Under the pieces are notes generated by a model that worked only from the letters and a program-made list of their open reading frames with translations, was not told where the DNA came from and made no database searches. Shown piece after piece: positions 1-64,000 of a stretch of 64,000 bases of DNA (the stretch's first letter is position 1; the number at the start of each line of letters is the position of its first letter). Source of the stretch: Blastocystis hominis (lineage: Eukaryota > Sar > Bigyra > Opalinata > Blastocystidae). The DNA is taken from positions 115,502 to 179,501 of the forward strand of contig NW_013171829.1 in the NCBI RefSeq assembly GCF_000151665.1. The letters are read 5' to 3'. The position numbers were made by a program, and so were the translations under genes.

Positions 1-477
1 CGGAGGGTGGGGCATGGGACGCAGAGGTGACGCGGTCGGGGATGTTTGCGGTGGTGTCGGAGGCCTGGAAGAACGCGGACGAGGCGACCAAGGCGCGGTA
101 TAAGGAGCAGGCGGAGGAGCTCAAGCAGGCTGAGCGGGAGACAGAGAGCGAGGAGACCCAGGAGGACGCGAAGGAGGAGACGAAAAGGAAGCGGACGAGT
201 CGGAAGCAGAAGGAGGGAGAGGATGAAGCGCCCGCGGCGAAGCGGAGACAGCGAGCGTTCCGAGAACTCACCGGAAGCGCGCTGTTCGCGCAGGAAAATC
301 GGCAGAAGGCGGTGGAGCAGAGTAGGGAAAGGGGGATGGTGGCGAGTAGACCTTTCTGGGAAGGAGGCTAGCAAGATGCTGCACGAACAGTGGAAGGCTC
401 TCGATGTGGAAGCCAAGATCGAGTATGAGAATCGGGCGCATGAGGAGAACGTGCGGAGACTGAGAGAGATGGAATAA
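1..477 (+). CDS. HMG-box protein, 5' end outside window
   Basis: The reading frame is open from the first bases. It begins inside an HMG box (FAVVSEAWKNADEATKARY, helices 2-3), then has a Lys/Arg/Glu-rich linker (KRKRTSRKQK) and a second box starting FRELTGSALFAQENRQKA. The second box continues in another frame (ASKMLHEQWKALDVEAK), so a short intron of about 28 nt near 339-366 is inferred; its borders are uncertain. The stop is TAA at 475-477. Family knowledge: HMG boxes bend DNA and occur in chromatin architectural proteins. A TGTTTGTG variant of the poly(A) octamer lies at about 534. The tandem-box layout resembles HMGB-type proteins, but the missing N-terminus prevents a firm name. Confidence 0.75.
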
Positions 478-575
478 TGCCAAAACCAAAGCCAAAACCA
501 AAGCCAAAGCCAAAGCCTAGGCCAATGCCATGTTTGTGACAAACAGAACGATAAAGAAACAAAAGAGCTTTTTCG

Positions 576-1047
576 TTAATGCACTGGACGAGGAACCCAT
601 TTGCGAGTGTTGTACACACTTTCACCGACCTTCCAACCCGGAATGTCCTTCATCACTTCTCTCTCCTTGTTCAGCTTGGCAGCTTCGGCCTCGCAGTAGC
701 TACGGTAAAATTCACGAAAAAACAGTCCTACTGAATATCTTCTTCCGCCTGAAGGTACGGGGCCATGGCCAGGCGGCAATTGAATCGCTCTTGATCCATC
801 TCGCTAACGATTAATTTCGGAGGCGAGCAACCTACTTCATCTTGCGAATGCCATACATCATTCTCCAGAGTCCCAAACCAACGGTGGCCGCTCCAATGAA
901 CCACATCGTAGCTCCGGACACTCGATTGGGCAGATTTCTTTTAGGACTAGTGAGATCAGTTCAAACATTCAAAAAGTACTTCACGAGAGGGTAACCTCCT
1001 TTAGGAGGAAGATCCTGTACAAATACCTTAGGAAGAGGAGCAGACAT
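576..1047 (-). CDS. NDUFA13: NADH dehydrogenase complex I subunit NDUFA13 (GRIM-19)
   Basis: Four exons are joined by introns of 33, 32 and 32 nt. The protein (about 123 aa) starts [19 protein letters not shown], has one hydrophobic segment ([14 protein letters not shown]) and ends in the family signature [16 protein letters not shown] then RKWVPRPVH. Human NDUFA13 carries the same order: PPPGGY, a transmembrane segment, then MKDVPDWKVGESV. It is an accessory subunit of the membrane arm of complex I, expected in the inner membrane of the mitochondrion-related organelle. Shared with family: core and tail. Shorter than human because the C-terminal extension is missing. A TGTTTGTC variant octamer follows on the minus strand near 545-552. 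It is divergent from the VHS-GAT gene, with about 90 bp between the starts. Confidence 0.9.
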
Positions 1048-1139
1048 TTGTGCTAAGTAGTATTAATATAATAGAAAGAGAAAGGTTTGATAATCATCGA
1101 TTCGATCGATCACTGTACGCCGAGAATCAAAGAAACGCA

Positions 1140-2608
1140 ATGAACTCGATGATTTCGACCCTCTCCGGATTTGCAGAGAGACTGAGTCTGTATGTCCGCG
1201 ATCCTCTAACCGCTTTGGGAGTGGAGGTTCAGAACTCGGTCTATTCTGGAGACGACAGTAGTATAAATTATCCTCATGTAGTCCGTTCTGGAGACATTAA
1301 ACCTAGTTACTTCACCTGGTTGAAAATTCGTGTGATTTACAGTCGTACGAAGAAGTGTGGCATATCTTATCAAAGGCCTTAAGCAACGAGAATAACGTAG
1401 ATGGGAGAAACGTCATGTTGTAATGGTTCTTGACATCTGTGATGATAGGATATCAAATTTCTTTCTGTCCAATTGCAGTGAATCGTTCTGCAGTACTTGT
1501 CCCCTATACTTCATGAAAAGTGTAAAACAGTTTTTGTTGGTATGTATTTTTTCACAGCATGAAAGGTAGTCCAAAAAAGACAATGAAGACAAAGAAAATT
1601 TTGAGCTTTTTTCCGACTTTTGTCATGTTTTGTATGAATGGAAGCAGCGTTTTTCTAAGAGTTCTTTTACCAGCTGCAAGCCCATTCTAGACGGAATTCA
1701 GGCTATCGAAGAATGCGGCATCGTTCTCGAGCCCTCTCCACAGTTCGCTATGATCTCCCCTCGAGAGGGTTCTCGAGAGCAAATTTCCACGGAAATGAAT
1801 GGAACCGGCGCGTTGAGCGCACATGACGAATCTCCATTCCCTGACATAAGTGACGAAACGCATCTGAATATGCGAAGTGGATTCGATCTGAAAATTCTTT
1901 ACCGGCATGTGAGTCAGTTGCTAGCCAGTTTAGATGAGCAAGGAGACGCGATTTTCCTTGACCCATCGTCTCGCAATCTTCTCCTTCTCTGCTCGTACAG
2001 CCAGCCGGAGCTTCGTCATATGATCGAAAGCGAAGTGCTTTTAGGCACGAACGAAAAAGTACGCTTCCCTTCCACTCCTGATCCGCAGCTCATCAATCGG
2101 CTTATTTTATTAAACGATAAAATCCAGCTCGTGATGGATCGCTGCAAAGAGTACGAGCGAAAGCACAGTTTTCTTTTTTCCGTGTGTGTCAGCCGCAGAT
2201 ATCACGTGGAACTCGCTCCAAACCACGCCGACCTTCTCCTCAGCGTCGCTCAATCTCAGCGAAAACGACATTCCGCACTGGAATGAGGAGTCCCACACTC
2301 ATCACGAGTCGCGAGGCGTCAAGAAGGTTCTCAGTCAGGTGTACGATTTTCTGAGCAGTGACGAGGACTCGGAAGACGATGCTCCCGTTCTTCGAGCGAA
2401 ATCGGATCAGCCAATCGGAATGCTGGAACGAATTTCGTCCAGTCGATGGTGGCCAGGATCGTGGGCGACGCGAACGGAGGAGCCCACGCTCGACTTGACG
2501 ATGGAAGACCAGGATTTGATGGGGGTGGGGCTGGTGGGAGCTCCGAAGGAGGAAGAGAAGAAAGTGGTTTCTGCGTCGATTGATTTGTTGGATGATTTGT
2601 TTATGTGA
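1140..2608 (+). CDS. VHS-GAT domain trafficking adaptor (TOM1/GGA-like)
   Basis: Spliced reading gives an N-terminal VHS domain (LYVRDPLTALGVEVQNS, VLETLNLVTSP, FMKSVKQFLL, HVLYEWKQRF) followed by a GAT-like helical bundle whose signature is LINRLILLNDKIQLVMDR. The C-terminal tail is acidic and disordered and ends SIDLLDDLFM, which resembles a clathrin-box or adaptor-binding motif. Introns of about 43, 34, 29, 30 and 31 nt are inferred; the first is the least certain. VHS-GAT proteins bind ubiquitinated cargo at the Golgi or endosomes. The FYVE (as in HRS) and GAE (as in GGA) domains are not seen. The start is the first ATG downstream of the divergent NDUFA13 gene; the stop TGA is encoded. 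Confidence 0.7.
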
Positions 2609-2656
2609 GAGAGGCGAAGTGGCAGATTGTTTTATTGTAATGCTGTTTAGATCGAT

Positions 2657-2664
2657 TGTTTGTT
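2657..2664 (+). terminator. Poly(A) octamer TGTTTGTT of the VHS-GAT gene
   Basis: Exact TGTTTGTT 48 nt after the encoded TGA, with T-N4 immediately upstream (t2652, then CGAT). It has the same geometry as the stop-forming sites elsewhere in the window. Confidence 0.7.
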
Positions 2665-2970
2665 TGAAATAGAAGGATAGAGAAGGAGAAGTGGTGGTAC
2701 TTGATGGTATTGTATTGAAAGGAGGAATATTATTGCGTCTTATGCTCAATTGATGTTGAGGAAAGCAATAGAGAGATATAAGACAATAAGATAAAATGAC
2801 TGTAAAAAAGGTGAATAAGGCGAGAGTCTGGAGATTGTATACCAGGTATTGCAGTAAATGTTCATTGTGTAATACAAAATGTGGATAAATAAATATGAGT
2901 ATTTACCATGTAATATGAAGAAAAGCTACAATATAAGAAAGTCCGTTTATTTCAAAAGTATCTTATATTA

Positions 2971-5913
2971 ATGCAAATTATTGTTGATTTTTTCAATTCT
3001 GCTATTAGTAACTATCATATTGATAGTTCCATTATTCAAAATGTGCAGGGATACCTGAATCAAGAATGGAAAGTGGATGGCTGGATTTCACTCATATTGA
3101 GTAATAGAGAATGTGTAGTACTGCAATTCAATAATGGAATATTCATGAATCAAGGATTTGTGGTCAATGAGCAGAAAGTGTTGAAAGTGTTTGGAAATCA
3201 TCAAATTGGTGCTATTTCATATAATGAAGAACAAGCCATAGAAGTAGTAGAAGAAGGAATCGTGGATTTGGATCATGGAAGTCGATTTGAAGGATTGATA
3301 TTGGCAGAAAACAAGTTTGGAATTCCATTTGGATATGGTGAAATGTATGATGATGATGGAATATTGGTGTACAAGGGCATAATGATCAATTGGAAACGAT
3401 TTGGCTATGGAATGAGTTATCATAATAATGGATGTATTGAATATGAAGGATATTGGTGTGATGATAATCGATTTGGAATTGGAAAAGTGTATGATCGAGA
3501 TGGTAAATTAGTGAATGAATGTAAATGGTATAATGGAATTGAATGTGATACTGATTATGAAGGAGATGGAAGCAAACCAATGAATATGGGAATGAAACAT
3601 TTGAAACTGAGTGACAATTGTGTATTGGTTGATTGGGATGTTTCATTGTTGTATAATTTGGAATCAATCGAAATCGGCGATGAATGTTTTGGATCAGTGA
3701 AAACATTCAAAATCGATGGATTGAATCGATTGAAAACTATCAAAGTCGGAATCAATTCATTTACTCAACTGAAAAAAGCCGAGTGGCAAAAGATTAGTAA
3801 TGATGAAAGGGTCAAACGATCTAGCAATTCAAAATCATTCCATATTTTGAATTGTGGATCATTGGAATCGATAGAAATTGGTGACTTTAGTTTCAGTGAT
3901 TTTGGAGGAGACTTTGAATTGAAGAATCTACCACTATTGTAGTCCATTCAAATCGGTTCCAAAAGAGGTTGGTCATCCAATTTCTATCTTGGTTCACTTT
4001 TGATTCGAGGTATTGATATGATATTCAATATTACTAATGATTAGATCTTCCAAATCTGCAATCCATTACAATAGGTTGGTATGCATTGAATGGGTCACCG
4101 ACATTTGAGTTATCAAATCTGACATCAGTCCAATCTTTACAATCTATCGAAATCGGCGATTATTGTTTTGAATCAGTGCAAACATTCAAAATCGATGGAT
4201 TGAATCGATTGAAAACTATCAAAATCGGCAAGAATTCGTTTACTCAGAATATGAATAGTTATGGGAATATCAAATCGAAATCATTCCACATAATGAATTG
4301 TGAATCATTGGAATCTATTCAAATTGGTGAATATAGTTTCAGTGATTTTGGAGGAGACTTTGAATTGAAGAATCTACCACAATTACAATCCATTCAAATT
4401 GGTTCAATTGAAAGAGATTATTCATACAATTTCTATTACATTCCATTTATGATTCGAGGTATTGATATGATATTGAATATTTGAATGATGCATAGATCTT
4501 CCAAATCTACAATCCATTACATTAGGTGATTATACATTCCATGATTCCTTAGTTACAATAATTGAAAGTATTGAATGAATTCGAATGAAATGATTAATGT
4601 AGATCTTCCATCATTACAATCCATTCAACTCGGTTGGTATGCTTTGTGTGGAAAAGCTAGCGATTCTTGTTCCTTGAGAATGCGAAGTAATAATGAAATG
4701 ATTCGATGTGATTTGCTTTGTAGATCTTCCTAATCTAGTGAATATAACGTCTAACAGAAATAGTTTTGAACATCCTCGCTCCATATCATTGGAAAGTAGC
4801 TCTTAATTCGGTTTATTCATTGTACTTAGATATTCCAAGTCTTCAATATGTCAGACTACCTGAATCATTCGAAAATGTTAAGAATAAAGATGTTCGGAGT
4901 AACTGTTTATTTTGCAATTGATTTTAGACGATACCAGTTTATTTTATTCATGGTTTTATTGTCAAAATTATATTCAATCCATCAATTCGTCTGCCCTTTC
5001 TATTGTTATTCCCCATACAACTTGTAATGATATTGATTATACAGTATTTGATTTCTCTCGATTTACACAAGTTGAATCAATCCAAATTGGCGATGAATGT
5101 TTTGAATCAGTGAAAACATTCAAAATCGATGGATTGAATCGATTGAAAACTATCAAAATCGGATACAATTCATTTACTCAGAAACAGAATGGGGGTGATG
5201 AGTCTAAATCATTCCACATATTGAATTGTGAATCATTGGAATCCATTCAAATTGGTGAATATAGTTTCAGTGATTTTGCTGGCGACTTTGAATTGAAGAA
5301 TATACCACAATTACAATCCATTCAAATTGGTACAATTGGAAGTCAATCATGGAATTTCTGGTGGAGTTCATTTGTGATTCGAGGTATTGATATGATATTG
5401 AATATTTGAATGATGCATAGATCTTCCAAATCTACAATCCATTACATTAGGGAATTGGGCATTCGCTTATTCCTTATCAACAATAATTGAAAGTACTGAA
5501 TGAATTCGAATGAAATGATTAATGTAGATCTTCCATCATTACAATCCATTCAACTCGGTGAATCTGCACTTTATGGAAGATGGAAGGATGATTCAACTTC
5601 ATTGAGAATGCGAAGTAATAATGAAATGATTCGATATGATTAGCTTTGTAGATCTTCCTAATCTTACATCCATTATCAACTCTAACCGTGGCAGTTTTGT
5701 TTTTCCCCGTTCAGTGAAATTGATAAGTAGTTCTAACTTTATATTATGAGGGTATTTAGATATTCCAAATGTTCAAAACGTCAGGCTGCGGGATGCATTC
5801 CAGGAAGTTCGAAGTAAATCAATTAGGAGTAGTCTTTGATTGATATTATTTGATTCATAGATGTTAACAGTAAACTCGCTGATCTAGTTAGAATCAAGAA
5901 TATTAATGAATGA
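2971..5913 (+). CDS. MORN + BspA-like leucine-rich-repeat protein with internal TAG
   Basis: Exon 1 codes for an N-terminal region, then MORN-like strands (GYGEMYDDDGILVYKG, GYGMSYHNNGCIEYEGYW), then leucine-rich repeats of the type SLESIEIGDFSFSDFGG. Later exons continue the repeats. Introns are 29-37 nt and start gtattgatat, gtattgaatg or gtaataatga; the final exon ends NINE and TGA at 5911-5913. One in-frame TAG (3940-3942) interrupts exon 1 where sister copies read CAA (QLQSIQIG). All other exons stay open and in phase, so the gene is either freshly inactivated, mis-sequenced, or saved by a 27-nt intron (see findings). I know LRR_5/BspA repeats as surface or adhesion modules in other protists; function here is unknown. 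Composition is far more AT-rich than the genes to its right. Confidence 0.65.
4129..5870 (+). repeat. Tandem duplication of an exon-intron block inside the LRR gene
   Basis: The block at about 4129-4900 is repeated at about 5065-5870, introns included. Shared stretches include the IDGLNRLKTIKIG coding sequence, the intron gtattgatatgatattgaat and the exon starts ATCTTCCAAATCTACAATCC. A shorter third copy begins near 3655. The intron copies are nearly as similar as the exons, so the duplication is recent or homogenised. Confidence 0.85.
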
Positions 5914-8555
5914 AAAATACTCAATAATTATTAAACATATATTTATATATATGCTAGATACATGTATATAATTTGTGTAAACACTTTGTCCTTGTTTTTG
6001 AAAGTACATTATCTGGTTTTAATACAATTTCTTTTAGTAGTAATACCACATTATATCATTCACTTACATTGACTGAGTTATTATTTCTTTTACATATATA
6101 TTCATGTCTTATAATATTATGGTTAATAAACATCGTTGTATTATGTGTACTTTGCGATCTAATACATTATCTATATGTTTTTGCCGCATCTCTCCATTAA
6201 TCAGCATAGTTTGCACTTTGACTACATGCTTGTTTGAGAATATTGATCGAAAATCACATTTCCTTGTAAACATTTCACTGTGTTAATAGTCTATTTCGAT
6301 GATGATCCATTTACTGTATTATATGCTTGATGCTTGTATTGATATGGTATCATCATTTACAATTTGAAACTATTTTTTATTCGATTCAGAAGTGAGTCAT
6401 TTGTATTCTATTATTCTCTCTTTAATGCAATTCGATCATTTTCATTTATATAATCTGATGTGTAACTATCTTATCAACCATACAACAATTATTATCCTTT
6501 AAGCATATCGACATATTGTTATTATTGATTTCGCAGCAGAATGAACCACTGATACAGCTGATAATGGCAAGCTTGGAGAAAACCATGTCGAATGACAGTG
6601 TACTGGCTGCAATAGAAGTAGAAATGGAAATGAGAGAATGGTTGAATCAATGTGGACATGTACGATGGTGATCAATGAATTCCAATCGGTGTTGTGTGTT
6701 CGAATCAATCAGCTTATTGTCGACTCCTAAACAATTGCTTTTAGAAAAATACTGTTTCCCTCCATCATGGTGTTTTGTGTGCAGAACGCTGCGAAAATCG
6801 ATGAGGAAATCGAATTTACGAATCGTCTGAACGGGGAATAGAATATGTTGAAGCTTTTTGGTGTGAGTACTGATTTTGGGAACTGAGAAAAAAATAAAAT
6901 TAATAGAAGATGTATGTGCGTGCATCGTGGAGACAAAGCTGATTTTGGGCATTATGTAGTTGCATCTCGCGAGAAGGTGGTAACGAGTGGGTGTGATGCA
7001 ACGATTTGAAGGTTGTTCTGGCTGCAGATGCTCCGATTACGGAATGATATTTTTCGTTCTGTGAGAAAAAGTTGTGAATTGTTTGCATAAAAATTCTTTG
7101 AGAGCGATTCGATGAAACGCCTGACTTATTGTTTGGCTGAGGTTGAAAGGATAATCAATAGAACTCCTCGCTTTTGGACGAATCAAAATGGTACGCTTTA
7201 TTGTATCTACTTTGATTGCTGTAACTCTAGAACGAATTTACTGAATACCATCAGAAGCGACATGGAGTTCGTTATGATTACTATGAGAGAAAATGGAATT
7301 TCAAATGGTATTGCTGATTTTGCTCGGAGACTGAAGTAAACCACAAGAAGCCAAAAAGTACTCCATTCTCTAGTCTTCTGTACAGCAGTAATGGATTTAT
7401 CACCTTTACGTTGCACCTCTGCGCTTATAAAGAAGGAATTCATCTGTCATTTTTGATGCGCGTGTTATATCGCAAAAATTCGAGTGAAGTCTTATTATCA
7501 AATTGAGGGATGATGAACACGATCAAGCAGAATGATCAGATTAGTGTTATGAATATACGTCAGAGTATCGCGTTTTAGCGAAAGTGGTAATGTAAGAGTA
7601 AATAATGAAAAAAGAATGGATCATTTTGAGTTATTAGCGATGTCTTTCTGGGTCCCATTGAACACAAGCAAACAGTATGATTTTAAGCATCAGTATACAT
7701 GTCCGTTTCATGTCGTGGCTCCCTATTTGATCCATTTTTTACGTCCCAGAGAATCTAGCATGGTTCAATTCATGGTACTGGTTTTTTGTATCCATAGCTG
7801 CAGGTTGTAACTAAAGATTCTGTGTTTTCTTTCATGGTCTTTTTCTATATATGAAAGTCTTATTATAAATTTTATCAGGTTATTCGTTGTTTCCAAATTA
7901 TTCGATCAAATTAGTATATTATTATTATCATCTTGAGATAGTAAAATATATATTATATTTTATATTACTCGAAATGAAATCTACAAGTACGGTATCCAAC
8001 ATTTAGAAGACTTTCTCTATGTGTCATCTTTAGAATGATGTCCTCTTTTATAATAAACATCCCTTTTATCCCTGTTTATAACGAATTACACTTTTAAAAC
8101 TATTTCATTAAAGTAATGATCTATAATAAATTCCCAGATGTTATCATTTGTTTTCACTCAGAATAATAAAAGACATTAAAGGTCATATGGATCCTATAAT
8201 ATAGTATATCCATAGTAAACACAGATAAAGAGAGGAATAAGAGCTACTTTGTCATATTTTCAGGAATGAGGCATGAACTGAAGAGAGGACTGTAAGATAA
8301 TACCAATAAAAAGTATTTATTTATAAATATATATTTATATTGGTTCCATTATGTATCTCTTTGAGCAATGTAGTAACACTTATGTATTATCCATCAAACA
8401 TACTATAATAGTACTATTCATATATGCCTCTAATCCATCTTGAGTGTTCGTTTATTTCAACAATTACCACTTGTAAATAGTGCTATTGTCTACTTTATCA
8501 TTTTTTAATCAAAACCATTGATTCTCATCTTTCTGAAAAATCCAAATGCTTGTCT
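5914..8555. other. AT-rich interval without a supported gene
   Basis: About 2.6 kb, strongly AT-rich. Frames are short and broken. Stretches near 6540-6840 (for example MASLEKTMSNDSVLAAIE) and 7112-7339 have a more coding-like composition and could be decayed gene pieces. I recognise no family and no consistent splice pattern. No tRNA, repeat array or mobile-element end was seen. Confidence 0.5.
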
Positions 8556-8563
8556 AACAAACA
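8556..8563 (-). terminator. Poly(A) octamer of the CDA gene
   Basis: AACAAACA on the plus strand (TGTTTGTT on the minus). The base five positions upstream is T (8568), codon position 1. Confidence 0.85.
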
Positions 8564-8567
8564 CCCA

Positions 8568-9657
8568 AGTTCGCCTTTACTACCACATAAAACACTGGGA
8601 TTTCTCTTCCGATCAATTTCTCCCCCAGTTCTCTCAAAAATCCTTCATAACTCGCTGCTTTTCCATCCATCTCCACCAACAAGATTGCTTCCACACTCTC
8701 AAACTCGATTCCCTTCAATTCGCAATCGATCAACGCCATCTAGCGATCATCCTCTTTCTCTCTTTCTCTACTTGCAACGGATTGATCGTTGGATTATAAG
8801 CCGACGACTCCACACACCCGCCAAATGCGTCCCCTGTTTTCGATAAAATAACCGCGGAACTCGCATGGCCCGAATACCAAGCAAACGATCGTCGCAACAA
8901 GTCCAGCAATCGAGATTCGATTCGGTTCCATCGATCCTCAGTGAGAGAAATCGCGTGCTGTTCGATTTCTGAACGAATTCGGCGAAGATGACTTTGACAA
9001 GGCGTTTCAAATTGATCCAATGGGAATAAGGAAGCGGTTTCGAAGAGATGATGAACGATTCCATCGATCGGAAGCTCGAAACTAGTTGTTAATAAAGTGA
9101 TGTAGAGATAGATGCATACGAATAAGGAAGAAGATCCGAGAGCAGATGATCAACTCCAGCTTTCTGAACGATCACGCGAATATTCTTTGCGTCTGGTAGT
9201 TCTTGCAAAATCTGGCGACAATGTCCACAGGGAACTTCAGAAACTAGGGAAATGAACAAAAGAGGTACAAAAAACACCAGCAAGGATCCGGATCTTTTCA
9301 TTTTGCCCAAAGGCAGTGTGAAGATAAACGTTAGACAAAGTACATTGCTCCGCGTGTACAGTCTATTCAGGATCCATGAGTGAGCGTTCTACTTGGTTCA
9401 TTGCCACATTTTGAAACTCCATGTTTGTTCCCAGAAAGATCCGACCACTCTCTGTATACGCTGCAGCACCAACACGAAACTGGGAAATGGGAACACGCGC
9501 TTTAGGTTTAATCTGCAAAGTTAGAAATAGTCATGGAATGGAAAACGGCCTCAATAAGGAACTGGAGTAATTCTTCAACGGAGACTTGATTCGCCTCAAG
9601 AAAGGCTTCCACTTCCTCCTTCGAGTACATAAACCGAACATCAGAGAGATCAATCAT
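8568..9657 (-). CDS. CDA: Cytidine deaminase, two-domain (E. coli/plant type)
   Basis: The spliced protein begins MIDLSDVRFMYSKEEVEAFL. The catalytic domain has TVHAEQCTLSN (His-Ala-Glu zinc site) and SEVPCGHCRQIL (Pro-Cys-x2-Cys). The second, non-catalytic domain carries GHASSAVILSKTGDAFGG and ESSAYNPTINPLQ, matching the C-terminal domain of E. coli Cdd. It deaminates (deoxy)cytidine to uridine in pyrimidine salvage. Introns of 34, 30, 34, 38 and 32 nt are inferred. No stop codon is encoded at the expected end: after FYVVVKAN the frame reads T|TGGG|TGTTTGTT, so the tail would supply TAA at T8568. Translating through would add only LGVC. The start ATG lies 7 nt past the octamer of the upstream NDC80 gene. 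Confidence 0.88.
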
Positions 9658-9664
9658 GATTCAA

Positions 9665-9672
9665 AACAAACA
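9665..9672 (-). terminator. Poly(A) octamer of the NDC80 gene
   Basis: Minus-strand TGTTTGTT, separated by CCA plus G from T9677. It sits only 7 nt before the ATG of the next same-strand gene (CDA). Confidence 0.85.
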
Positions 9673-9676
9673 TGGC

Positions 9677-11764
9677 AGAAATTTACACTTTGCATCCTCT
9701 CCGCCTCCGTATGCAGCCGCATCACGTCGTTCTACGGTTCTCCGAGCCCCCGTCCATCCTACATCCATCGACTCTTTAAACTTCGAAATCGCGTCAATCA
9801 GCAGCATCACGCGCGTGTGTCGCTTCTGCTCCTCCACCTCGCAGTCCTTTCCGACCGTCACCTTCGTCTGCTGCACTTCGATCCTCCTCCTTCGCAGCGT
9901 TTCCAGCTCGCGTTTTTTCTCTTCCAGCTTCGCTTTTTCCCCCGCCAGCCGCGTCTTCTCCTCCTCCTCCTCCTCTCCTTCCCCCTCCTGCAGCGCACGC
10001 GCCTTCTACAATCCACCCGCGAAGTCGATCGAACCTCCAGCAAATCATCGCGCTGCTTCCGCAGTCGATCGCCCTTTCCCGCCAATCCCGCGCTCTCCTC
10101 CCGCTCTCTCTCCATCCCCGCGGTTTTCTCCTGCACTTTATCCTACGATCGAGATCGCCTGGCAATGGAACCTCGAGCTGCACGATCTGCTCGCGTAGCG
10201 CGACGATTGCGCGCTGTACGCTCCGTCTGTACTCATTTAAGACGCTCTACGATGCCATCGCCGTAATGAAAATCACATCGAGTCGTTCCAGCACGCTATT
10301 GCAAGAAATCTGCTTTTGGTACTGCACTGCATCGCGCGACGACGCAGACCCGCAGTCCTCGACATGTTCTAATCGAATTCGAAAATCGGTTCCGTTGGCC
10401 AGCGGCGCCGTCGCAGGGAAAAGCTGCAGCGCGAGAAGCAGTTCATGATACTGATTTAATTGTGTTTCGATTTGTGTCGCGGTCTCATCAATCGCGCGTA
10501 ACACTATTTCCACCTGACTCTGATAATTGTGTTTTTGTGTTTCAGCCGCGGCAATCTTCGTCCCCCACGCCGCCGAATCTTTTTTTATCTGTTCCACCTG
10601 CTCCTGGCTCAGCTCCTGCCGACTCAGCTGCTCCCGCACTCCCGCGGTTTTTTCGCGGATCTCTCCCAGCGACCGCTCTGTCTGACCCTCCCGCGGTTCT
10701 CCTACCGATCTCGCGGCGTCGCTCGAGGAGCGCGGCGCGCTTGGTGGCCTCGCTTTTATTCTCGCGGGAATCGCCATCGACGATGTGCCGGAATTTCTCG
10801 ACGTCGCGCCGCAGCGTTTTTTCCCGCTCCTGCAGCTAGAGGTGAGGCGATTCCCGCGGGGAGACCTCGGGAATCTCGCGTCCGACGGCCTCGAGCGCGC
10901 GAACTTCGTCGTCGACGTCTTGTTTTTGGTACTCTAATTGAGCGAAACGACCCTCCAGAGAGTCGGTTTCCTTCTCTAGCGAATCGAATAGAAGAATAGA
11001 ATATTATTACGGAGCTCGGCTTTGATGTCGTCGATTACGGAGTCTTTCGAATCATCATCATTGCTCATGAAGAAGCGGTACGCTTGGCACATGTTCGCGT
11101 ACAGCACGCTCTCGCTGGTTTTCTCGCGGTGTTGGCGAGCAGATTGCGTGGCTTCGCTGTACTGAAATTTAAAAAAAAAGAAAAAAAAGGAAACTTCCAC
11201 GATTTGGGTCAGCCAGTTGATAGCTGCGAGGAAGGTCGGAGCGTAGAAGGGAGTGCCCAGACTGTTCATGAAGCTGCGTTTGAACGGGTAGTTGTAGCTG
11301 CGGGTGACGTGACCCCAATCAAAAAGGACCCGAGCATAGACATGATGCGAGGGAAATCGCCTTTCACGTTTTGATCGATTCGCAAGTTCGGATCGATGTG
11401 GCGAAGGATGAAACGAACGATCGACTCAAAATCGGAATCTTTTAGCTGGCGAAGCGTACTGGCGCTCACTTCTTGGTTGTAATTGTGGAATGACAAAAAT
11501 TCGATGATATGCTTTATATTGGAACCCAAGTTCTCTTTATCCAAATTTCGTTGACCATTGAAACCTGCTGGATCAGGAATCGATGTCTTTCTACGAATTA
11601 GGCCCAACAAATTCAAATTCCTACCTTCTCTGCATTGAACCGGCCATCGACATGCGAAGCGATGTACTTGTGTTTTGACCACCATTTGGAGCCATCGATA
11701 CGCGACTTGCCATACTCATCCGTCTTACAGGACTTCGAAGACTCATTCTTCTAGTATCATCCAT
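9677..11764 (-). CDS. NDC80: Kinetochore protein NDC80 (HEC1)
   Basis: A basic Ser/Met/Arg-rich tail (MDDTRRMSLRSPVRR) precedes the calponin-homology domain: IIEFLSFHNYNQEVS, DFESIVRFILRHIDPNL, then NSLGTPFYAPTFLAAINWL. All match the NDC80 family. Long coiled-coil segments rich in E, K and Q follow. NDC80 binds microtubules at the outer kinetochore with NUF2 and SPC24/25. About ten introns of 28-35 nt join the exons; many interrupt coiled coil. The protein ends RMQSVNF where the frame reads T|GCCA|TGTTTGTT, so the stop TAA (or TGA) would be made by polyadenylation at T9677. Encoded read-through would add CHVCFES. The tail Ser/Arg residues would be typical Aurora-kinase targets (family knowledge). 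Confidence 0.85.
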
Positions 11765-11943
11765 CTACATCCAAAATTCCTTATTCAAACCAGCATACGA
11801 TTTCGCAATCACACCAAATTTGGGTGATAATAAAGTAAAGTTAAGCAAAATAGTGCCAATTTTGTTAATTCCACAATTCGATTATATATTCAAAAATTTG
11901 AGTATTTCCTATCATTATTGTCTGTTTTGAAGAGTCAAGGTGA

Positions 11944-13012
11944 ATGAAACTAAAAATCATACCAGACAATGATGTTTTTCAGGTACTACTTGTTTAAGGA
12001 ATTGGTAAGGATAAGGATGTAATTCGAGGGAAAGTGTATGCAACAGGTTCCTTTTGTACGGCCAAGAAGGATGTCGCAGCAACAATCACTTTAGAGGTTG
12101 TGTTGATGCTCGACTCTCAGTTTTTGTCATTTTTTGAGTTGATTGATTAGCTCTGGGTTGTTTTCGAGAAGTCGGAATCTTTTGTACAGAAGAACTCTCT
12201 GTACCGTCCTTCATCCTGAAGAAGGTGTGCCTTTTGAGTTTGTTCTGAGTAATATTCAAAACAGCTTAACTGTATTATTATTCTTTTATGCACTCCTAAT
12301 GCTTTCTAGAATAAAATGCCCGATAGTTATATAGGTCGTTATCTCAGAGTGGCCTACTACATTACGGCGAGGTGCTCTCCAGTATTTTGTGGTGGAAGAG
12401 CGAAACAAGTTGTGATGGTGAAGGCAGTTGTAGGGATTTTACCATTATTGCTTATTACTCACCTTATTTTTATATAGAGAGAATTAAATCCTTCTCCACT
12501 CGATTTCGTTCTCAACAAGAATGACATTAACGATTTTGATGGTTTGCTTTGTGCGAGCAACATCGACTTCATCCCAGAAATCCACGTGTCTTGTCATTTG
12601 GATTCTACAGTGATCAAGATAGGACATGGTGTCCGAGGCTGGATTAAAGTGGACCAATGCAACATGGAGATTCAGAATATATCAATAGGAATCATTCAGA
12701 ACGAATTGATCAGTACGCTTTCGAATGATTAGCAACTCACTTTTAGAATACCTCACTCCCGTAATTGACCACCGTTGATTTTGCAGATTTCGTATTTAAA
12801 ATGTAGAAATTTCTAGAGATACCGTCGAGATTGTGAGCGGTGATTGTCGTCGAAACCAGGAAATTCCGTTTTTGTTTTATCCGGACATTGCGGGCGCTTC
12901 CGGTGATTTTGACTGTAGTTTTGTGTCGCTGACGTTCTCTTTGTGTATTAAGGTGCTGTTCTATAACAAGTTTTACTGTATTAAATATGTTCCTATCCAT
13001 TTTACTTGGTAA
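11944..13012 (+). CDS. VPS26C: VPS26C (DSCR3)-like arrestin-fold retriever subunit
   Basis: Exon joining with introns of 33, 25, 38, 48, 34 and 33 nt gives a two-lobed arrestin-fold protein. Landmarks: GVPFEFVLS (compare EIPFEF), YIGRYLRVAYYITA, a second lobe beginning CHLDSTVIKIGHGVRGWI, then RDTVEIVSGDCRRNQEIPF. LDST and RDATEIQ-like strings are typical of DSCR3/VPS26C rather than VPS26A/B. The family works in the retriever complex (with VPS35L and VPS29) in endosomal recycling. The start is the first ATG after the divergent NDC80 gene. The stop TAA is encoded at 13010-13012, with a TGTTTGTG variant about 20 nt later. The family call is firm; the C versus A/B subtype is likely but not proven. 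Confidence 0.7.
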
Positions 13013-13129
13013 ACTCCATGCTTTTAGTGTTGGGATGTTTGTGTAAATCATAATTTCGTTTTTCGGAGAGGAATTAAACGTAGTTCCTGCTTTGTCTCTC
13101 TTAGTTGAAGATTCGAAAACAAAATTGGA

Positions 13130-14061
13130 ATGGTTTGGTGGAGGGTCCTTCCAGTCTGCATTTCCTTTTGTTTTTATGTATCCTCTGTATGTACGAAGGG
13201 ACTCGACTTACTCTGTAGTGTGTGCCCCAGTTAAATCTGTGCTCCCGTGAAGGTTCGATGGAAGTACAAAAGTTGATCGAAAAGGTAGCATACTCTTTGC
13301 TGGTGTGTAACGGAATAGCACGTAATACCAGTTATTGAGTATTACGAGTACACTCTACCAGATAGTTGTCCTCTAAAATTGGAGAACTCATATTATTATT
13401 TGGAAGTTTGATTATGATGGTTCGGGGTGAATGGATAGAATCTTTACAAAGAACGGTTAGACAATGGACAATATCGTTGTAGCAAATGTGGGAAGAAATT
13501 TGTTCATGAATACTATTTACTTTTGCATTTTGAACGAAAACATCCGGAGTTTCATAACCCTGTTTGCTTTCTTGCCTATTCCTGATTTTCTAGTCACAAA
13601 TCTGCTTAGATAAGTATATGAATGTGTTTGACAGCGTTTCGGGTAAAAAGCCCCCAGATTGTCGAAATGTGGATTATCAGCGAAGTTTTATTCAATGCCA
13701 AGTCGGTTCTTTTGAATTCATTGACCACACAGAAAGTGATGATGCGTTGCTTTCCCGCTGACGAGTCCGATTTTGAATCAGATCTCTACAGTGGCTTCTT
13801 TTCTTTTTTTTAATTGATTCGATGTAGAATACATGTTTCGGTCCCTTTGCTCGCCTATTTCGTGCCAAAAATCGGCAATTCAACCGAAGGAGGAATACGC
13901 TCCGATTACAGTGACAGCGATCGTGCTTCCGGTCGTTATTGTGGTGATAATCTTTATTATTCTTTCGATTTTTATGTACAGAAAGTAGGAGAGGGAGATG
14001 CGCCATGTTCAGGTTTAGTATCCCGAGAGAAGATTTACAGGTGTCTTGGAAGTTGGACTGA
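13130..14061 (+). CDS. Type I membrane protein with lumenal C2H2 finger
   Basis: Eight exons (introns 28-38 nt) give a signal peptide (MVWWRVLPVCISFCFYVSS), a C2H2 zinc finger (YRCSKCGKKFVHEYYLLLHF then ERKHPEFH), further conserved-looking cysteines (MRCFPADES), one transmembrane helix (TAIVLPVVIVVIIFIILSIF) and a short basic tail ending VSWKLD and TGA. The finger therefore sits on the lumenal or outer side, which is unusual for C2H2 fingers. I recall similar plant and algal proteins only vaguely and give no name. All phases close, so the model is internally consistent. It converges on the UBE2K-like gene. Confidence 0.65.
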
Positions 14062-14098
14062 GCAGCCGTATCTTTAGAACTGTTTCATATTTGAATTC

Positions 14099-14114
14099 TG
14101 TTTGAGAACAAACA
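14099..14114. terminator. Facing poly(A) signals of two convergent genes
   Basis: TGTTTGAG on the plus strand (14099-14106, variant) directly abuts AACAAACA (14107-14114, the exact octamer on the minus strand). Together they form an inverted repeat, TGTTTG-N4-CAAACA. Confidence 0.7.
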
Positions 14115-14117
14115 TGA

Positions 14118-14864
14118 TTAGGCGTCTTCTTTCTCGAGAGCCTTTAGCAGCTTTCCCTCGTCCCAAATGTTCTTTGACACAGTCTACGATTGATTCGCGC
14201 GATTCCTGCCCTTACATTCGTTACTTTCAATTCGCCAAACTTGGGGATGTACTTTTCGATCTACCAGTGAGCCTTCCACGGAAGCGAAGCAGCGCCTACC
14301 AGCTTTTCACTTTCGCTAATGTACTCCTTTGTAGCGTATTTCTCGGTCCACTCTCGAGCCGTCTTCAGGTACTTCTCATTGTCGTTGCAATAAACAACCG
14401 CAACTTCGTAATCCTGCATCTAAATCACAAAATTTACGTACCTGTGGATCTTCAGGAACAGCATCTGTTAGTAGCGACTGAATGGAGCGTAGGCACGTAT
14501 CTAAATTCATTGCCGCGGTCCAACGATCTTTGAGAATGTCAAGACAAATAGCACCAGTCTAGATTGAATAGAATTAGGACAAAGTACTTTACTGCTAATA
14601 TTTGGGTGGTACACCGGTGTCATAAACTTGACAACGGGAGGTTTAAATGGATATTCAGGGGAAAGATGTACGAAAAGTTTAAAATAACCGTGTTCAAAGG
14701 GCGAGTCGTCTGGTCCCCTGATAAATGCATAGAAACTTCGTTTACCATCAAACTTCCTGTAAATTCCAACCTCATCCTCTGGATCCTAAATGGAACTGGT
14801 AAGGTGAAGCTATTACTTTTGATAGCTTTTTTACTTCAACATCGATTCGCGTGTTAAAATTCAT
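14118..14864 (-). CDS. Ubiquitin-conjugating enzyme E2, UBE2K (UBC1)-like
   Basis: The UBC fold is clear: FAFIRGPDDSPFEHGYFKLF-type strands, YHPNISS (HPN motif), TGAICLDILKDRW with the catalytic Cys, and RSIQSLLTDAVPEDPQDYEV. The PQDYEVA..Y ending and a C-terminal helical extension (LLKALEKEDA) point to the UBE2K/UBC1 class, which carries a UBA domain and makes Lys48 chains. The UBA is divergent here. Introns of 31, 29, 28, 39 and 32 nt are inferred. The stop TAA (14118-14120) is encoded, but its second base is exactly where cleavage would occur (TA|ATCA|TGTTTGTT). Immediately upstream on the same strand lies a second, different E2 gene. Confidence 0.8.
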
Positions 14865-14897
14865 GACTCGGAGTAGAATAAAAATGCAGTTAGTGGG

Positions 14898-14905
14898 AAC
14901 AAACA
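14898..14905 (-). terminator. Poly(A) octamer of the PEX4 gene
   Basis: Minus-strand TGTTTGTT, four bases (TAGT) after T14910, and 33 nt before the UBE2K-like ATG. Confidence 0.85.
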
Positions 14906-14909
14906 ACTA

Positions 14910-15424
14910 ACAAAACAGTGTTAGATAACAAAGTCGCCAAGCTATTATATGCGATCTTGTCTCCAGTGCGAATAACATTGGCTATAAAATTATATAAATT
15001 CTTCGCTATTGTCACGTACCTGCATCACAATTCAGCGGGCTTGACGCATCTGGATTGGACAAGAGTACCTGGATGGCTAGACAAACACTCTATTGATCAC
15101 CTCCTCGTATTTTTTTACTTCGAGACTCCATGCAGGGCTCCAATTCGATTTGAGAATATCCAGGCAGACTTCTCCTGTCTTGAAGTGAATGTTGGGGTGG
15201 AAAATTTGAGTGAGGAATTTGGCTTTGGGGGGATGGAAAGGATAATCTTCAGGAATGCGCAGTAATACGTGGAATGTTTTGTTTCGGTACGGACTCTCCT
15301 CAGGTCCTTTGATGAAGCAATCCCACTCGAAGAGAGACAATTCGTTTGGCTTCATTTCAATTCCATTGATTTCGGTGTTTCGAATTCTCTCATACTCCTT
15401 TTGAATGCGTCGTACGTTGCTCAT
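14910..15424 (-). CDS. PEX4: Peroxin-4-type ubiquitin-conjugating enzyme (PEX4/UBC10)
   Basis: The E2 fold starts MSNVRRIQKEYERI. HPNIHFKTGEVCLDILKSNW holds HPN and the catalytic Cys; then SPAWSLE joins, after a 29-nt intron, to SVCLAIQVLLSNPD. The C-terminus SSPLNCDAANVIRTGD matches the PEX4 signature (plant PEX4: SPLNCDSGNLLRSGD). PEX4 mono-ubiquitinates the receptor PEX5 for recycling from peroxisomes. A second intron of 38 nt splits Ala-Ala. The protein would end LLSNTVL by polyadenylation at T14910 (T|TAGT|TGTTTGTT). The family assignment is strong; a peroxisomal role in this organism is inference. Confidence 0.82.
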
Positions 15425-15568
15425 TGACAGAAACTCTTTACTATGCTAACGAATCACTTTTCTGGTTTGCTGAGAGTAGGAGAACAAAGGCGGAACAAAC
15501 GAGCCTATGTATGATAACAACACAAAAAAGGTGTATATTTTTGTCAACCGAAAAGCGTATTACTTCCT

Positions 15569-17919
15569 ATGCAGGGTAGAAATATAGTAATATTGATTGT
15601 GTCTATCCTGTTCGCCTCGTCGTTGTATTTGCTTGGCAGTTTGGAGTAATGTCTAGTCGAGCGTTTCTCGCAATCCAGAATGGATTCTATGAAACTCTAA
15701 ATCATGACAACTATATGATTGTATTATTGTTATGGTGTTATTGAATCTAGGTCAAAAAGCTGCTTGATTCTGGGTCACTCAATATTGAATTGGTGAAAGC
15801 TAAGAAGATGAGTTTTGTAGAACCCTATTTGAGTGACTTGGAGGATGAAGTGATGATTGGGGAAACTACCCGTCCGGTATCGAGTCTGAAACATTTTGCA
15901 AAGAAGGTAATGCAGTTGATTAGCAATAAGCCCAAACCGATTCACGTTCAGTTTAAGGAGTTGAAAGCGGAAGCGCTGAGTCTCGAGAATGCATCTGCAA
16001 ATGGCCAAAATTTGAGTTTAAGTCCGAGTCCAAATCCAAATCCCAATTTAATTTTATTGAAGCAAAGAGAATCCGATGAAAGTGCGTCCCAATCAAAATC
16101 AATCGAGGAAATAAAAATGGTTGTGATTGAAGAAAACAGAGAAACCAAAAAGGAGATAGAAGAAGAAGAAGAAAAAGAGAAGAGTCAGGAAGTGATGGGA
16201 GAAGAAAAGGAGAATGTAAAGGAAGAAGAAGAAGAAGAAGAAGAGGAAGGAAGTGAGAAGGATTTTGCCGAACAAAAAGATGGGCAGGAGGATGAAAAGA
16301 ATGATTCAAAGGAAGAGCAAGAAAAGCAGGAAGAGGACGAGAAACAAAACGAAGAAAGCGAGGAAAGCGAAGAGCAGAAGGAAGACGAGGGCGAAGAGAA
16401 GGCTACGAATCAAGTCACTGTTTTGAACGAGGGAGTGGACGTGGAGAAGGTCAAAAAAGAGTTTGAAAGCACGTTGACCAAACAAAACCGAGAGAATCTC
16501 CCTCACATCCAAATCCTCAAAGTCTTTACCACCACTCCTTCGCCCACCACACAATTACCCACTACACAATTGCCCACCACACAATTACCTACCACACAAT
16601 TATCCACCACCCCCAATCTCACGGTTTCCACGGTTTCCACCTCCCAATCCTACCCAAGTCCCTGGAAGAAGGGGAACAATAAATTCAAGGGCGTCCGCGT
16701 CAGACTGTTTGAAGGCACCCAGGAGCGTGCGTTCTCTCTCTTCGCCAATCGTAGTCCCCACCAACGCCCGCTTTTTTCTAGGCACTTTCTACGAAGGCAC
16801 TTCGACGGAGGTCACCATCGTTTCCACCTCGACGTAGCCTCCGCTCTTCTTTCTAAACCAATAGGCCTCACCGTCTTTTCTATCTTCCCTACTTCGCAGA
16901 GCGTTGGCCGGGGTGGGTTTCTGTCTCTCTTGTTAGTTTCAGACTGTGCGTCATCGTTTTCTACTGCAAGCAAAGCGAAGTGCAGGCGGTGATCGACGAG
17001 TACCTGCGAATGAACCTCCCCGAGCGCTTCACGGTGATTTTTTACAGCTATTCACCGCTGAACCCCTTCGCGAAGGACTTCCCGATGAACCTGCTTCGCA
17101 ACATCGGAATCTATGCGGTGCGAACCAGCCATTTCCTCATGCTGGACATGGACATCTGGGTCAATCGCGACTTCGCTCGCGAGATCCAGCGCATTCCTCC
17201 CTCGCTCCTCAACGATCCTTCCAATCTCTTCATTCTACCCATCATCTTCCTCAACAAAAAGCTCGTTCTCCCGCAATGCCGATCGCTCGCCTCCTGCGTC
17301 AACGTGTACGCTTTGTTTTTCCCCTCCAGCCAAGCTCTCTTCCCTTGATGCCCACCAGCAAGCCGCAAATCAGAAACTGTCTGCGCAAACACAGCTGCTT
17401 ATTGACGAAGGCGGGCGCCAAGACGCACGTTCGCTCGTCCTGGGAGTGTGAGTTGTAGTTGTATCTCACCATGGATTGGTTCGCGATCCCGCCGTCGCAA
17501 TCTGTCGTGAAGATCGGATGTTTCCAAATGCTGCAGCAGGAGCCGTGCGAGCAGGGAGCGGGGATGTGATGTAGATACTTCATTGTGCGATTAACGCCGA
17601 GCACGCCGCTGTATAACGAGCAATTCATGAATTATGGGTTTAACAAGATCCAGTACTTCGAGTATTGGAGACTGAGCGGAGCCCGGTTTTACTTGCTCAC
17701 GCAGAGCTTTGGCGTGGATATTCCGCATTATAGGTAGAGGAGAGGGGAGGAGTTGAGGGTAGTTCGTCGAGACGAAAGGCGTACGTGATGATGTACAAGG
17801 GAAGTGGGTCGTCCACGATGGAGGTGCTGTACTGGAAGTACCAGAAGAAGTGGGCCAAGAAGTTTGCGAAAGTGAAGAAAGTGAATGTATGTAAAAAAGG
17901 AAGAAAGCAATACGCGTGA
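15569..17919 (+). CDS. GT49-type glycosyltransferase (LARGE/B4GAT1-like), Golgi
   Basis: The N-terminus (MQGRNIVILIVSILFASS) is a signal peptide or anchor. A long stem follows: Ser/Pro, then a Glu-rich tract, then Thr-rich PTTQL repeats. The catalytic part starts near LPTNARFFLGTFYEG and includes FPMNLLRNIGIYAV and the DxD-like LMLDMDIWVNR. It goes on with HLYLTMDWF, QEPYFIV and PLYNEQFMNYGFNKIQYF, ending in IPHY. These follow the order of GT49 enzymes, which add glucuronic acid or N-acetylglucosamine. About ten introns of 28-35 nt are inferred. The 3' end is uncertain: the frame stops at TGA 17917-17919, but a further 36-nt intron could extend it by about 20 residues into the convergent gene. 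Clear family, unknown acceptor. Confidence 0.78.
16548..16612 (+). repeat. 15-bp coding minisatellite (PTTQL repeats)
   Basis: Four to five imperfect copies of a 15-bp unit (CCCACCACACAATTA) code for Thr/Pro/Gln repeats in the stem of the GT49 enzyme. Such Thr-rich runs are plausible O-glycosylation sites. Confidence 0.85.
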
Positions 17920-17976
17920 CAGAATGAAAGCTGTTTTCATCAAACACGAAACACCCATATGGAGGGGATTAACATT

Positions 17977-18495
17977 TTAATACTCTAACCAGCAGGACGA
18001 ATAGCCCGAATCGAAATTGCGCGATATCACTCTTTGAAGAAAACTGTCAACCTTAGAAGATAAACTGTCCGTCTCGGGTTTTTCACTGTAAGAAACCATT
18101 TCAAACGCCGGACAGATGGGGTAATCAAAGGCTGAGGTGGAAGAACTATCATCGGAACAGCTTTCCAATGATGAAAGGGATGCAACCGGAGAAGCAGACC
18201 TTGTTACTGAAGTGCAACCATGGGTAGAAGGATCCATCCTGATATCAACAGCACAAAATTTTCCAGAAGGGAATATCACCACTCGAAAAAACACCAAATC
18301 ACCGACCTGTAAACTTCTGTTGAGCGACGGATCAACATCCATATAGTTGAAAGTGATATCGCGTATTCCATTAATTTTAGACCGAGAGCGTATGTAACCA
18401 TAATCAGCTTTCAAAAATTGTACTTTCCCAGTGAATTGCTGTTGGGAACCATTGTCATAAAACTCCGTTTTACGTTTCCCACAATTTGATAACAT
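17977..18495 (-). CDS. Cold-shock-domain-like RNA-binding protein
   Basis: A single-exon gene of 172 codons from ATG 18493-18495. Residues about 20-85 read FTGKVQFLKADYGYIRS, DITFNYMDVDP, LQVGDLVFFRV and SGKFCAVDIR, the strand pattern of a cold-shock/OB fold (GxVxFxxxxYGFI... VGDxVxF...). The remainder is Ser-rich and probably disordered. CSD proteins bind single-stranded RNA or DNA. The canonical RNP1 aromatics are only partly kept, so nucleic-acid binding is inferred. A TGTTTGAT variant octamer follows near 17935. It converges on the GT49 gene with a gap of about 60 bp. Confidence 0.55.
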   Translation of the reverse strand: MLSNCGKRKTEFYDNGSQQQFTGKVQFLKADYGYIRSRSKINGIRDITFNYMDVDPSLNRSLQVGDLVFFRVVIFPSGKFCAVDIRMDPSTHGCTSVTRSASPVASLSSLESCSDDSSSTSAFDYPICPAFEMVSYSEKPETDSLSSKVDSFLQRVISRNFDSGYSSCWLEY

Positions 18496-18974
18496 TTTTT
18501 GAGAAAGCACATTTGCTTAAGTCACTGAAGATACTTCAGACGTAATCGGTCGGGAGTTTCATCGTCATACTCAAACATAACGATATATTACTCTCAGTCC
18601 AATTTTTCATTTTTCAAATTGTACGAATACTTTTTTTAACATGTCTCGCCATAGGCAGTTGTTGACCACCTTCTCCAGCTTTAATAGCACACTTATCCTA
18701 ATACTAGTTGTGTCTTTTCTTTTTCATTATTCTAAAAACACCTGTCAATTCCTCTTTATCTCTCAAGTTTAAAATAATCAATAAAACATTCTATCTCCGA
18801 TTCCACAAAAAGGCAAGTCCTTCACTCCTTCCTCAACGTCCTCCATACGAATTGCACTCCAATAATACGTAATCCGAATTATCTATTTGAAACTCCCGAA
18901 TACAAGGAATGGTGTAGAATGGAGTGGTTTTCTCATCGAATTCGCTCGTTCTCCATCGAACTTCTTATAGAACC
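18496..18974. other. Intergenic, upstream of two divergent genes
   Basis: AT-rich spacer of about 480 bp between the starts of the cold-shock-domain gene and the MATE gene. I see no gene, repeat or RNA in it. It presumably holds both promoters. Confidence 0.5.
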
Positions 18975-19025
18975 ATGTCCTTTTCAAGAACTTCATTTAT
19001 CATTTATTTTTTGTTTCAAAATTTA

Positions 19026-20555
19026 ATGAGCTCGGAAGTATCTCCCGATAATACCAAAGAAGATAAAGAGAAGCAAGTGGAGGTAGAAGCAGTTTCGCCA
19101 AATAACGAGTCCACGGAGAAAAAACCGGCCCATGATTTCAAACGAACCGACTTTATGGCCAATGAGTCGGTTGGCAAGGTTATGTGGAAATTGACATATC
19201 CCTCGCTGATCGCCAAAGTGGTGTCGGCCATGTATGCCGTGTGCGATTCCGCGTTCATTGGTAAGCTTGCCGGAGAGACCGAGGCAGAGCGTCTTACCGC
19301 TCTGTCTGCAGTTTCGCTTGCAATGCCTTTGGAGCAAGGTATTATCCACAGCTTAGCAATGATGGTAAGCAATGGTGGATCAACCGTCTATGGACAAGCG
19401 GTGGGAGAGCACAATGTGGACAAGGGGAAAAGGGTGATCGGGAATACCTATTTCCTTGAGATTTGTGTGGCGATTCTATTGATTATTCTTGCTCCGCTCA
19501 TTAACAGACCCTTGCTCATCCTGTTGAAGGCAAGCGAGGAAGCGAACACTCTTCCTTTGGGTCTGGACTACGTCAACACTTTGTTTTATGGTAGTATTTG
19601 TTACTGTATGTCGATGGCATCCGCTGATTTGATTCGTGGTCAGGGATCGGCCATCCTGTCTTGTATCGTATCGATCGTATCTGCATTGTGCAATATCATC
19701 GGCGATCCAATTTACATCAAAGTGTGTGGCCTGGGAGTTATGGGCGCTGCTCTTTCGACGGTCCTTGCCAACCTTGTGAGTTCAGTGATCGGAGTGTCGA
19801 TCATGTGCAGCAAGAAGGCGGTGGTTCGGTTTGGAATTGCCGATATGAAGCCGTCGTGTGAAATGGACAAGAACATCATGGTGACTGGAATGTCTGGACT
19901 GGTGTCAGGCTTCGCGGGCGCGTTTGTGACGATCATCAGCAATTTGTTGGTGATGCATTACTCGAAATACCCTGCAGAGAGCATTGAAACGAAGGCCGTT
20001 TTGAGTGCCTGGGGCTCGATGAGCAAAGTGTACTTTGTGAGCTTCATGCCCTTGATCGCGTTGGCGCAAGGCGTTCTTCCCTTGCTAGCCTACTCGTTTG
20101 GTGCGAAGCTGCACTCCCGCTTCATGCATTGCTCGAAGATCATGTTCGTCTGGGAAATCGGCATCACGATCGTTCTGGAAGTGCTCATTCTGATCTTCAC
20201 TCCCTCTATCGCCAAGATTTTCTCAAACGAGGAGCACTTCCTGGAGTTCTTCATCCCGGCCATGCGAATTATGGTGAGTGGCGTGTTTTTGCAGCCTCTC
20301 GTGATGTCGCTGTTCCCTATGCTCCAGTCCGTGGGGAAGGGAGGTTTGGGTGGAATGTTGCTCGCCATGAAAACGTGCTTCATCCCGCTTGTTTTGCAGC
20401 TGGCTATGAGTTGGATGGTTGGCGATTACTGGGGCGCGGTGTACGCGTATCCGGTAACGGAAGTGGTGAGCGCGCTGCTGGCTGTGTTGTTCTTTGTGAA
20501 GAATCGTCATTTATTTGAAGGTTCCCAGGAACTCCCTGTAGTTTCAAAAGAATAA
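19026..20555 (+). CDS. MATE-family multidrug/toxin efflux transporter, intronless
   Basis: A single exon codes for about 510 residues with some 12 hydrophobic segments. Typical MATE features: LTYPSLIAKVVSAMYAVCD at helix 1, MMVSNGGSTVYGQAVGE, and in the second half a repeat of the same layout (VSFMPLIALAQGVLPLLAYS). MATE carriers exchange H+ or Na+ for drugs and metabolites. It resembles bacterial NorM/MepA/DinF-type sequences more than eukaryotic SLC47. The N-terminus is hydrophilic (KEDKEKQVEVEAV); ATG 19026 is preferred, with an in-frame ATG at 18975 as the alternative. Lack of introns in a gene of this size, amid intron-dense neighbours, suggests lateral transfer from bacteria (inference). 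The stop TAA is encoded. Confidence 0.88.
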   Translation: MSSEVSPDNTKEDKEKQVEVEAVSPNNESTEKKPAHDFKRTDFMANESVGKVMWKLTYPSLIAKVVSAMYAVCDSAFIGKLAGETEAERLTALSAVSLAMPLEQGIIHSLAMMVSNGGSTVYGQAVGEHNVDKGKRVIGNTYFLEICVAILLIILAPLINRPLLILLKASEEANTLPLGLDYVNTLFYGSICYCMSMASADLIRGQGSAILSCIVSIVSALCNIIGDPIYIKVCGLGVMGAALSTVLANLVSSVIGVSIMCSKKAVVRFGIADMKPSCEMDKNIMVTGMSGLVSGFAGAFVTIISNLLVMHYSKYPAESIETKAVLSAWGSMSKVYFVSFMPLIALAQGVLPLLAYSFGAKLHSRFMHCSKIMFVWEIGITIVLEVLILIFTPSIAKIFSNEEHFLEFFIPAMRIMVSGVFLQPLVMSLFPMLQSVGKGGLGGMLLAMKTCFIPLVLQLAMSWMVGDYWGAVYAYPVTEVVSALLAVLFFVKNRHLFEGSQELPVVSKE

Positions 20556-20582
20556 GCTTGCTATATTCTTATGTTGATGGCT

Positions 20583-20599
20583 TGTTTGTTTCTCAAACA
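20583..20599. terminator. Facing poly(A) signals, MATE (+) and ADA3-like (-)
   Basis: TGTTTGTT on plus (20583-20590, with T-N4 upstream) faces CTCAAACA (20592-20599), which reads TGTTTGAG on minus. It is the same inverted arrangement as at 14099-14114. Confidence 0.7.
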
Positions 20600-22047
20600 C
20601 TCCAACCATTGTAATGAACCCGCTTATTGGATTCTTCCCATCGTTGCATCACGCGTCGATCCCTCGATTCCAACTCTCTCCTTCTCTTCTCCACTCGCAT
20701 TTGTTCAAAGCACTTCTCCTTAATTCCTCGAAACAAATCCTTTCTCTCCTCTTTCAGCTTTGCGATTTCCATCCACAATTGTGCGCATTCCGCATTCTTC
20801 TTCTCCTCCTCCTCCTCCTTGGGTTGTATATTCATTTCCTCCTCCTTCTTCGGTTGTATATTCGTTTCCTCCTCCTCCTCTTCTTCTTCTTCTTCTTCTT
20901 CTTCAGTATCATCGCGAAGTAATCCCAACTTGGCCAATTCTTCCATCAAAAACGGCTCCACTGCCTTCGATTGCGCGCGATTTTTCTCTTCCTCCACTCT
21001 CCACATCGCGTCCTTCTCCCACTCACCCTCCAATCCACTCACTCCCATTTCCACAGGATTCGACAGAGGCACGAGACACGACAGCAGTCGATCGACCACC
21101 GTTTCATTTGTCGAATTCGGTAAAGAATTGCTGAGGGAATCAAGTTGGAGATCGGAGCCAACCATCAATTCGATGTGTGATGGCGTCAATGGTTTGAAAT
21201 AAAGCGACACCTCGTTCCACAACGTTGAGCAATTCTCGATGACGAGAGGGGAAATGGGGATCAGCGAACGGCTCGCTATTTGCACCGGCTTCGCCGAAGA
21301 ACTCGTGGAAACGATGGGGGTAATGGCGTTGCGAGTACGCCCTCGCTCTACACATCAGCGTGGGCAATCGATCAGAAAAGTACTGCGGATCGCTATGGGC
21401 TTCTCAGGTGGTTGAGAAGGACCCGCGTTTGAGTTTGAAACGGAATCATCGTCCGATGAATTCGCTAGGAAGCTATCTCTTCTGATGATTTGGAAAGAGA
21501 TGCGGTTTGTTTGAGGAAATGTGGATGGAGAAAGGTCATAGAGCTTGCACTGCGGGATTACAAAAGATTCACAAGCATTACAGAGTCCGCGATCTTGTTG
21601 AGTCTGTTCAAGTCCTTTGTATCGCGCTGTTTGCGCAACTTCAACTGCTCCTCAAACTCTTGAAACACGTCCAAGTTGTTTTTCAGCCGCTCTTTCCTCA
21701 ATTTTATATCACTTATAAAATTCTGCACGTTATTTCGTTCTAAAAATTCAAACGCTGAGGAATAGACGCGCTTGCTTGTAACTGGACACATCTCCTTTAT
21801 TTTTTATTTTGGCAAGTTCCCTCAGACCCACAAAATACCCCACATTCGGAGGGACGAGCGGAAGGATCTTTTCTAGCGGAAATCGCTTGTCCCCTTTCTT
21901 TTTCTTCCCCTTTCCCTTCTTTTCATCGTTTGGACTTTCCATCCAATCCTGAAAAACAAGATTTTTAGAATTCCACAATTCATGCCTATTTCGTAGAAAG
22001 CAACACTCTCCTCTTACCCTCCTTTCTGGATGCCTAGAAAAAGTCAT
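20593..22047 (-). CDS. ADA3/NGG1-like SAGA adaptor protein (tentative)
   Basis: Introns of 32, 28, 32 and 36 nt link a lysine-rich start (KKGKGKKKKGDKRFPLEK), ILPLVPPNVGYFVGLREL, a charged coiled coil (DIKLRKERLKNNLDVFQEF), a Ser-rich linker and the final large exon. That exon has STLWNEVSLYFKPLTPSHIE, PFLMEELAKLGLL, a Glu run and a C-terminal coiled coil. ADA3 proteins share the 'EELxxLGLL... coiled coil' ending, but similarity is modest. ADA3 bridges GCN5 to ADA2 in histone acetyltransferase complexes. The end is ambiguous: encoded TGA at 20593-20595, or a tail-made stop at T20604 (T|GGAG|TGTTTGAG). The first ATG overlaps the divergent RPC1 start; a later Met (about 21940) would avoid this. 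Confidence 0.45.
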
Positions 22048-25000
22048 CTTGTAAAAGAAATCGTTACAGAGCAGAACACACCTCGGTTTGGAGCGGTTTT
22101 GGGTGGTGACGTATAGTCCCAAGAAGATTAGTGCTATTCAGTACAGCGTCTTCAGTGGACGTGATATGAACCGGGAGTCCGTGGTAGAAGTGTGTGCAAC
22201 GTAGATTGCGTCGGGAGTGCATCATTTCAAGAGATATATTTTGCCAACAGAGCCGCGATCCAATGCCAAACGGTGTGCTGGATCGACGTCTCGGCGTCTC
22301 CTCAAAATCCGAGATTTGCCAGACTTGTGGGAAGAATATCGCTACTTGTCCTGGACACTTCGGAACCATTCACTTAGTAATGCCAGTGTTTCACATTGGT
22401 TACATCAACATGATCATTGGTATTTTGCGTTCGATCTGCAAGGTTGTGATTCCTCTCCCTCCTGACCGCTAGAAATGCGGTCGTTGCCTGCTGAGCTACG
22501 AAGATCGCGAACATTACCTCCGCAAGTTCCTCAATCCGTACACGGACGTTCTGCACAAGCGTCAATACAACAAACAAGTCATCGATCTGTGTCGAAAGGT
22601 CTACGAATGCCCCTACTGGTAGGCTCTTTCTTTCTTGGTCTGTGCGTCTAACGAGCAGCCACGCGGTGAACGGCGAAGTGAAGAAAATCCCGGGCACGGC
22701 TTCGATCCGCATCGTGGTTTCGGTTGTTGTCTCTGACCGATAGGAGCACATCCTGCCTCCGAACAAGCTGACGGAAGAGGAGCAGCGCGCGATCCACGAC
22801 TCCTTCGCCTCGGCGTGCAAATACAACGCCGATCTCCACTCCTACATCGACCGCGCCCACGTATTTCTTCTACCTCCTCCCTTTTTCTCACGCCCAGGAA
22901 GACCTCACCGCGCAAGTCGTGCTGGATCTCTTCAAGCTGATCCCCTCTGAGGACCTGCCGCTGCTCTGGATCAACGAGCTCTCCGGCCGGCCCGAGAACC
23001 TCCTTCTCACCGACATCATCGTCCCGCCGGTCACGATCCGTCCCTCCGTCGTGATGGAGAGCACCAACGGGAGCAACGAGGACGACATCACGATGATTCT
23101 GCAGGACATCACGCGCACCAACTCCCAGCTGCAGCAGTCCATCAACAACGGCGCCAGCATGCGCATCATCATGGACAACTGGGACCATCTCCAGATCCTC
23201 TGCGCCGAGCTCATCAACGGCGACCTCCCGGGCATCTCCACGCTCGTCAAGTCCGCCGTGCCCAAGCGCTCGCTCGTCCAGCGCCTCAAGGGCAAGCAGG
23301 GCCGCTTCCGCGGCAATCTCTCGGGAAAGAGAGTGGAGTTCTCGGGGCGCACGGTGATCTCTCCGGACCCGAATCTGTCGATCGAGGAGGTCGGCGTCCC
23401 GATCTTTGTGGCGATGAAGCTCACCTACCCCGAGCGCGTGACGGCGTTCAACATCGAGAGACTGCGCGGAATGGTGCGGAACGGCGCGAGCCGCTACCCG
23501 GGAGCGAACATGATCCGACCGGGCAACAGCCGAGCGATCTCGCTGATGTACGGCGATCGCGAGCGAGCGGCGCAGAATCTGCAGATCGGAGACATCGTCG
23601 AGAGACACTTGATCGATGGCGATGTTTCGCTGTTCAATCGGCAGCCGTCGCTGCACCGCATGTCCATCATGTCGCACCGCGTGAAGGTGCTTCCGTGGAA
23701 GACCTTCCGCTTCAACGAGTGCGACTGCTCTCCGTACAACGCGGATTTCGACGGGGACGAGATGAACATCCACATCCCCCAGACCGAAGAGGCGCGGATT
23801 GAAGCGCGCGAATTGATGGGCATCAAGCACAACATCGTGAATCCGCGCTCCGGCGAGCCGCTCATCACCGCCACGCAGGACTTCATCACGGGAGCCTTCG
23901 TCCTCACGCAGCGCGACGTGTTTTTGTCCCGCCTGGACTTCTGCAGACTGGTCGCGTTTCTCTCCGACGCGCAGGAAACCGTCGAGATCCCGACGCCCGC
24001 CGTGCTGAAGCCGGCCATGCTGTGGACGGGCAAGCAGGTCTTCTCGATGCTGCTGAAGCCCAACCCGCAGGAGGGCGTGGTTCTGTCGCTGGAGATGAAG
24101 GCGAAGAACTTCCAGATGTCCAAAGTCGACTCGAACTTGTGGATGTGTCCGCAGGACGGGTACGTCGTGATCCAAAACAGCGAGCTGCTCTGCGGAAACA
24201 TCGATAAGAACTGCGTAGGAGGGAACAAGAAGGGCCTCGTGTGCGTGCTGATCCGCGACTTCACGCCGGAAGACACGGTGAAAGCGCTGGGACGGCTCAC
24301 GAAGCTGACGTCGCGGTTTTTGATGGATTACGGGTTCACGATCGGTCTGGACGACGTGTCTCCCGACGAGCGTCTGCTGCAGCAGATGCACGAGATCGTG
24401 GCGAAGAACTACGCGAAGGTGGACGAGACGATCCACCAGTACAACAGCGGGAAGCTCGCGCTGCGACCCGGATGCAACGCGGAGCAGACGCTGGAGAGCA
24501 TCTGCTCGGGTTTGCTATCAGACATTCGCGACACGATCGGCAAGATGTGCATGACCAACCTCCCCAAGACCAACTACCCGCTCATCATGGCCACGTGCGG
24601 ATCCAAGGGCTCCGCCATCAACATCTGCCAGATGATTTACTGCGTCGGACAGCAGGTCGTGTCCGGAAACCGCATCCCCGATGGGTTCATTCAGCGGTCG
24701 CTGCCGCACTTCCTGCCCAACGCGAAGGAGCCCAACGCGAAGGGCTTCGTCGCCAACAGCTTCTACTCCGGACTCACCCCCATGGAGTTCTTCTTCCACA
24801 CCATGGGCGGCCGCGAGGGACTCGTCGATTCCGCCGTGAAAACCGCGGATACCGGGTATATGCAGCGTCGTCTGATGAAGGCGCTGGAGGATTTGTGCAT
24901 CAGCTACGACAACACAGGTGGGCTTTTTTTTTCTTGAAGGGAGTAAAACGCAGTGCGAACCGCGGATAACGAGATCGTCCAGCTGGTCTACGGAGACGAC

Positions 25001-26829
25001 AGTCTCAACGCGGTAGTTTCCACGTTTCTACGTTTAGAATAGAGCTTCATGGAGGCGAATAACGGTCCGGTGGACTTCGAGCGCACGTGGTCCGTCGTGC
25101 AGCTTCTCTACCCCCACGCGCAGCACGTGCAGAATTCGGTGAAGAATTCGGTGCAGAATTCTGAAACGAACTCATCGAATTCTGAAACGAGTCCATCAAA
25201 TTCTGAAACGAACTCGTCGAATTCTTCGTCGAATTCTTCGTCGAATTCCGCGTCGAACGACGAGGATTCGGTGCTGCTGCCGTGCGACATTCTGGAAGTG
25301 GCCGAGACCCTGCTGAACCACCCGCGGTTTTTATCGATGTGCGGCGGCAGCGTGCACGGGCAGAAGTTCCTCGACGAGATCGCGCAGTTCTGCCGCACCA
25401 TCGCGGCGCGCGCGTCGCTGGAGCGCGTGCTGCTGGGTCTGGACGATGGGTACCACTACCTGGGCAACGCCCCGTCGGCTCGGCGGTTCCCGATCGACCG
25501 CGCGCCGCTGTCCATGCGGCGGTCGAAGCAGCTGGCGTTCTGCCACGTGACGCGGCGGCAGCTGTCGCACTTCTTCGACGTGGTGTACGCGAAGTACCGC
25601 CGGTCGATCGTGGAGCCCGGCGAGGCGGTAGGCGCGATCTCCGGACAGTCTTTCGGCGAGCCGGCGACGCAGATGACGCTGAAGACGTTCCACTTCGCGG
25701 GCGTGGCGTCGATGGACATCACGCAGGGAGTGCCGCGTATCAAAGAGATCATCAACGCGGTGCCGTCGATCTCCACGCCCATCATCACCGTGGAGCTGCT
25801 GAACAACCAGGACGAGATCAGCGCGCGCGTCTGCAAGGGCCGCTTGGAGCGCACGCTGCTCGGCGAGGTCGCCGCGTTCATCAAGGAGGTCTACACGCCC
25901 GAGATGTGCTTCCTCGACGTCCAGCTCGACATGGAGGCCATCCACAAGCTCTATCTTCCCGTACTCTCTCTTCTCTCCGCCTTCTCTCTCTCTAGATCAC
26001 GCCCGACTCCGTCCGCAGAGCCATCATTCAGAGCAAACTCAAGCTCAAACTCAAAGACGAGCACGTGACCATCAGCGGAAAATCAGGACTCCGCATTATC
26101 CCGCCGCCCCCCGTGATTACCGCCGCCAAACGTTTCGACCCTGCCTCTCTTTCACTCGCAGCCAACCGGAACCGCGGGGACGACCAGTATTTCACGCTGC
26201 AGCGGCTGAAGGAGATGCTTCCCGCGGTTATCGTGAACGGAATTCCGACGGTGCATCGCGCGGTGCTGAACAAGGTGGAGAAGCCGACGGCGCACATGAA
26301 TTTGCTGATCGACGGCACGGGATTGCTGCAAGTGATGGGGACTGTGGGAGTGGACCACACGAAGACGGTGACGAATCATGTACTCGAGATTAACAGCGTG
26401 CTGGGAATCGAGGCGGCGCGCACGGTACTGATTCAGGAAGTGTCGAACACGTGAGATTGATCGGGTTTTGCGAGTGTAGATATGGGTCGTACGGATTGTC
26501 GATCGACATTCGCCATCAGATGCTGCTGGCGGATTGCATGACGTAGGAGAGCGGAAAGAGGGTGAATGGCAGGTTTAAAGGACAAGTGCTGGGAATGACG
26601 CGGTTCGGAATCGAGAAGATGAAGGAGTCGGTGATGACGCTGGCGTCTTTCGAGAAAACGGCGGATCATTTGTTTGACGCTGCGTTGCACGGACGCAGAG
26701 ATAATATTATCGGCGTGAGCGATCGCGTGATTATGGGAATTCCGATTCTCGTGGGCACTGGCGTCTTTTCGATCATCTACAAACCTACAAACTATGGAGT
26801 GGTGCCTCCGATGAAAAAAACGTATCTTT
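22030..26829 (+). CDS. RPC1: RNA polymerase III largest subunit RPC1
   Basis: Thirteen exons (introns 28-40 nt) code for about 1,460 residues. In order: the zinc-binding clamp [20 protein letters not shown] and KCGRCLLS...[29 protein letters not shown]; the catalytic loop [16 protein letters not shown]; and the trigger-loop region [20 protein letters not shown]. The C-terminus [20 protein letters not shown] matches POLR3A, not RPB1 or RPA1 (no CTD heptads). The enzyme makes tRNA and 5S rRNA. A Ser/Asn/Glu-rich insert (25133-25263) is extra. No stop is encoded: the frame reaches KKTYL then T|GCGC|TGTTTGTT, so TAA forms at T26829. Read-through would run into the next gene's leader. Confidence 0.95.
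25133..25263 (+). repeat. Coding minisatellite in RPC1 (Asn-Ser/Glu-Thr rich)
   Basis: Repeated GAATTCTGAAACGAACTCGT-like units code for a run of N, S, E and T about 40 residues long, ahead of the C-terminal catalytic region. It is absent from RPC1 of other lineages as far as I know. Confidence 0.8.
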
Positions 26830-26833
26830 GCGC

Positions 26834-26841
26834 TGTTTGTT
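26834..26841 (+). terminator. Poly(A) octamer of RPC1
   Basis: TGTTTGTT, four bases (GCGC) after T26829, and 14 nt before the ferredoxin ATG. Confidence 0.88.
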
Positions 26842-26855
26842 CCAAACTTTTTCTC

Positions 26856-27349
26856 ATGCTCTCCTCTACCGGAAGACTTCTCTCCCGCGTGTCCCAAGTC
26901 CTGGCTCCCGCCTTCACTCGCTCCGTTTCGGGTTGAATTGCACGCTCGTTTTCATCATGTAGTGTCGTTTCGGATTAAGTCCTTCGTCGATGAATTCACT
27001 ACCGAAGAGGTGGATGTAGAAGCGGAGGAAGGACGTACCATCCTTGATGTGGCTCAGGAGTACGGCGCAAGCATTAACTGTACGTGATTTGGAGCTTTGC
27101 TGTGATGTTTCAGCCTTCTGTGGCGGCAATTGTCATTGTGGAGGGTGCCATATCAAGCTCGCGCAGGCAGTATCGGACTTACTGCCGAGACCTAGTGAGA
27201 AGGAGGCCGAAGTACTGAAGAAATGCGTCGACGTGGATGAAAGGTAAGGTCGAATTTGTGGCTCAATGCGCAGCTCTCGCCTCGCTTGCCAGACGAAGGT
27301 GAACAAATGTATGGAAGGAAGGGTGATCATTGTTCCTTTGGCCATTTGA
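26856..27349 (+). CDS. Mitochondrial-type 2Fe-2S ferredoxin (adrenodoxin/Yah1)
   Basis: Begins with an Arg/Ser-rich, acid-free presequence ([20 protein letters not shown]). The ferredoxin core has [17 protein letters not shown], then [15 protein letters not shown] (Cys-x5-Cys-x2-Cys), and the fourth cluster Cys in RLACQTK. Introns of 31, 34 and 30 nt separate the presequence, the core and the fourth-Cys exon. It donates electrons in Fe-S cluster assembly inside the mitochondrion-related organelle (family knowledge). The frame ends PLAI TGA; this TGA (27347-27349) begins with the very T that lies four bases before TGTTTGTT, so polyadenylation would turn TGA into TAA. Confidence 0.92.
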
Positions 27350-27351
27350 AT

Positions 27352-27359
27352 TGTTTGTT
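27352..27359 (+). terminator. Poly(A) octamer of the ferredoxin gene
   Basis: TGTTTGTT with GAAT between it and T27347, the first base of the encoded TGA. Confidence 0.85.
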
Positions 27360-27682
27360 GGAAAGGCGATTTCCTGAGCTTGTGTCGTAGTGTTTATTTT
27401 GCATGTGTCGTAGTGTTTCTGCAGATGACACTCGGGAACGACCTCTGTCTCGTAGAATAGAGTAGGGTAGCAATGCAAAATCACTTTTATTCACAGTATA
27501 TGTCAAATTGCGAATGTTCTCGCATGAAAGAAGCATTTGGGGCTACTCGCGGTTATTCCGTTTGTGTTTGTTAGATATAAAAATAGTGGACCTGGCGTTC
27601 CATTCTTTCGTATTGAGAAGAATCTATCGCCTTTCGTGATTTAGAGACTCTACTTAATCGCATTTTTTCTAGTTTGTTTTCA
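27360..27682. other. Short spacer with an orphan poly(A) octamer
   Basis: Holds an exact plus-strand TGTTTGTT at 27565-27572 that belongs to no recognised gene. There is a 15-bp direct repeat (TGTGTCGTAGTGTTT at 27381 and 27404). A tiny spliceable frame from ATG 27403 to TGA 27527 exists, using a 35-nt intron, for about 30 residues. A short gene or non-coding RNA is possible but unproven. Confidence 0.25.
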
Positions 27683-29446
27683 ATGGATCAGCAAGATAAG
27701 ATTTCTGCTTCTGAAATGCTAAGTAGTAAAGAGTACGTAGGTCTAATCCGCAGAGGATAGTTCGCTCTATCTCCCCATTTCCACAAGACCTGGAGACGAG
27801 ATATTCAGCGACTTTCAAAGCGTTGAAGAGGTGGTCAGTCCGATCGATAGAGATCCCTATTCTTCCGCTCAGCCGCAATCCATCCATATTACGCATCACT
27901 CGCTTTTACCTGATAATTACATGATGGGAGACGACACTCTTTCTGGTTTCCGTGACGATCCCTACTCTGTGCGCGACTTTCCCCCGGACTCCTCATTTCC
28001 TCGTTTTCCCTCTTGGCTTCCTCCCAGCGCGGCGCACCCTCCCTTTTCTCCTTCCGATCCTTACTCTCCGGACTACCCTGACTCCTACCGCCTCCCCTAC
28101 TACTCTCCCGGCCACACTCGCCATCGCACATTAGGCGATGGCCTTCCTACCTACACCGACGCTTTCCATCTCACCAGCGAGCCGCCGCTTCCTCCGGACT
28201 CCGACCTCCGCCCCTTCCTCGCCTCGCCTCCGCCCTTCCGCGACCCGCGTCCCACGCATTTCCGCTTCAATTCCTCGCCCGCATTCCCCGCGGGAACCGT
28301 TGGACCCCTCCCCGCGGGACCCTCCGCTCCCTCTGGAACCGCGGGAAATTACCGAAACCGTCCGGGCTCACGGGGGCTGCACTCGCGCCACGCCTCGGAA
28401 AGCACGCTTCCCCGCGGTTCTCGGCTGCCTTCCCGGTCCCCCGAAGACACCCCGCGGGAATTGCGAGACCCGCGGGAATGGCCGGTCCGGTCGGAGGAGG
28501 TGCGGTCTCCCGCGGGGAATGCGTCGAAGCCGGCGAAGGAGCCGAGCCCCGTTCCGACGAAACTCCCGTACGAATGCCGCGATTTTCGGAGCGGGAAGTG
28601 TACCCGCGGGGAGAACTGCAAGTTCATGCACGTGCAGGATCGCGGTTCCCCGCGGGGCGGATTTGAGTCGAAGCCGGTAGGGGTTTTCCGCGGTTGTGAG
28701 GTAGAAAAGCACGCAGCTGTGCCGCGATTATCTGCGCGGAGTGTGCCAGCGAAAGAACTGCAAGTTCGTGCACGCGCGCCCCGAAGGGTTTCCCCGGTTC
28801 CCCGATGTGAGCGGGAGCGCGCAGTTCGGCCCGTCGCTTCGCCCCGCGTTCGGAGAACTGGAGGGCTACGCGTATTACCCCCATGGCAATTATGCCCCCT
28901 ATCTGGGTAGGCGAAGGAGCGGCGTTGCATCTAGACGAGGTCGTGGAGTACGTCGAGGAGCCTGCGCAGACCGTCCTGGGTCCTTCTCCGATGGGCCAGC
29001 CGATGGGTGTTGCAATGGGTCAACCGATGGGTCAACCGATGGGGGTTGGAATGGGTCCTTCTGCAATGGGCTCTGCAATGGGCTCTGCAATGGGCTCTGC
29101 AATGGGTCCTTCAATAGGTCAACCAATGGGCCAGCCGATGGGTCCTTCTGCGATGAATCAACCGATGAATCAGCCGATGGGTCCTTCTGCGATGGGTCCT
29201 TCTGCGATGGGTCCTGGCGGGTACTCTGTGTCCTTCATGCCCTACCGGGCTGGCGGCGCGATGCCCTCCATGGCTCCGCCGATGGGGCCTTCTGCGATGA
29301 ACCCTTCTGCGATGGGCCCTGGCGGGCTCTACGGGTCCACGGCGTCGCTGCGCACCGCGGGCGGCGGGTCTTTTAGCGGGGAGGGCAGCGAGGCGGACGT
29401 GCAGAGCACGCATAGCATGAATAGCGATGAAGCGTCCTCTCCGTAG
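27683..29446 (+). CDS. CCCH zinc-finger RNA-binding protein
   Basis: Four exons (introns 28, 40, 28 nt). A long Pro/Ser/Asp-rich N-terminal half is followed by two CCCH fingers: YECRDFRSGKCTRGENCKFM then H (C-x7-C-x5-C-x3-H), and LCRDYLRGVCQRKNCKFVH (C-x7-C-x4-C-x3-H). The second is completed by the 40-nt splice. The C-terminal third is a Gly/Met/Pro/Gln low-complexity region made of a minisatellite (PMGQPMG, PSAMG). CCCH pairs of this kind bind mRNA (muscleblind or tristetraprolin-like roles), but I cannot assign an orthologue. The stop TAG is encoded. It converges on the ARMC1-like gene about 57 bp away. Confidence 0.75.
28985..29220 (+). repeat. Coding minisatellite (GATGGGTCCTTCTGC-type units)
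   Basis: Many copies of short ATGGG-centred units code for repeated MGQP and MGPSA. GC-rich and probably length-variable. Confidence 0.85.
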
Positions 29447-29490
29447 GGAGAGACAGTGTTTGGCAACTTCTCTTTGCTCCGTCTTTGTTC

Positions 29491-29498
29491 AACAAACA
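29491..29498 (-). terminator. Poly(A) octamer of the ARMC1-like gene
   Basis: Minus-strand TGTTTGTT, four bases (GGCG) after T29503. Confidence 0.85.
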
Positions 29499-29502
29499 CG
29501 CC

Positions 29503-30437
29503 ACCACCAGCTCAGCACGCTTCGCACGCTCGACAGCAGCCAGTTCGCGCGCCGATCCTTCCGCTCCTTCTTCGCCTTCGCCAGCCGCTTCGCCTCCAGT
29601 TTGCTCTCGATCGACGCGAACCCGTACGTCGCCAGCGCGTCCCGACCCGGCTCCGCGGGGTTGTATAAATCGTCCACGAAGCCGTCGTCCGCCTCGATCA
29701 GCGTCGAAGTCGCGTCATCCTCCTGGAAGAGATTGCTGCAATCACAGGGCACGGACAACTCTACCAGAGCGAAGTGTGGATCATTTCCTTGCGAGACTCG
29801 CCTTTGATTTCGCGCACGTTCACGATTACGCTCTTGTTCACCTTGTCGAACGTAATCGACACCACGCCTTCGATACCCAAAATGGTTCGCTGAATATTCT
29901 CACACACCACCGGATCGTCGATTCCGATGATCTAGCCTCTTACTATCAAGACCAGAACCTACATCGTAGCGGTAATACCTGTTTTCGGTTCTCTTTTGAT
30001 TGTACAAGTCGATATGCACACGACTCATCGCTTGCTGGTTCAAACTCACTTTAAAGTACTTTTTCACGTTTGTAAAGATCTCCGACACGTAACTCTTCTC
30101 CTTCTCACCTCCACTGTGTTCTAGACGTGTCTAGCATTTATGCACTCTCAATCAATGTACTAGAGCCGCAGTCAACTTGTCATTATCGGCTAGTGTCCGT
30201 TTAAAATGGTTATTGCGCGAAATATATACGAGAATAGACAATGCATCCATCCGAATGCTACTATCATCCATTCCAAGAGCAAGTATTATATTATCCATAA
30301 AATCTATGCTCATTAGTCGTTCGACACATATTCGTACAAGGCATATTCATTAGACTCTCATGATAGTCACAATCCGCTGCTAAGAGAACCAATGAGTGAA
30401 TCGTGCTATTGATATTCACAATATCGTCATCATCCAT
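29503..30437 (-). CDS. ARMC1: ARMC1-like protein (armadillo plus HMA-like domain)
   Basis: The N-terminal armadillo-like stretch is LVLLAADCDYHESLM, then ILALGMDDSSIRMDALSILV and YISRNN. It is followed by an HMA-like fold (IIGIDDPVVCENIQRTILGI, VVSITFDKVNKSVIVNV) and a charged helix with the tail WLLSSVRSVLSWW. Human ARMC1 has the same order and ends FLSRSFYW; it associates with the mitochondrial MIB/MICOS machinery and DNAJC11. Introns of about 34, 40, 29, 31 and 29 nt are inferred; the small 12-nt exon (NTVE) is the least certain. No encoded stop after WW: the frame reads T|GGCG|TGTTTGTT, giving TAA at T29503. Read-through would add WRVC. Confidence 0.7.
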
Positions 30438-30823
30438 TGTATACTCGGTTTCTAGTTCTGGAAAATGCAGATTCTAATTAAGAAAAAGACTTTGAGGATG
30501 GCCGCTACAGCAACGTTATTCCCGCGATCATGCTTCAGTTGATGTTTTTATTTCCTTGTGAGCCGAAATGAAACTGAAATGGTAAAAAAAATATAGAGTA
30601 TAATAGTAGGATCAGACTATGAGGTTATAGCAAAATAAGCAGATTGGAGAGAATAGCCACACAATGCTTATCATTCAGGAATCTGCTTTTCTCTACTCTA
30701 CTCCACACTCATTCATCCTTTCTCATTTCTTCAACAAAACAAAGCCACATAACCATTCCTTAATCAATTATAAAGATTCTTGGTAAAACTAATAGTAGAC
30801 AACAAAAGTACAGAACAAGTGAA
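30438..30823. other. Intergenic spacer, no gene seen
   Basis: About 385 bp between the ARMC1-like start and the RRP40 stop, both minus-strand genes. No canonical octamer and no coding frame were recognised. Confidence 0.5.
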
Positions 30824-31430
30824 CTAAAGAGAATTGAGGATCGTGTTGCTTATCGTTATTATCTTGTTAGCATCACCGCTGTTCACCCATACCTGCAGGT
30901 CATACCATCCCCTCTCACTTACAAAACCATTCAAACCAATCGCACACTCGTAAGGAATTTGAGAGCCAATCGTTTGCAGAATATCGCATCCCGGGTCCAG
31001 TAATCTATATCGTCATAACAATAATCCAAAAAGCACTGTCGAGCTTGTGTAACGGAAATCTTAAAGACATAGCCATCTTTCAATTCGCCAAACAGAGAAG
31101 CTCCGTTCACCCATTCCGATCGAGGACCATTCGCGACTGTGCAAGTGAGTTGCGCAGCCATTCCAGGAAGTGCCTGCAGCACTCGACAGTACACGAGACA
31201 GCCAGGCTAAATGTAATCAGCGAGCGGCAGAGCAGCCTACTTTCAACATGGGTTTGTTTCGCTTTGTTGCTCCTTCGAATGCGACATGATTCAGTCGCGC
31301 TGTGAACGCTGCGTTAATATCCACTTCATACTCTTCACTAAATCGGTCGGTAATCACTCCGATCACGCAATCGTCCTTTTGAGGTGTATAAACTATTCGT
31401 AATCACACGGATGTTCAATATACAGCGCAT
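30824..31430 (-). CDS. RRP40: Exosome subunit RRP40 (EXOSC3)
   Basis: Reads MRFYTPQKDDCVIGVITD, then the S1-domain strands VAFEGATKRNKPMLKPG and VYCRVLQ, and the KH part LFGELKDGYVFKISVTQARQ, ILQTIGSQIPYECAIGLNGF and VWVNSG. The order and strings (FEGATKRNRP, GLNGKIWVK) are those of RRP40, an RNA-binding cap subunit of the exosome. Introns of 31, 34, 32 and 30 nt are inferred. As modelled it lacks the N-terminal domain of yeast and human RRP40. An upstream open stretch to about 31560 ([18 protein letters not shown]) might encode part of it through another splice, but no ATG is found there in frame. The stop is TAG at 30824-30826. Confidence 0.8.
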
Positions 31431-31575
31431 AGTGAATAATAATGAATCTTGAAAAACGATCGCGGTTTAGATGGGCCTTCATTCTTTATACCTACAAATT
31501 CCGATTCCAAACCGGTCTCAAGTTTTTCATCCAGAACTCCCAGAATTATTCTTGTTTCATCGAGTGTACTGAATC

Positions 31576-32143
31576 ATGGGTCGTATGTATGGAAAAGGGT
31601 AAGTTGCACTGGGTTGGTGTCGGCAAAACACTCATGTTTGTGTAGAAAGGGTATTTCGGCTTCTTGCCTGCCCTACAAGAGAACTGCTCCTTCCTGGTGC
31701 AAATCTACTGCTGAGGAGGTTGAGGCTTCCGTCTGCCGTTTGGCTAAGAAGGGACTCACTCCCTCTCAGATTGGTGTGATGCTGAGAGATCAGAAGGGTA
31801 TTGGTCAGGTGAAGGCCGTGACCGGCTCTAAGATTCTCAGAATCCTGAAGAAGAACGGTAAGGTTTCGGCTTTCCGCTCTTGACGCCATAGGACTGGCCC
31901 CTTCTCTGCCTGAGGATATGTACTTCCTCATCAAGAAGGCTGTCGCCATCAGAAAGCACCTGGAGCGCAACCGAAAGGACCGCGACTCCAAGTTCCGTCT
32001 GATTCTGATCGAGAGCCGTATTCACCGTCTTACTCGTTACTACAAGCGTACTGAGCAGCTTCCTCCCACCTGGAAGTAGTAGGTGTTGAACGAAATGCTT
32101 CACGTGTAGCAACTCTGCCACCGCTTCCACTCTGGTCGCTTAA
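31576..32143 (+). CDS. RPS13: 40S ribosomal protein S13 (uS15)
   Basis: Begins [20 protein letters not shown] and continues [38 protein letters not shown], and [14 protein letters not shown] 47-nt first intron follows the seventh codon; a 34-nt intron precedes [10 protein letters not shown] third intron of 34 nt starts inside an apparent AAG-TAG-TAG end; splicing it restores the conserved tail [10 protein letters not shown] (human YESSTASALVA), so the in-frame TAG at the end of exon 3 is not the true stop. Part of the small ribosomal subunit. The start lies 145 bp from the divergent RRP40 start. The octamer is at 32174. Confidence 0.96.
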
Positions 32144-32173
32144 ACAGATAGATTGGTGAAACAAGATTTCGAT

Positions 32174-32181
32174 TGTTTGTT
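32174..32181 (+). terminator. Poly(A) octamer of RPS13
   Basis: TGTTTGTT with T-CGAT just upstream, about 30 nt after the encoded TAA. Confidence 0.75.
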
Positions 32182-32259
32182 GTAGCACATTCGTTATTTT
32201 GCTTTGCTTTGCCACTCTCAATATGAGACTCTCTCTTTCCATTCAGGAAGTGTGAGTAC

Positions 32260-32267
32260 AACAAACA
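32260..32267 (-). terminator. Poly(A) octamer of the CNBP gene
   Basis: Minus-strand TGTTTGTT about 60 nt past the encoded stop. The base at the usual cleavage position is G, not T. Confidence 0.65.
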
Positions 32268-32327
32268 AAGACTACAGAATGTGTATGCTACAGCCGTAAC
32301 ACTCAGCCTACCCTTGGATTTCGCTCT

Positions 32328-32866
32328 CTACATGGGACAGTCGCGAGCCTTGTGACCCGACTGACCGCACTTGTGGCAAACCGTCTCATTCGGGCAATCA
32401 CGAGCAAAATGGCCAGGCTGATTGCAGTTTCTGCAGACAGCCTGGTTCGTGCAGTCGCGGGCAATGTGGCCAGGCTGGCGGCAGTTACGGCAAACAACCT
32501 CATTCGGGCAATCGCGAGCAAAGTGACCCTCCTTGTTGCAGTTACGGCAAATGATCGTCTTCGCCGCTCTTCCAGTCGGACGGCTGGTTCTTAGAATAAC
32601 AAAACACAACCCATGCAAACCTCTCCTCAGGGCAGTCAGCAGCAATGTGACCAGGCTTGCCGCAGTTGTAGCAGACAGACTCGGTATTCTCGCCATTCTG
32701 ATTGGGGCAATCACGAGCAACGTGACCAAACCCTCCGCAGACATAGCATTTCTTGCCAGCTCCAGGCTTCTGCTGGCTTCCTACACAGTCAAACGAAACG
32801 ATCAAACGTACTATTGGGGCAATCACGAGCCTTATGCCCACTCTGTCCACAAACGTAACACTCCAT
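32328..32866 (-). CDS. CNBP: CNBP/Gis2-type protein with seven CCHC knuckles
   Basis: Three exons (two 31-nt introns) give seven Cys-x2-Cys-x4-His-x4-Cys zinc knuckles: YVCGQSGHKARDC, YVCGGFGHVARDC, YNCGKPGHIAADC, RNCNKEGHFARDC, RNCRQPGHIARDC, RNCNQPGHFARDC and HKCGQSGHKARDC. A short basic linker (RTSRPTGRAAK) lies between knuckles 3 and 4. This count and spacing match CNBP/ZNF9 and yeast Gis2, single-stranded nucleic-acid binders that promote translation of some mRNAs. The stop TAG at 32328-32330 is encoded. Confidence 0.9.
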
Positions 32867-33054
32867 CTCCTAGAGCGTGAACGGGGCGAACAATACTTAC
32901 CACGATCAATTCCTTTAACCTAAACTATGTGTGGTAGGGAAATCACTGCAGAATTTGAGTTGCCACATTATACTTGTTTTTACTATGGGAGTTTCAGTTG
33001 TGGGGTTTGCTCAATAGTGCTTTAGATAGGTCACTTTTGGGAAGCGGAATTCGA

Positions 33055-33136
33055 GACAACTTGTCCGAGTGGTTAAGGAGACAGACTAGAAATCTGTTGG
33101 GCTTTGCCCGCGCAGGTTCGAATCCTGCAGTTGTCG
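33055..33136 (+). tRNA. tRNA-Ser (anticodon AGA)
   Basis: Acceptor stem GACAACT (33055-33061) pairs with AGTTGTC (33129-33135); discriminator G33136. Anticodon stem ACAGA/TCTGT encloses CTAGAAA with AGA at 33088-33090. A long variable arm (TGGGCTTTGCCCGC) marks the type II serine class. B box GGTTCGAATCC is present. A T6 run just downstream (from 33137) is a good Pol III terminator. No intron and no encoded CCA. Confidence 0.95.
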
Positions 33137-33213
33137 TTTTTTCTTCTTATTTTTGATTTACATTTTTTGAATTTTACGAAAGATTGACGCATCAAGGAAT
33201 GACTAATATGATT

Positions 33214-33240
33214 TAGTAGTAGTAGTAGTAGTAGTAGTAG
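33214..33240 (+). repeat. (TAG)9 microsatellite
   Basis: Nine perfect TAG repeats between the tRNA gene and the 3' end of the CEPT gene; noncoding. Confidence 0.95.
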
Positions 33241-33373
33241 TGTTGGTCATGTCAAATGATTTGTGTTTTTGCACACTACTTACACTGAAGTTCATTGCTG
33301 ATATCTACAACAATAGTGGACATAGAATAGTGCTGACGAGAACAACAGTCAACCTTGCCAATTGCTTACTACC

Positions 33374-33381
33374 AACAAACA
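33374..33381 (-). terminator. Poly(A) octamer of the CEPT gene
   Basis: Minus-strand TGTTTGTT, four bases (GCAT) after T33386. Confidence 0.88.
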
Positions 33382-33385
33382 ATGC

Positions 33386-34609
33386 ACTCAATCTTCTTCG
33401 TAACGTGGAATACACGGATTCCCAAGCGGCGCTTAATCTGATCCACCGTCACAAACAAGAAGACGATGTAATAGAACATGAAAAATCCGAAGCATGCAAA
33501 CAACATCGCCGATTCGTTGATGAGTCCAATGAAGTGGTTCAACGTAAGCAAAATCAGCGAATACATCGGCGAGAAGTGATAGCCGAGTCGTCGTCTGCAC
33601 AGGTGCGCTAAATTCACTCGAATGGACAGGAACGAATAGGTCAGTCCACAGAAAACTACAAAAAACCGCGGAAACACAGCCTACGCAGCAGATAAATGGG
33701 ATGTTCCGCCGTGAGGGACGATGTGAGCATCACGTAGGTGCAAACCGAAATGGTTCTACGCGTCAACCCTCATCCAAAGAGGCACAGAGAGGGAATTAAG
33801 CGGCTGAGATAGGACAGTCTGTCCATGTTTTTGTTTCCACGTTTCTCCATTGGGATGGGGCAGGCGCGCACGAAGTAGATGAGCAAGTAGAAGAAGCAGA
33901 TGGATCCGACGAGAGTGAGGAGGCAGATGTCAAGGAAGCGAGGGATTTGAAGGGAAGAAACAAATCGCTCGAGGAAGGGGAGATACGGCACAACATCGAT
34001 GCTCCAGGCTTTGGATCCCTTCAGGCCGGTAAGCAGAAGGAATGCAGAAACCAGAATCATGGTCTCAGTCACACCAAAGAACTTGCTGCCCGCAAGGAGA
34101 ATGTTGCTTTGGTACTCAACGAGCTGTGCGCAGACAAATACAGAGTACAAAACTGACAGAGTGAGGGCGGTTAGTGGGCCAACTCCAAAACCTGCGGCGG
34201 AGCAACTGCAGATGATGATGAACAGAAGGTTCACAGCATCACAGCCATGGTCGAAAATCTGGCCCAAAGGAGAAGAGGCACTCAAACGACGAGCTTGCTT
34301 TCCATCGGCTGCATCAAGCACAGCATACACTTGGAGACAGATTGCAGCGTTGATGTAGACCCATCCAGGAGCATTTCCAAGGAGATAGGGATCGTACAGC
34401 AACACCAGCATAGCCGCAGATATATTAACAATCAAACCAGTGAGAGTGATCAAATTTGGAGCAAACCACGCTGGAAAAGCGTAGGCTACTTTGTACCAAA
34501 AGGGATTCAGCAGATTATCCACAAAGGTGTATTCTCCTCCATGATACTCATAATTTTCCAAGTTGGTGAGATCCTCTTTCGTGAGGAACGTTATTTGCTG
34601 TTGGTTCAT
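33386..34609 (-). CDS. Choline/ethanolamine phosphotransferase (CDP-alcohol type)
   Basis: Exon 1 holds the CDP-alcohol phosphotransferase motif DGKQARRLSASSPLGQIFDH plus GCD (DG-x2-AR-x8-G-x3-D-x3-D) and seven or more hydrophobic helices. Introns of 30 and 29 nt lead to further membrane segments (FGFFMFYYIVFLFVTV). The enzyme joins CDP-choline or CDP-ethanolamine to diacylglycerol in the ER, the last step of the Kennedy pathway; the substrate cannot be told from sequence. The protein ends VFHVTKKIE because the frame reads T|GCAT|TGTTTGTT. The last four residues KKIE fit the KKxx ER-retrieval signal. If ribosomes instead used the encoded TAG, the tail would be CIVCW and the signal would be lost. 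Confidence 0.88.
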
Positions 34610-34714
34610 TGGATGGATAAAAAGAATATGCGTTTGTACAGACTGCGCTGATTTGTTAATTTAATGAAATGTGTCAGCACGTTTTGCGAGTGGTGAGAAA
34701 ATCGATAATGGAAA

Positions 34715-35079
34715 CTAATTGGGTTCTAGCCCTGGGATTGTGTTCTCCTTGGTTTCGTACCAGATCCAGTTTTCGATACTCTTTTTTATACTCTTAAGCC
34801 TTCTCGTTTTCACACTTTGAAATTCATCCATCTCCTCTATCACATTGATTGATTTGTGTGGAATACAAAAGATGGATTTTGAGGTACAAAGTACCTGTTC
34901 TTGTGTTTTCGATGTGAAATGAATGAACTGGATACAAGAGTGATTTCTGCACCTTGAGTCTTACCAATTTGCATCCAATAGAATAGACGTCGAATGCGAA
35001 ATCGGCAAAGCTTGGATGCTGTGCACGCAACCAACACACTATTACGCCATGCATCTCCTTTGTTCCACAAACAGCCCAT
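34715..35079 (-). CDS. Small hypothetical protein (doubtful)
   Basis: A frame from ATG 35077-35079 (MGCLWNKGDAWRNSV) is open for about 79 codons. A different frame further on (EEMDEFQSVKTRRLK, ending GLEPN and TAG at 34715) also looks coding and is preceded by a plausible 3' splice site. I could not close all phases into one model and recognise no family. The start overlaps a TGTTTGTG that probably serves as the Hsp70-like gene's poly(A) signal. Confidence 0.25.
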
Positions 35080-35151
35080 TTATACAACAAAAACAGTATT
35101 AGTAACGAAAATGACAATGCAAACGGGAAATAACAGCAACAGCAACACTCT

Positions 35152-38133
35152 TTAACTCAGATATCCCATTTCCCTTCGAATCTGCTCTCGCAGATCTTCC
35201 ATGTGCTGGAGCAAACCATCCGTGACCTCCGACGGCACGCACACGCGCGTATCCTTTAATCGCTCCTCCCATTGCTCACACCTCTGATCATTCCCATTCA
35301 TGCGTTTATAATTCTCCAGCAACTCCGCCGTGTCGAGATAAATGAGTTTATGTCGCTGCATGAGACTTCCGTCGCGCTGCCATACACCGACTTTATTCCT
35401 CAGCTCTTCGAGCAGATCGTCATCCAGCACGACTTTTCCATACACCGTGCACCGCATCTCCTTCTGGCCCAGCTGATGATACGACAAGTCCACGCACCCT
35501 GCCTCGTCCACCTTCACTTTCACCACGATCTGCGCGCGGCCATTGCTCCCCAGCGTCAGTCCCGACGCCTTCAGCAGCCCCAGCTCGTGATTCTTCGTGC
35601 ATTCCAGCAGGTTCGAGCCCTGATAGAGCTGCGTCTCGATGACCGTCGGCGACCCCGCGTTGGCCTGGAACATCTTCTCGCCGACGTAGGGCAGCGCCGT
35701 GTTCTTGGGGATGATCACGCTCATCTTGCCGCTCCGCACCTCCACGCCGATGTCCAGCGGCAGCACCGCCTTCACGAACGGCGGAGGCGGGTTGATGGGC
35801 GGCAGCGACATGGGCTCCGCGCTCGGCCCGCTGGAGCTCACGCCGGAGATCGAGAGCGGGGGCTTGGACTCGATCTGGCGGATCTGCTCGCTGCAGCGGA
35901 GGATGAGACTGCCCTTCTCGATGCAGAGCTTGATCTGCTTTCCGAGGAAGTCGTATTCTCTTCCGTCCAGATCGATGTGGAGCTTGTCGCTCACGAGCAC
36001 GTTGCTCTTATTCACGTCGATCAGCTCGCAGTTGTTGCCCTCCAGATCGTGCGACCACGTGATCGTGTCGTTCCGCTGCAACACGAACTGTCCGTTCGCG
36101 ATCACCTTCAGATAGTTCCGTCCCGGCATCAATTTGATCCAGAACGGACCCATCTGCGGCGCGGGCGGCGGCACCACGCTCGGCAGCGGCGGCACCACGC
36201 TCGGCAGCGGCAGCGGCGAGATCCCTGGAGGCTTCGGGAAGGGCTCCTGCGACGGAGACGGCGGTACAACGCTTGGAGGCTTGGGGAAGGGCTCCGGCGG
36301 GGACAGCGAGGTGTTCAGAGTCGTGCTGAGGGTCAACGGAGTGCTCGACGAGGTCGTCGTCAGGCTCGGCGGGTTCTCTCCCACGGGAGTCGAGAACGTG
36401 CCGATGGCCTCCTGAACGACCGAGTTCACGATGGCGGTGCCCGAGGCAAGAGGCGGCTCCACGATGGGCTTGGGAGGTTCTGCCGTGGCCCCGCTGCCTT
36501 TGGTGGGAGTCTGCATCGGAGTGAAGTCCTGTTCACGGTCAGACTGCCCAAATATATATTCCTCGTTTTCCGTTCCCACGATTGGTTCCTCGTTTCTCGG
36601 TTCCTCGTTTCTCGGTTCCTCGTTTTCCGTTACCACGATTGGTTCCTCGTTTCTCGGTTCCTCGTTTTCCGTTTCCACGATTGGTTCCGGAGACACTTCG
36701 TCATCGATCGTGTCTAGGACCACCGCGGCGCTGATGGGCACCACCAATCCGCGGTCGCCGTCGCCGTCGCTCGGCGCCATCGTCGTCGTTGGCGGCAACG
36801 TCTTCACTACCGTCTTTCCGAAAGCCACGGGCAGGCCTTCGTCCGAGCGCATTCCCGCGGGATCGTCGGCCAGCGGGACGACCATTCCCGCGTTGGCCTC
36901 GCTGGGGAGCATGCGAACCTCCATCACAGGGGTCACCAATCCCGCGTTGAAGCGCGTAGACGCGTAGATCAGCGTACCGCGCGACACTGCGAGACGCGGG
37001 TCGTCGCTCCCTAAAATCTTCCCGGCGTCGAACATCTGCTCGATGATGCGCGACACGCCCGGCCAGTTGGAGGATCCGCCGATCAGAATCACGTGGTCGA
37101 TGTCGTCGGGCGTTAGACGGCAGGCGTCCAGGCAGCTGCGCACGCGGTCCATCGTGGGCTCCAGCACGGGCACGAACAAACGCTCCAGCTCGTTGTAGCC
37201 GAGAGCAACCTCGTATTCCTGGCCGCCCAAATCAAACATGTGTGTGGCTCCGTTTTCTTTGGTCGTCGAGAGATTGATCTTTAACTTCTCGCACTCTACG
37301 TTGATTCTCTCTTTGATGCTCTCCGTCAGCTCGAAGCTCGCGTCCTGCTCCTGGATCTGGCGCACGATCTCGTCGAAAACGATCTTGTCCAAGTCTCTTC
37401 CTCCAAAATGACTGTCTCCGTCCACGCCCAGCACTTTGTATTCACGCGGCAGCTTTCGCATGATGGACACATCGAACGTGCCTCCGCCCAAATCATACAC
37501 AAGGATGGTCTTGTTGTCCTCCACGTTTCGAGAGGTGAAAGAGATAGCGGCCGCTGAAGGCTCGTCGATCATTGCGAGCAGATGGCGATTCGCTGCCTTT
37601 ACAGCAGATTCCGTGCATGCTCGCTGGTCCGCATTGAAATTCACCGGAACAGACACCACTACATACTCAATGGGGCGCTTTGTCTTTTTCTCGACAAGAC
37701 CACACAGATAGTTAATGATCATCGCATAAACCTGCTCGGGATACACAATCTCTTCCTTTCCCTGCCATTCCACCCTAAATGCGGCACGGCTGTTCTTTCC
37801 CTCCACAATAGGAAAGGAATAATTATGAATTATCTCCTGGACGGACTCGTCAGTAAACCGTTTACCGATAAACCGTTTACTGTCATAAATCGTGCAAGCA
37901 CGATTACGGTATCTGCTTCTACAGGCATCCGTACCTACTACGATATGATCTTGGTTACATACCACGGATGGAATGTAGGGAGTATCGCCACCATCCATGC
38001 CAGCCTCTTTCCCGACCTCAATGGTCCGATCTACGGCATAGTATGAGATGGTAGAATAAGTAGTTCCTATATCAATTCCAGCCGTGTTATACTCAGTGGC
38101 CGGAGAGTTCAGGGGATTACTTGGATTATCCAT
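35152..38133 (-). CDS. Divergent Hsp70-like protein with long inter-domain insert
   Basis: A single exon of 993 codons. Residues 18-395 are an Hsp70 nucleotide-binding domain: GIDIGTTYSTISYY (phosphate 1), VYDLGGGTFDVSIM (phosphate 2), LIGGSSNWPGVSRII (adenosine). Residues about 790-885 read LPLDIGVEVRSGKMSVIIPK and VIETQLYQGS, a substrate-binding β-domain, and 905-993 form a short helical lid. Between them lie about 390 extra residues: a Glu/Pro repeat (EEPRNEEPIV), a Ser/Thr/Pro tract, PPLPSVVPP repeats and a compact segment (662-755) of unknown fold. The normal Hsp70 linker is about ten residues. No signal peptide and no KDEL or EEVD end were seen, so cytosolic is likely. No introns, unlike most neighbours. 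Function unknown. Confidence 0.8.
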   Translation of the reverse strand: MDNPSNPLNSPATEYNTAGIDIGTTYSTISYYAVDRTIEVGKEAGMDGGDTPYIPSVVCNQDHIVVGTDACRSRYRNRACTIYDSKRFIGKRFTDESVQEIIHNYSFPIVEGKNSRAAFRVEWQGKEEIVYPEQVYAMIINYLCGLVEKKTKRPIEYVVVSVPVNFNADQRACTESAVKAANRHLLAMIDEPSAAAISFTSRNVEDNKTILVYDLGGGTFDVSIMRKLPREYKVLGVDGDSHFGGRDLDKIVFDEIVRQIQEQDASFELTESIKERINVECEKLKINLSTTKENGATHMFDLGGQEYEVALGYNELERLFVPVLEPTMDRVRSCLDACRLTPDDIDHVILIGGSSNWPGVSRIIEQMFDAGKILGSDDPRLAVSRGTLIYASTRFNAGLVTPVMEVRMLPSEANAGMVVPLADDPAGMRSDEGLPVAFGKTVVKTLPPTTTMAPSDGDGDRGLVVPISAAVVLDTIDDEVSPEPIVETENEEPRNEEPIVVTENEEPRNEEPRNEEPIVGTENEEYIFGQSDREQDFTPMQTPTKGSGATAEPPKPIVEPPLASGTAIVNSVVQEAIGTFSTPVGENPPSLTTTSSSTPLTLSTTLNTSLSPPEPFPKPPSVVPPSPSQEPFPKPPGISPLPLPSVVPPLPSVVPPPAPQMGPFWIKLMPGRNYLKVIANGQFVLQRNDTITWSHDLEGNNCELIDVNKSNVLVSDKLHIDLDGREYDFLGKQIKLCIEKGSLILRCSEQIRQIESKPPLSISGVSSSGPSAEPMSLPPINPPPPFVKAVLPLDIGVEVRSGKMSVIIPKNTALPYVGEKMFQANAGSPTVIETQLYQGSNLLECTKNHELGLLKASGLTLGSNGRAQIVVKVKVDEAGCVDLSYHQLGQKEMRCTVYGKVVLDDDLLEELRNKVGVWQRDGSLMQRHKLIYLDTAELLENYKRMNGNDQRCEQWEERLKDTRVCVPSEVTDGLLQHMEDLREQIRREMGYLS
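36575..36690 (-). repeat. Coding minisatellite (NEEPRNEEPIV repeats)
   Basis: Repeated GGTTCCTCGTTTCTC / GGTTCCTCGTTTTCC units on the plus strand code, on the minus strand, for the Glu/Pro/Asn repeats of the Hsp70-like insert. Confidence 0.85.
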
Positions 38134-38251
38134 TACGTATTATTCAATACACAAAAATCCAAATAAAGTTTTAATGATAAACTGATATGTTGTTAATTTT
38201 ACCAAATAACTGGGCTATTTTTCAAACAAACTTGATAATGCTATATCTAGT

Positions 38252-41200
38252 ATGATATCCATTCTCGTCTCTATTATTTTACTGTATGCGCTTCACAAAC
38301 TACTACCAAATTCCATAACCGTTGGTCTCATTATCAAGTGCTATGCTATAGGTTGAGAAATGCGCTGTTTCTCTTCTCAGAGGTACAGGCACTCTCTTTT
38401 CCTTGTCATTTTCACAACTGTCTCTTCGTCTCATGTCGACTCTCCAATTGCAGAGTATCTCTATTGGGGAGCTAACTGTTCATTTACTACCAACCAGATG
38501 GTGCTTTCTTGGCGTGTCTGTGAGATCGCTGCATGTTCGACTTGTGACCATTAAAAACGAAGGAAGCATTTTACAAGAGTATATGAAAGCAGGTTTGCGT
38601 TTAGACAAGTGTGTTTTATTTTCATAGAGGATCCAACAAACACATTCTGGCTGATAGTGTATGGAATTATTACGTTCCTTCTGAAGAAAATACTTGTTCT
38701 GGCATTCTGGGTCATAGAGGTGAATGTGCAAGATGCTGAAGTTTGTATCGTGGATGGCACCGAAGAAACGACTCAAAGTGCTATTTCCCTTCATGTCGAC
38801 TCTCTCTCGTTCCATCGGTATCAAGATGCGAACGACAGCTGGAAGCAGTTGACAATCTCTTCTGTCTCTGTAACATACTCTTCCGACATCGCCAAATCCA
38901 CGTTTCTTCTCGCCCACTTTCCAAATGATCTCATCCTGCGTGTACACGTTGTTTTCGTGTCGAGAATAGATCGAATCACCCATTCGCTATCGAAACAACC
39001 AGATGATCATCCACATTCAATCTTCTTCTTCTTCTTCTCCCCTTGAATTCTATCCTTCCGACTCTCTTTATTTTATTCTGCCGCTTTTTCAATCCCTTCT
39101 TGCTCCCTCTCCTGATTCTTTCGAATCACCCGTAATGCTTTATCCGGACCTTTCTATCCATTCATCATCTTCTTCTATTTCTTCTTCTTCATCCTTTTCT
39201 TCTTCCAAATCGGGCTTGTTCCGATCATGGCTTCAATCCATGCGTTCCTTCCGCTGGTTCGTAATTCTCGATTTCCCGGGCATTTCTCTTCCTTCTCTGC
39301 ATTGCTCCGTCCAGCAAATTCATTTCCAAGCAGGTCTCGCCATCGACACCATCGCCGGTCCTTCGCTCTCCGACAGCGTCGAACTCTCCGCCACGCTCTC
39401 CCTCTTCGACTCCTCCACCGTATTTCCTTTTATTTCCTGCGCATCAGACGCTCTCTTGCTCCATCACGCCCCAATGCGACATGTCCCTCGCGCTCACGCC
39501 ATGCATTCTATCGCTCTCTCCCGACGAAATCCAGCTCTTCTCCGCGCTCTCGCGCTATTTCTCGCTGCTACCGACATCGCATCCCTCCATCATGAATCCG
39601 CGGCTTCTGCTTTTCGGCTCGGAATCCAAGCGATCGCGGCTTCTTCTCTTCGAACTGCAGCGATTCCAATCGAATTCCATCCCCGTCCGATCGCTACGAA
39701 TCGCAATTCCACTTTTGGAATTGTGTTTCGTTGACGGAACACAATTCGAACCAATGATTCGACTCCGAATCGAGGAAGTCGGTTCCGAACCGAATTCCGG
39801 AATTCTGGAGATTCGGTCCATTCGACTCACCGCGGGGGAGAAGGAAATTGTGTCTCTCCCGCGGTTCTGCGCGGTGTTCCAGCGCCATGCCCCGGTTTCT
39901 CCGTCGGTTTCCACGTTTTCGACGTTTCTGGGATCGAAACACAAATCGAAGGAAGCCGTTTTCGTGGATGTTCCATCGAATTCGTCGAGTTTCGCGCAGT
40001 TCTTTCAGCATTCCAAATCGAATTCGAATTCGAATTCGAATTGTTCCATTTGTGTTTCCATCTCTCTCCCCGCGGTTCTGATCAACCTCGACCAGCAGTC
40101 GGTTCTCCCGTTTCTCCAGTTTCTCCAATCGGTGGAGAAAAACGCATCGGCTTCCCCGGTTTCCCCAGTTTCCCCATTTCCCCATTTCATTCCGGCGGTG
40201 TACGAAACTCCCTTCCTGGGCGTTTCATTGACCTGTCCGGGCGTTTCGCTGCACGTGGCGTCGGATTTGTTCCAATGGAAGGAGCGATCGCGCTTTCTCG
40301 CGCTGTCGCTCGCCTCCCTCCGCGCCGATTGCTTCCTGGGGACGCAGAATTTCGACTGCACGCTGGCTGTGGGTTCCGTCCGCGCAGCCCTCCGGTTCAT
40401 TCATCTCGCATCGCCGCTCACCCTCGAAACGCTCACCGGCTATCCGCCGCCCCCTTCTCCCATCGGAGAAACCGTGGAAACAATGGAAACCGTGGAAACG
40501 GAGTCGTGGGAAGCGGCGAAACTGCGGTTTGCGTCGCTGCCGGCGCGGGAAATCGAGGTTTTGGCGGTCGATGCGTCGCGTTTCCACGTTTCCACGTCGC
40601 TGCACGTGCTGCCGTCGCTGCACACGTGGCTGCTAACCGCGGGGGAGCAGAGCCACAGCAGCGTGCAGGTGTGCGAGGTGGGCTGGGGGACGCGAATTCG
40701 CGCGGATTGCGAGCTGGGAATGATCGAATTGGTGTGGGACGACGTGGGAATTGCCGACTTGGTCTGGGCAGTTCTCACCGTCTGCGATGTGCTGGCGTGT
40801 CTGCTCCCGCCGCGTTTCGAGGAGGAGAAACGGGCGGGAGAGGCGCTGAATCATGGTTCGGATTGTTTGTTTCAATTCACGTCTCCTTTGCTCACATTGA
40901 CGCTTCTTTACAACCAAAAGCCCTTCCAGGAACTCAGCGTCCCCGCGGTGTTCTTTGAGTTCGGCTTCGCCCAGCACGTGGCCACCGACGAAGTGTTCCC
41001 GGCGCAGTTTGTGTGCGGGCTGCAGACGCGCGGCGCGTATTGGACCGATCTCACGAACGATCTGCCCACCAACCAAGTTCCTTTTTTTCCGCCGCACGCT
41101 TCCCACTAGATTTTCCGCTCGCGAAGCAGCGATCCCGCCGCGTTCTCGGTCCGCTTCCAGCTCACTTGGCGCGTCGACGCCGCCTCTTCGCTCTTCAGTA

Positions 41201-44200
41201 CTCTCTCTCTCTTTCTTCATCTCTCACACGCAGCTCCCTTCGTGGAGGTCGAAATCGCGAACGGCGAGTTCCTCCTTCTCGTTCGTCAGCTCATGGAAAT
41301 CGCAAAGTTTCTTTTTCTTTCTTTCTCTCTCTCACTCCCAGCTGGTTCTTCGCCTCTTTCTACCCCACTATCATGTGGATCGCCTACTACGATCTCCCCT
41401 ATCGACGCTCCTCCCGTCTCCAAGTGTCTCCTCTCGCCGAGAGCCTCCAGCTCCATCCCGACACTTCTCTCCACTTCCGCCAGCCCGCCTGTCCCTCCGC
41501 CTCCGAATTCCGCGCCAACGTAACCGTCTGGCCGCTCGTCGAAGCCGTTCTGCGCAATCTCCTCATCCGCCTCCCCCAGGCCTCCAATCGGCCCGACGGC
41601 ATCTCCCTCGAGCTCGTCGAGACCCTTCTTTACACCGCCAAACCGCACGGCCCCACCGTTCCGCTCGGCTCCTTCATCCGAACCGGCTACAGTCTCGCCG
41701 AGATTCGCCGCGAACGAGCCAAACGCCCGCGCGATTCCTGCATCACGACCGTGTTTCGAACGGCCTGCAGCGATCCGGAGCGCATGATCTTCCCTCGCTT
41801 CCTCATCGAGGCGCAGAAGGCGCGGCTTCTGAGTTGCCACAACGGCCAGACGATCAGCAACAACCTCCAATTCACGGTGCAGTTCCGATCGAAAGTCGTG
41901 CTGCCCGCCGAAGCGCGCAAAGAAGCCGAAACCCTCCCTTCTGAGCAGAAGCTCCTCTTCTACCACCCCCAATTGGAGAAACGTGGAACGGAGAGCGCGA
42001 TCCCGAACGCTGCAGGGCTCCCCATGGAGGTGAGCGTGCGGTTCGAGGAGTTTCCGGTGAGTCTGCATCAGGACGACTACGCGGATTTCCTCTATTTCTT
42101 CTTTCTGAATCTCTCGGAAGTGCCGACGGTGTGCTGCGACGCGTATCTCCCGAAGTGCGCGAGGTGCGGATGGACGCACGAGCCCGGACTGCGCTGCTCC
42201 GATTGCTGGTGCGTGTTGCACATGCGGTGTGATCGGGTTTTGATGCAGCCGGTGCAGGGCAAAGGCACGTGCATCGTACCTCCAAAGGGCGCGTAATGAG
42301 TAGAAACAACTCGGGCGGATGCGATTGGACACGCTCGATTTCTTTAGCTATCTGCACAACACATCGACGTGCGTTCTCACGCTGATCCCCACGCTGTTCC
42401 TCTCCGATCTCACGCACATCACGCTCTATCCTCAAAACGCCACGTCTTTTCACTCCAAAATCCCCGTCGATCCGGACGCTCCCATTTCCACGCCCATGCT
42501 TCGCCTGATCGACGAGGAACGCGCCGACAAACGAACCTTCCGACTCGACTTGACGCGCTGTCTTGTCAACTTCCAGCCCTTCTTCTTCTTCAGCTTCTAT
42601 TACTGGACCTGCGAGCCCGTCTGGGCCACGTACGATTTCCCCGAAGCCGCCAATTGGCCCGCCAAAATCGGCGAATACACCATCCATTTCTCCGAGTTCG
42701 TCGTGTGTCTGATGAATTCCACCGCGCTTCCCGAGCCCAGCGATCACGAATTCGACAAGGAGACCGGAAAGATGGTCGCCTTCCCCGCGGGAGCGATGTT
42801 CCACTCGATGCTGACCAATCGGAATCGCGTCGTGCTGGGGATTGGCGGGAATTGTGTGCTGAATTGTGTGCTGAACGGAAATCTGGAGACGATGGACGTG
42901 GAGATTCGGTGCGAACTGAATCGATTTGCATGCGCGAAAATCCGAAATGTGTTCCGAATCCCAACCGACCAATCATCGATCGCGATGGCGATGCAGTACC
43001 GCTACGACCCGTCCAAGGCGATTTCCACGATTCTCCAGTTGGATTGGCAGAAATCGCGGCTATTTCTGAAGAAGGAGGATCTTCCGAATTTGATTCAAAT
43101 CGCGTCGTTCCAGGCGCAGAACGTGAGTCGATTCGCGTTGTCTCCGGCGACGGCGAGCGCGGTGAGCGAAGACAACGCGATCGTGTGGATGGAGGAAGCG
43201 AATGATGGGTAGATCGAGCTGCCCACGCCGCTGCGGAAGCAGTCGACGCTGAGTTTTATGCAGAATCATCCGTATCATGCATTGAGTGAAATGAGTGAAA
43301 TGAGCGAATCGAATGCATTGAATCAAATGAATGCATTGAATCAGATGAATGAATTGAATCCAATGAATGAATTGAATCCAATGAATGAATTGAATGAATC
43401 CAGTGAGGCGAATCGGACGCATCGGAGTGCGAAATCCAGCGGCACAACTCGCACGCATCGATCCACCGTCTCCAATGAATCCATCGAGTCCTCCTCCACG
43501 CCGTCTTCTCTTTCTTCCGACTCCTCCGCCGATTCCTCCGCCTCCATCCACTCCTCTCTCACCTCCGATTCCTCCAAAAAGAAGCAGCACGACGGGCTTC
43601 GCCTGCAAGTCACCATGAAAGACTCGCTCGTCCTCGGACTCGTCAACGAACCCAACGAAATTCTTCTCCAGCTCACCCTTCTGAGTCTGGCCGGCAATTG
43701 CACCATGCTCTCGCACCGCGTTTGCTTCCCTTTCGCTTCTCCACTAGACCGACGGATCCGTTTCACTCACTCTCCGCGGGGATTACACAAACACGGCCCT
43801 CCACTGCATGGAGCCCTGGCTCGAGCCCATGGCCTTCGTCTTCACCGCGGAACTCGTCCGCCAGTGAGAGTGGCTGGCAGCGCTCAGCGAATAGATCCAT
43901 CTCGATCAACGTGATGATTCCTCGCCCCATGAACGTGAATTTGTCCTACCGATTCCTCGAGCTGATCAAGGAAAGCGTGCTCGGCAATGCCAATTTACCT
44001 CACACCCAAGCCTCTCTCCGCAGCGTTACGTTTCTCTGTTTCTCCTTTTTCACATCAGAATCCAAAACGAACTCGAACAGGACGTTTATTTAATGCTCTC
44101 CGAGCTCATCCCCGTGTCCAACGCCTCCAATTCTCATCGCCATCTCAACGACACCTCCTCCGTTCTCCTTCCCCGCGGTTCCTCCGTCGTCTACGACATC

Positions 44201-45447
44201 CAATCATCGCATCCCGACACCCAGGCCGTCGTGGCCATCACCCACCTCGACAGTTTCCGCTTCGTTCGAGACGAAAAACCGCGGGGAGCCGGCTATCCGA
44301 ACGCAGCGAAACTCCCCGAAGAGGGCGAAGAAAGCCGCCAACTCGTCTTCTCCAGCGACGCTGCCGTCCTCGTCGACCGCGAAAGTTTCCCCGTTTCCCC
44401 TTTTCGACGTGTAGAAAGCCTACTTCTGTCCGTTTCGTCGAAGCCAACCCGCCAATTTGTCTTCGTGCGGGTGACGGTTTCTCCGTTTACGGTAACGTTT
44501 TCTTCGCCTCTGCGCGTGCACAACGCGACGTCCGTGCCGCTCACGCTTCTGCTGACGCGCGAAGACGAGCCGAACGACGCGTCGAAGAAAACGGAGGAGC
44601 TTCGCGTGGAGCCGTTCTCTCTGCAGCCGCTCCCCTTCCATTTCTCGCTCGGATTCTTCGCGTTGCAGCTGAAGCCCGAGTCGTTCAGCTTCTCCAATCC
44701 TCTTCGGAACACCGACATCGCCAGCGATCACCCCAGAACCATCTCCTGCTCGCCTATCGCCGTGCTGCCCACGCTCTCCGTCGCCACGTCCTGGAACACG
44801 CACATCCGAGTCGGCATTTCTTGACAACGCGATGAGACGCAGAGCGTTCGCCCCGCCGCTGAAGAGCTTCTCAAAACCATCGGGAAAGCGTGGAAACCGA
44901 ATCTCCGCGAGATTCAGTCGAAGCTGGTGACGTTCAAAATCGAGCCCATCATCACGCTGACGAACTCGATTCAGTTCCCTCTGAACTACACGCTGCACGA
45001 TCTCTCCGCTGCGATTGTGGCGTGCGGCGTGGTGCCGGCGATGCGCACCGCGCAGCTGCACTCCTGCAGCAGCGAAATGGACGTGTATTTCCTGCAGGTC
45101 TCGCTATGGGGCTTCGAATACTCGCAGGGGATCGAGATCACGTCGAACCAGGAGGGAACGCAGCGCGTGCAGCTGAAAAAACGCGAGGGATCGATCGAGT
45201 TGGTTTCGCTCGAGGTTCTGATTTCGAACCTGTCCATCACCGTCCAAGCTCCCTTCCAAATCATCAACAAAACGCCCTTCTCGCTCTATGTTGTGATTGT
45301 GTGTCTGTGTTCCACGTCTAGTATCTCCAGTCGGGAGTTTCATTGCGTCTGGCACCGTATCATCCGCCCGACGACCAATCCTTTGTCCCCTTTGCCCCAA
45401 TCCACTTCCCTTCGGCCCCTTCGGCCCCTTCTTCTAATCTTGACCCC

Positions 45448-45478
<31 letters not shown>

Positions 45479-48400
45479 CTTCTTCTTCTCCTTCCATTCA
45501 TCCCTTCTTCCCTTCTCCTTCTTCTCCTTCTTCTCCTCCCTCTACGCCTTCGCTTCTTTCTGCGCGATCGTCCCGCTCGATTTCCAAATCCTTCAAAGAA
45601 TACACGCCGCACTTCCAATCCCTCCTCTCCTCCCTCGAGCGACAGATGAACGTTCTCGCCTCCTCCAATCTCCTTCGCTCGTCGATGCATTCCACTCCGT
45701 ACCACTTCAATTGCTGGGTCAGTCTGCCCACCAATCAGAAGGAGAACATTTGCATTCAAGCTTCTTCCGACTTCACCTTCGAAACGCTCTTCGTCACCGT
45801 CATGCACACCCTCTTCCCCAACGAAACTCCCTCCCCGGAACACTATTACTTCCTCAACCTCCGGCCGGAGAAGGTTCTCCGCATCGAGATGGGGGAATTC
45901 GTGGAAACCTTCGCGGACAACCCGTGGTTTTTGCTCCGGCATCGCGAGCACGGCTTGCAAGGCGCCGTCATCAACGACACCGTCAGTTTGGAGCGTTTGG
46001 ACCAGAGTTTCCTCCGCAGCACCAACGAAACCGCCGCAGAACCGCGGGACATCGGTCTGTTCGCGGAGTCTCAGCTGAGTTCGCTGCGGATCACCGCGCA
46101 GGACTCGGTGATCGAGGGCAGCGCGTCGATCGAAGATCTTTTGCAGGACGACGACGTGAAGGAAATGAAGGTGCGTCTCCCCGCGATTAGTGCGTTTGGA
46201 TTCGTTTCTTGAGTGTAGTGGCGGTGGAAAACGCGCTGCAGTCGGTCGTTTTCCCGCTCTCCATTTCGGTTCAGCGCTTCGATTCCACGCGCGTCGTCGT
46301 GATTTCGCCGCAGCACGTGGTTCAAAACAACTCCGAGTTCGATCTGCTTCTCAAAACCCCCACGTTCTATCGAATTCCAGCGAAGAAACTCTCCGTTTTG
46401 TGCCTCCAGGACGAATCGTCGATCGACTCGCTTCGCATCAAACGCGACCGCGCCGACTGGGAGTTTTCGGGGGAGTTTCCCTTCTCCACAGAAAAGAAAC
46501 TCCTCGTGAAGTCGGTCCACACAAAAACCCGCCAAATTCTGGCATTCGAGATCGTGTCGTTGCGCACGGAGTTCTACAATGTCCTCACCATCACCTCCAC
46601 AACCCACGTTTCCCCCATCCTCATCTCCAATTATTGCCCGTTTCCCACGGTTATCAGCCAGATCGGCTCCGCCACGCATCACGTGATCCCCGCGTTTTCG
46701 CAGCTCGCTTGGATCCGCGAGGAACCCTGCGGAAATCCCGCGATTCAGATCGATATGAAGGGCGTTCGCGGCATTGTCTCCGCGGATGTTCGGCTCGGCG
46801 AGGCCGCCAAAATGCGAATCCCAACCGCGGTTCCCGCCAAAGAGGAGTTTCAACTCGAGGCCGACGTGTACGTCCGGTCCCGCGGGAAATGGAAGGCGCG
46901 GCGCGCTCGGCTGGGCGACCACGCGCTGTTCCTGTTCACCACGCCGAATCTCACGAAGCTGGTGCGTCGTGGGCATTCCTCGCTCTCTCTGGCGCTTCCT
47001 CTCAGCGGTGTTCGGGTTTTGTACCATCCCTCGCGGTCCCAGCAGTCGCCCTCGCTGCGAAATCGCGTGCTGTCGCAGGCCTCCGCGCTGAAAAGCGCGC
47101 TGCAATCCACCTTCACGCTGCACCAGCTGCAGCAGCAGATCGGAGCGACGTTTCCTCAGGCGGACGTGACGCAGCTGGTCCAGGACCTGAGTGTGATCGG
47201 CATGTTATACAAACTCCCGCAGGGCGTGTCCACGCCGATGGGTCTGCAGCAGGAGCCGCTGTACGCGTTCCGAACGCATCCGATCGCTCCGAATTGCTGC
47301 GTGATTTTGGAACTGCCCTCCACTCGCATCGAGTTGTTCTTCGCTTCCGCGGGAATCGCAGAGGAATGGGCGAAGAAAGTCCGCTTCGAGGCGGAAACCG
47401 CGCCGCCGCTGAGCGGCTCGAATTCGCTGGCGATTCGCACGCGGAATACGGAGATCCGCGATGTGAACGGTAGTTTCTTCGGTGTTCCAATTCTGTTTTA
47501 GTGTTCATCCAATCATCGCTGAAGGGACTCACCCCCGTTCTCTCCATTTTCCCCGCGGATCTCCCCGCTGCGGCCGCTCCCGCGGTTTTCTCGCTCTTCC
47601 AGAACATCCAAATGACGGTCGACGTGTATCTCGCGGGAATCGGCCTCAGTCTCCTCGACGAAACGCCCGAAGAAATGGTCTACGTGTGGTTGGACGAAGG
47701 CACAGCGAGCGTTTTGATCCGAGACGAAGTGCAGAACGTGATTCTCAACCTCAAAAACCTCCAAATCGACGTCAGTTCCTACAACGCGACCTTCCCCGCG
47801 CTTCTCTACACGCTTCCGCAGGCCGTCGATCATCGCCCCGCCTCCCTCGCGCTCCCGCCATCCCCGTCTTCGCCCTCCGACCCGCGGTTCTCCGCGAAAT
47901 CGGCCCAGTCGAACGTGGATTTCGCGGGATTGGGCGCGTCTTCGATGCAGTCGCGCAGCCAAATCCTCCACAATCTCTCCAAGCAGGAGAAGGAAACCGC
48001 GGAACTCGTGCAGACGGCGGAGCAGTTAGAGAAGGAGAGCAGCAACGTCTGCACGGCGTGCGGGTTTGTGTTCCTCGGCGACAAACGGCCGTTTCTGCAC
48101 CTCTGCTGCAAGCGGCACGCGAACCAGCAGAACTGTTTCTACATGGATCGCGGCCTCGTGTCCTTCGAGAAGATCGTTCTGAAGGTGGACGAGCAGTTCG
48201 TACGGCGACTCAACACGAAGTTCGGGCGGTTTTTCGTGGGAATCGAAGCGAATTGTGAGAGATAGAAAATGGGCGCCATGGAGGAAGCGGCGATGAGTAG
48301 AAAATCGGGGAATGCGCAGCTGGTGGAGCTGCAGAATCGGAACATTTACGATGTCAAAATGATTCAGACGCTGCTCGACGCGTTTTCGAAGCCGTCGTTT

Positions 48401-50531
48401 TTCATCGGGTTCTTCTCGCTGCAGCCGGTGAACGTGATTTTCACGCTGAAATCGTCGCTGGGGTTCGAGGAGAGCGAGTCGAACGATGGGAATCAGATCG
48501 CAGATCATTGGGTGAGTTGCGACAACACGGTGATTCAGCTCAAACAGATGACAATCGAGAACGTGAAGGGCGGTTATTACGAGGTTTATCTCACGATCCG
48601 CAGCTATCTCGTGCTCGAGCTCCTCAAACAAATGTTTTCTCCCTTCTCCTCTTTGTCTGACGCACAGTCGAACCATTCTCTCCTCCGTCGACATGCTCGG
48701 AAACCTCCAGTACTTCCGCAGCGAGAAAGAAAGCAACATCCCCAATCTCAACTATCTCGAGGACTCCATCAACTCCATCCTCTCCTTCTCTCTTTCCTCC
48801 CAACTCTCTTCCTCCCTTCCCGTCTATTTCACAAACGATATCTACAATCCATTCGCCGATCGACCTTCGTTCTCTCTACCCACCATCGCTCCGCCAAAAC
48901 GCTCCGTTTCCTCCAAAGTCGGCAAAGCCATCGGCAAAACCATCGACGGCGTCGCCCACGTGAGCTCCAAAGTCGCGGTTATTCCCTCCTTCTGACGGAT
49001 AGTTCACCAATGGACTGGCTTCCGGACTCACCACGCTCATCGCCGACGATCAGTTCGCTTTGCAACGCTCCATTCGCATGAATCGTGGAAACTCAAAGCT
49101 CTTCGTTCGAAGTTTCCACTTTTCCACGGTTGACTCATTCCACAGGCGTCAAATCGGGAACCAAAGCGATGGGTTCCTCGATCTGGTCGGGGATCAAAGG
49201 CGTCGTGACCACGCCGATAAACGACGTTCGCACCAAGGGAGCGCGAGGCTACGTCACCGTACGGTTTCCACGTTTCCCCAATCGTAGGGCCCGGTGAAAG
49301 GAATCGTCGGGTTGGCGTTAAAGCCGGTTGTGGGAGTGCTGGACTTGCTGAGCCAGTCGACAAACGGCGTGAAGAACAGCACGCAGAAGGTTTTCAAGCT
49401 TCGCGAATTCATCGATCCGAAAGTAGCGATGTTCGATCGAATTCGAAGCAGGTGATGATGTTCTCGCGCGCTCGTCCGCCTCGAACGATCGGCGAAAACG
49501 GGCAGATCACGGATTACAACGAGGTGGACGCGATTGGCCGGCTGTTATTGTTTGTTAGCGGGTCGACCCGCGGGGATGAGGCGTGTTTGCTGCTGAGCAA
49601 CGCCACGACGAAGGGAGGGACGTCGATCCTGTTAATGCTAACAGACAAGCGAGTTTTGGTGTTTAGCAGCGCGGACGTGATCAATATGGTTCTCATCTTT
49701 GAGGTTTGGATTCGTTTGGATTGAAATGAATAGTCTTCGTTGACCAGTGTGGAGTTCGTCGAAGCCAGAGACGATTTGTTAGCCATTCACTTAACCAAAC
49801 CCATCAGCATCGCCTACTTTACGCCCTCCGTCTACCGCCGAATCGACGAGCAGATCGATTTCCCGCGGTTTTCTCCCACATTCGCCTCCCAATTCCTGGC
49901 GTTGATGAAGCAAATCATGCCATCGGTGGACTGCTTCTCCCAGTTCCCCTACGCGATCGACATCCCCTCCTTCGTTTCGCTCTGCCGCATGCGCTGCGGC
50001 AAACTGAACGGCTGGAAGCGTCGCTACATCGCCATCTCGCGCAACTGTCTTTATTACTTCCACAGCATCGACGGACTCTCCGAGAAGGAGCGAAACGAAG
50101 TCGTGCTGCAGCTGCCGACGGGGGTTGTGCCGCTCACGCGGCTCGCAACGTCGACGCGGATGGTTTGAATGGCGAGGAGGAATGAGGAGAAGGTGGCGGG
50201 GAAGCTGTTTACGGTGGAGTTGTTCCATGAGGATAACTCGGATGTGCCGTATTTGCGATTGCTGAGCTCGGAGAAGGTGATTCGGAGGACAAAACATCGG
50301 TTTTGTTTTACGTTTGGTCGGGGTTGGAGGAGCGATTGATGGGTAGAAGTGGAGGAGGAAGCGGCGTTTTTCGTGGAGTGCGTGGGAGAACATTTAGCGG
50401 AAGTGAATCCGTGCGAGCCGCTGAATACGTATGAAGTGGAGTACGATATTCGAAGTCTGCGCGAGTTGCGATTGTTTACGAGGAAAGTGAGCGAGATTTT
50501 ACCGACGATTCGGAAAGAAAAGGGGAAATAG
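38252..50531 (+). CDS. VPS13-type bridge-like lipid-transfer protein, membrane-anchored
   Basis: About 25-30 introns of 27-43 nt join exons into some 3,700 residues. An N-terminal hydrophobic helix (ISILVSIILLYALHKLL) precedes long β-rich groove repeats. The C-terminal third has the VPS13 hallmark ISLIDxTPEE as LAGIGLSLLDETPEEMVYVW, then IRTILSSVDMLGN and glycine-rich segments such as GVVTTPINDVRTKGARGY. A cysteine-rich finger (CARCGWTHEPGLRCSDCW), a PH domain near 46.9-47.4 kb (KWKARRARLGDHALFLF) and a C-terminal PH domain (GWKRRYIAISRNCLYYF) are inserted or appended. VPS13 proteins carry lipids at membrane contact sites. All apparent in-frame stops fall in removable introns. Several coding microsatellites (Ser, Asn-Glu-Leu) occur. 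The stop TAG is encoded. Confidence 0.8.
43300..43402 (+). repeat. Coding minisatellite (NELNPM repeats) in the VPS13-type gene
   Basis: AATGAATTGAATCCA-type 15- to 18-bp units repeated about six times, coding for Asn/Glu/Leu/Met. Confidence 0.85.
45447..45490 (+). repeat. (TCT)n poly-serine microsatellite
   Basis: About 13 TCT triplets in the VPS13-type gene coding for a serine run after LDPTS. Confidence 0.9.
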
Positions 50532-50544
50532 ATATGAGTTGGAG

Positions 50545-50552
50545 TGTTTGTT
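50545..50552 (+). terminator. Poly(A) octamer of the VPS13-type gene
   Basis: TGTTTGTT with T-GGAG upstream, 13 nt after the encoded TAG. Confidence 0.75.
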
Positions 50553-50769
50553 AGAGAAGAAATGGAATGAGTGTGTGTGTTTGCTTTCAAACAAAGTGGA
50601 TTGAAAAACGGATGGAACTGAATATTTTAAGATTCCCATATTTTGATGAGAATTAGTATTGTGAATGATACACAACTTACGTTTGCGTGTTTTCTCTATT
50701 CTCTATTTTTATATTTATTCTCCGACATTTCCTTCACTCCCAAATCATTCTCTCCCCTTTTCGATTCTC

Positions 50770-50777
50770 TAACAAAC
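50770..50777 (-). terminator. Poly(A) octamer of the second glycosyltransferase gene
   Basis: Minus-strand TGTTTGTT with T-GGGG upstream, about 30 nt after the encoded stop. Confidence 0.75.
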
Positions 50778-50808
50778 ACCCCAACACAATCACGCACTCG
50801 TTCACCAC

Positions 50809-52296
50809 TCACTTCTTCATCAGCCGCTCCTTCATCCTCTCTCTCCGACTCCTACACGCATCGGGCAAGCAATCCTGATGGAACATCGTGTACGTCTTAT
50901 ACCATCCCTGGCAGCACTGCGGAATCTTCGCACTATGCACCAACGCCGTCAAAATCGCCTGGTCCTGCCGATGATTCTTCCGCGTGCTTCCAATCGGAGA
51001 GATGCATCTGCGCGTGTAGGCGCACTGAACCAGCGGGAAGATCACATTGTTCATCACCGTCTCGTTATTGTAGTTAATCCACAAATAGCCGCCTGTGCAC
51101 ATCCCTTTCCCCAGCATAATCTTCCGAATCATCTTATTGGCTCCCAAAAAGCGCTGCGATTTCCCGTGCAACCACTGCTGCAAACTGTCTCCCGAATACG
51201 GCGTGTACAACCCGAACATATGAACACGATACATTTCATTCTTCAGATTCGTGGAGACAATATTCCCTCCATCGGACCACGACACGATCCGCTTCGTTTC
51301 CATCAACACATCGAAATAAGAGATCACTTTCCACGAGTATCCGCCTCGAACCTGTCGATCCGACAAATCAAACCACGCAGGGAAGTGCGCAAAGTCGAAC
51401 TTGCGATAGTACAGCAGCGCTGTGGAATGGTGCGCGTCCAGAATGGTCTTCATCACCTTCATTTCGCTGATTAACTCGCTCAGCGTGACGTTGTCCAGTC
51501 CGTAATCCACAAACACGATCGACGAGTTCATATCGCTCGTAATGATCGAATACATCGTGTTGATGTTCGAGTAGAGATGATTCGCCGAGCTTCCTGTCAC
51601 GTAAATATGGTCGGAGTTTCTGAAAGCGTCTTCAGTCACGCCGCCAAGGCGGACGAAGGAAGGAAATCGAGCGTCTGGCTGCCCGAAGTTCTCATATCGA
51701 AGGTCGATGTGGTTGTAGAGAGAGTTGAAGGGGATGGGATAAATGATGTCATCGTAATCGTATTCTAGATTAATAAAGAGTTATTGGAAATTACGGTTGG
51801 TGGGTTGGGTTCCGAAATCCTTTAATGTATACTGACTGCTTGATATGGAGATGTTCGGGTTTGGAACGTAGGGACTCGGATAAAAGGGAAGGTGGGAAAA
51901 ATGATTTGTCTCGGTCGAATTGCCTTTCTGCTTGGATTTCCCTTTTGAAGGTGATTCAGCAGTCGCAAACCTAGGTTTATCTGTTTTGACACTATCTTGT
52001 TTACTCTTGAAAAAAGTAGCTGCGGTTTGTAACAGGGAATCTACGGTCGATGCAAATTAAAAGTAAAAACTGGAACCTGCGGCGTTAAGAAGGGAATTGG
52101 AAATTTTAGATTTGGCTGTTCTCCTACATTCAAAGAATTCCAAGAAACCCTACTTCTTTGGTTCGTTCTCTGCTCGCATCACTCCGCAAGTATAGGAACG
52201 CGCACTAAAATCACCACTGTCATCCAAAATTGGAGGTGTCAACAACACAACACAACAAAATACCCAGAGTGCTATAATAAAAGGAGATATATTCAT
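50809..52296 (-). CDS. Type II membrane glycosyltransferase-like protein
   Basis: An N-terminal anchor (MNISPFIIALWVFCCVVLL) and a basic, Ser-rich stem are followed by the large catalytic exon. Motifs: SSIVFVDYGLDNVTLSELI, YSWKVISYFDVLME, VSWSDGGNIV (a possible metal- or sugar-binding acidic site), MCTGGYLWINYN, and RQDQAILTALVHS. The pattern 'KPxxIxxxL...vxWxDxG' followed by QDQ..L is typical of eukaryotic nucleotide-sugar transferases of the poorly studied DUF1647-like group. Introns of 30, 36 and 30 nt lie in the stem-coding part. A Golgi location is likely. Donor and acceptor are unknown. The stop TGA is encoded. Confidence 0.6.
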
Positions 52297-52516
52297 GCTG
52301 ATCCAGAAAAAGAAGTTCTTCTCAGCACAATAAAAGTAAAAGAAAGGGGTGATAAAACGGATTTGTGTCATATTACCATTGTTTTTTCTCCTCTCCAATA
52401 ACGATTTAATCTTATGAACCCGTCTTTAGCGGGACAAGATCCATAAACCCGAACAGCCCGCCGTTGCTCGGTCACACTACCATGCACAAAATTCCCCTCC
52501 CACGCATTCTATTTCC

Positions 52517-52524
52517 AACAAACA
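52517..52524 (-). terminator. Poly(A) octamer of RPL17
   Basis: Minus-strand TGTTTGTT with T-GGAT upstream, about 45 nt after the encoded TAA. Confidence 0.75.
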
Positions 52525-52571
52525 ATCCATCACCAATCAACCAACCATCTCACTGCTGTAACAATACAAAC

Positions 52572-53385
52572 TTAGGCCTGCTCCTCCTTCTTCTTCTCAG
52601 CCAGTTTCTGGTGAACGAGCTTTCTGTACGCCAGCTGTCTGCGAGTGAGACGCTTGTGCGTGGGCTTCTACACCATGACACTACGCCTCCACACTTACCG
52701 AAGAAGCCTTCTTCACCGCAGAATCCTCCTCGGTGCACATCATCTCAATGTGAGCAGGGTGGCGGAGATAGGCTGCACATTACCAACAAAACCAACTGCC
52801 TACGGCACACACGTCCGTGAGCGCGGTAGGTGCGACGACGCATCACGGGAGCCTGGTTCACCTGCACATGGCTGATACGAAGGTTCTCCACGTTCAGACC
52901 CTTCGCCTCACCGTTGGCCTTCAGGTTGTTCAGAAGCACCAGGAAGAACTTGCAGGCAGCCTTGGGCCATCTGCACTGATCTCCAGGAGCCTTGATGGAG
53001 TGAGCCTGGGCGTGACGACCAACACCGCCGTTGAAGCGGGTGAAGGCGACAGCCTGCTTGTGGGCAATCACATCGTTAAGGTATTTCTCGGCCTTGAGCA
53101 GAGACATGTCCTTGATGGCAGCACCCACCTCGTGAGCGTTCTTGAAGTGCACAGTCAAGTAAGAACCGCGGGCCTTGCAGCCTACACATAAGAAACAAGA
53201 ATTACAGGGGAATACTCTTCTTGGTATCAGCAGGAGTCATACTATAGAACAGGTTAGTGATAATCACATTTCAGCCAGAAAAACACAACGAGCACACAAC
53301 AAAATGAACAATGGACAAGAATTGTCAAACACCACACCAAAATGATCCCAAGGCACATTCATGATACTTACCTATATCTCACCAT
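52572..53385 (-). CDS. RPL17: 60S ribosomal protein L17 (uL22)
   Basis: Exon 1 is only 14 nt (MVRY plus AG). After a 130-nt intron come MTPADTKK, then a 34-nt intron and [19 protein letters not shown]. The core continues [40 protein letters not shown] and [17 protein letters not shown], and the tail [15 protein letters not shown] ends KKKEEQA and TAA. Introns of 38 and 31 nt interrupt the last third. The sequence matches eukaryotic L17 from end to end, and the exit-tunnel loop region is intact. Confidence 0.95.
53242..53371 (-). other. Unusually long (130-nt) first intron of RPL17
   Basis: GTAAGT start and CTATAG end, four times the local intron length, GT-rich. It contains CTGA and near-box-C strings, so a hosted snoRNA is possible, but no complete C/D or H/ACA architecture was recognised. 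Confidence 0.6.
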
Positions 53386-53716
53386 TTGAAAATGTAAAAA
53401 TCAAGTAGGCTGATTAATCCGAATTGGATTAAAGTCGATGAGAGACTAAGGCGATGCCCGCGGTTATTTCTTTATGAAGTCCCAGTTGTACAGGCATTTA
53501 TAGTTATCATACATTTCTTGAACAAAACAAAATACGATGAAATACGATGCTGATATTCATTAGGAATATACTAGTACATGGGTAGTGGAATAGGATAGAA
53601 AGAGCAGGGGTGTTCGATGCCTGATGATCACGAAACAAAAGTACTGAACTGCTTGTAAATATCTGATCACATCGGGGAAAACAAATCTTGATGTAATTGT
53701 TAATCAAATAAACAAA
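53386..53716. other. Intergenic spacer between RPL17 and OST3/6 starts
   Basis: About 330 bp shared upstream region of two divergent genes. No frame, repeat or RNA recognised. Confidence 0.5.
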
Positions 53717-54861
53717 TGTCTTTTCTTCTTAGTTTTGTATTCCTATATTTATTAGCAGTTGCGAAGGTACTCTATCGCTTACCTGCGTTTGAGAACTGTA
53801 GGGTGACTATCAGGAGATGCATACTTTGACACGCAGTTCAGTAGCGCTCTTAGATGACAAGCTGTTTGAAGAATATATTTCAAATCGAACTCGGGACTTT
53901 GACACCTTGTTACTTTTCTCATACGTGTCGAATGATTCTCTATGTCCTACATGCTCGTACAATGTTCTAGTAATGAATAACATAATAGAAAGTCGAATGA
54001 CGCTTTTTTGCACGCACACAGAGCTTGGGAATCAGAAAACATCGATTCACCAAAACTAATCTTTGCAGTCATCGAAATGGATTCAAATCCCAAATTGGCG
54101 GATGTGTTTGAACTGAATTCCTTTCCTTCGCTTGTCTATCTCTCCGAGTATCACAGCATATCTAGAGTATGAATTTAAACTTGCTCTCTATGCAGATTCT
54201 CCCCTTCGAAAGTGATTCCATGGTGTTAGAAGGAAACGGGGGTATTCTTTCAGAAGAGCGAATTCTTCAGTTTATAAAGCAATGTACAGGCGTTCATGTA
54301 GTTTCTCTTCACTCCCTTTCCATAGATCACACTTCAACAGAGCAGTTATTTAGGCTTGTATTTTATCCTCCTTTTCTCCGTAATCGTCATTGCATTCGGC
54401 TATAACTACTTATTCAACAACGATTTCCTCTTGGATTTTCTGGGAGGAAAAGACCGCGCGCTCTCTATCTGCCATTTTGTGTTTGTTCTACAATGCCTCA
54501 CTCAGCATAAGCTTGATCATGATTGTTTCGGGCATTATGTACGATTTCCTTCGAGGTCCTCCCTTCTTAATTGCGAATCCGAAAGGGGGAATCAGTTTGT
54601 TTTCGAGGCGAGGCGCTACGATCTGCGAGGGTTTGATATTCGGCGTGCTAGGTCGAAGAAACGTGAAGGAATGAACTGTAGTTTTTGTGACGGAATCACA
54701 TTTGCTGAAGCTGCTAAATATTGATACATCGAAGGAGGAGGAGGAAGTTTCGGATGAGATTATGATCGATCTGGCTTTCTGTGCAGGAGCGGTTGTGCTA
54801 ATCACTTTATTGTTTGCATTCAAAATGCCCTGGTACTTTAAAATCGCCCGCCAAATGTTTT
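53717..54861 (+). CDS. OST3: Oligosaccharyltransferase subunit OST3/OST6 (TUSC3/MAGT1)
   Basis: Signal peptide MSFLLSFVFLYLLAVAK; a lumenal thioredoxin-like domain with LCPTCSKSN (CxxC redox motif), LIFAVIEMD and ELNSFPSLVYLSE. Four membrane helices follow, including LYFILLFSVIVIAFGYN, MIVSGIMYDFLRGPPF (compare SGxMwnhIRGPP) and DLAFCAGAVVLITLLFAF. The subunit forms transient disulfides with substrates during N-glycosylation in the ER. Introns of 35, 32, 29, 34, 25 and 30 nt are inferred. The end is MPWYFKIARQMF with no encoded stop: T|TGAG|TGTTTGTT makes TAA at T54861 (read-through would add LSVC). A second TGTTTGTT at 54480-54487 straddles the fifth 5' splice site. Confidence 0.85.
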
Positions 54862-54865
54862 TGAG

Positions 54866-54873
54866 TGTTTGTT
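54866..54873 (+). terminator. Poly(A) octamer of OST3/6
   Basis: TGTTTGTT, four bases (TGAG) after T54861. Confidence 0.88.
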
Positions 54874-55070
54874 GAGAGAGAACTGAATAGAGAGAGCGAC
54901 AAGTCTTATCAAGTAATAATCATTTTGAAAGACACATCTCAAGATCTCCTCACAATAATGGAGATGAAAACTGTCTCGCTAAGCTTATTTCGAAAAAACA
55001 AATATGAATAAAGCTACTGACCATTCGCAACATCATCAAACACCTAAGTTATACTGTACATTTATCATCT

Positions 55071-56204
55071 TATTCCGTGGCCTCCACCACTCCTTGTTCA
55101 CTGATTCCAAATGAAGCTTCTCCTTCAGGTAAACAGGGAGAATCCACCACTTTACAAATTCGGGTTGTTCCACGCCCTTTCTTCAATCGCAATCTACACA
55201 TCATTTCAAACTCACTCCTTTCTTTACCTCGTTGTACTCGCATGAGCCATTATGTTTCCTCCGATCGGCTTCAATGGATCCTTCGCGAACACTCCAGTAT
55301 CCGGATTCGCCACCACTTGATTTGTTACTACCACCGCTACTCCAAATTCATCTGCCAGTTTTTGTAAACCACGAAGAAATTGAGCCAAGTTTTGTTGACG
55401 TGTTGATAATTCGCCTCTGCCTGTATAATCCGTACGAAACAAGGCTGTTGCTGAATCCACTATCACCAAAGCAAATCGACTCTCCGACATCAGTGCTCCC
55501 GCTTGCATCAATAATTGCATTTGATGCTCACTGTTGTATGCTCGGGCATAAGCCACATTATCCATCACATCGTTTGGATCTAGACCAAAACGTTGACTGA
55601 TTTGGGCAAGTCGTTCCGGTCGGAATGTGCCTTCTGTATCGATATAGAGCGCCTTTCCTTCGCCTCCGCCTTGTTCCACAGGAAGTTGACAGATTACACA
55701 AAGTGTGTGACAGAGCTGCGTTTTGCCTGTTCGAAACTCTCCATACAGTTCGGTCAACGAACCTGTTTCCATTCCTCCGCCAAGAATTGCATCCAATTCT
55801 TTACAACCTGTAGAAATGTGAATTATGTCTTCTCGCACTTTACTATATTCTGTCGCCTAAATCGATTAGTATATTCGAATTAATATATACATACAGATGT
55901 AAAACCCATAGGAACCAACTTGGTAGCAGCTTGTTGAATCTTGATAGCTTTTGCTTCACTAATTCCCTTCACTTCTATTAATTTCTTCATCGTGGTCATT
56001 GCTACCTAGATTCAAACCATTTCCAATCCCTCACTGATTCAACTGTGTAATATCCTCCTTCCTGAAGCTTCTTTATATCACTAGCATTGATTCCTGCTCC
56101 TTCTAGTTTATCTAGAGGTAACGGCCCGTTTGTCTAGATTTTGGTGGCAAAACCACAACTCGTACTCGGTCCTCAATAGACATATCCTGCATTTGTTCTT
56201 GCAT
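55071..56204 (-). CDS. RAD51: Recombinase RAD51
   Basis: An N-terminal helix-hairpin-helix region ([32 protein letters not shown]) is followed by the RecA core. GEFRTGKTQ is Walker [21 protein letters not shown] holds Walker B, and [29 protein letters not shown] and [20 protein letters not shown] complete it. STTR and TRICK..DSPCLPE favour RAD51 over DMC1. Introns of 32, 29, 38 and 34 nt are inferred, and all phases close. It forms filaments on single-stranded DNA for homologous recombination. The stop TAA is encoded at 55071-55073, with a TGTTTGAT variant about 30 nt further on. Confidence 0.92.
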
Positions 56205-57037
56205 CTTCTATTCGATTTTTTGTACAATATATAAGAATGAAAAGTATTTGTGTAGAAAAAAGCTTGTAAGTAATGCGGATTTGATGCACAGTATTACCAA
56301 TCAAATGAAAATGAAGGGATTTGAAAGCAGAAGAGTATATTTGAATATAGAATGATGGTGGATGATAGAGATGGTGTTAGTGGTATGGAAATGAAGAGAA
56401 TCTAAAATGGGCGGGAAGTGTTTATGCTCCAAATGTTGAATATGAGTACTTGAAGTGATATAGAACAGATTATTCGAAATCGGATTGGAAATGGAGTTAG
56501 TTTGGAGTTAGAAGAATATTGAATAGTACTATTTATAAATTCACTTTGTCATACATCCATTGAATCGAAATGAATGAATAAAGAATCAAAGATTGTGTGT
56601 ATGAGTGTGTTTGTGAGAGGGTACACTTTGTTTGTGACAGGCACAGTGATAGCCGCAATGATTTCGATATTATTGTCTGCGGAAGGTTACCTGCGTTCGT
56701 ATGTCTTGAAAGAAGTAATTTGATTCTAGAATATTATCTACGCCACTAATAAAGAAGACTATTGTGATGGGTAGAGGTTATTAAGTTGGTCTAAGTGAAG
56801 ATGGTCCAATTGATATAGAAAGTGATTATTCTTTGTGCACTTATGATTTTCGTGAGGATCGGTTGTAAATATTGGTGTAAAATGTGTTTATGATAAGAAA
56901 GTGGGAAGTAGAGAATCGTCGATTATTTTTGTTTGGTAAATATATGGAGTAATGCAATTTATAACAATAATAATAATAATAGATGGAGTCCTCGCGGTTT
57001 ACCTAGTTCGTTAACATCGTAATAATAGGAATTACTG
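56205..57037. other. AT-rich intergenic region
   Basis: About 830 bp with no recognisable gene, RNA or repeat. Composition shifts here to the AT-rich state seen at 2.7-8.5 kb and 58-64 kb. Confidence 0.5.
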
Positions 57038-58012
57038 ATGATATTTAGTGAGGAGTTTAGCAATATAAACGAAATGGATAGTGGGAAGGGATTTAGTGTG
57101 TTGTATCTGCGCAATGTGTGTTACGACAGTGAATCATCTCGAATTGTACTATTTGGTAATGAGGTGGACAAGTCTTTGCTATTTGGGATGATGAAGAGTG
57201 AATATGTGCATTATAATACTGATAATAGAGCTTCCTCGAGATGATTTTTTCGCTGTTGTGGACGGCGTTTACCCCAAAGCCGCCGAATGGAAAGAAATCA
57301 GCTCGATTGGTAGTTAAATGTTTCTGGATGCGACGTGGACGGCGAGTTCTTCGTGCAGAAAGAAGACATCAGCAATCTGATGCTATCGACCACAACCGAT
57401 GGAGAGTTTTCGACTGCCAATCTGATCCATGGCTATTCGTTCAATCCTCTTCCAGAGAACAGCTATTTCTTGCTTTCTACGCTGAGTGAAGACTACGACA
57501 ATTACGAAGCAGAGAAGAATCGAGAAGAATCGAAGCTGGATTTCTTGCTGAATAGCCATCAGAATTTTGCTGCAGCAGAAATCGGGATTTCTCGAAAGAA
57601 CCGACCGATTCTTTCGCGAATTCGCCAGCCTTCGGTTGCTCAGTTAAATTCGGATGATGCGATAATCGAAGAAGAAGAAGAAGAAGAAGAAGAAGAATCA
57701 GGAGGAGAAGGCAATGAATCATCCGATGACTATAGCGATGTCTCTAGTATTCCTCCGAATTCTCAAATGAGTACTGGGCATCATTTGAGAAACTTCTCGT
57801 CGGTGTCCTTAACTCGAGGGGAAAACGATGTAGATGTGTTTCCCAAGATGGATGTTAGAACTCCCAGCATTGTAGCTCGAGAACAGCGGGGAGAAACTGT
57901 GAGTACGCATCGAAGAACTCCAAGTATGGGGATTGTGAGTCGTCATGTGGATGATTATTCAAGTCTGGGAGTACGATCTTCAAAAGGAAGCAGAGTATCA
58001 AGTGAAAAATGA
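57038..58012 (+). CDS. Acidic Ser-rich hypothetical protein, exon structure unresolved
   Basis: An N-terminal part (GKGFSVLYLRNVCYDSES, then KLPRDDFFAVVDGVYPKAAE after a 31-nt intron) and a C-terminal exon (EDISNLMLSTTTDGEFSTAN, an 11-Glu run, a Ser-rich tail ending SSKGSRVSSEK, TGA) clearly read as coding. The junction near 57310-57350 does not close in phase by any GT-AG pair I tried, so a splice, a frameshift or a sequence error is unresolved. No family was recognised; the YLRNVCYD string faintly recalls GT61-like proteins. A TGTTTGTG variant follows near 58030. Confidence 0.45.
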
Positions 58013-59094
58013 AAAGTGTTTGAAATGTTTGTGTGTGATAAATGTGTCAAAAGGGGAGGGAATATGGGAAGTTGGCAGGCAAATTGAAGGCAGAGAATAG
58101 AATTCGAGGTAGGGAATAAAGTAGATAGTATAATATTAACAATGCCAAATCGAATGTGGGATGTGGAATCATCAAAGAATTACTATTGAAGAAGGAGAGT
58201 AACTCAGAACAAACTAATTCAATACAGCAGTATTTCAATGTTCATTATATGTTTTTGCCATTCAGTAATATCGATTACACGCATATATATGTATATCGAA
58301 TTACTCTAACAAGCATTATTCAAATTCATTATTCGATTGCTTTGTTCGTAACTGGAAAATGATGAATGAGCCTAAATTGCTTTATCGATAGTTCTTATAT
58401 ATTGAATATCTAATAGATTTATCATTCTTGTGATAAACATAAAATGAATGATGTTTATTCAGTAATGAGTATTATGATATGACATAATAAAGGGAATATC
58501 AAATATCCTAGCCTTCAAAACATCATATTTAGTTGATTAATAATATTACACATTGATTTATTATTGGTACACAACGCAACAACAACATCCTTAATTAATA
58601 CTATTCATTTTCTCAAATCTACTCATAAAGGAATGAAACAAAAGTAGTTCGTACAACAAATGAGACGTTATTACTGCTATTCTTTAGTGAAAACAATATT
58701 CCTCACATTATTATTGCCATTCAAATAGCATTCCCACATTTTATTGCTTTTTATAAAGTGGTGTTAGAGAAAACTGAATATATGAATGTGATCATTTCCC
58801 CATAAGATCATATACAAAAAAGCAAGCAGTGTTCTTTGATATTTTGCGGTTCTAAATGTATGATCGCATAGAATAAGCTATAATAGATACATTGCGATAG
58901 GAGGTGAAACATGTTATGCAAAAACTTCAGGTTATCATTATGGTTTATCAATTGACATTCTGATCGAGGAATAATAGACTCTTGTCAAAAGAGGGACAAT
59001 CCCCTTTATGTATTGATCACAATAGTAACCACTTTATAGAGAATTGAAGCTTGAAATAACTACTCAATTCTTATTTCGGAAAATCTACTTTTCC
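58013..59094. other. AT-rich intergenic region
   Basis: About 1.1 kb, strongly AT-rich. No frame longer than chance, no RNA gene and no repeat array seen. Confidence 0.5.
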
Positions 59095-59430
59095 TCATTT
59101 GTAGTATAATGTACATACATCATTTTCCATTCCTTTTTCATAATTCAAGCGTGCTACTATAGTTCCATTTGGATCCTCAATGGTCGCATTCCCATTAAGA
59201 AGCCCATCTTTTACTGACGCTTTCAAAGTGTATCCAAGGTGAGGAGAACCAATTTCACACAAGGCTTGCCTTTCAATTATGGTTTTATTCACAATTGGAA
59301 ATTCACTACAAATACAATTATTCCATATGCTTAAATCTTCTTTATTTCTTTCTACACCTAAACTAGTCATTAAATAGTATCTACTTCCATAACATTTATT
59401 GGGGCAGGTTGAAATTCTCTGATCATTCAT
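59095..59430 (-). CDS. Small hypothetical protein, MORN-like end
   Basis: From the first in-frame ATG (about 59430) the frame gives some 111 residues. The tail LLNGNATIEDPNGTIVARLN and YEKGMENDVCTLYY has a MORN-like rhythm (L-x-G, then G-x-x-x-A, Y-x-x-G). Several Cys residues suggest disulfides or metal binding. The frame is open further upstream without an ATG, so it may be a fragment of a larger decayed gene. Confidence 0.35.
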   Translation of the reverse strand: MNDQRISTCPNKCYGSRYYLMTSLGVERNKEDLSIWNNCICSEFPIVNKTIIERQALCEIGSPHLGYTLKASVKDGLLNGNATIEDPNGTIVARLNYEKGMENDVCTLYYK

Positions 59431-59956
59431 TTTATTTACAAATATGATATCTTTGATGAACGGAACACAATAATAAAGAGAAAAAGAAATGTATTTTTGC
59501 AATTCCACATATTCGACTTATTTTGATGATTGGATTTGAAATTCTTTAATAGCAGTACAATCATTTACGTTAAATGAAATGATTAATAGTGAATCAATAA
59601 GAGTAAAATTGATTAGGGTAAAAACACAAATTGGTAGCGAATAATCGACAATCTATGCTTGTCAAATTAATAAATTCTATATGGAGTATGTGGTATGTAG
59701 TGTAAGAACTCATTTATCAGAATTGATTGATATACAACTTTAGATCGATATTTCTCTCCAAATTCACTTCTTAATCAATTTATATATTCACTACATATAA
59801 ATTCACCCATGGAAGTATCATCATCATCATTCTAACCTTTTTTTAGCAATTCTGTGAATATCAATCGTTAGGAAACTATAAAAAAGATTTCGCATGTTTG
59901 TACAATAATATGCATAGAATTAATGTAAACAACAAACAAGAATACCAATATCATTG
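59431..59956. other. Intergenic spacer holding the VWA gene's 3' signal
   Basis: AT-rich. The minus-strand octamer TGTTTGTT (AACAAACA at 59931-59938) lies just downstream of the VWA gene's stop. Nothing else recognised. Confidence 0.55.
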
Positions 59957-62900
59957 TTAAGAAATACCAACGAATCGTTTATACTCTTGGATTGTAGTAT
60001 TTGTAATCACTCGTATAAAATCTGTCTCTGTTGCAACTGCTGTACTATCAACAATTTCTGAACCCAAAGCTGATTGCATGAAAAAAGCCGTTCTAATTAG
60101 TAAATCATTAGAAACAGGCATAAACATTACTCGGATTCCTTTGAATCGACGAATCCTATCATAAATCAGAGTCCATACTTTTTCAAAGCTCATATGATAT
60201 GTTTCATTATAGTCGTAAGAACAACCATTTTTCTTGTTACCATCTTCATGATTGTGGGCATCTCCAACGATAAGAATCAAATGATTGTAATTATCATAAG
60301 GTGGTTGTTTCATTTGTTCTAACGCTCGAATCAATCCTCCTTGGATATCCTCACATGTGTCTCCTCCACCACTTGCTCTAAATGAATCAAGTTTGTGTTT
60401 CAACCATTCAAAATCACTAGTAATGCGTTCTGCTTGCTCTCCATGTAAATGGTCTTCGAAATCTTTATACTGTACTACTTGACCCACAATTCCTCCTTCA
60501 GGAAGATGATAATCTTTCTCGATCTTCTTTAACTGATTCAATATTTGTACAATGTTATCTCTAGTTGCATTGATATACGGGTCCATTGATCCTGTTGTAT
60601 CCATCACAATACTCAAGCAGAAATTCACCTGTTTTTTGCTTGCTACCTTTCGTTTTTGCATCAGCTTCTTATCAGGTAATATAACTCCATCCATCTTGAT
60701 TCCGGAAGTGAGGCTAGGATCCAAGAATCGTTCTTCTTCAAACTCTTCTGTGTTACACAACCAAACTGCAGCATTGCTGATCCATCGCGCGGTTCCATCT
60801 TCTGTGAACTCCAAAAACAGTTTCGATGCAGCTGTATCAATTATCATCCTGCCTTCATCACTTCCTTGATTCTTCTCCCTCACCATAATCGAAGCATGTC
60901 CTTCACTTTCTCTGGCAAATACACGGAATCCAATTCCTTCGAATTGATATTCACTCAGTGTACAAAGTGTTCTTCCCTCAAAAATACTTACTATCCCAAA
61001 ATCCAGACGAGACAAGTTAGAATAGTTCAATGCATCTCCTCCAATTGTGATGAAATGGCCTGCTTCGGGTGCTTCGTTTTTTACTCGTTTCATCACTTTA
61101 CCTCCTTTTATGGTTTTTTCTTTGTCTCCCACTGCTTCAAATCCATAGAATTTCTTAAAGTACAAATCAGCTTCATATGTAAATGGATAGTTCTCCAAAA
61201 ACCAGAATACACCGCCTCCTCTCCTATTGAATTCGTGGACACAGCTCACAAAGGCATCTGCATAATGATCTACACTATTATCACATTCTTTTGCCATGAT
61301 TCCATCTCCAGGAGAACAGGTTATGAACGTCATTCGATATTTGCCGCTCATCAACTCATTAATTGCAGATATGTAATCAAATGCATAACGGATGTTAAAC
61401 CCTTTCCCTATGGGCTTTCCATTAATATTCCTGTCTCCGAGTTTCAATATGGGAGAGAACCTTTCACTCTCCACAACTTTTCCATTTCTCAAGACTTCCT
61501 CTGTGATAAACTCATCAATCACGTTTCCTTTCTCATCTTTCTCTCCTCGACACAAATAAAGAATAATGAACAAAATCGAATAGTGACCAAACGCTCCATC
61601 CACTCCCAAGTCATATCTGCTGTCGTTAATATCATTAATCTTTTTCATTGCATCTTTTCCATCCGTCTCATCATTGAATCGAACACTACTCAATGTTGTT
61701 TCATAAATACTGGGAATATTGCAGATTGTCTTTGTCAATTCTCCATAAGTCTTGTCAAATGTTCCATTCCAAATCATTCCATCTATTTTCTTCTCTGGAA
61801 CTGCATTCGTATTGGTATTGACTGATGGAGTTGTCAGGTTCATCAAGGTCTCGGACAGTCGAGCAGGATTTGAATTCCAAATCATCGTGGGGAACAAATC
61901 TTCAAATCCACACAAATACAAGCCAATTCCTATTCCAAGATAGGTCATTTCGATTCCACTCACAATCGATTTGATTTCTGCTCTTGAATCATTACACAAC
62001 ATACCATTTGTTAACACCATCATTATAGAATCGAATGATCGAGCGTTACAAGTACTACAAGCATAACGAATACAATCAGGCAAGCAAGTATTTTGACAAG
62101 GAGACAGAAATGCATGATACAACGCAGCCACAATATTGCTTTCCCACAAATCCATCGATGATATGCCTGTTGCTACACGAATGATTTGAGACGAAGCCAC
62201 CCACAAATCAATGCATGGCAGTTGCATATTACTTAGATTTCGAAGCATTGTGAAGATCGTGATCAATGAATGAACTCGGTTTGTTTCACTGAATGCGATT
62301 GAAGAGCAATCAATCACAATACTTGCATTGTAACTTCGAATCTTTTCACTTCCAAGCTTCTTGAAAAACTTGCCATCTCCCGTTTTGCTAACCACATATT
62401 TGATGTAGTTTGCCATATGAATCGAAGTTCCTGAAGTGGATGCAACAAAGGCTGTCGACTTATTGGGAACGAACAGAGACATGTTCATTGCCTCAAATAG
62501 GTTTTCACCTTGAATCACTCCATTCAACGTTCTTAACACAGTACTATTACATCTTGATTTTGGATATGCATAAAGATTTTCCTCGTTCACATTAACTTTT
62601 CTAGCTGAGACTACATTGGGAAGAGATATAATAGCCACCATAGACTTGTTCTCTGCAAATTTCTTATTCAAATCGTCCTGAAGATTTTGAGCATAGTGTA
62701 ACTCAGAAGAAACGTTCATTACTCTGTTAGTTTCAAGTTTATGTAAACTAAAAAAGATCCTTATCCACCTCTGATTTGATGCATTGAAAAGATCATCGAT
62801 ATTATCAACGAAAAACAAATTATCTGGAATATTTGCTCGTAATGAATTTTCAAGAAGAGATTGATTAGTTGCATTTAATGCTTCCTTATTCTTTCCCTTT

Positions 62901-64000
62901 ATGCACAATAAAAATAAATGTGTATACGTTTTAAATACGTTCTTCACTTCATTTTCTTGAGACATCAGTTGTTCACTAAATCCATCACTCACAATCACGA
63001 TAGGATCGTTCTCGTCAAATTGATCTTTCACTGTCAATAGATCCAGAGGAGTCGAGGGCATTTTTACAACTTCTTCCATGTCAAATAAGAAGGAGATAAT
63101 TTCACGAATCGATCGATCTTTCATAGAAACATGCACACCTTTATATCTCCCACAGAACACATACAGATTGAATGAAATGCCAAGTTCCTTCATGATGGTA
63201 ATCAGTATGGATGTTATGATTGACCTCATTCTTAATTTTCCTTTTCTCAAGCTGCAATTTGTATCAATAATGATATTTATTGCTGAGAACAGCCTATAAC
63301 TCCTGTAGTTCGCTGCTTTCATTAACTCAATAATACTAACAGACTTACTGACAACAATATCGACAACGGTATCGTCAATACTGCAATCCGTTTTGTCCAG
63401 TAATAATTTAGATATGGAGTCTTTCTTACTGTTTGGTTCTACATATTTTTTAACTGTTCGACGTTTATATACCATCTGAAACATATCATTCATGCTCATA
63501 TTATTTATCACATCAATAAAAGCCTTGTAATTGACAGACTTATACTCTTCATTATTTCCAATCTGGTCTGAATGATTGTTTTTTCTGTTGCTTGGCTTCG
63601 CTGCAGTTGTCTTATTGAGTTTATTTTCATTGGCAAGAATCACTTGAGTCCGCTGATTTATCTTGCTTTTAGAAGCCTCGGTTATTGATCCATATATTAT
63701 TGTTGTAGGGTTCATACCACTTTCTAACAACGGCTCTGCATTATCAACTACAGTATTAACACTTATTTCTTCATGATATTCATCAACACATTTGGTTTCT
63801 TTATGATTGTAATTCTGTTTTGCTAATTTAAGCATTTTAGGATCTGAGATCCACTCCAATACTGATTGTTCATAGAATATTGTATTGAAAATGGACTCGA
63901 CCGCTTTTCTTATTGATGGAAGAATAATATCATTTACGCATCCATTCAAAATAGACATTATTTCTTCTCTTTCATTATCATTTGCAGATAAGATAACCAA
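59957..64000 (-). CDS. Large VWA-domain protein, intronless, 5' end outside window
   Basis: An uninterrupted frame of 1,347 codons runs off the right edge. The C-terminal ~230 residues are a von Willebrand A domain: FCLSIVMDTTGSMDPYINAT (MIDAS-like DxTxS), VGQVVQYKDFEDH, GGGDTCEDIQGGL and HLILIVGDAHNH, resembling VwkA-type VWAs. A second, degenerate VWA-like region lies near 63.0-63.4 kb (NIIIDTNCSLRKGKLRM, DPIVIVSDGFSEQL), and a third near 62.2-62.3 kb (ASIVIDCSSIAFSET). The middle holds unrecognised globular sequence (GGGVFWFLENYPFTYEADLY). No signal peptide can be judged without the start. VWA domains mediate metal-dependent protein contacts; the role is unknown. It is AT-rich and intron-free, unlike the 9-56 kb genes. 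The stop TAA is encoded. Confidence 0.7.
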   Translation of the reverse strand: MVILSANDNEREEIMSILNGCVNDIILPSIRKAVESIFNTIFYEQSVLEWISDPKMLKLAKQNYNHKETKCVDEYHEEISVNTVVDNAEPLLESGMNPTTIIYGSITEASKSKINQRTQVILANENKLNKTTAAKPSNRKNNHSDQIGNNEEYKSVNYKAFIDVINNMSMNDMFQMVYKRRTVKKYVEPNSKKDSISKLLLDKTDCSIDDTVVDIVVSKSVSIIELMKAANYRSYRLFSAINIIIDTNCSLRKGKLRMRSIITSILITIMKELGISFNLYVFCGRYKGVHVSMKDRSIREIISFLFDMEEVVKMPSTPLDLLTVKDQFDENDPIVIVSDGFSEQLMSQENEVKNVFKTYTHLFLLCIKGKNKEALNATNQSLLENSLRANIPDNLFFVDNIDDLFNASNQRWIRIFFSLHKLETNRVMNVSSELHYAQNLQDDLNKKFAENKSMVAIISLPNVVSARKVNVNEENLYAYPKSRCNSTVLRTLNGVIQGENLFEAMNMSLFVPNKSTAFVASTSGTSIHMANYIKYVVSKTGDGKFFKKLGSEKIRSYNASIVIDCSSIAFSETNRVHSLITIFTMLRNLSNMQLPCIDLWVASSQIIRVATGISSMDLWESNIVAALYHAFLSPCQNTCLPDCIRYACSTCNARSFDSIMMVLTNGMLCNDSRAEIKSIVSGIEMTYLGIGIGLYLCGFEDLFPTMIWNSNPARLSETLMNLTTPSVNTNTNAVPEKKIDGMIWNGTFDKTYGELTKTICNIPSIYETTLSSVRFNDETDGKDAMKKINDINDSRYDLGVDGAFGHYSILFIILYLCRGEKDEKGNVIDEFITEEVLRNGKVVESERFSPILKLGDRNINGKPIGKGFNIRYAFDYISAINELMSGKYRMTFITCSPGDGIMAKECDNSVDHYADAFVSCVHEFNRRGGGVFWFLENYPFTYEADLYFKKFYGFEAVGDKEKTIKGGKVMKRVKNEAPEAGHFITIGGDALNYSNLSRLDFGIVSIFEGRTLCTLSEYQFEGIGFRVFARESEGHASIMVREKNQGSDEGRMIIDTAASKLFLEFTEDGTARWISNAAVWLCNTEEFEEERFLDPSLTSGIKMDGVILPDKKLMQKRKVASKKQVNFCLSIVMDTTGSMDPYINATRDNIVQILNQLKKIEKDYHLPEGGIVGQVVQYKDFEDHLHGEQAERITSDFEWLKHKLDSFRASGGGDTCEDIQGGLIRALEQMKQPPYDNYNHLILIVGDAHNHEDGNKKNGCSYDYNETYHMSFEKVWTLIYDRIRRFKGIRVMFMPVSNDLLIRTAFFMQSALGSEIVDSTAVATETDFIRVITNTTIQEYKRFVGIS

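Follow-up and report, generated by a model that had tools for sequence, protein, structure and literature searches.

Nine genes in the window, the whole 64,000-nucleotide stretch of DNA from the gut protist Blastocystis analysed here, end in an arrangement that is best explained by the known 3'-end signal of this organism, in which an octamer sets cleavage four bases upstream and the poly(A) tail completes a UAA stop codon. A probability of about 0.93 was assigned to this reading. The gene ends carry the geometry, and long reading frames entering such sites favour the corresponding phase. The octamer, the spacing and the poly(A)-made stops are established in Blastocystis by EST data, and the ends of the nine genes appear to fit them; we infer that cleavage falls at the T given for each gene below. 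In the pre-mRNA, UGUUUGUU would be the downstream element that positions cleavage four bases upstream, and a short CstF64-like protein may recognise it. Where a T at codon position 1 occupies that place, the first two A residues of the tail would complete UAA (T|AA), and an encoded stop would be dispensable.

The main elements of this arrangement, namely poly(A)-made stops, the octamer, the four-base spacing (2014) and U at the attachment base, were already known, and the window looks like an ordinary example of them. The initial annotation had claimed that Blastocystis completes some stop codons by polyadenylation and that the octamer lies at a fixed spacing. Both claims are borne out by the ST7 ESTs reported by Klimes et al. 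2014 (PMC4159000), in which the octamer, with at most two substitutions, was placed exactly four bases downstream in 2,333 of 2,419 genes. The same report gives poly(A)-made stops in 372 ST7 genes, 90 genes in which an encoded UAG or UGA is turned into UAA, and the idea that 3' UTRs could retreat into the stop codon because cleavage is precise. In ST1, poly(A)-made stops were reported for 1,693 genes (26%) by Gentekaki et al. 2017 (PMC5608401), expression of a luciferase reporter with the legumain 3' UTR was reported to be down 324-fold with the octamer and two upstream T residues mutated together (PMC6395660), and poly(A)-made stops have been raised again in connection with annotation (PMC9896827). 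In the present case such stops were recovered from raw sequence alone, which matters for correct gene models.

The octamer TGTTTGTT was found in 24 exact copies in the window, 12 per strand, which is far above its chance frequency (mean of 2.45 and maximum of 6 in 100 shuffles preserving dinucleotide content). The 18.71 Mb genome sequence (40 contigs) contains 7,304 copies, overlapping ones included, and 6,732 (3,329 + 3,403) have been published for ST7 (PMC5608401). The bases around the octamer were counted genome-wide with simple TGTT repeats included, and also in a local set. This set combined the window with 200 kb of C1 and with sixty 1-kb pieces taken around plus-strand octamers of C1, and gave 152 usable sites, reduced to 143 when repeat-like ones were dropped.

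At all nine gene ends named in the initial annotation, an octamer is located four bases past the stop-completing base. Eight of these are exact copies of TGTTTGTT, each with a T exactly five bases before it, as had been claimed, and the ninth, in the ADA3-like gene, is TGTTTGAG, a variant with two substitutions that follows its T (T20604) at the same distance. On the forward strand lie the ends of RNA polymerase III RPC1 (26829..26841; T26829), a 2Fe-2S ferredoxin (27347..27359; T27347) and an OST3/6-like gene (54861..54873; T54861). The ends on the reverse strand are those of cytidine deaminase (CDA; 8556..8568; T8568), an NDC80-like gene (9665..9677; T9677), a ubiquitin-conjugating enzyme that is a putative PEX4 (14898..14910; T14910), the putative ADA3-like gene (20592..20604), a putative ARMC1-like gene (29491..29503; T29503) and a choline/ethanolaminephosphotransferase (CEPT; 33374..33386; T33386). 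The frame leading to the T is open for 57 codons in CDA, 94 in RPC1, 98 in CEPT and 132 in the ARMC1-like gene. Gene models were built with a simple intron-skipping script, and several frames rest on inferred introns.

A Pfam search with the nine proteins, partly trimmed, supports the cytidine deaminase, the ubiquitin-conjugating enzyme (UQ_con, 125 bits, residues 6-126 of 145 in the putative PEX4), RPC1 (RNA polymerase Rpb1 domain 5), the 2Fe-2S ferredoxin and CEPT (CDP-alcohol phosphotransferase). The matches to OST3_OST6 in the OST3/6-like protein (25.4 bits, residues 2-96 of 104) and to NDC80_loop in the NDC80-like protein (21.1 bits) are under the cut-off of 27, and the ADA3-like and ARMC1-like models matched no family. 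In four of the nine, the alignment with solved homologues extends almost to the proposed protein end: human RPC1 (7a6h) aligns up to query residue 350 of 363, two ferredoxin homologues up to residues 129 and 131 of 132, 6l08 up to residue 261 of 277 in the cytidine deaminase, and 8gyw up to residue 383 of 388 in CEPT. As these alignments come close to the query ends, they place the T at or near the natural protein end in those four genes and support the frame used there.

The codon containing the T is without an encoded stop at eight of the nine sites. The exception is ferredoxin, which had been listed among the stop-less genes; its geometry at T27347 stands, but an in-frame TGA is encoded at 27347-27349, and the gene would be a case of TGA becoming TAA on cleavage, like the published UGA/UAG to UAA conversions in Blastocystis (PMC4159000), and not a stop-less one. 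For NDC80, the T and octamer are arranged as had been stated, but the frame is uncertain. With T at codon position 1 it extends upstream without a stop for no more than 18 codons and requires an inferred 31-base intron, and the longest open frame into the site, of 109 codons, puts the T at codon position 2.

Phase was assessed with frames of at least 80 codons running into a site, which were present at 39 of the 143 non-repeat local sites. With cleavage after the base five upstream of the octamer (-5), 18 of the 39 gain UAA, all through a T at codon position 1 (T|AA), and a TGA is already encoded there in three of these cases. The remaining 21 make no stop (six at position 1 without T, seven at position 2 and eight at position 3). 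No TA|A or TG|A ends with cleavage at -5 were found among the 18 stop-making frames, a small number; TA at -6,-5 is present at 11 of the 143 sites and TG at seven. Long frames at T sites are distributed over codon positions 1, 2 and 3 as 18, 6 and 4 (n=28), 10 of the 28 being at position 2 or 3, and those at non-T sites as 6, 1 and 4 (n=11). As position 1 is the commonest at non-T sites too, some of the phase excess has nothing to do with stops. When the class of sites with an encoded stop, defined below, was set apart, the counts at T sites were 17, 6 and 2 (p = 4e-4).

Assuming cleavage at -14 to -6 or at -3 to -1 gave stops in 2 to 12 of 37-41 frames, and at -4 in 17 of 39. The -4 position is nearly as good as -5 because a T followed by G can yield TG|A, likewise a stop. 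Taken by themselves, the letters point to cleavage at -5 or -4, and ESTs place it four bases ahead of the octamer; the stops made in this way number 359 UAA and 13 UGA (PMC4159000).

These counts bear on the alternative that each gene does encode a normal stop, which would be met after an unrecognised intron or on reading through the site, and that the octamers are unrelated to stop formation. With frames of 60 codons or more, there are 23 apparent T|AA sites; 19 of them are indeed followed by an in-frame stop within 4 to 51 codons, the other four carry an encoded TGA at the site, and the dependence of several window frames on inferred introns also leaves room for it. However, the octamer excess (24 against 2.45), the phase counts (18 of 39 frames, and 17, 6 and 2 at T sites), the homologues that align nearly up to the T in four genes and the published EST evidence from Blastocystis (PMC4159000) all argue against encoded stops, making this alternative very improbable. 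For stops completed by the tail, a backup stop made in frame from the last T of the octamer and the next two bases was also considered, and was rejected as it was present in 6 of 23 T|AA genes and 25 of 120 others, no clear excess.

A T at the same spot had also been claimed for most other octamers, and the position -5 is T in 16 of the 24 in the window. The eight others, which went unmentioned, have C, G or A there (9422, 27565, 40864 and 49549 on the forward strand; 59938, 38642, 32267 and 14114 on the reverse strand). A counter-example with A at the cleavage position is found at 59931..59943 on the reverse strand, 14 bases past the encoded TAA of a 1,347-codon frame. Among the further T positions given, 2652, 20578, 32169, 50540 and 52529 are correct, and 50782 is a G with the T at 50783. 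On the forward strand, the site at 2652..2664 is located 44 bases past the encoded TGA of a 157-codon frame and that at 20578..20590 is 23 bases past the encoded TAA of a 545-codon frame; on the reverse strand, the site at 50771..50783 (T50783) is 26 bases past the encoded TGA of a 323-codon frame. Upstream of the sites at 32169..32181 and 50540..50552 (forward strand) or 52517..52529 (reverse strand), the analysis found no long frame that ends in an encoded stop.

Since stop-making genes have the T by definition, they cannot alone show that T is preferred. Genome-wide, T is found at -5 of 4,298 of the 7,304 octamers (58.8%), compared with 3,329 (45.6%) at -6 and 1,948 of 5,456 (35.7%) at -5 of the reversed octamer used as a control. 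In the local set, T at -5 was found at 90 of 143 sites (63%), whereas T averages 38% over positions -15 to -6 (p = 2e-9), and five control octamers had T at -5 in 32-54% (19-64 sites each, with repeats kept in). A separate class was formed by 32 sites that follow, within 60 bases, what appears to be the encoded stop of a frame 80 or more codons long. This class has T at -5 in 21 of 32 and G at -4 in 19 of 32 (T at -5 in 15 of 24 for frames of at least 120 codons), and is impure in that it includes antisense frames such as the 633-codon frame before the 22576 octamer, which is antisense to RPC1. T is thus frequent even at sites that, having an encoded stop, do not need it, and a preference for T at sites behind an apparent encoded stop is supported.

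The initial annotation had attributed the T to the cleavage machinery and had predicted that such a bias would predispose genes to lose encoded stops. The preference itself is supported by the 21 of 32 sites behind apparent encoded stops and had already been published (PMC4360255), and we infer that it stems from the machinery. It could instead be that the stops are made by polyadenylation and the T bias comes from T-rich surroundings or from descent from former stop codons, which we consider possible but the less probable origin. The surroundings are indeed rich in T (38% at -15 to -6, and 45.6% at -6 genome-wide), T at -9 equals T at -5 in frequency in the encoded-stop class (0.66 for both), and among the five control octamers one reaches 54% T at -5. 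Against this, T at -5 exceeds its neighbours in the 143 local sites by the margin given above, and goes with G at -4 and a downstream A-rich stretch, and mapped tail-attachment positions in B. hominis mRNAs are reported to be most often U, with G next in frequency (PMC4360255).

The signal seems to be wider than the octamer. In the local set, the base at -4 is G in 70 and A in 13 of the 143 sites, and T is found just before the octamer (-1) in 77. T at -5 is accompanied by G at -4 (57 of 90, against 13 of 53 at non-T sites; p = 1e-5) and by at least three A in +10 to +15 (68 of 90 against 22 of 53; p = 7e-5), and no clear association was found between G at -4 and the A-rich stretch at these sites (50 of 70 against 40 of 73; p = 0.056). 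Counting from the octamer start, A makes up 41-52% at +10 to +15, compared with 26-38% behind 178 control sites. Genome-wide, G is present at -4 of 2,290 octamers and TG at -5,-4 of 1,573, and TGTTTGTTNNAAA was found 908 times among the 7,304 octamers, 600 of the 908 having T at -5. The four bases between cleavage and octamer are called non-conserved in PMC4159000, and the A-rich stretch does not figure in the descriptions of the signal in PMC4159000 and PMC4360255. The G mostly found after the T, the T often found before the octamer and the A-rich stretch downstream are small additions of the present analysis; the same octamer, four-base spacing and T completed to UAA characterise the published poly(A)-made termination codons (PMC4159000, PMC5608401), from which there is no essential difference.

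The predicted predisposition to stop loss is plausible but unproven, and its effect would be modest. Given T, TA and TG at 90, 11 and 7 of 143 sites, a random frame gains a stop with a probability of ~0.25, compared with 0.14 from base composition alone (28% T, 28% A and 22% G). This arithmetic from base frequencies gives an estimate of ~1.8-fold and does not show cause. A bolder version, offered tentatively, is that cleavage prefers U, usually then G, in an extended signal U|GNNU-UGUUUGUU-NN-A-rich and that this acts as a mutational ratchet driving loss of encoded stops. As T|AA and TG|A are both stops, a stop would be made even if cleavage slipped by one base, and a TG-type site would be a pre-built stop in one of three frames, so that upstream encoded stops could be lost cheaply. 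Among the papers listed by searches of the open-access literature, none beyond those cited here was recognised as linking T preference to stop loss or as describing the mechanism in relatives. If the U preference does favour stop loss, a comparison of subtypes could reveal drift into 3'-end dependence for translation termination.

To our knowledge, no such downstream octamer is known for mitochondrial mRNAs with a tail-completed UAA. In these the completion is the same, but they are organellar whereas the genes examined here are nuclear (PMC4159000). The B. hominis mRNAs of PMC4360255 have UGUUUGUU four bases downstream of the attachment base, which is mainly U, as here. However, the base after attachment is given there as A in 30% and G in 35%, differing from the 13 A and 70 G among 143 sites found here, and the EST mapping rule may account for this discrepancy. 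Monocercomonoides exilis was considered as a parallel and set aside, as the signals described for it are canonical.

Candidate components of the machinery were also sought. Suf-family matches, which we take to represent the CstF77 family, are present in the genome, and an exon-by-exon search for CFIm25 (PF13869) gave no match at E 0.001. A CSTF2-hinge match was found at C1:100012-100170 within a 141-codon open frame, whose length comes near the 142 residues reported for the short CSTF2 of ST7 (PMC4159000).

Only 27 bases separate the cleavage T of RPC1 (26829) from the first ATG of the ferredoxin model (26856), which must place the promoter or 5' end of one gene inside or next to the 3' signal of the other. 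Another pair of gene ends faces one another at 20578-20604, where the forward-strand octamer (20583-20590) and the reverse-strand variant (20592-20599) stand back-to-back. Many long overlapping open frames are present on both strands at 38900-49100; this segment probably contains at least one large coding region accompanied by long antisense frames.
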